From IMG/VR virus record IMGVR_UViG_3300026263_000010, positions 1 to 27,955 of that record: a DNA stretch of 27,955 bases. One strand, written 5' to 3'. This document shows, in pieces, positions 1-27,955 of the stretch (its first letter is position 1; the number at the start of each line of letters is the position of its first letter). Both the position numbers and the translations under genes were made by a program. Source of the DNA: a virus. Below the pieces are notes generated by a model, which ran no database searches, was not told the DNA's origin, and saw only the letters and a program-made list of their open reading frames with translations.

Positions 1-2
1 TA

Positions 3-89
3 ATCTATCCCTCTAATACTACTCACGGTTATGACTCTAACCCAGCAGATCAAAGAATTACAATTACTGCTAACATTATACCAGTCTAA
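3..89 (+). CDS. C-terminal end of an upstream gene (partial)
   Basis: The third frame is open from the first bases of the window to a TAA at 87-89. It gives 28 residues ending ADQRITITANIIPV. The other two + frames hit stops within the first few codons. The polar, beta-prone ending would fit a virion structural protein, but 28 residues are too few to name a family. The gene starts outside the window. It lies on the same strand as everything downstream and is followed by a non-coding gap, so it probably closes the preceding transcription unit. Confidence 0.5.
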   Translation: MYPSNTTHGYDSNPADQRITITANIIPV

Positions 90-100
90 CTAACAATGAC

Positions 101-165
101 TTTTCCACACAGTTTCTATTACTTTTCCACCTCTTTTCCACAGTTTCCGTATAACCTGTGGAACC
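101..165 (+). repeat. Cluster of TTTTCCACA boxes (DnaA-box-like)
   Basis: TTTTCCACA occurs exactly at 101-109 and 134-142, with an 8/9 match at 123-131 (TTTTCCACC). A 7/9 match lies in inverted orientation at 157-165 (TGTGGAACC). Another exact copy sits at 470-478 inside the first small gene, with a 7/9 copy right after it at 482-490. TTTTCCACA is the DnaA-box form reported for cyanobacterial chromosomal origins. The two exact copies at 101 and 134 also share the following AGTTTC with slight spacing differences. The role could be an origin, DnaA titration or an operator; the sequence does not decide. Confidence 0.45.
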
Positions 166-293
166 AATTAAATGCTTTATTAAATATACCTCCGAGAATT
201 ATATCTACGGAGTTATTGTTACCTAAGACCGTAGCACAAAGACATTTTTTTGTCAACATCACATAGGACACTACACAAACCCACACAGACCAC

Positions 294-322
294 TTGACAA
301 TCATTGCCCATGATCCTATAAT
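294..322 (+). promoter_or_regulatory. Consensus sigma70 promoter (early type)
   Basis: TTGACA at 294-299 and TATAAT at 317-322 are separated by exactly 17 bp, so both hexamers and the spacing are ideal for a housekeeping sigma factor. The transcript would start near 329-330, leaving a leader of about 35 nt before the ATG at 365. In T4-like phages such promoters drive early genes read by unmodified host polymerase, whereas the genes further downstream appear to use a late promoter. Confidence 0.85.
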
Positions 323-364
323 GAATGAGTAGTAAACCACAGGACACTTTTGATCTGCTGACTA

Positions 365-553
365 ATGGGAAGGACTTACAAACGCAACGACCTCCACAAT
401 TCACGACGCCCCAAATCTATCAGAGAAAAGAGACAGTATTCAAAGACTAATCGTCAGGTAAATGATGAGTTTTCCACAGACGATTCCACAACTAAGTATC
501 AGCGCCCATCAACGCCCAATGATAACAATCAACCAGAGGATTACACCCCATGA
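365..553 (+). CDS. Small basic protein, first gene of early-type operon
   Basis: This 62-residue, strongly charged, low-complexity protein starts MGRTYKRNDLHNSRRP and is rich in Arg, Lys, Asn and Asp. It has no membrane segment or recognisable domain and is probably disordered. It begins about 35 nt after the predicted transcription start. It lacks a strong Shine-Dalgarno; an AGGA lies about 20 nt upstream. Its TGA overlaps the next gene's ATG (ATGA at 550-553), which implies translational coupling. Similar small basic MG-T-Y-RRND-type proteins occur in T4-like cyanophages as far as I recall, but the function is unknown. A TTTTCCACA box lies inside it at 470-478. Confidence 0.65.
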   Translation: MGRTYKRNDLHNSRRPKSIREKRQYSKTNRQVNDEFSTDDSTTKYQRPSTPNDNNQPEDYTP

Positions 554-657
554 ATGAGATTGACAAAGATTGGATTGATGACATCCTTGCTGAGGATTGC
601 CCAGACAATGATGATCTAACTGAAGACCCACTATCTGACACTTACTCTGACTCATGA
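550..657 (+). CDS. Tiny acidic protein (35 aa), coupled
   Basis: The ATG at 550 overlaps the stop of the previous gene (ATGA), and its own TGA at 655-657 overlaps the next ATG (654). The 35-residue product starts MNEIDKDWIDDILAEDCP. It is very acidic, rich in Asp and Glu, with an amphipathic N-terminal stretch and a Ser/Asp-rich tail. No family is recognised. The reading frame is supported mainly by exact ATGA junctions on both sides, a pattern shared by the four genes of this cluster. Very acidic tiny early phage proteins sometimes bind host enzymes or mimic DNA, but nothing here shows that. Confidence 0.6.
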   Translation: MNEIDKDWIDDILAEDCPDNDDLTEDPLSDTYSDS

Positions 658-821
658 AAACTATCACTCTAGATACAAGTCCTCCAATACAAGTTAAACT
701 ATGGGAGAAGAGTAAACGTTACTTTTGGCGTTACGATTATGACGGTTGCCCTAAGAACGGTCCTTTCAAATCACAACAGCAAGCAGTTAACGACGCACGC
801 ACATTCTCTACAGCATCATGA
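654..821 (+). CDS. Small protein (55 aa) with aromatic central motif
   Basis: The start codon at 654 overlaps the preceding stop, and the TGA at 819-821 overlaps the next start at 818. The protein begins MKTITLDTSPPIQVKLW and has the central segment KRYFWRYDYDG, followed by KNGPFKSQQQAVNDAR. The shape (a beta-strand with aromatic residues, then a helix containing QQAVNDAR) resembles the small phage and cyanobacterial proteins in which a WRYD/E strand precedes a short helix; AP2-like or integrase arm-type DNA-binding folds look like this, but that is only a resemblance. No function is claimed. Confidence 0.6.
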   Translation: MKTITLDTSPPIQVKLWEKSKRYFWRYDYDGCPKNGPFKSQQQAVNDARTFSTAS

Positions 822-1039
822 CACAATCTACCTGTGATTCTACGTCCCTATCTAATAAACTAGAAATGCTTCTAGAGTTATATGATGAGGGACAATTACC
901 ACCAGATGAACAAATACAACTAGCACAGGAGTTAATAGATTTAGACCTAGATGATGACCTACGTCAGTATCAACAATTCTGTGACTATTGCATTGCTGAG
1001 GGTATGTGCTACGATGTGGATGTAGGTGACAGTGAGTGA
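818..1039 (+). CDS. Small acidic protein, last gene of the ATGA chain
   Basis: This 73-residue acidic protein starts MTQSTCDSTSLSNKLEMLLE and contains two predicted helices with regular Leu spacing (residues about 12-25 and 34-46), then a Cys-containing tail (FCDYC, GMCYDVDVGDSE). Its ATG at 818 overlaps the previous TGA. The Leu-Tyr-Asp-Glu-Gly and pro-pro-asp-glu pattern between helices gives it a helical-hairpin look. Several cyanophage small proteins have this style (helix, GxL-P-DE, helix, CxYC), but I cannot name a family. The chain ends here; the next ATG is not overlapped. Confidence 0.7.
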   Translation: MTQSTCDSTSLSNKLEMLLELYDEGQLPPDEQIQLAQELIDLDLDDDLRQYQQFCDYCIAEGMCYDVDVGDSE

Positions 1040-1062
1040 TACATAACACATACACAGTTGTT

Positions 1063-1084
1063 AACACTTAGGACAGTGTTTTGG
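1063..1084 (+). terminator. Weak stem-loop after the small-gene chain
   Basis: AACACT (1063-1068) and AGTGTT (1075-1080) can pair around a six-base loop, followed by TT so that the 3' arm ends in TTTT. It stands 24 nt after the stop of the 818-1039 gene. The stem is short and AT-rich, so it may be only a weak terminator or none. Confidence 0.3.
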
Positions 1085-1094
1085 TGATGCGTTT

Positions 1095-1346
1095 GTGTTA
1101 CCGCGAAGCGGGTATATTAAAATTGCCAACTACCCTAACCTACAAAAGTATCCCAGCGACCTCATAATATTATATCAAATGAAACTTCGGGTCCCCCCTA
1201 CACAAAAAAATTCCCAGTATAATTTTAGCATCAAAACCCCTTTAAGGGATCAGTTAAGTTATATCTGGGAATCACTCTCAGAGACCGCTAGGATCGCCCA
1301 CAAGACCCTTAAACATACACTTACTAATAAGACTACCAAAACATGA
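1095..1346 (+). CDS. Doubtful small ORF in structured region
   Basis: An open frame from GTG at 1095 gives 83 residues; an internal ATG at 1179 would give 55 residues starting MKLRVPPTQKNSQ. In favour of a gene, its TGA overlaps the next ATG at 1343 (ATGA), the same junction used in the upstream chain. Against it, codons such as CGG, CGA, AGG, ATA and CCC are more frequent than in neighbours, no Shine-Dalgarno is visible, and the stretch contains a GC hairpin (CCGC-GAA-GCGG at 1101-1111) and a long inverted repeat at 1211-1271. The C-terminal third (LRDQLSYIWESLSETARIAHK) looks like a real helix. It may equally be a leader or regulatory RNA. Confidence 0.35.
   Translation: MLPRSGYIKIANYPNLQKYPSDLIILYQMKLRVPPTQKNSQYNFSIKTPLRDQLSYIWESLSETARIAHKTLKHTLTNKTTKT
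1211..1271. repeat. Long imperfect inverted repeat with inner hairpin
   Basis: TTCCCAGTATAA (1211-1222) is complementary to 1259-1271 (TTATA, one extra T, then CTGGGAA). Inside, CCCTTTAAGGG (1238-1248) can fold or act as a palindrome. The whole would make a stem with a nested element about 70 nt upstream of the NlpC/P60 gene start. It lies in the doubtful ORF, so it could be an RNA structure controlling the downstream gene. Confidence 0.5.
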
Positions 1347-1834
1347 GTATACCTCGCATATCACGCAAAGAAGAAATGATTGCGCTTAGGGATCAGTATA
1401 GTGATCTTATAGGACTACCATGGACAGGACGACGTATATACGGATGTTATGAAATCATTCGTAAATATTATAAGTTTATGCATGATGATGATTTACCAGA
1501 TTTCAATGCACGAGGAATTATCACTTTTACTGACGAAGCCATTGAAGAAGGTGGTGCAGAGAAATTATGGGAGAGTGAATGGGGAGAGGAGACTGACTTC
1601 TCTACATTAGTTGAAGAAGATGTAATTCTTTTTAGATTGTATACCAATCCATTAGGAGGATCATACTCAGCACCAATGGGCAAAGCCCCAAATCATGGAG
1701 GGATTTACCTAGGTAATGGTTTTATGCTTCATCATCCTTATAATTCCACCAGTATGATTGCAGATCTTGAGAGAGATGGTAATCGTATATGGAATACAAG
1801 TTGTATTGGTGCAATCCGTAAAAAGTCTACATAA
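1343..1834 (+). CDS. NlpC/P60-family hydrolase, lambda tail K-like
   Basis: This 163-residue protein is predicted to be a cysteine peptidase cutting peptidoglycan stem peptides. The N-terminal part has GLPWTGRRIYGCYEIIRKYY with the candidate nucleophile Cys35 at the head of a helix. A middle LPDF and an EDVILFRL strand (about 92-99) follow. Then comes NHGGIYLGNGFMLHH, with His118 as the likely second catalytic residue and His130/131 downstream. The order C-helix, DV-L strand, NH-G-YLG-MLHH is that of the C-terminal NlpC/P60 domain of lambda gpK-like tail proteins. There is no signal peptide, so it is more likely virion-borne or holin-dependent. The start overlaps the preceding stop. It could serve as tail lysozyme or as endolysin; being next to baseplate genes favours the tail role. 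Confidence 0.8.
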   Translation: MSIPRISRKEEMIALRDQYSDLIGLPWTGRRIYGCYEIIRKYYKFMHDDDLPDFNARGIITFTDEAIEEGGAEKLWESEWGEETDFSTLVEEDVILFRLYTNPLGGSYSAPMGKAPNHGGIYLGNGFMLHHPYNSTSMIADLERDGNRIWNTSCIGAIRKKST

Positions 1835-1854
1835 GGTGTAGAAACAACGAACGT

Positions 1855-2016
1855 ATGTCGAAACGCTATGTCCTAACAGTCGAGGTAGATGAGCATGGAG
1901 AATGTTATCTACAGTTACCCGACGAATTGCTTGAAGAAGCACAGTGGGACGTGGGAGATGTCTTAGAATATTCTGAAGATATTGACGGATCTATTATTAT
2001 TACAAAAGTAGAATAG
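1855..2016 (+). CDS. AbrB/SpoVT-like small protein (53 aa)
   Basis: The ATG at 1855 follows the hydrolase stop by 20 nt, with AAGGTG at about 1833-1838 as a distant Shine-Dalgarno-like site. The 53 residues start MSKRYVLTVEVDEHGECYL, then LPDELLEEAQWDVGDVLEY, and end in SIIITKVE. The pattern beta strand, D-x-x-G, LP-ELL helix, W-x-x-GDVLE, short strand is that of the swapped-hairpin AbrB/MazE-type fold, and proteins of this shape are common as small genes in T4-like cyanophages. AbrB-fold proteins usually bind DNA as dimers; here there is no extra domain, so a regulator or an antitoxin-like piece is possible. No toxin gene adjoins it. Confidence 0.7.
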   Translation: MSKRYVLTVEVDEHGECYLQLPDELLEEAQWDVGDVLEYSEDIDGSIIITKVE

Positions 2017-2022
2017 TTTTGA

Positions 2023-2042
2023 AAAATCCGCGAAAATCCGCG
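2023..2042 (+). repeat. Tandem 10-bp direct repeat
   Basis: AAAATCCGCG occurs twice in immediate succession (2023-2032, 2033-2042) in the 39 bp gap before the gene at 2056. The CGCG ends can also pair around AAAATC to give a small hairpin. It could be a protein-binding site or a weak terminator or leader structure. Confidence 0.5.
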
Positions 2043-2055
2043 TCCATCTAAAATT

Positions 2056-2298
2056 ATGAATGAGAATCCAAAGTTTGAAACCCTTGAAGAATATACCAAT
2101 TGGGGGTTTGAACAATTATCACAAGCGTTAGTACAACTCACTGAGCGCGTAACTGCAATAGAGCAAGCAGTATCTAAGTTTCCGCCACCTGGGGCAGATA
2201 TGATTCAATATAAAATACCAGGTCAAGAAGAGTATTCTAATTTACCTAAATTATTTGACAATCTATATACCCGTCTAAATAATTTAGAAGACAAATAA
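2056..2298 (+). CDS. Small coiled-coil protein (80 aa), tail-associated
   Basis: The protein starts MNENPKFETLEEYTNWGFEQL. Residues about 18-45 (QLSQALVQLTERVTAIEQAV) form a clear heptad pattern, followed by a PPPGADMIQY linker and a second short Leu-rich helix near the C-terminus (LPKLFDNLYTRLNNLED). Paired coiled coils around a Pro-rich linker suit an oligomeric tail component or a chaperone for the large structural protein that starts only 7 nt after its stop. No family is recognised. There is no strong Shine-Dalgarno before the ATG. Confidence 0.65.
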   Translation: MNENPKFETLEEYTNWGFEQLSQALVQLTERVTAIEQAVSKFPPPGADMIQYKIPGQEEYSNLPKLFDNLYTRLNNLEDK

Positions 2299-2303
2299 TT
2301 TGT
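2274..2303. promoter_or_regulatory. Twin palindromes and possible late promoter
   Basis: Two perfect palindromes lie side by side: TCTAAATAATTTAGA (2274-2288) and ACAAATAATTTGT (2291-2303), sharing the core AAATAATTT with a 16 bp period. TCTAAATA at 2274-2281 differs from the T4-type late element TATAAATA by one base and ends 23 nt before the ATG at 2305, close to the 24 nt seen for the perfect copy at 6975-6983. It may be a late promoter, an operator or both. Confidence 0.4.
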
Positions 2304-2304
2304 A

Positions 2305-5300
2305 ATGCCTGCATATCTCCTAGAGTCTGCTCGGAGTTTTCCTAACCCAATTAACGGGGAAGAGTATAACACTATCTGGAAAAGACCTTCCAGCGGTGAC
2401 TATGAAAGTCACTCGTCTGGTAATGGACTTGGTACGGGTACAGATTACTTTATTACTTTTGAGGGTAGTGGACCTGGATCCTATCCTTTAGGTAAAGATG
2501 CTATACATTATATTGGTGATCAAGAGGAATCCTGTGTAGCATACTGTGGATATACTCGTGCGCCAGTATACAGATGGTATCGTGGTGCAAAGCGTGATCA
2601 CAAATATACAAAGAATCCATCATTCATTGAAGCAGATTTAGGATGTGAGAATGAGTCCTGGAAGAAAGCAAGTAGTGGATATAATCATGAGCCTAGGAAA
2701 GCCACTCCATACTTCTTTTGTCTAGATCGTCAGAGAGAGAATAGTGTACCACTCAAAGTGTGGTATTCATATTGGCCTGACAATACTATTCTAAGTATTG
2801 GTAATCCTGCAGGTGTTACTACTGGTTGTGGAAAAGCAAAATATTACGACGTTTATACGATAGGTTATATTTGTACAAACTTAGCAGATGCACAGGCATA
2901 CGGTCCTGATGCTGTGCCATTGCATCATTACCGCTATGGTAATTACAGTGCAGGTAGTGGTAAAGATATTGATGACTTCTATACTATTAACCCTGCAGAG
3001 GAAGTTAATCTAGTTGATAGTCCTATCCCATGTAAGGATCCCATGAATAGGGAATATCAGTATGTGGGTATCGTTGGGTATGTGTATCCTGGAGATGCTC
3101 CTAATGCTCCTCAGGAGCGTGTTATAGAGCTGGGTAAGTTAGGACCTACTGGTCAGTGTGTAGACAAGACAGGTTGGTATTCATTTGAACCTGTACCTTC
3201 CCTATTCAGTCTTCCTAGTTACATGAAAACCAGTGGCACTCCTGGTGTGATTGGTTTTGGTAATCCTGATAATGCAGAGAAGTTAAGTGAGTATGCAAAC
3301 TTTGAATGGTTGTATGGACTCAACGGAGCGATCAAAGGTGCAGTGCCACGCTTCTTAGGGTTTGAGGATTCGTATGACTCACAGTTTTACTACTACTTGT
3401 ATGACACATCATACCCTTGGAATGGTCCTCTCTTTGGTATTCAGTATGCATTGAATGACATTCCTTGTTGTCCTAATGCTACAAATGCAGAGGGCGACCC
3501 TATCTGCCTACCTAACACGCATTACTACTCACACTTCTACAAGATTCGTGAGGATTCTTGGGAGACTACTAAGTCTAGATGTGTTTTAACTGATGAATCT
3601 ACCAATGCAGTTAACGAATCCTTTGAAACTATTGACACAGATAGTACTAAAGTCCTGTTTAGATACCTAACAAGGACTGGTGACTTCAATAGAGGTGAGC
3701 AAATCAACGGTTGGAATATAGTTTCCGTCCTTTATTACGGTGATCGCCTCAAATGTGGCATCATGGAGTTGGAAGGTAGTGGAAGTGACTTCAGTTATCA
3801 GCAACAATTCACTTCTACAGACGGTGGCACATGCGAAATCCTTGCTGGATACGGCATTGCAGACAAATGTGCGTTTGCTGGTGTGTATGAATTCCCTAAA
3901 AGGGTATCATTCTACAAGGTTGAGCTCTCTCCTAAGGCACTTGTGCCCAATCGCACACTGGATGAGGCAAAGTTTGAAGCAATTGTCAATGATGAAGGTG
4001 GTGTTGATGACGTTGTTATCATTAATAGTGGACGTGGTTACTCTAAAAATGCAAAGGTTACAGCAATTACACCTAAAGTCCTCAAGAATTTCTCTGCTAC
4101 AGACACTACAGAGCATCTAGAAGACCTAATCCTTAAAGATCCTGACTGGAATAGGGCAATTGGTTTTACAGAATCCGAATTTGCGGGTGAGGATCCCGTC
4201 AAAGATGTGCAAGTTGCTCATGGTGCGACGGGTGGAGCTCTAGAATTCCCGGTTGACCATGATAATATTGGAGTAAATCTCACTGCTGCCAAGTTGGAGA
4301 TCGCTGCATTCGATGAGATTGGCGGTATCCAGAAAATTAGAGTAGTTAAGAAGGGGTCAGGATACGATCCTGAAGAGCCACCTGATGTATTTGTTACCGA
4401 TCCAGAGTATATTGAGTATGAAAGTCCTGACATTGGGGACATTGCTGCACTAGGACAGGGTATTTCTAATCAGTTTGTCAACATTGAGAGTCAATTACCT
4501 ACTGGTGAGCAGCAAGATCCTATGGATTGGATCAATACTGGCAATGACATTGACTTTAGGGGCGCACCTACTGAGTTTCAGAGTCTAGGTACTACGGGCA
4601 TTGGGTCTCCAACGTCTCCTAATCAGGTTGCAAACACGGGTTTCACCATTATGAATACCCCTGTTGCCTCTGCAGCACCCGATTCTTACATCAGAATGGC
4701 AGAGATTGATTCAGAAAACGAAACAAAACTGTGTTTTGACCTCCCACCCAACTGTTTGGAGGTGGATGGTCGCGGTCATGTGCTCGATGCTATCCCCAAA
4801 CAGGACTTCTGGGAGATCATGAGTGGCAGGGACGACCGTATTCGCAATTTTGAGTCGCAAGTTATGCCTGATGTCTACACTACAGTCAAAAGTTTGGAGG
4901 AATATCAGGAATCAACCTCTCATGTTTACGGTCCTTTCCAGAAAAACCGTTGTTTGACCATGGGACAACCTAAGGTTTACAACATTAGACGCTGGTTTGA
5001 CATGCCATGCGCATACATTAGTACCACTGAGAAGGGATCTGCCACTCTTGACATGATTGAAAAGGGCAGAAACCTCACTGATGAGCGTGCTTTTGGATAT
5101 TTGCCTTACAAATACTGCGCTTCTAAGATCAAAGAGGCAGAATTTAACGTGTCAATCATGATTGAGGGCAAAGTTACTGGATCTCAGGGCGCAGCTTTCA
5201 TGGATTACATGGAATCTTTCAAAAAACCCAAGGTAACACCGCGTAGAAAGGTGGGTGGTGGTTACAAAACGTGGAAATGCAACAACGGAGACGTTGATGG

Positions 5301-6111
5301 GCGTTGTTATCGCGATCCTAACGACCAAAATGACATTATTTTCGTCCCAGTGGGTCTAGATGAGAATACTTTTGACTATAACCGCCTAGGTTTTAGTGAG
5401 TATGAGCAATTCCAGCTCTGGTTAGGTGATAATTTGACTGGTGGAGCACTAGCAGGTGGCACAACAGTGGGTTGGGGATGGAATGAAACCACAACGTCAC
5501 CTCCAGATGAGAATGGTAACTCTACAACTACAACTACACCATATGCAGGTAGTGGCACCTACACAAAATTCAATGTAGATTGCAGTCCTGACCCTACCGA
5601 TAATAATGTGCCTAACCATGAGTGTTGGGATACATATGTAAGGAAGACAGGTGCCCCCTCAGACGCCCCTCTAGACGTTTACTGTGGATATGATAACGAT
5701 GGTGACCCAATTCCTGGAAACCGCTTCTGGGAGATCACAGGACCCGCTAACGGCACTGTGCAGAATAGTCCTACAGGACCAGTCAATCCATTCTGTGCAA
5801 GTTGCACACCTTCCACAACATCTCCATTCGGTTATTTTGGTTGGTTTTTTACTGGACCTCCTGCCTGTGGTCTGGAGCAGGTCAATGATGCATCTATTGC
5901 CATTGACCCATCTAGAATGTATACTAACTCAGATGGAGATAAAGTATTTAAAATGGGATCTTACAGTGGCACAATGCGTGTGAGGAATTGGTTGACTGGC
6001 GGTATCCAGGCACTAAGTAACGCATTACATAACTTTGGTAATCCATACTTCTCTGAGTGTGATGTTGCTAGACCTGATACTGCAGGTAAATATATTAACC
6101 AAGAATTTTAA
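2305..6111 (+). CDS. Large virion structural protein (1268 aa)
   Basis: Probably a tail or baseplate-associated structural protein. Near the N-terminus are segments of the type VYRWYRGAKRDHKYTKNP (about 88-105) and VPLHHYRYGNY...DDFYTINPAEE...YQYVGIVGYVYP (about 204-262). A third, looser copy follows near 365-430. They resemble the short repeat annotated as DUF5648 (lyR-y, dHfYT, E, GiaGYVY), found in secreted and surface proteins. Two Gly-x-Gly-Tyr beta motifs follow (SGRGY near 574-580, KGSGY near 683), the same motif as in the giant protein at 9738. It is rich in cysteine for a phage protein. The tail region holds a Thr/Ser-rich linker (ETTTSPP...NSTTTTTPYAG). It shares a base with the PAAR-like gene (TAATG), a place held in T4 by gene 5 before 5.4, but I see no lysozyme or OB-fold signature. 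Confidence 0.8.
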   Translation: MPAYLLESARSFPNPINGEEYNTIWKRPSSGDYESHSSGNGLGTGTDYFITFEGSGPGSYPLGKDAIHYIGDQEESCVAYCGYTRAPVYRWYRGAKRDHKYTKNPSFIEADLGCENESWKKASSGYNHEPRKATPYFFCLDRQRENSVPLKVWYSYWPDNTILSIGNPAGVTTGCGKAKYYDVYTIGYICTNLADAQAYGPDAVPLHHYRYGNYSAGSGKDIDDFYTINPAEEVNLVDSPIPCKDPMNREYQYVGIVGYVYPGDAPNAPQERVIELGKLGPTGQCVDKTGWYSFEPVPSLFSLPSYMKTSGTPGVIGFGNPDNAEKLSEYANFEWLYGLNGAIKGAVPRFLGFEDSYDSQFYYYLYDTSYPWNGPLFGIQYALNDIPCCPNATNAEGDPICLPNTHYYSHFYKIREDSWETTKSRCVLTDESTNAVNESFETIDTDSTKVLFRYLTRTGDFNRGEQINGWNIVSVLYYGDRLKCGIMELEGSGSDFSYQQQFTSTDGGTCEILAGYGIADKCAFAGVYEFPKRVSFYKVELSPKALVPNRTLDEAKFEAIVNDEGGVDDVVIINSGRGYSKNAKVTAITPKVLKNFSATDTTEHLEDLILKDPDWNRAIGFTESEFAGEDPVKDVQVAHGATGGALEFPVDHDNIGVNLTAAKLEIAAFDEIGGIQKIRVVKKGSGYDPEEPPDVFVTDPEYIEYESPDIGDIAALGQGISNQFVNIESQLPTGEQQDPMDWINTGNDIDFRGAPTEFQSLGTTGIGSPTSPNQVANTGFTIMNTPVASAAPDSYIRMAEIDSENETKLCFDLPPNCLEVDGRGHVLDAIPKQDFWEIMSGRDDRIRNFESQVMPDVYTTVKSLEEYQESTSHVYGPFQKNRCLTMGQPKVYNIRRWFDMPCAYISTTEKGSATLDMIEKGRNLTDERAFGYLPYKYCASKIKEAEFNVSIMIEGKVTGSQGAAFMDYMESFKKPKVTPRRKVGGGYKTWKCNNGDVDGRCYRDPNDQNDIIFVPVGLDENTFDYNRLGFSEYEQFQLWLGDNLTGGALAGGTTVGWGWNETTTSPPDENGNSTTTTTPYAGSGTYTKFNVDCSPDPTDNNVPNHECWDTYVRKTGAPSDAPLDVYCGYDNDGDPIPGNRFWEITGPANGTVQNSPTGPVNPFCASCTPSTTSPFGYFGWFFTGPPACGLEQVNDASIAIDPSRMYTNSDGDKVFKMGSYSGTMRVRNWLTGGIQALSNALHNFGNPYFSECDVARPDTAGKYINQEF

Positions 6112-6644
6112 TGGCATACGGATTTCTAAAACCAGTTGCATCACTGAATGGTCTACCCTGCTCAGGGCATGGTCTTTGCTTACCAGCCACTATCCACTCA
6201 GTGCAGTGGTGTAAGACCCCTCCAGTGCCCTACAGCATTATCATTAAGAATTTTACATGCTGGTGGCCACCCCAACCTCTAATCCCCATTACAGGGGTCA
6301 ACCCAATACGAGCGACGGTGATGGTGCAGTTTATCCCTATCATGATTGGTGGAGATACATTCATGCCCCATATCTCGCCGTGTACAAATATCATTATATA
6401 CATCTGCCCATGCGATAAGGGTGTGTGTCCTATCCCTACACCCATCATCTGCAGCGCACTGACTATTGAGGATGCTGGTGGCGTGGGACATCCTAGAGTT
6501 CTCTTCCCAACTACTCTGACAGTCTTTGCATTCAAGATCCCCATTGCGAGGATCCTAGACCCACTGGGTGTAGGATTTCCTGGATTCTCATATCCATGCT
6601 CCTCAGTGGTTGCCTTTGGACACCCAACTGTGCTATCATCCTGA
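6111..6644 (+). CDS. Cys-rich PAAR-like tail spike-tip protein
   Basis: The ATG at 6111 overlaps the previous TAA by one base. In 177 residues it has GHGLCLPATIHS near residue 19 and, at the end, GHPRVLFPTTLTVFAFKIPIARILDPLG followed by C-SSVVAFGHPTV. That matches the PAAR cadence (h-P-t-VF-n-k-p-AR-D-G ... C-S-VV-G-p-V) of proteins that cap the tail spike and carry a bound metal. Ten Cys (17, 23, 34, 50, 91, 99, 101, 106, 114, 163) and several His (19-21, 29, 87, 127, 171) could bind metal. It is longer than minimal PAAR proteins such as T4 gp5.4 (about 97 aa) and some consensus residues differ. Position before gp6, as gene 5.4 in T4, supports the call. Confidence 0.65.
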   Translation: MAYGFLKPVASLNGLPCSGHGLCLPATIHSVQWCKTPPVPYSIIIKNFTCWWPPQPLIPITGVNPIRATVMVQFIPIMIGGDTFMPHISPCTNIIIYICPCDKGVCPIPTPIICSALTIEDAGGVGHPRVLFPTTLTVFAFKIPIARILDPLGVGFPGFSYPCSSVVAFGHPTVLSS

Positions 6645-6663
6645 GGTAGTTTAAAAGGGACTA

Positions 6664-6813
6664 ATGCCTAAGAGAGCAACGACTGGACTGGTTAAAGATG
6701 GTTGGGTACCTGGCAAACCGAAAATAACTCGGCAGGGGTCGTCTGGGAATACTAAATATTCCGCAACATCTCGTAACAGTAAAGGTAAGCGTTATCGTGG
6801 TCAAGGTCGATGA
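6664..6813 (+). CDS. Tiny basic protein (49 aa)
   Basis: ATG at 6664, preceded by AAAAGGGA as a plausible Shine-Dalgarno. The protein starts MPKRATTGLVKDGWVPGKPK and continues with a Ser/Asn/Lys/Arg-rich tail ending in RYRGQGR. It is very basic and probably disordered. Its TGA at 6811-6813 overlaps the next ATG (6810), so the two tiny genes are likely translated together. An inverted repeat GGAATA-CTAAA-TATTCC lies inside it at 6746-6762. Function unknown; a place between the spike-tip and wedge genes suggests an assembly role or a minor virion part. Confidence 0.6.
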   Translation: MPKRATTGLVKDGWVPGKPKITRQGSSGNTKYSATSRNSKGKRYRGQGR

Positions 6814-6974
6814 GAGTTGAGACCCGAGAGTCTATGGAGATGCTTTGGTCTGCTAAATGGAATCTTCCTAAAGCAGCAGAGCATTGTGGTCTGTCATTGA
6901 AAGAAATGAAGATTACATTCAACGAGTATTGTAATTTCCATCCCCCCACTTATGAGGGGGAATCTCAACAATGA
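6810..6974 (+). CDS. Small helical protein (54 aa), cyanophage-type
   Basis: The start overlaps the preceding stop (ATGA). The 54 residues start MRVETRESMEMLWSAKWNL and contain KAAEHCGLSLKEMKITFNEY, a helix-turn-helix-like arrangement (helix, CGLS turn, helix), then a short polar tail. The segment W-x-x-K-W-N-L-P-K-A-A-E-H-C-G-L resembles small conserved proteins I associate with T4-like cyanophages near the baseplate genes. DNA binding is possible by shape but unproven. The stop codon at 6972-6974 directly precedes the late promoter. Confidence 0.65.
   Translation: MRVETRESMEMLWSAKWNLPKAAEHCGLSLKEMKITFNEYCNFHPPTYEGESQQ
6943..6960 (+). terminator. Strong G/C stem-loop at gene end
   Basis: Five C (6943-6947) can pair with five G (6956-6960) around an eight-base loop, in the last codons of the small helical gene and 15 nt before the late promoter. 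No T-run follows, so it is not a classical intrinsic terminator. It may stop or stabilise the upstream mRNA and insulate the late transcript. Confidence 0.4.
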
Positions 6975-6983
6975 CTATAAATA
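6975..6983 (+). promoter_or_regulatory. T4-type late promoter CTATAAATA
   Basis: The sequence contains the exact T4 late element TATAAATA (6976-6983) with the extra upstream C often seen in cyanophage late promoters. It needs the phage sigma-like gp55 and gp33 rather than a -35 box, and no TTGACA is present. It starts directly after the stop codon of the preceding gene and ends 24 nt before the GTG at 7008, so it would drive the 48-aa gene, gp25, gp6 and the giant gene. Confidence 0.75.
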
Positions 6984-7007
6984 AAAATACCGTGTGGAAG
7001 AGGTCTC

Positions 7008-7154
7008 GTGGCTAACAGTCCTGTGCCTGATCAAAGTGATGAATTTATTAAATCGGGGATGGTGTTAATAACCGACCCACGAAGTGATAAATATCTTCAT
7101 AAGGTGAGTAGAAACATCCAACCACCTGTGAGACCAAAGAAAATAGAGGGTTAA
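7008..7154 (+). CDS. Small protein (48 aa) upstream of gp25
   Basis: GTG at 7008 is preceded by GGAAGAGG as a good Shine-Dalgarno and sits just after the late promoter; an internal ATG at 7059 is less well placed. The product starts VANSPVPDQSDEFIKSGMVL and ends in NIQPPVRPKKIEG, a polar protein with Pro-rich basic tail. Its TAA at 7152-7154 abuts the ATG of gp25 at 7155. No family recognised. A weak late-promoter-like GATAAATA lies inside at 7086-7093. Confidence 0.6.
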   Translation: MANSPVPDQSDEFIKSGMVLITDPRSDKYLHKVSRNIQPPVRPKKIEG

Positions 7155-7568
7155 ATGCCTGCTTACAGATTCAGATCAGACCAGTACGTCAGTAGAGGGT
7201 TTAAGGACTTAGCAATTTCCTTTAATTCAAATCCTTCTACTGATGACTTTGGCGCTGTCAAGAATGAGAGAGCAATCAATCAATCTGTAAGAAATTTGTT
7301 ATTGACTATATTAGGTGAAAGACCTTTTCAGCCGAACATTGGAAGTCGGGTGAAGGGTCTTCTTTTTGAGCAATGGGATCCATTCGCGGCGGATGCTATC
7401 AAGGGTGAAATTCGTGATTGCCTTAAGCGTCTTGAGCCACGGATTACTGTACAGGATGTTAGTGTCCGTGATGACAGTGATCTGAATGGAATTCAAGTTG
7501 AGCTTGAATATTTGATTACTGGAGAAAATATAACCCAAGAAGTAACATTCCTCTTAGAGAAGACCTGA
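7155..7568 (+). CDS. 25: Baseplate wedge subunit gp25
   Basis: gp25 is the small wedge protein of contractile tails that bridges the baseplate hub/tube region and gp6 and helps start the sheath; its fold resembles lysozyme-like tail proteins of the GPW/gp25 family. The 137 residues (T4 132) contain the family hallmarks: NERAINQSVRNLLLTILGER near 38-57, FQPNIGSRVKGLLFE near 59-73, an amphipathic helix DAIKGEIRDCLKRLEPRI with the EPR motif, then VQDV and a beta hairpin to the C-terminus. SD GAGGG at 7146-7150. The stop is one base before the ATG of gp6, as expected for an operon. Confidence 0.93.
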   Translation: MPAYRFRSDQYVSRGFKDLAISFNSNPSTDDFGAVKNERAINQSVRNLLLTILGERPFQPNIGSRVKGLLFEQWDPFAADAIKGEIRDCLKRLEPRITVQDVSVRDDSDLNGIQVELEYLITGENITQEVTFLLEKT

Positions 7569-7569
7569 A

Positions 7570-9732
7570 ATGTCTGCTATCCCATCACAATTAACATCGC
7601 TAGACTTCTTTGAGATTAAAGAGTCTATCAAATCCTACCTTAGAACGCGTAACGAGTTTACAGATTACGATTTTGAAGGTAGTGCTTCGGCGTATCTTAT
7701 CGATACCCTTGCTTATAACACGTATTATACGGCATTCAACGCTAACATGGCGTTGAATGAAGCATTTCTAGAGTCTGCTACGGTGAGAGACAACGTAGTC
7801 CGCATTGCAAAGCAGTTAAATTACACCCCTAGGTCAATTAAAGCACCCAGAGCGTGTGTAACTATCCGGGTGCAGACACAAGCTTCTCTAAATGGCACCA
7901 CATTTCCAGAATTCTGCACACTGGCTGCAGGAGATGTGTTTGTTGCTCGTAACTTTAACGACACTTACACCTTCTGTGTGACTCGTGACCTCCAAACCAC
8001 CGTAGATAGCGCAACTGGCATCGCGGTGTTTGACCCTGTGCTCGTTTATCAGGGCAATTTGCTTAAGTTTAACTACACAGTTGACTATACGAAGAGACAG
8101 GACTATGTTATCCCCACTGAAAACGTAGACACAGCCTTGGTTTACGTCGATATCTCACCTAACGCACAGTCGCAAGAGATTGACACCTATAACCTCGCTA
8201 CAAACGTAACTGCGCTCAACGACACTTCTCGTGTTTACTACCTTGAGGAGTCTGATGACCTTAGATACCGTCTAATCTTCGGTGATGGTGTCTTAGGACG
8301 TAAATTGATCGATGGTGAATTCATCAGACTGTCTTATGTGACCACTTTTGGTGAAGAAGCAAACGGTTGTAAGGACTTTGCCTTTATTGGCACCATTAGA
8401 GACAGTGATCAACGTGCAATTTCACCTGCAAACATCGCAGTTGTCACTAGAGAGTCTGCAGCAGATGGTGAAGCACGCGAAAGTGCGCTATCCATCAAGT
8501 TTAGAGCACCCAGATCCTTTTCTACTCAAAACCGAGCAGTGACTGAAACGGATTATGAGCATATTGTCTCAGAGATCTATCCGCAGGCAGCATCTGTGAC
8601 CGCATATGGTGGTGAGAGACTCACTCCACCCATTTACGGTAAAGTTTACGTTGCTATCCGTCCAAAAACGGGTAATAAACTGAATGAGACGACAAAAGCA
8701 AGAATCAAAAATGATCTGAAACCTTATACAGTTGCATCAGTCGATCCTGTGATCATTGATCCTACTACTTACTACATTATTCCTAAATCTTACGTTTATT
8801 ACGACGGAAACAACACCGATAAGAGTGGCGCTCAACTAGCAAGTGATGTTTTGCGTAATGTTGACCAATTTAACAAGAATGGTCAAAACAATCGCTTCGG
8901 TGGTCGCATTGAGGCGTCGAAATATAACTCAATGCTCGATAATAGTGATCCTGCAATTTCTGGTAGTGTCACTCAGCTGACTATTGGTCAAAATCTTGAC
9001 CAATTTACGTTTGGTAACGTATTTACTCAATGTCTTGACTTTGGTAACTCACTTTACAACCCATCTAACTTTTCAGGCACTCCTGATGGCGGTGACGGCA
9101 CTCCTTGCTCTACAGATTCAGATTGTCCAGAAGGTCAAGTTTGTATAGATGGCACTTGCCAAAGCATCGGTGGAGGTTGTGATCCTTCCTTCTCTGTGGT
9201 CAAATCTGGCACATTCTATGCAACAGGTTTCACTGAAGACCTTGTTAACCTGACCATGCAAGGTGTTGGCACTAATTCAACTGCCCCTGTTATATCATCC
9301 AGCTCCATTACTGACGAAAATCAAGTTTTGGTCCCCGTCAACATTAGAGATGACGGAAAAGGCAATCTTCTCCTTGTTACTAAAAGGGACGAAGTTGAAG
9401 TTGTGTTAAATAATGCTGTTGGTAGCGTTGATTATGAAAACGGTCAAGTTTGTGTAGGACCCATTGCAATTGGAGGCACGCCAGATGATTCAGAGCGTCT
9501 GCCGATCCAAGTATTGCCATATGGAGGAGCTATCACAATTCCACCAGGCGTCGATCCCACATTGTTTGATATTAGCGTCAATCCAATCGATTGGAAGACT
9601 AATGACATTTCAATCCCCAACTTCGATCCTAACAACTTTAGTGGTTACAATTACGGTGACCCAACTGGGATAAATATCATTGATTATCCCACGGATAGTT
9701 TTACATATCCAGTAGATACCTCCTGTTTCTGA
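7570..9732 (+). CDS. 6: Baseplate wedge subunit gp6
   Basis: gp6 forms the ring of the inner baseplate in T4-like tails and is the core of the wedge (T4 660 aa; here 720 aa). The N-terminal part, FFEIKESIKSYLRTRNEFTDYDFEGSASAYLIDTLAYNTYYTAFNANMALNEAFLESATVRDNVVRIAKQLNYTPRS, is the classic gp6/gpJ-like start with Y-FN-NM-NE-FL-SA-R. Residues about 240-400 hold RLIFGDGVLGRKL and SFSTQNRAVTETDYE, also typical of baseplate J/gp6 proteins. The extra length lies near the C-terminus and includes a five-Cys insert at residues 513-537 (see findings). It follows gp25 by one base and precedes the giant gene by 5 nt. Confidence 0.92.
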   Translation: MSAIPSQLTSLDFFEIKESIKSYLRTRNEFTDYDFEGSASAYLIDTLAYNTYYTAFNANMALNEAFLESATVRDNVVRIAKQLNYTPRSIKAPRACVTIRVQTQASLNGTTFPEFCTLAAGDVFVARNFNDTYTFCVTRDLQTTVDSATGIAVFDPVLVYQGNLLKFNYTVDYTKRQDYVIPTENVDTALVYVDISPNAQSQEIDTYNLATNVTALNDTSRVYYLEESDDLRYRLIFGDGVLGRKLIDGEFIRLSYVTTFGEEANGCKDFAFIGTIRDSDQRAISPANIAVVTRESAADGEARESALSIKFRAPRSFSTQNRAVTETDYEHIVSEIYPQAASVTAYGGERLTPPIYGKVYVAIRPKTGNKLNETTKARIKNDLKPYTVASVDPVIIDPTTYYIIPKSYVYYDGNNTDKSGAQLASDVLRNVDQFNKNGQNNRFGGRIEASKYNSMLDNSDPAISGSVTQLTIGQNLDQFTFGNVFTQCLDFGNSLYNPSNFSGTPDGGDGTPCSTDSDCPEGQVCIDGTCQSIGGGCDPSFSVVKSGTFYATGFTEDLVNLTMQGVGTNSTAPVISSSSITDENQVLVPVNIRDDGKGNLLLVTKRDEVEVVLNNAVGSVDYENGQVCVGPIAIGGTPDDSERLPIQVLPYGGAITIPPGVDPTLFDISVNPIDWKTNDISIPNFDPNNFSGYNYGDPTGINIIDYPTDSFTYPVDTSCF

Positions 9733-9737
9733 GATAG

Positions 9738-12700
9738 ATGCCACACAAGAATATCGCCATTTCGGATAGAGTTGAAAATCAACTCCCAGAATTTATTAGG
9801 GAGGAAGATCGACAATTTGTTGATTTTCTCTTCCAGTATTACAAGTCTCAAGAAAAAACAGGTCGTCCTTACGATATTCTGAATAATCTTCTGGGTTATC
9901 TGGATCTCGACGGTTATACCTCAGACGAATTGTCAAATGACACACTCTTATTGAGTGATATTGGTCTGTACGATGAAACTATCACAATTGAGTCGATTAA
10001 TGGTTTCAAGGAAACCGATGGATCTATTAAGATCGATAATGAGGTAATTTACTACGAGACTGTTACTCGTGGACCTGATGCTATTGTTACTCCAGGTGTT
10101 TCTCCTGATCAGTTTGATAAAAAGAAACAACAACTAGAAAATCCCTTCCAGTTGTTTGATGGGACTAGAAATAAATTCCCTCTTAGTTTTTTAGGCACTC
10201 CTGTAAATCCCCCTTCAGTAGATCACCTAATTGTTATCACATATAATGAAATGTTGGTCCCTGGGACTGATTATTTCCTTGAAGGCAATGAGATTCGTTT
10301 TGCTGTTGCTCCTCGTGAGAGATCTGGTGCTGATGACTCTGCATTCACTGAAATTGTATATTTGGTTGGGTATGCCGATCAAGCGATCGTCACAACTGAT
10401 GCCATTCCCTTTGAAGAGTATCAAGGTAAGAAAGAATATCCTCTCAGAGTAAATACACAACCATATACCCCAACTTCAGCAATTGGTCTGATTGTTAAGA
10501 AAAACACTCGCCAACTTGAGCCATATACCGACTATACAGTATATGGAAGTGAGATTATCTTTAGATTCCCACTGGGTGCTGCTGATGATATTCATATTCG
10601 CTCTATTGAGTATATTGCCCCTTCTTTTGGATCTGGAGCATCTGCAGTTGTCTCTGTCGATAGTCTTGGTCAAGTTGACCGCCTAATTCCTAAAACTGGT
10701 GGTAGTGGTTACAGACTAGATTTTGAACCTAAAGTTGTAGTCCAGCACAACACAGGTGTGGGTGCGACTGCCAAAACTTTGGTTAGTGGTATCAAGGATA
10801 TCAACCTAATTGATGGTGGACAGGGTTACACGTCATATAACCCTCCTATCGCCCTTGTAGGCGCTCCTACAGGTGGTACACTGGCAAAAGTCACTCTGAC
10901 TGTAAATGATACAACAGGTCAGGTCGATAGTCTGACTATTATGAATTCTGGTAGTGGATATGACTTTATCCCTGCTATTTCGTTTCTTAATCCTGGTGGT
11001 TGCAAAATTGGTCAACCTACAATTGATAGTGAAGGTCGTGTAAACATTGACAGTATTGCTGTCGAAGAATTTGGACTGAACTATAGTAATCCTCCTATTG
11101 TTTATCTGGATCCAGCACCTGAGGGTGGTATTAATGCTCAGGCAATTTCCAGAATCAACCAAGACGGTCAAGTCTATGAGATCGTTATTACAAACAGAGG
11201 TAGAGAGTATGTAACCCCACCTAGAGCAAGAATTATTCAACCTATTGGTGCTCAGGTGCTTGACGTTACTGTCGCATCTGGTAACGTTACCAATATCGAA
11301 ATGCTAACAGGTGGCAACGGTTATACCGATGCTCCTTCTGTGTATATCGTCGATGATAGAAAAGATTCTTACGGCGATCCTATTGGTGGCACAGGTGCAA
11401 CTGCTGCTGCAACTATCTTTAACGGCGAAATCACTGATATCAACATTACCAACTTCGGTACTGGATATTCTGAGACAGAGCCTCCTAAGATTTACATTGC
11501 TGAGCCTCAAGCAGCAAGAGCATCTGTTGCTGTTGGTTTCAACGAGCTGACTGGTTACGAGATCATTGAAAAGGGTAGTGGATATTCCCCTTCTGCATTC
11601 TTAGGATGTAGTCGTGGTGTATCTGGTGCTGTTGGATATGACATCCTCCATAATGAGATCTATGCAGGTGAAGCAGCACTGCGTCAGTCTACTCACCCTG
11701 CAGCATCTACAGTTATTAACCTAGATTCTTTGTTTATCAAAGAAGTCTTTGACAAATTTAGAAGACAATATCTTCCCAATATTAAGATTGATTATTCTGT
11801 AATCAATCCAGTCCAAGTAATTAAGAGTATTAGTGACTTTTACATTAGTAAAGGCACTGAGCTTGCTACACAGTATCTGTTTAAGATCATGTTTGGCGAG
11901 CAGGTGGATATCTACTATCCCCGTGAAGAAATCATCTCACCATCTGCTGCAGCATGGGTTGTTGACACGGTGCTGCGTGCTGAGTTGATCTCAGGTGACC
12001 CTGCTAATCTGATTGACTCACAACTTATCCAGTATGCTGATTCTGTTGACCTTAGTGTCAAGGCAGCAAATGCTCTGATTGAAAACGTTATTACCATTAT
12101 TGAAGGTAAGGACACTATCTACGAATTGGCAATCTCTGAAGAGACGCTAACTGGTAGTTTCATCATTCCTTATAAGACGACTCTAGTTGAGCCGTTGACT
12201 ACAACTGGTCAGATTATTACCGTTGACTCCACGATTGGATGGCCAGAAAGAAACGGCACCATTCGTATTAACGATCAGGAAATCGTACAGTATAAAGAGA
12301 AATCACTTAACCAGTTTATCGAATGCACCAGATCACAGAATGGTGTTGTAGAAGACTGGGATCCTGGCACGATTATATTCTCTGAAATCTTTGTATATGT
12401 CAATAAGGGCACATCTGCTGAGTGTAAACTCAGAGTGCTTGGTATTGCAGAAGCAGGTACAACTATCCTGGAGGATACTGGATCTTACTATCTGCAAGGC
12501 GACAAACTAAAGGTTGCTAAACTTGGATCTTCAGATGAAGATGAAAGACTGTCTTCCTGGCTGTATAACGTTAAGAAACTAATTCAGGTTACCAGTATCA
12601 CCCCTGGTGGTGTTAATAACCAGACTGCTACTGTTGTTTGTGGTAACCCACACGGTCTACTGGTATCCGATCAGGTGACGATTTATGGTGCTAACCCTGT

Positions 12701-15700
12701 TGTATTCAACGGCACCTTTACCGTTACTTCTCGTATTGATGCATTTCAATTCACATACCAGATCAATACTCCCACAGAGATCATTCCTGAAGGTAACATT
12801 CTTCTCTCTGTGGACCTAAACAGAGGTAAGTCTGATGTCAATTCAATCAACAGTGTTGTTAGTGAGTTTACAACAAATATCCAAAACTCCTTCTTTAATG
12901 ATGATCATGTTTATGTTGCTTCCTCTGGTCTACCCAATTATAGGGTGGGTCCTTTCACAGGTTCGGCACTGATTCCTGGTAACCAGCGTAAACTGCTTAG
13001 ATTCCCCAGACTTGTCCAAACCATTTCTGAGCGTCAAGATATCTCAGCAAACACCTCGATTGGTGCTTGGGTGAATGGTGTGTCTATCTGGGCATACAAG
13101 TCTGGCGACTTTGTTAGATTCGGTCCTCTGACTGACATCACTGTTACTAACATTGGTCAAGACTATGATGCAGGATCCAAACCTGCTCTGGAAATTACTG
13201 GTGGCGGTGGTACAGGTGCTACTGGTGAAGTTGTTGTTAATGGTAGTCTGACTTCCTTTGTTGTTACTGTAGAAGGTAGCGGATATACAGAATCTCCTCT
13301 AGTCTCCATCGTTGGTGGTGGTGGTATCGGAGCAACTGCACAAGCTATCGTAACGGGTGGTCGTGTCACTAAAATCCTGGTTGAGCAACCAGGTACTGGA
13401 TATACCTCACAACCTAGCGTTTCAGTTACTGGTGGCGGCGGTACAGGTGCTGAGGCAACTGCAAATGTCCGTGGTCCTGTACAGAGTGTCAGTATCACTG
13501 CCAATGGTAGTGGTTACACTGAGTTGCCTAGCATTAGAGTTAACTCTGGTGAAGGTGCTTTGGCACAACCCATTGTTATCAATGGTCGTATTGTTTCTAT
13601 CGCTATCATTAACTCAGGTAGTGGATATACTACTGCTCCCACCATTGTAATCAATGGTGATGGTTTTGGTGCTATTGCAAGAGCAATTATCGGCACTGTT
13701 GGTGAAGACAAAGGTAGAGTCCTTAGTGTTGAGATCAGCAACAAAGGTATTGGATATACCCAAGGTCTTACTACTGTCAGACTTGAGTCTGTCGGTGACT
13801 TTGCTGAGTTTACTCCACAAGTTTTTGAGTGGAATAAAAACCTTCAGTATGATCTTACTGCTAAGTATGATGGAGCACGAGGATACGTCTTTACTGGTTT
13901 GAATAACCAGTTTGGTGGTGAGTATGCTCACCTCAGTGATCCTAAAGAGCTTCGTTATGTGGTTGGCGATAACGTCTTCCTTAATGCTGTAACACAACAA
14001 TTTCAAGAGGTATCATCTAATTATGAGCACTCTCCTATTCTGGGTTGGGCTTACGATGGTAACCCAATCTACGGTCCCTATGGTTACATTGACCCAACTG
14101 ACCAAAACAGCGGAATCAGAAGACTTCGCACTTCATATAAACTAAAAGATAACGTTGTCTATGATCTAGCAACTAATCCAAATCCTGCCCGTATTGATGG
14201 ACCTGCACTGGATTCATATCCTGCTGGATCGTTTGTTGCTGACTATGAGTACGACTTCCAGTCTGGGGATCTTGACAACTATAATGGTCGCTTCTGTAAG
14301 ACACCTCAATATCCTGATGGCACCTATGCATACTTTATTACTATTGATGCATCTGAAGCAGGTGTTGCAGAATTCCCATATATCCTCGGTCCTCAGTTTA
14401 ACTCACTGCCTGATCCATGGAACTTTACCCAAGGTGCAACTCAGGAAAATATTCCACAAAACGTTGTAAGGTATAGAGATCCTTATGTCAACGTTGACAT
14501 CGATGTTGATCGTCAACCTAACCAGGAAGCAGATGTCCTAACGACTGAGATTGAAGGTTATCCTCTTATCTTTGAGGTCCAGGATAGTAATAGTGACGGA
14601 ATCATTGATGCTAATGAGCAACAAGAAGTCCTTGAGATGTCTGAAGAGGCAACCCTACAAATCTATGATTACTTCCCTCAGGTTTCTGAAGAGTCTAGAG
14701 TTGACATCGAAGTTGAGACAACTACTCAGTTTGAAGATGCTCAGATTGACGGTTTCGTTATTGAAAACCCAGGCCAGTCCTATCAGGTTAATGATACCAT
14801 CTTCTTTGATGATCAAGACACTGGTGGTTTCGGTGCTTCTGCACTTATCGAATCGGTTAAGGGTCAAGTCATCCAATCATACAGTAAGGAGATCATCGGA
14901 GATCGTCCATATGGTGTGATTAATACAGCAGCTAATCACGACTTGCGTCAGCAAGATGAGTTGATTCTTAACTCTTCTCCCGTTATTGATAACACCAACA
15001 AGAACTTCAAAGTTAAAGTTGTATCTGGTGTTGAGCGTATCAATGTAAATCAGATTGGTGTTGGTTACAACGAAGATATTCCTCCTACGTTTGAATTGAT
15101 CACATCTGCTGGTCAAGATGGTCAACTAGAGATTGTCTTACAAAATACTGGTCAGATCAACACAGTCAACATTATCAACTCTGGTAATGGTTATGATCCT
15201 GAGGAGCCTCCTCAAATTCGTGTCTCCCATCCACAGCAGTTTAAGAAAACTCGCTATTGGTTGACCGAATACATGGAAGCAGATGGTATCGTTGAAGTCA
15301 ACGATATTAAGGTTACCTCACAACGCTATACCTATATCTGCGGTAAGATTACTGAGACAGATGGTGATGAAGCTGGTTTCCTTGCCAAGTTTGATGACTT
15401 GGGTCAGAGAATCTGGGAGAGGACTCTCATTCCTACTAATGCCCTTCAGAAGAGGGCTGAATTCCTCAAGATGGTGGTCAATGACACTCCAGAAAACGAC
15501 CTCATATATGTTACAGGCCAAACAAAGGATCCTGACAACGATCTGTACAACCCAGACATATGGTTAGGACTTTATGAGTCTGGATTCAACAATGCAAACG
15601 ATCCTGACGGTATCCTGCAGTGGCAGAGAGCAATCGCTGGTATCTCTGGCAGTACTAGAAGAGACTATGTAACTTCTATCGCTCTTGATCAAGAGCAACG

Positions 15701-18700
15701 TATCTACCTTTGTGGTTATACCGATACCAACTCTGTTGATCCCGATGATATGTGGATCATCCAGTGTGGTATTGAAGGCGATCTGGTTGAGAAGCGTAAA
15801 GTTGCATCTCAGGATGATTCTGAGAAAATGCATCAGATCATGATGATCTCCGATGATAGATTCTTCTTTATTGGTGTTAACGACCAAAATGATGACTTGA
15901 TCTTCGGTGAATTCTTCTACGATGGTGCAAACCTTGAGATTGATTGGAGCAAGCAGATTCCTACGGTGGGTGGACGTGTTGTCAACCCAACAATGGTCAT
16001 GGATGACTATGGTTCAATTATTGTTGCTTGGGATGTCTTTAATTCTGCAGCATCTAAGTACGATAAGATCCAGATCAACAAATTCCTCCTTTCTACTGCA
16101 CAAACTACTTGGGATTGGAGTAAGACCGTTACTACTACTGGTAATTTCCTTGAAATGCACCATGCAGGTATCTCATATGATCAGTGGGGTAACTACACTC
16201 TCGTTTCTGATGTAATTGGGGATCAGAATCAGAGATATTCAGTTATCTCTTACATGAAGTATGACGGTACTCTGCTTCATCAGACAAAAGTTGATGACAC
16301 CGCAAGTATTGGTTTCCAAGCGTATACTCATGCTTTGGATAACTCTGGTGACACCATTCTTGCTGTCAACCGTCAGCAGTCTGATCAGCTCGTCTCCTGG
16401 AGAATGGGCAACAGTGTAAATCCTGTTGAGGATACCACTAAGCAAAATCTCGGTACCTACAGCTACTTTAGTCAGTCTGATATCACTCATGATGCTGCTG
16501 TTTATAAGTTTGATGGCGGATCTCTGAAGTTTAACGCCGTTGCACCTATCACTATCTCTGACTTGGGTCTGACCCCTGTTGAGTGGAGTGGCAGAATGTG
16601 GATGTCCATGAATACTACAGTATGGAATACTGCTCATGAGCCCACACTGTTGCATGTTAACGATGCAACTAATACCAACTCAATTACTGCAACTATTCAA
16701 GGTGATAATACCGATCCTGACTATCAAAAGGTTATCCTTTACTTGAATGGCACTCAGGTTGCTTCTTCTGTTGCTGCAACTAACTGGGATGCCTTTGCTG
16801 CTGGTGCATGGGTCCATGTTACTGTCCAGAAGCGTCAAGAATCTCTGGGTCTGTATCGTTATGAGGTATTCATTGGTGGTAATCAACAGATCACTTATCA
16901 GAGCACTACTGATGTTGCTCTTGATGATGTTGTTATCTGTGGTCCTTCCAGTCCTCCAAACACAAGCAATTCTTTCCGTGGTAACATCGACGACTTTGTG
17001 CTCGATGATGCTGCTCAATATCCTGGCACTTCATACACTGTGCCAACTGCTGAAATTGCAATCACCACATCCAACTCCGATGTTGCACTGATCAAGTTTG
17101 ATAGAGCACATACTCAGCGTGCATCATACACCCTGACTGGTCTTAATAATCATAGCACTGTTGCATTCACTGATCATGTTGCTGGAATGACCTGGACAAG
17201 TATTTCTCCAGGAGCAATTTCTGTGTGGAATGAGGGTCCTGGTGGTCTGCAAATTCTGGACATGTCCCAGACTTTCTCCACGTTGATCCCTGGTACATAT
17301 ACACTATCTTCAGTGTATGACCAGTATGCATCTAAGACTTCTACCATTCCTTCACCTCGTGGTAAGAGGTTAATTATCTCTGCTGATGTTATCCCCAAAT
17401 TCTACATGAGGGATGCTCTATATCAGAAGATTGATAACGTCCAACAGTTTACATTTACCCAACCAATTAAACTTACTAAGTATTCTATTCTGCAGCAGTT
17501 TAACGATGTTGGCACTACTACTGCTTTTGGTACTATTACAGAGGTCCCAACAGGCACTGTGCAGAATCCTGGTCTTGGCACCGAGTATTCTGTGGGGAAA
17601 ATCTACGGATCCTTTAATACTTCTGATAGATTCCGCACTACAACTGTTGGTGGAGATATCAACCAGATTGAAGGCACCTACTTCGATGCTGAAGAAGAAG
17701 AGTCTCCTTGGCAGCAACTAACTGCATATGCACAAGGTGATCGTGTCTACAACCAAAAGAGAATTTATGAGGCACAGAGTGCTGGCACATCTGGCACCAT
17801 TGCACCTCAGCACAACACTGGTGTTGTTTCTGATGGTGTCATTAACTGGGCATTCATTGACGATGCAGGTAAGTTTAATATTGATCTGACTGAGCATCCT
17901 TATCCTAGACCCCAATATACTGGTCTGGATATGCCTGAGTGGTTGCCACATCGTCTATATGCTACTGGGCAGCGTGTATGGTATAAACTCAACGTTTATC
18001 AGGTTGCTGTTGGTGGCGGTGGTGTTACTACAACGACTCCTCCTACTCATACCACTGGTGACGTTTCTGATGGCACTGTTACTTGGTCATTTGTTGAAAC
18101 TAGCGAGGCAATCAGTCTTTATACTCGTTTGATGCCTTATGATCTAGGCAACAACTACCGTATTGAGATCTTAGAAATCCATCCTGGATCTAACTATATT
18201 CCTAATGACGTTGTTAGCGTCAATATTGGGAATATCACTCTAACAGAAGATGAGAAGTCTGTTGAGATCTCTGGATTTGCATCTGTCAAGAAGATTCGTA
18301 TTACTGCACGTCTTGAGAAAGATGTCATTCTTTCCAGCAGTCTTAGGACTTCTAAGGTCTATTGCACATCTAATTCTCCACACTTCTACAAGGAAGATGA
18401 AATTATCTTCACTGAAGGATTCTCTGGTGATCAATATAACGGATCATTCTTCATCGATGATGTTATTGGATCTAGAGAATTTACATTTGGTATTAGAGCG
18501 ACAGCAGTGTCTGATCCAACGTTTGTTAACAATGGAATTGCTAACGTTAACATCTATGCTAAGCATCCTACTCTGATTTTCACTAGAAATCATCAGTATA
18601 ACTTCGAGCTTAGCGATGTTTCCAACTTCGGTTACTATCTGTCATTCTCTCAGGACAACCAGTATAAACTGGAGTATTCCTTCAATAATACTGTTAGAGA

Positions 18701-21700
18701 AGGCACTCCTGGTATCGCAGGTGCAGGTTCAAGCACTCCATTCGTTAAATTCTTGGCGCTTGGTGATGTTACTAACATCTCTTACTACTTCGACCCATCA
18801 AGGACTGGTGATAACTCCCCAGTTGGAGTAAACTCATACATTGACGTTATTACGACTCCATATCAGGGTAGATTCAACATTAGTGAGATTGTAAGCGATA
18901 CTGAATTCAAATTCCCACTTCATAAAGAACCTGAGCGTAGTAACGCTGAGATTGGATCTGATGATCAAGGAAATGAGTATTCATACTACTCTACGACATC
19001 TACTAGAGCAGTTGGTCCTATTAATACGATCAAACTTGTTTCTCCTGGTGGATTCTATAAGAAACTGCCTATTATCTCCGATATTGCATCCTTCCGTCAA
19101 ATTGAGAAGGTTGTGATTGATGATGGTGGCACAGAATATGCACCTGGAGTTTACTACGACGTTCCTGTTGATGGAGACGGTGAAGGTGGTAAAGTTACCG
19201 TCACAGTCCTTCTAGATGATGAAACTGGGTCTGGTACAATCGCTAGTGTCGATGTTGCAGACCCTGGTAAAGGTTACACCATTGCTAGCGTAGATATTGA
19301 CGCTATCACTGGTATTCTTGGTCCTACACTGTCTGGATCTGGTGGTGCTGTCAGCGTTATCATTCCTAGCGAAGGTAGTGGCGCATCTGTCTTCTTGACA
19401 GGTAAAAACATTGGTAAGATTAAGAGACTCAAAAATAATGAGTTTGGTTTCGGATATTCACATGACTACACTCTAAAACCTGAAATTACCTTCCCCGTTA
19501 ACCTCCAACTCTTCAATACGTCGATTCTTTCCGAGATCAAGATCACAGATCCTGGTGCGGGTTATACATCGACACCTGCAGTTGTTATTGACGGTGGTGG
19601 TGGATCAGGTGCTGATGCAGTTGCCATTATTAAGAATAACCGACTCAATGAGATTATCATCAAGAATCCTGGTGCTGGATACTCATCTGAGCCTACAATT
19701 ACGCTGAAGTCTGAGTTTAACTACGTTGTTAACCTTGACCTCAACTATCTACAGTTTAACTTCCCTCATGGCATCACAACTGGTGCAGAAATCCAGTTCC
19801 GTGCTGAAGATGTCGGTAGTACTGAAGGTGTCCTTCCTAAGCCCTCTAGCGCAGGTTTGACCTCTTTGGTTGCTGGTCAACTTTACTATGCAATCGCTGG
19901 TCAGGTAAATTCGCTGGAATCCGACCAAATTCGCTTTGCACTGACTTTACAGGCAGCACAGGCAGGTGATTACATCACATTCCTAACTCAAGGTAGTGGT
20001 CGTCAAGTATTGCTTACCGAAGTCTTTGGTGGTAAAGCAGAAGCAGTTGTTGAGACATCTCGCTTCCTTGAAGGCGAAGAAGTCTTCCAAGGTAGTGCAG
20101 TTGAGCTTTCAAGTGCAACTGGTAAGGTTTCTACTAATACTGGTTGGCAAATTGGTCCTAAGATCCTCAAGATCGTTGATTATGATGGAGATTGGAAAAT
20201 TGGCGAAAAAGTCATTGGATCTATCTCTAAAGCGTCTGGTATCATCGATAACCTAAGCATTGCTCGTGGTGTGCTTAATATTGGATCTTTGACGAAGACT
20301 CCTGGTAAGTTTATCGATAATGTCGGTAAACCATCCGAAATCGTCCAAAAAATCCAAGATTCCTTCTTCTATCAAAACTTCTCCTACGTTGTCAAGTCTG
20401 AGATCCCCATTACCAAATGGAAGACTCAAATCCTTGAAAACAACCACCCTGCTGGTTTCAACATGTTTGGACAGTTGCAAATCGTTGGTGGTAAGGATGT
20501 TTCAGGTAGAAAGGTCGGTACTGAGTTTACGAAGGAAGTTAACATCAATAACTACTCCAACGTCAACCAGATCACATCTTTCGGTGCAGCACAACCAATT
20601 TACACCGATTACAACAATACTGAAGTCCTCTTCCGTAAAAAGCGTCTGACTTCCTCTGAGGAAATCTTGACCTCTATCGTGAAGAAACTTGATAATATCC
20701 AAGAGCAGTTTAATGGTATTGATAAGCAATTCCCACTTACTGTAGAAGGTGAGCAGATTATCGTCCAAGAGAATCAGTTGTTGGTTACTATCAACGGTGT
20801 GATTCAGGCACCTGGAGTTTCATATAGCGTTGTTGGTGGTAACCTTGTATTTGATGAGGCACCAAAACCAGCATCTAGAGTTAACTATAGGTCTCTAGAA
20901 ATTACTCCTACCACAATTTACAGAATTGAATTGTATTCTGGTCAGGCAGGTCCACCAAACTTTGGTATCTTCCCAACATTGGGTCAGCAAGTCCAAGGTG
21001 CAGATAGCGACGTTATTGCGACTGTTATCGACTCTGGCACGACTCATATCGACGTTATCAACTTAGTTGGTGGCACATTCAACCTGAATGAAGAAATTAA
21101 GCGCACCACCCTCTTCTCTGGACTTATCCTGAGTGTTACTGCTATCAATAGCGAGACTATCTTCCAGTTTGGTGAATCCATCAGCAATCTTGATGGTGAT
21201 ACTGCCATCATTGAAGAAACTAATATCGATGATCAGGGTAATGTTACCGATGCCATCGTAGTCAGTAAGACCTCAGGTACTGCACAGTTTGAAACTGGTA
21301 TCTTTGATCTGAGACTGAATGAGTTTGTCTACTCAGCAGGTTCCAAGATTGCTGGTCAGATTACATTCATCTCTCCTTATATTGACCCCGCTACTAGCGA
21401 CCCTGTTGATGAGTTGATTATCAACCCAGGATCTACATTCTATGGTCTGCTGTTTGAGCGTCTGGTTAGTATTACTAATCCTAATGTTATTATCGATAAC
21501 ATTTCTCAATCTTCCATTACACCTACTGAACTTTACGATTCTGCTAGCAGAATTAATAATGACTTCCTTGACTTTGAAGAAGTTAGAAATACTGAAGTTG
21601 AATACACTCAATTGGCAGGTGGCAACTTCCAAGAAGGCGATATTGTTATTAACAACAGAGCAAACTACGGCAACCCCGTTTCCGTATTCCATGGTGCTGC

Positions 21701-24700
21701 TACCAATAGATTCAAAGATGCTTCGGCAATGATCCTTGGCAACAAAGATCAAATCGTTGATTTTGCTGAAGCAGAAATCGCTGTTAAGCACCCCAGATAC
21801 TACTTCCCTGGTGATGTTATTACTAACTCTTGGAGTAGGTATTCTGACGCATATCGTCTGATTCAAAAGAATAAGTCATACATTGCTAATAAGGCATACG
21901 ATGAGATGATGACGCAATATACGTCACTCGCTGTGCCTGATCCTAATAAGTGTATCCGTGACCTTGAGTTGTATATCGATGCTATCTCCATTGACATTTT
22001 CCGTGGTGGTAACGTCTATACTCGTAAACTTTGTGAGAAGTTCTTTGATTCTCTTGGCAATTTTGTGTATGTGAATAATGAGTCTGCTGAGACTCGTTAT
22101 GGATTTGAAAAAGCAAAAGATATGATGAAGTTGGCAATCACCAACAATCTGACTGCTGTTTTCCAGGTGCCAGCTAATGCTGGTGGTGACAGTCTACACA
22201 CATGGGCAGGTGGCACAGCATCTAACGCAGTACAGTCTGGTGGTGACTATACACACACATGGACAGGTGGCACAGCATCTAACGCAGTGCAATCTGGTGG
22301 TGACTATACACATACATTTGTTGCACCTGCTGTAGTAAATGGAGTTACATCAAATACAGGTAACTTACCAAACATAGTTACAGATGTAGTATATACTGCT
22401 TCATCTGGTGATATGATCATCACCTCTGCTGGGCATGGGTTAACAACATCAAATACAATTTCTATTGCTAACAATGCACTAACCTTTACTTGTGGTATGG
22501 GTACTGGTTCTCCACATACATGGGTAGGTGGCACAGCATCTAATGCAGTAACAGTTAATGGTAGTGTGCAGAAGGATGTAACTGATGCAACATACACACC
22601 TACAACTGGTATCTTAGAATTAACGATTGGATCTCATAGCTATACATCTGCTGATACAATTATTATCGCAGCAAATTCTCTATCATTTACTTGCACTAAG
22701 GATCAAGATCAAACTACTCACACATATCCTAGATCTACTGACCCTGTATATAATACGTCTCTTCCAGTTATATCTGCAACTGGTACAACAATTACAGTTA
22801 ACGTTGGTGCAGTAACTGGATGGAAGACATATCCTAGAGCAACTGACCCTGTATCTGGATCAAATATTGCTATTATAGGTACAACCACAGATACCATTAC
22901 TATAAACGTAGGTCCAGCACCTATCGTAAATCATAATGTTACGAATGCAACTTATGATGCAGTATCAGGATTGATGGAAGTGACTATCGGTAGTCATAGT
23001 TTGACTGCTAACACAAGTGTTAGGATTGCTGATAATTCATTGACATTCTCTTGTTTGATGGATGGTAATTCTTCTGATAAGACTTATCCTAGAGTAACTG
23101 ATCCTGCATATCAAACAGCTGTTAACATTACTGCTGTAACAGCAACAACAATCACTTTAGATGTTGGTGCAGCACCTATCGTAAATCATAATGTTACGAA
23201 TGCAATTTATAATACAGGTACTGGTGCAATTGAACTAACGATTGGTAGTCACTCCTTATCAGAAGGAACTGCAATTAGAATTGCTCCTAATTCATTGACA
23301 TTCACTTGTTTGATGGATTCTAATGGCACTACTCACACATATCCTAGATCTACTGACCCAGCATATAATACTGCTCTTAATATTGATGGAGTAACTGCAA
23401 CCACAATTACAGTCCATGTTGGTCAGTCTGTTGGTAGACCTAATGCAGGTATTACCTATACCCCTTATAGTGAGATTGATCATAGTGGTTACGATGGTAA
23501 CGGTATTACTGCTGACCCATCACCTAACGATCCGTACGGCACTAACGGTGCTAACCAGTCCAACAATGGCACTGACAACTGCAGCGATGTCCAAGCATCA
23601 ATTACCACTCTCTATGATGTGGTTGATGAAACTCTGCTGAATGGCACGCTGGTTGACCTCCCCAGTGAGTCCTTTGGATCTTATTCTCCTGGTCAAATCA
23701 AGTGTCGTCGTGACATCGGTCTAATGATCGATGCTTTGGCAGAAGACATTTCTCAGGGTGGTAACTATAACATCATCGAATTCACTAAGAAGTATTTCGA
23801 TGCTGTTGGAGCACCTATTACTAACGGTCTAATCGGTGAGTATGCAGAATCTTTGACTGCTATCGATAAGGCAATGCACTTGTCATTCCAAGCAATCAAC
23901 AACCTTCTATATTATCAAGTCAATACCAGAACCTTATCACCAGGTTTGATGCTGAAGGATCCTACCACATATCAAGGATCTTACAGCGGTGGTGAGGCAG
24001 ATCTGGAAGAATTTGATGTGTCTGATGCAGTCTACACACCTGCAAATGGTCTAATGGTTATTACCATTGGCAATCACACACTGACAACTTCGGATACTGT
24101 TACGATCCGTCCACACTCTCTGACGTTTACTTGTGCTGCCGATAACGATGAAACTCTCCACGCCTATCCTCGTGCTGGAGATCCTGCATTCAACACGGCT
24201 CTTGCTATTAGTGCTAAGACTGCTACTACAATCACAGTTGACATTGGATCAACTCCTCTAGTCCAATACACCCCAACTGATGCTTTATACGATCCAGCAA
24301 CGGGTGACATGGAATTGACTATCGGAGCACACTCTCTTCAGTTGAATGACTATGTGACCATTGCCAACGATTCCTTGACATTAACATGTGATATGGATGC
24401 TAATGGCAGTACTCACTTATATCCTAGATCTACTGACCCTGCATCTGGCAAGCGTCTGTTTATCCATGGTACTACTGCAACTACCATTACTATTAATGTT
24501 GGTGCATCTCCTGATGATCATCAGTATGTCCACGATTTCGTTGTTGCTGCTGCTGGTGCAGTCAGTAGTGGTGGTGGATATGTACACACATTTGTCAAGG
24601 CACTGGATAATGCAATCTTCACTGGCGGTGGCACAACTGCCAAGTATTTCGACCCCAATTACGATTCAGGCCGAAATGAAACAATCCAGAATTGTGCTAA

Positions 24701-27700
24701 TGTCCAGGCATATATCGCTACGCTCGTAGACATCTCTACGACTGCGATTACAGCACAAAATCTTAATAATATTAACGCTCTCGCGAGCATCACTGACGGC
24801 ACATTCGTTGCTGGCGAAAATATCCGCACAACGAAGATTGCATATAAGGATCGCTCTGGTGGTTTGTTTATTGTTGGCGACACCATTACTGGTGTTACCA
24901 GCGGTGCAACATTTGAAGCAATCGGATCTAACTCTGGTCTGAAGTGGATCTTTGCCGATGCTATCACAGGATCCTTCCAAGATGGTGAGTATGTTACCAA
25001 CTCCACCACTGCTAACCAAAACGGTGTTTCTCTAAGTGTTATTCAGAAATACAAGAGACTCAGTGGTGAAAAATCTATCAAATTCCCAGCTACTGGATAT
25101 CTGGTTACTAGAGATAGTTACGACTTCTCCTTCGGCAACACTGCAGACTTTACCGTCCAAGGTTGGGTTAGAGCAGATAATCTAAGCACCACACAACATC
25201 TGTTTGACTTCCGTCGTCTGTCTGTTTCCTCTGGTTTGAGAATTACTCTTCAGACTAACGGTGCAATCACAGTTTACAATGGCACATCTCAACTGCTGAC
25301 TGGTGGCACGCTGGTTGCTAACAACTGGCATCACGTTGCAGTTGTCAGGACTGCTAGCGTCTTGCAACTCTATGTTGATGGCGTGCAGGTTGGTGGTAAC
25401 TATGCCGACACTAATGATTATGGTTATGCTGCCATCTACATCGGTGCTGACTTCAACGGTGCTAGTCAGTTTACTGGTTACATGGACAACGTGGTTGTTA
25501 AGAATGGACAGTCCGACTTCAATACTGGATTTGTGCCTCCTACTCAGATCGACTACTCTAACCAGTATGTTAAGTTTGGTCTTGATGGTGAGCAACCATT
25601 CGTCATAGATAATCAGGAAACATATGCTATCTACACTGGTCAGCGTATTTCTTCTGCTGCTGTCAAGGAACTTAACTACGATCAAAACTTTGCGATCATT
25701 GAAAACGTTGACCTAGGTAGATCAGATCACAGAAACTGTGCTGATATTATCGACCTCAACGCTGCATGGATTGCTGAAGAGGCAGTCGGAAGAATGGAAG
25801 CAGCATTCCCTGATTTTGTCGTCCCTGGCAACAACGTGGCCGAAGGCACATACCAAGGTACCAACAACTGTGTCAGGGATACTAAAGACTACATCATCGG
25901 CGCTCTGGTCAAGGACTTGAGAGACGGTGGTAACTACAACTCTCTTTATACCGCTCGTACTTACCTTGAGGCATCAGGCAAACTGAAGCATGTTAGTAAC
26001 GAGATTCTGCAAACTCTGTATGCATGGGATCAGGCATTTGTCCTTTGTAAGTATGCAATTACTACAACTGACATAGATCTGAAGGGTGTATATACTCAGA
26101 GATTGAGAATTCCTAATAACTTCTCTTCTCCTGCATCCCAATCCATCCAGGATGAGTTTGATACTTTGGGTCGTGAAGTACTAGAAGTCTTGGCACCTAA
26201 TCCTGATATCTTCAGAGACACTGGTGTCTTGATCTGGAAAAACCGCGACTATATCGCAGAAGAAGTTGCTGGATATATTCTCGATAAGTATGAGATTGAT
26301 TTTAACGGCACTCTCACACAATTCCACATCATTCCTGGTGGTGGTCGTCCAACCTGTGAGAGAGATATTAAGCAATTCATTCTCCCTGCTGTAATTGCTG
26401 ACCTTTGCACTGGTGGCACATACAACGTGGAATTACTTATTGATCAGTATTTGGATAATCAAGACAACATCCTCCATGTTGAGCATGAGTTGAATCCAAT
26501 GCTTGATGCATTTGAGCACGCTAAGTATCTCACACAGAAAGCAGGTAACAACTTACTCCTTTCTCCTGGAGAAGTTGCTGCAGACTTTGGCATCCCAGCA
26601 TGGACACAAGAAGATTATCACACACCCCTGTTTACTGCTCGTGGTGCATTTAGAGATGATACCATCACTATCGATGATGAAGGATATCCTCAGGATAGCG
26701 TTTCCAACTGGAATCGTTATAAGGATGCTACCAATGCTATCAAGGCAAATATTGATCTGATTGCACATGAAGCAGTCGAGACAATGAATGATATGTCCAA
26801 GTATGCCCTATTCAAGATCAATGGTGGTCCTGTTAACTGTAGTGATGACGTTAAGGATGTCCTTAATGCTCTTACCCATGACCTCAACTACAACTGTAAT
26901 GAGAGGACATGGGATGCAGCAAGTCTCTATGTTGAAACAGAGGATAACTCACTGAAGCATATTGAAGACGATTGGGAAGCAACTGTCACTGTCATGAAAC
27001 TTGTCAGAGACATGGCAACCGTAACCATGAGAAATGGTTTTGGTAGAGATTACATTCCTGGAAATGATCCTGGTAATGTTGATCTTTCCTCGTTCGAAGC
27101 AAACTCCAGAGAGCAAGTCTTTGCTGATTGTGCTGATGCTATTGATACAAACATTCGTTGGATTGCTGAGCAAGCAGTTAAGGCAGGCACCACACAGTAT
27201 CCTTCACTAAGTATCAACGGTGGATCTAGTGCAATGTGGTGGAAGGAGTTTACTCCAACCAATGCAACTTATGCTGCTGCCGCTGGTGTATTGACTCTTA
27301 CAATTCCCAATCATGGATTGAATATTGGTGAGCATATCAGTATTGCAGCAGATGGTCTTATCTTCACTTGCAGCATGGATAGTTATGGATCTAACCATTC
27401 ATATCCACGCAATACCGACCCTGCTTATGAAAAACGTATTGTAATTGTAGATGCTGATGTAGATACAATCTCAGTTAATATAGGTCCAACACCTACTGTT
27501 AATCATGACGTAACTGATGCAACATACACACCTACAACAGGTGAATTGGTATTAACAGTTGGTACTCATAGCATTCCTGCTCCAACAACATATACTCCTA
27601 CTGATGTTGCATACGATCCTGTCAGTGGTATATTGACATTTACTCATACTGCTACTGGAGGAGCATTTGAAAATGGACAAGTAATCAAGATTGCTGATGA

Positions 27701-27955
27701 TTCATTAGTATTCAGTTGTGATGCTCCTATGGGTAATCATGCATTTGTAGAAGGAGCTCCAAATGGTATCCTTGATAACTTAGGTGGTAATTACACTGCA
27801 GTTACAGGTACAACATATACTCCTGCAACTGGTGATCTAGTATTAACAATTGGAGCACACAGTCTTACAACTTCAAATACAGTTACTATTGCTAACAATG
27901 GTGTAACTTTCACTTGTGATGCTGATAATAATGCAACCAACCACTCATATCCAAG
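9738..27955 (+). CDS. Giant modular virion structural protein, gp7 position (partial, at least 6072 aa)
   Basis: One open frame starts at ATG 9738, five bases after gp6, and runs to the end of the window without a stop; at least 6072 codons. The start MPHKNIAISDRVENQLPEF, then FVDFLFQYYKSQEK, is typical of large tail proteins that follow gp6 in T4-like cyanophages. The gene holds the place of T4 gene 7 (wedge initiator, 1032 aa), but homology to gp7 is an inference. Domains in order: GxGY beta repeats (about 318-635); the SKGT-type block (about 666-748); GGGG-type repeats (about 1135-1351); YHYH domain (about 1418-1552); beta-propeller-like region (about 1855-2235); LamG 1 (about 2255-2425); two small carbohydrate-binding-like modules (about 2657-2788); more GxGY repeats (about 3095-3330); a conserved block (about 3538-3590); then helical modules, 85-residue repeats and LamG 2 (about 4039 to end). 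Likely a baseplate-attached adhesin or scaffold. No signal peptide or membrane segment is seen. Confidence 0.9.
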   Translation, partial: MPHKNIAISDRVENQLPEFIREEDRQFVDFLFQYYKSQEKTGRPYDILNNLLGYLDLDGYTSDELSNDTLLLSDIGLYDETITIESINGFKETDGSIKIDNEVIYYETVTRGPDAIVTPGVSPDQFDKKKQQLENPFQLFDGTRNKFPLSFLGTPVNPPSVDHLIVITYNEMLVPGTDYFLEGNEIRFAVAPRERSGADDSAFTEIVYLVGYADQAIVTTDAIPFEEYQGKKEYPLRVNTQPYTPTSAIGLIVKKNTRQLEPYTDYTVYGSEIIFRFPLGAADDIHIRSIEYIAPSFGSGASAVVSVDSLGQVDRLIPKTGGSGYRLDFEPKVVVQHNTGVGATAKTLVSGIKDINLIDGGQGYTSYNPPIALVGAPTGGTLAKVTLTVNDTTGQVDSLTIMNSGSGYDFIPAISFLNPGGCKIGQPTIDSEGRVNIDSIAVEEFGLNYSNPPIVYLDPAPEGGINAQAISRINQDGQVYEIVITNRGREYVTPPRARIIQPIGAQVLDVTVASGNVTNIEMLTGGNGYTDAPSVYIVDDRKDSYGDPIGGTGATAAATIFNGEITDINITNFGTGYSETEPPKIYIAEPQAARASVAVGFNELTGYEIIEKGSGYSPSAFLGCSRGVSGAVGYDILHNEIYAGEAALRQSTHPAASTVINLDSLFIKEVFDKFRRQYLPNIKIDYSVINPVQVIKSISDFYISKGTELATQYLFKIMFGEQVDIYYPREEIISPSAAAWVVDTVLRAELISGDPANLIDSQLIQYADSVDLSVKAANALIENVITIIEGKDTIYELAISEETLTGSFIIPYKTTLVEPLTTTGQIITVDSTIGWPERNGTIRINDQEIVQYKEKSLNQFIECTRSQNGVVEDWDPGTIIFSEIFVYVNKGTSAECKLRVLGIAEAGTTILEDTGSYYLQGDKLKVAKLGSSDEDERLSSWLYNVKKLIQVTSITPGGVNNQTATVVCGNPHGLLVSDQVTIYGANPVVFNGTFTVTSRIDAFQFTYQINTPTEIIPEGNILLSVDLNRGKSDVNSINSVVSEFTTNIQNSFFNDDHVYVASSGLPNYRVGPFTGSALIPGNQRKLLRFPRLVQTISERQDISANTSIGAWVNGVSIWAYKSGDFVRFGPLTDITVTNIGQDYDAGSKPALEITGGGGTGATGEVVVNGSLTSFVVTVEGSGYTESPLVSIVGGGGIGATAQAIVTGGRVTKILVEQPGTGYTSQPSVSVTGGGGTGAEATANVRGPVQSVSITANGSGYTELPSIRVNSGEGALAQPIVINGRIVSIAIINSGSGYTTAPTIVINGDGFGAIARAIIGTVGEDKGRVLSVEISNKGIGYTQGLTTVRLESVGDFAEFTPQVFEWNKNLQYDLTAKYDGARGYVFTGLNNQFGGEYAHLSDPKELRYVVGDNVFLNAVTQQFQEVSSNYEHSPILGWAYDGNPIYGPYGYIDPTDQNSGIRRLRTSYKLKDNVVYDLATNPNPARIDGPALDSYPAGSFVADYEYDFQSGDLDNYNGRFCKTPQYPDGTYAYFITIDASEAGVAEFPYILGPQFNSLPDPWNFTQGATQENIPQNVVRYRDPYVNVDIDVDRQPNQEADVLTTEIEGYPLIFEVQDSNSDGIIDANEQQEVLEMSEEATLQIYDYFPQVSEESRVDIEVETTTQFEDAQIDGFVIENPGQSYQVNDTIFFDDQDTGGFGASALIESVKGQVIQSYSKEIIGDRPYGVINTAANHDLRQQDELILNSSPVIDNTNKNFKVKVVSGVERINVNQIGVGYNEDIPPTFELITSAGQDGQLEIVLQNTGQINTVNIINSGNGYDPEEPPQIRVSHPQQFKKTRYWLTEYMEADGIVEVNDIKVTSQRYTYICGKITETDGDEAGFLAKFDDLGQRIWERTLIPTNALQKRAEFLKMVVNDTPENDLIYVTGQTKDPDNDLYNPDIWLGLYESGFNNANDPDGILQWQRAIAGISGSTRRDYVTSIALDQEQRIYLCGYTDTNSVDPDDMWIIQCGIEGDLVEKRKVASQDDSEKMHQIMMISDDRFFFIGVNDQNDDLIFGEFFYDGANLEIDWSKQIPTVGGRVVNPTMVMDDYGSIIVAWDVFNSAASKYDKIQINKFLLSTAQTTWDWSKTVTTTGNFLEMHHAGISYDQWGNYTLVSDVIGDQNQRYSVISYMKYDGTLLHQTKVDDTASIGFQAYTHALDNSGDTILAVNRQQSDQLVSWRMGNSVNPVEDTTKQNLGTYSYFSQSDITHDAAVYKFDGGSLKFNAVAPITISDLGLTPVEWSGRMWMSMNTTVWNTAHEPTLLHVNDATNTNSITATIQGDNTDPDYQKVILYLNGTQVASSVAATNWDAFAAGAWVHVTVQKRQESLGLYRYEVFIGGNQQITYQSTTDVALDDVVICGPSSPPNTSNSFRGNIDDFVLDDAAQYPGTSYTVPTAEIAITTSNSDVALIKFDRAHTQRASYTLTGLNNHSTVAFTDHVAGMTWTSISPGAISVWNEGPGGLQILDMSQTFSTLIPGTYTLSSVYDQYASKTSTIPSPRGKRLIISADVIPKFYMRDALYQKIDNVQQFTFTQPIKLTKYSILQQFNDVGTTTAFGTITEVPTGTVQNPGLGTEYSVGKIYGSFNTSDRFRTTTVGGDINQIEGTYFDAEEEESPWQQLTAYAQGDRVYNQKRIYEAQSAGTSGTIAPQHNTGVVSDGVINWAFIDDAGKFNIDLTEHPYPRPQYTGLDMPEWLPHRLYATGQRVWYKLNVYQVAVGGGGVTTTTPPTHTTGDVSDGTVTWSFVETSEAISLYTRLMPYDLGNNYRIEILEIHPGSNYIPNDVVSVNIGNITLTEDEKSVEISGFASVKKIRITARLEKDVILSSSLRTSKVYCTSNSPHFYKEDEIIFTEGFSGDQYNGSFFIDDVIGSREFTFGIRATAVSDPTFVNNGIANVNIYAKHPTLIFTRNHQYNFELSDVSNFGYYLSFSQDNQYKLEYSFNNTVREGTPGIAGAGSSTPFVKFLALGDVTNISYYFDPSRTGDNSPVGVNSYIDVITTPYQGRFNISEIVSDTEFKFPLHKEPERSNAEIGSDDQGNEYSYYSTTSTRAVGPINTIKLVSPGGFYKKLPIISDIASFRQIEKVVIDDGGTEYAPGVYYDVPVDGDGEGGKVTVTVLLDDETGSGTIASVDVADPGKGYTIASVDIDAITGILGPTLSGSGGAVSVIIPSEGSGASVFLTGKNIGKIKRLKNNEFGFGYSHDYTLKPEITFPVNLQLFNTSILSEIKITDPGAGYTSTPAVVIDGGGGSGADAVAIIKNNRLNEIIIKNPGAGYSSEPTITLKSEFNYVVNLDLNYLQFNFPHGITTGAEIQFRAEDVGSTEGVLPKPSSAGLTSLVAGQLYYAIAGQVNSLESDQIRFALTLQAAQAGDYITFLTQGSGRQVLLTEVFGGKAEAVVETSRFLEGEEVFQGSAVELSSATGKVSTNTGWQIGPKILKIVDYDGDWKIGEKVIGSISKASGIIDNLSIARGVLNIGSLTKTPGKFIDNVGKPSEIVQKIQDSFFYQNFSYVVKSEIPITKWKTQILENNHPAGFNMFGQLQIVGGKDVSGRKVGTEFTKEVNINNYSNVNQITSFGAAQPIYTDYNNTEVLFRKKRLTSSEEILTSIVKKLDNIQEQFNGIDKQFPLTVEGEQIIVQENQLLVTINGVIQAPGVSYSVVGGNLVFDEAPKPASRVNYRSLEITPTTIYRIELYSGQAGPPNFGIFPTLGQQVQGADSDVIATVIDSGTTHIDVINLVGGTFNLNEEIKRTTLFSGLILSVTAINSETIFQFGESISNLDGDTAIIEETNIDDQGNVTDAIVVSKTSGTAQFETGIFDLRLNEFVYSAGSKIAGQITFISPYIDPATSDPVDELIINPGSTFYGLLFERLVSITNPNVIIDNISQSSITPTELYDSASRINNDFLDFEEVRNTEVEYTQLAGGNFQEGDIVINNRANYGNPVSVFHGAATNRFKDASAMILGNKDQIVDFAEAEIAVKHPRYYFPGDVITNSWSRYSDAYRLIQKNKSYIANKAYDEMMTQYTSLAVPDPNKCIRDLELYIDAISIDIFRGGNVYTRKLCEKFFDSLGNFVYVNNESAETRYGFEKAKDMMKLAITNNLTAVFQVPANAGGDSLHTWAGGTASNAVQSGGDYTHTWTGGTASNAVQSGGDYTHTFVAPAVVNGVTSNTGNLPNIVTDVVYTASSGDMIITSAGHGLTTSNTISIANNALTFTCGMGTGSPHTWVGGTASNAVTVNGSVQKDVTDATYTPTTGILELTIGSHSYTSADTIIIAANSLSFTCTKDQDQTTHTYPRSTDPVYNTSLPVISATGTTITVNVGAVTGWKTYPRATDPVSGSNIAIIGTTTDTITINVGPAPIVNHNVTNATYDAVSGLMEVTIGSHSLTANTSVRIADNSLTFSCLMDGNSSDKTYPRVTDPAYQTAVNITAVTATTITLDVGAAPIVNHNVTNAIYNTGTGAIELTIGSHSLSEGTAIRIAPNSLTFTCLMDSNGTTHTYPRSTDPAYNTALNIDGVTATTITVHVGQSVGRPNAGITYTPYSEIDHSGYDGNGITADPSPNDPYGTNGANQSNNGTDNCSDVQASITTLYDVVDETLLNGTLVDLPSESFGSYSPGQIKCRRDIGLMIDALAEDISQGGNYNIIEFTKKYFDAVGAPITNGLIGEYAESLTAIDKAMHLSFQAINNLLYYQVNTRTLSPGLMLKDPTTYQGSYSGGEADLEEFDVSDAVYTPANGLMVITIGNHTLTTSDTVTIRPHSLTFTCAADNDETLHAYPRAGDPAFNTALAISAKTATTITVDIGSTPLVQYTPTDALYDPATGDMELTIGAHSLQLNDYVTIANDSLTLTCDMDANGSTHLYPRSTDPASGKRLFIHGTTATTITINVGASPDDHQYVHDFVVAAAGAVSSGGGYVHTFVKALDNAIFTGGGTTAKYFDPNYDSGRNETIQNCANVQAYIATLVDISTTAITAQNLNNINALASITDGTFVAGENIRTTKIAYKDRSGGLFIVGDTITGVTSGATFEAIGSNSGLKWIFADAITGSFQDGEYVTNSTTANQNGVSLSVIQKYKRLSGEKSIKFPATGYLVTRDSYDFSFGNTADFTVQGWVRADNLSTTQHLFDFRRLSVSSGLRITLQTNGAITVYNGTSQLLTGGTLVANNWHHVAVVRTASVLQLYVDGVQVGGNYADTNDYGYAAIYIGADFNGASQFTGYMDNVVVKNGQSDFNTGFVPPTQIDYSNQYVKFGLDGEQPFVIDNQETYAIYTGQRISSAAVKELNYDQNFAIIENVDLGRSDHRNCADIIDLNAAWIAEEAVGRMEAAFPDFVVPGNNVAEGTYQGTNNCVRDTKDYIIGALVKDLRDGGNYNSLYTARTYLEASGKLKHVSNEILQTLYAWDQAFVLCKYAITTTDIDLKGVYTQRLRIPNNFSSPASQSIQDEFDTLGREVLEVLAPNPDIFRDTGVLIWKNRDYIAEEVAGYILDKYEIDFNGTLTQFHIIPGGGRPTCERDIKQFILPAVIADLCTGGTYNVELLIDQYLDNQDNILHVEHELNPMLDAFEHAKYLTQKAGNNLLLSPGEVAADFGIPAWTQEDYHTPLFTARGAFRDDTITIDDEGYPQDSVSNWNRYKDATNAIKANIDLIAHEAVETMNDMSKYALFKINGGPVNCSDDVKDVLNALTHDLNYNCNERTWDAASLYVETEDNSLKHIEDDWEATVTVMKLVRDMATVTMRNGFGRDYIPGNDPGNVDLSSFEANSREQVFADCADAIDTNIRWIAEQAVKAGTTQYPSLSINGGSSAMWWKEFTPTNATYAAAAGVLTLTIPNHGLNIGEHISIAADGLIFTCSMDSYGSNHSYPRNTDPAYEKRIVIVDADVDTISVNIGPTPTVNHDVTDATYTPTTGELVLTVGTHSIPAPTTYTPTDVAYDPVSGILTFTHTATGGAFENGQVIKIADDSLVFSCDAPMGNHAFVEGAPNGILDNLGGNYTAVTGTTYTPATGDLVLTIGAHSLTTSNTVTIANNGVTFTCDADNNATNHSYP
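10690..11640 (+). repeat. First GxGY beta-repeat array (giant protein)
   Basis: About eight copies of a 30-45 residue unit end in SGSGY, GQGY, GNGY, GTGY or similar, followed by a Pro-Pro strand (for example SGYDFIPAISF, NGYTDAPSVYI, TGYSETEPPKIYI) and a GATA-rich strand. Repeats of this type occur in phage and secreted structural proteins and suggest a beta-solenoid or stacked beta-sandwich rod. Confidence 0.75.
11727..11980 (+). other. SKGT-type conserved block of tail proteins
   Basis: The segment has FIKEVFDKFRRQYLPNI, then IKSISDFYISKGTELATQYLF, then FGEQVDIYYPREEIISPSAA. The cadence (K-fr-qylP, ik-DFY-SKGT, lF-imFge-v-iyYP) is the one I recall from large structural proteins of T4-like cyanophages. 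It marks the conserved part of the giant protein, whereas the rest is repetitive. Type and recall only; no search was possible. Confidence 0.55.
13140..13790 (+). repeat. GGGG-type beta-repeat array
   Basis: Four to six units of about 35-40 residues read GSGYTESPLVSIVGGGGIGA, TGYTSQPSVSVTGGGGTGAE and so on, each ending in a Gly-rich turn, an Ala-rich strand and a short v-x-i-x-v strand. The DNA copies are diverged but recognisable, including repeated GGTGGCGGTGGTACAGGTGC-like stretches. This looks like a regular beta-solenoid spacer. Confidence 0.75.
13986..14390 (+). other. YHYH-type domain in giant protein
   Basis: The motif HSPILGWAYDGNPIYGPYGY (residues from about 1431) followed by DNYNGRFCKTPQYPDGTYAYF and then FPYILGP matches the YHYH family: hsp-ilGwa-DG-PIYGP, D-NGr-TP-yP-GTYaYh, fPYiiG. 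The family is named for a YHYH motif; here it reads YAYF, so the second and last His are not kept. YHYH proteins are mostly uncharacterised bacterial secreted proteins. In a tail protein it would be a surface-exposed insert. Confidence 0.75.
15300..16450 (+). other. Probable beta-propeller region in giant protein
   Basis: Repeated units of about 45-60 residues carry the pattern strand-C/V-G-kt/YT-d, then ld-x-G-x-x-W/K: YICGKITETDGDEAGFLAKF, IYVTGQTKDPDNDLYNPDIW, IYLCGYTDTNSVDPDDMWII, FFFIGVNDQNDDLIFGEFF, then IIVAWDVFNSAASKYDKIQI. This is the look of SBBP/NHL-type beta-propeller blades, as found in secreted bacterial proteins. The number of blades is not certain from sequence reading alone. 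Confidence 0.55.
16500..17010 (+). other. LamG/concanavalin-like domain 1
   Basis: It begins YKFDGGSLKFNAVAPITIS, continues to FAAGAWVHVTVQKRQ and GLYRYEVFIGGNQQI, and ends in FRGNIDDFVL. The order of a flat f-g strand, W-h-vavqr, lyvdG and f-G-iDd is the Laminin_G_3 jelly-roll cadence. Such domains bind sugars or proteins. A second copy occurs at 25062-25505. Confidence 0.7.
17704..18100 (+). repeat. Two carbohydrate-binding-like modules in tandem
   Basis: Two copies of about 55 residues share W-x-x-x-x-YA-G-RV-x-x--x-Y-A, then P-H-TG--SDG-v-W-F: PWQQLTAYAQGDRVYNQKRI and PEWLPHRLYATGQRVWYKLN. Each ends in THTTGDVSDGTVTWSFV or similar. The aromatic pattern resembles the small chitin-binding (CBM5/12-like) modules that phage tail proteins use. 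Ligand unknown. Confidence 0.6.
19020..19720 (+). repeat. Third GxGY beta-repeat array
   Basis: Units end in PGGFY, GGTEY, PGKGY, PGAGYTSTPAVVIDGGGG and PGAGYSSEPTITL, like the arrays at 10690 and 13140. Three separate blocks of the same repeat, divided by unrelated modules, point to growth by duplication and insertion. Confidence 0.7.
20346..20500 (+). other. Conserved FYQNFSY block
   Basis: IQDSFFYQNFSYVVKS followed by KWKTQILENNHPAGFNMFG (residues about 3538-3575) matches the pattern D-yyYQ-fSYvvks-w-vHPAGf that I recall from the end of large phage tail proteins. It may mark the former C-terminus of a shorter ancestor, with everything after it added later. That reading is an inference. 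Confidence 0.5.
21852..22166 (+). repeat. Helical Cys module, copy 1
   Basis: The module runs from YRLIQKNKSYIANKAYDEMM through KCIRDLELYIDAISIDIFRGGN to RYGFEKAKDMMKLAITN. The signature is C-x-R-D-(x)n-I-x-A-x-x-D-x-x-GGN flanked by two amphipathic helices. Related copies occur at 23577-23940, 25737-26070, 26352-26550 and 26700-27010, with 27110-27200 as a partial one. The number and order suggest repeated all-alpha units between beta-rich modules. Confidence 0.65.
22181..22320 (+). repeat. 57-bp tandem repeat in frame
   Basis: TGGTGGTGAC starts at 22181, 22238 and 22295, so the period is exactly 57 bp, or 19 residues (unit SGGDYTHTWTGGTASNAVQ). Two full copies and the beginning of a third are nearly identical, and a further TWVGGTASNAV occurs at about 22520-22550. 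The in-frame period keeps the giant reading frame open, and the low divergence points to recent slippage or unequal recombination. Confidence 0.85.
22371..23430 (+). repeat. 85-residue beta-repeat array, first block
   Basis: Four copies in a row (from 22371, 22577, 22927 and 23179) carry the pattern NVTNATY, G-x-x-E-L-TIGSHSL, (I/V)RIA-NSLTF-C, (H/K)TYPR-TDP, ATTITxxVG. Copies 3 and 4 are exactly 85 residues (255 bp) apart and share 36 identical bases (22915-22950 and 23170-23205). Copy 2 and copy 4 share 32 identical bases (22713-22744 and 23328-23359). Copies are in frame with the giant gene. Confidence 0.8.
23577..23940 (+). repeat. Helical Cys module, copy 2
   Basis: NCSDVQASITTLYDVVDETL leads to KCRRDIGLMIDALAEDISQGGN, then helices to KAMHLSFQAINNLLYYQ. 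The C-RRDI-IDAL-ED-GGN core matches copy 1 at 21852 closely. Confidence 0.7.
24015..24540 (+). repeat. 85-residue beta-repeat array, second block
   Basis: Two copies: one with DAVYTPANGLMVITIGNHTL, SLTFTC, AYPRAGDP; one with DALYDPATGDMELTIGAHSL, SLTLTCDMD, LYPRSTDP, ATTITINVG. They match the block at 22371 but are more diverged at DNA level and appear richer in GC-ending codons. A short GAVSSGGGYVHTF motif, similar to the 57-bp unit, follows. Confidence 0.75.
25062..25505 (+). other. LamG/concanavalin-like domain 2
   Basis: From GEKSIKFPATGYL, through FGNTADFTVQGWVRADN, NNWHHVAVVRT, LQLYVDGVQVGG to FTGYMDNVVV, this is a clear Laminin_G_3 domain: f-W-r-d, NxWHHVAv-R, LYvDG and f-G-mDNv-v. 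It is a better fit to the family than domain 1 at 16500. It could bind a host surface glycan. Confidence 0.85.
25737..26070 (+). repeat. Helical Cys module, copy 3
   Basis: NCADIIDLNAAWIAEEAVGRM, then NCVRDTKDYIIGALVKDLRDGGN and helices to TLYAWDQAFVLCKYAIT. The C-RD-I-GAL-KDLRDGGN core is the best-kept of the series. Confidence 0.7.
26352..27200 (+). repeat. Helical Cys modules, copies 4 to 6
   Basis: Copy 4 has TCERDIKQFILPAVIADLCTGG. Copy 5, after IKANIDLIAHEAVETM, has NCSDDVKDVLNALTHDL and then a helix pair. Copy 6 is partial: DCADAIDTNIRWIAEQAVKAG. Together they make a run of all-alpha modules directly before the last beta-repeat block. Confidence 0.6.
27249..27955 (+). repeat. 85-residue beta-repeat array, third block (runs off window)
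   Basis: Copies start at 27249, about 27501 and about 27791. One has NATYAAAAGVLTLTIPNHGL, LIFTCSMD and SYPRNTDPAY; the next DATYTPTTGELVLTVGTHSI with an insert that repeats TYTPTDVAYDPVSG; the last TYTPATGDLVLTIGAHSL, then TVTIANNGVTFTCDADN. A 36-base stretch (27507-27542) differs at only two positions from 22575-22610, almost 5 kb away. The window ends inside the last copy. Confidence 0.75.

Follow-up and report, generated by a model that had tools for sequence, protein, structure and literature searches.

A giant reading frame of a marine cyanophage probably encodes a gp7-family baseplate wedge protein with added modules

The 18-kb open frame in the DNA analyzed here is real and constitutes the first three quarters of a tail-baseplate protein of approximately 8,100 residues from a marine cyanobacterial virus. 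The window, the whole stretch of DNA that was analyzed, is the entire virus record of 27,955 bases. Sequence comparisons supported the placement of this protein, hereafter the giant, in the broad gp7 family of baseplate wedge proteins, and they likewise supported an arrangement in which inserts of about 500 and about 2,600 residues break up a small gp7 chassis and about 4,500 more follow it. The giant is probably the baseplate wedge protein of the gp7 family in a cyanophage of the Kyanoviridae, with the chassis in the wedge and the added modules forming a host-contact array at the rim. It is a new case of already known giant cyanophage proteins and not unprecedented; what is added is its reading as an expanded gp7 chassis, through which the idea of host contact can be tested in a single gene.

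The frame starts with an ATG located 5 bases past the end of the gp6-like gene and continues for 6072 codons without a stop (Table 1). Because the window is the complete record, the frame is truncated by the contig end and not by a stop codon. The remaining five frames over the same 18.2 kb had 144 to 761 stops, with open runs of at most 180 codons. When viral contigs were searched with the final 818 residues, the search identified a near-identical contig of 59,805 bp (IMGVR_UViG_3300026269_000002) that aligned to window positions 208-27955 (27,749 bp) with 99.94% identity and closed the frame, giving a gene of 24,411 nt that encodes 8136 residues (880 kDa, pI 4.5). Between this copy and the window protein, 3 of 6072 residues differed. 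Joining loci gave five related contigs, four with complete genes of 7070, 7072, 7072 and 7295 residues and a fifth in which the gene ran off the contig. The original prediction of a frame open for more than 18 kb and not closed within the window was thus borne out, and the end of the gene was found. The protein had also been predicted to be far longer than T4 gp7 (1032 residues), and it is 5.9 times longer within the window and 7.9 times at full length. That the gene takes up a large share of the phage genome was right but bounded, since its counterparts occupy 19,860 of 177,834 bp (11%) in S-SZBM1 and 25,722 of 192,497 bp (13%) in P-RSM6.

Table 1. Features of the window (residue numbers are those of the giant protein)
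Feature	Position	Strand	Basis or remark
gp25-like baseplate wedge / sheath initiator	7155..7568	+	PF04965, phrog_261
gp6-like baseplate wedge protein, immediately upstream of the giant	7570..9732	+	PF21379, phrog_219
Giant gp7-type baseplate wedge protein (probable), residues 1-6072 of ~8136	9738..27953	+	3' end beyond window
Helices predicted near the N-terminus, residues 8-54, probably equivalent to the helix-turn-helix of the gp7 core bundle	9759..9899	+	Low-confidence AlphaFold; pf16 gp7 5-71 vs 7-70
First insert, ~residues 110-606, beta domain and first GxGY repeats (matches 319-588)	10065..11555	+	Comparison with relatives
gp7 core helices, residues 648-735, 'SKGT..YLFKxxFGE' segment	11679..11942	+	HH to T4 gp7; three short gp7s by blastp; PF23786 below cut-off
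Beta domain after core helices, residues 739-912, place of T4 gp7 domain V	11952..12473	+	VIA-align Z 9.7/9.5, tied; no HH match alone
Small beta barrel, residues 943-1027, phage endosialidase stem domain-like (weak)	12564..12818	+	Z 8.1; Pfam below cut-off
Second GxGY repeat array, residues 1131-1342	13128..13763	+	Repeat matches
YHYH domain, residues 1393-1538	13914..14351	+	PF14240 in both slices, E 6e-13 and 1e-8
SBBP beta-propeller repeat, residues 1970-1997	15645..15728	+	PF06739 above cut-off
LamG-like domain 1, residues 2271-2422	16548..17003	+	PF13385 E 1.5e-4, below cut-off
CBM5/12-like stretch, residues 2658-2685	17709..17792	+	PF02839 E 0.007, below cut-off
gp7 C-terminal chassis segment, residues 3477-3587, 'W...HPAGF' motif	20166..20498	+	pf16, Melnitz, HTVC008M, phiN3, S-B68, others match; HH E 6e-6 to 4e-5
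C-terminal extension, five helical 97-residue repeats between beta arrays	21870..27017	+	4045-4133, 4627-4719, 5341-5440, 5502-5602, 5671-5760; fragment 5805-5830
First array of 77-residue beta repeat, residues 4214-4562	22377..23423	+	Absent from 4/4 close relatives compared
Beta-repeat pair, residues 4761-4922, kept in relatives	24018..24503	+	Repeat matches
LamG domain 2, residues 5130-5254	25125..25499	+	PF13385 E 7e-21
Second beta-repeat array start, residues 5841 on, cut by contig end	27258..27953	+	Repeat matches

The gene order was gp25, gp6, the giant, a YHYH protein and a T4_gp9_10_N protein, the last of these two genes downstream of the giant in the near-identical contig, much as in the T4 order 6-7-8-9-10. 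The position of baseplate gene 7, to which the frame had been assigned, was confirmed by the gp25 and gp6 genes upstream and the T4_gp9_10_N gene downstream. The link to gp7 is more than one of position, since sequence homology to gp7 was found in two collinear segments. Residues 621-790 matched 500 phage records at E 0.01, including those of Stenotrophomonas, Sinorhizobium, Pseudomonas and Pelagibacter phages. Small proteins follow gp6 in YB07 (503 residues), pf16 (523 residues) and X1 (498 residues, found with the pf16 protein). The pf16 gp7 matched the giant by blastp at three collinear places, 7-70, 648-816 and 3537-3583. YB07 and X1 matched the middle place by blastp, YB07 matched the third place too by profile search, and Melnitz, phiN3 and HTVC008M matched both the middle and the third places. 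Among 22 genomes, in which the post-gp6 protein spanned 498-8573 residues, blastp or tblastn located the gp7 core in 17 and profiles did so in four T4-type genomes, with S-CREM2 left out.

None of four queries, T4 gp7 and three T4-type relatives, matched the giant by blastp, so that the link between the giant and the T4-type gp7 is by profiles. A profile of the three short gp7s aligned with T4 gp7 645-829 (E 2e-8 against four T4-type gp7s). A 71-row profile of residues 606-910 aligned with T4 gp7 727-758 (E 2.9e-8 for T4 alone, 5.2e-9 for the four gp7s), as did the core helices segment (HH E 3.1e-9 and 3.5e-10, respectively), while a 16-row profile of residues 3470-3600 aligned with T4 gp7 863-890 (E 3.8e-5, and 6.3e-6 against the four). 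As controls, nine other T4 proteins gave E values of at least 0.077 with the core profile and at least 0.14 with the C-terminal profile, and the reversed sequences of all ten T4 proteins gave at least 0.25 and 0.35, respectively; for the two core searches together, the lower bound for reversed sequences was 0.11. Among the ten T4 proteins compared, the core matched gp7 only. A minimal-gp7 profile gave E 7.5e-6 for T4 gp7 alone, 0.0015 for T4 gp18 and 0.012 for reversed gp8, the latter two values marking its noise level. The N-terminal 110 residues of the giant and residues 735-910 alone had no HH match to T4 gp7.

The Pfam model PF23786 (phage baseplate wedge subunit) matched pf16 gp7 above the cut-off and residues 691-732 of the giant below it (E 0.001). 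The T4-type gp7 models PF21427, PF21428 and PF21456 all matched T4 gp7; none matched the giant at E 0.01 and none matched pf16 gp7. The giant was therefore not filed in the T4-type gp7 subfamily. Five slices had no NCBIfam match at E 0.01. T4 gp7 shares with the giant the gene place, the core helices (727-758) and the segment at 863-890, but has approximately 640 residues ahead of the core, whereas the giant carries approximately 7,600 inside and behind it. The short gp7s of pf16, YB07 and X1 (498-523 residues) would represent the bare chassis and had no matches to the three repeat families of the giant.

For the N-terminal fold, 285 open frames of at least 800 residues were collected from contig loci, of which 217 qualified, 76 were non-redundant and 70 aligned with the window. 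The AlphaFold prediction of residues 1-1075 was weak overall (pLDDT 64.6, pTM 0.29), with low-confidence helices at 8-15, 18-23, 25-38, 44-49 and 51-54. The two best-ranked chains in VIA-align were gp7s (9f4a_A0, Z 9.7; 5iv5_BJ, Z 9.5), tied with other tail proteins at 9.5 and 9.3, and the alignment to the gp7 chains covered the place of T4 domain V, which directly follows the core helices. Because other tail proteins score nearly the same Z, the fold comparison was taken to agree with the sequence result without adding to it. Searches of solved structures by sequence gave no match for residues 1-1500 (E 0.1) or 3001-4500 (E 0.01); residues 4501-6072 matched one S-layer-domain entry (E 2e-5) in a stretch overlapping the second LamG domain.

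The first insert was present in the giants compared and absent from S-SSM7 and from distant relatives, which span window residues 1-1075 in approximately 450-580 residues. In S-SSM7, residues 5-111 matched giant residues 4-110, and residues 101-566 matched giant residues 606-1070. The second insert (approximately residues 830-3470) holds the barrel, a GxGY array, the YHYH domain, the SBBP repeat and the sub-threshold LamG and CBM5/12 stretches, while the C-terminal extension (residues 3600-8136) carries a helical repeat, a beta repeat, the second LamG domain and an Ig-like end that is sub-threshold in Pfam. The modules of surface and secreted proteins listed in the original prediction were upheld in part: YHYH, the SBBP propeller and one LamG passed the Pfam cut-offs and the GxGY repeats had 15 matches at E < 0.01 in the 8136-residue copy, but the other LamG and the CBM5/12-like stretch fell below the cut-offs. 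YHYH has been described as a predicted metal-dependent hydrolase (PMC7824862), so some modules of the giant may cut rather than bind.

The extension of the 8136-residue copy had 8 matches of the helical repeat and 17 matches, whole or partial, of the 77-residue beta repeat. In the alignment of the beta repeat, from which 12 of 37 rows were left out (8 helix-type or misplaced, 4 odd beta rows), C, H, D, YPR and DP were near-invariant. The beta-repeat model (mean pLDDT 59.6) was confident only for its residues 168 onward; its best PDB matches had a Foldseek E of 0.011 and a VIA Z of 5.9, and 34 viral predictions matched it at E <= 0.001, the named ones being Synechococcus-phage proteins and one protein of an uncultured Caudovirales phage. 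A pair of the beta repeats matched 328 phage records, every one named as a cyanophage or marine virus, and the 40 matches listed include baseplate, short tail fibre and long tail fibre proteins. Residues 4147-4565 were missing in all four close relatives. Residues 5830-6349 and 6447-6552 were missing in three of them, and the fourth lacked 5920-6349 except for three residues. The four relatives had 3, 3, 3 and 5 beta-repeat matches, compared to the 17 of the 8136-residue copy. The missing stretches and the repeat counts indicate that the repeat arrays make up most of the extra length of the giant.

The first 700 residues of the giant matched 352 of 50,697 phage records, which by the first word of their names were Synechococcus (280), Cyanophage (52), Prochlorococcus (18) and Marine (2); the closest named relatives in this search were S-SZBM1, S-WAM1, P-RSM6 and P-TIM40. 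The gene length was read in 12 cyanophages, and in six the post-gp6 protein had at least 6603 residues: S-TIM4 (6603), S-SZBM1 (6619), S-WAM1 (6737), ACG-2014d (6817), P-TIM40 (7351) and P-RSM6 (8573). The shorter ones were S-B68 (1915), S-CREM2 (1937, taken from the coordinates in its paper), S-SSM7 (3007), S-CAM1 (3032), ACG-2014f (4225) and P-TIM68 (4307). The giant is accordingly not the longest, as P-RSM6 exceeds it. The rarity that the original prediction had implied did not hold, given these six, the records already annotated as 'baseplate wedge initiator' and the detection of one relative's protein in virions. Taken as a whole, the earlier interpretation was right about the gp7 position, about a make-up of surface-protein modules and in ruling out sequencing error, but not about the implied rarity.

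The nearest described counterpart is S-SZBM1_208 (YP_010656691.1, 'baseplate wedge initiator', 6619 residues), a whole-length homologue in the same place after gp6, with 57% identity over residues 1-4139 and 51% over 6899-8133. It is 1,517 residues shorter than the giant and has no beta-repeat match at E < 1e-3, compared to 17 in the 8136-residue copy. P-RSM6 CPXG_00128 (8573 residues), P-TIM40 PTIM40_99 (7351) and S-WAM1 gp159 (6737) are the same gene with different repeat numbers. All four window slices matched phrog_701, a family of virion structural proteins whose profile has 6136 positions (E between 0 and 7e-203), and so did the last 2,015 residues of the closed copy (E 7e-290). The 'head and packaging' category of phrog_701 was not followed; a baseplate assignment was preferred on account of the neighbouring genes and the gp7 homology. 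Several GenBank records name cyanophage proteins at this place gp7 or 'baseplate wedge initiator'. The S-SZBM1 table also gives the latter name to a second protein, of 615 residues (PMC9146016), so the label alone proves little.

The S-SZBM1 homologue was reported in virions by mass spectrometry, as a 724-kDa protein of 6619 residues with 71 peptides and 13.5% coverage, at an emPAI of 0.41 compared to 0.23 for the gp6-type protein (PMC9146016). The shorter post-gp6 protein of S-CREM2 was represented by 91 unique peptides (PMC10665884). S-SZBM1 had no long tail fibres by TEM, and fibres or fibre genes were reported lacking in S-WAM1, P-RSM6 and P-TIM40 (PMC9146016). Because long fibres or their genes are reported lacking in these four closest named relatives, the giant was read as a host-contact array joined covalently to the baseplate. 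However, ACG-2014d carries both a giant and an annotated tail fibre protein, so giant size does not simply replace fibres. In S-TIM4, whose giant is ORF_101, 20 genes were reported mutated in passage on three hosts (PMC6224464).

Three other explanations of the giant were weighed. It could be a fusion of gp7, represented by approximately the first 3,700 residues, with a formerly separate tail adhesin, the chain being cut by a protease in assembly so that the giant is a precursor. S-SSM7 holds the same material in two genes, SSSM7_101 (3007 residues, matching within 4-3686) and SSSM7_103 (3001 residues, matching within 4149-6559), and this separation indicates that fusion or fission has happened. 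One annotated frame was nevertheless kept in all six giants read, and the S-SZBM1 peptides were assigned to the single 724-kDa entry, though peptides cannot tell a cut chain from an uncut one (PMC9146016). A cleaved precursor of this kind is considered unlikely. We attach still less probability to a tail-fibre-like adhesin that merely lies in the place of gene 7, with the gp7 function lost or taken over by VrlC. It would fit the published statement that pelagi- and cyanomyophages lack T4 gp7 and apparently have VrlC in its stead (PMC7029224), and gp7 has been named with the non-cyanophage core, yet the same account expected divergent copies of such functions in cyanophages (PMC3037559). The gp7 core homology in two collinear segments already weakens this explanation and contradicts the absence of gp7 from cyanophages as stated in PMC7029224. 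Moreover, in HTVC008M, the reference of that paper, gp6 is followed by a 1016-residue protein that has the two gp7 segments, while VrlC is a separate annotated gene. A search of titles and the openings of abstracts found no paper arguing for the gp7 chassis reading; the assignment itself exists in annotation.

The last explanation, an assembly artefact in the frame or in its extra repeat arrays, is the most improbable, even though repeats are easily mis-assembled and the beta-repeat stretches 4147-4565 and most of 5830-6552 are the very ones missing from the four close relatives. Besides the contig that closed the gene, two more matched the window at 99.98% and 99.90% over the parts that each covers, so that three contigs agree with it at 99.9% or better; two span the first array whole and the third covers it from window position 23042 on. 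These contigs may stem from related samples and are not fully independent. The isolate P-RSM6 has 19 beta-repeat matches within 8015 of its 8573 residues. Furthermore, dN/dS against two relatives was low throughout the giant frame, 0.06-0.36 in every scored 500-codon block, a block being scored only where at least 100 codons aligned (block 6001-6500 of the first comparison, with 79, was left out). The highest values came from blocks 4501-5000 and 6001-7000, where beta repeats lie within or next to the block. The agreement of the contigs and the low dN/dS bear out the earlier judgment that sequencing or assembly error is unlikely to have produced the frame.

If the giant is a gp7-family wedge protein, the chassis would comprise two helical segments near the N-terminus and a segment at approximately 3480-3590, would pack with two copies of gp6 and would seat gp25, as gp7 does elsewhere. 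Six copies of the giant would be expected per virion. The GxGY, YHYH, propeller, LamG, helical-repeat and beta-repeat modules would then lie at the baseplate rim. As parts of one covalent chain they would form an array for binding the host surface or acting on it, and this array would replace or supplement the fibres that other myophages bolt on. Host binding might pull on the gp6-gp7-gp25 wedge and so trigger sheath contraction. Phage XM1 offers the best precedent. As described for XM1, gp17, the gp7 orthologue (242 residues), forms a core bundle with two gp6-type chains, the tail spikes hang on its domain I inner loop and its C-terminus, and its authors proposed that a pull on the spikes passes through the wedge to the sheath (PMC10457771). 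By description only, the first insert of the giant, between the N-terminal and core helices, and its C-terminal extension are at places comparable to these attachment points. The XM1 spikes are separate proteins, whereas the modules of the giant are part of the chain, a comparison again made by description and not by alignment. The long host-binding structure that the original prediction had envisaged is plausible.

More generally, and tentatively, gp7 may be an expandable chassis across contractile-tailed phages, in which host-contact modules were inserted at two or three fixed sites to take the protein from approximately 500 to more than 8,500 residues; in one cyanophage clade the covalent array would have replaced the work of long tail fibres, with the repeat arrays as a fast-changing tuning element. 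Placing the giant 'structural proteins' of cyanophages in the gp7 family points to how such a very large virion protein is probably anchored. If the modules do contact the host, a single gene would encode part of the host range of abundant marine cyanophages, and its length and number of repeats could be followed in metagenomes.

Before gp25, the window encodes a large protein followed directly by a PAAR-motif protein (table below), and the cyanophages ACG-2014d and S-TIM4, which carry homologues of the giant gp7-type baseplate wedge protein, likewise have a large gene, annotated as a baseplate wedge subunit, and then a PAAR gene in front of gp25. The 163-residue protein is possibly a tail-associated peptidase, with an NlpC/P60 match that was weak and below the cut-off. 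Near the start of the window, a short segment (131-207) had no alignment to contig 3300026269_000002, which is near-identical elsewhere.

Coordinates and matches of the features discussed
Feature	Position	Strand	Match
163-residue protein	window 1343-1834	+	NlpC/P60, E 7e-4; phrog_2552, phrog_30
1268-residue protein	window 2305-6111	+	phrog_22792
PAAR-motif protein	window 6111-6644	+	phrog_281, E 4e-19
Gene following the giant	L006 18613-20247		YHYH, E 4e-34
S-SSM7 first gp7-named gene	L116 19659-28682		
S-SSM7 second gp7-named gene	L116 29748-38753		
77-residue beta repeat	window 22377-23423, 24018-24503, 27258-27953		

In cyanophage S-SSM7, two genes are named gp7; the first contains the small conserved gp7 segments, while the second matched only the repeat-rich C-terminal extension. 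The family matched by the giant, phrog_701, is filed in PHROGs under 'head and packaging', yet the members examined are located after gp6 and contain the gp7 core.

The gene following the giant has a separate YHYH domain and weak Ig-like matches, the latter also being found in the final ~100 residues of the giant. The 77-residue beta repeat, in which Cys, His, Asp, YPR and DP are near-invariant, is carried by many tail proteins of marine cyanophages.
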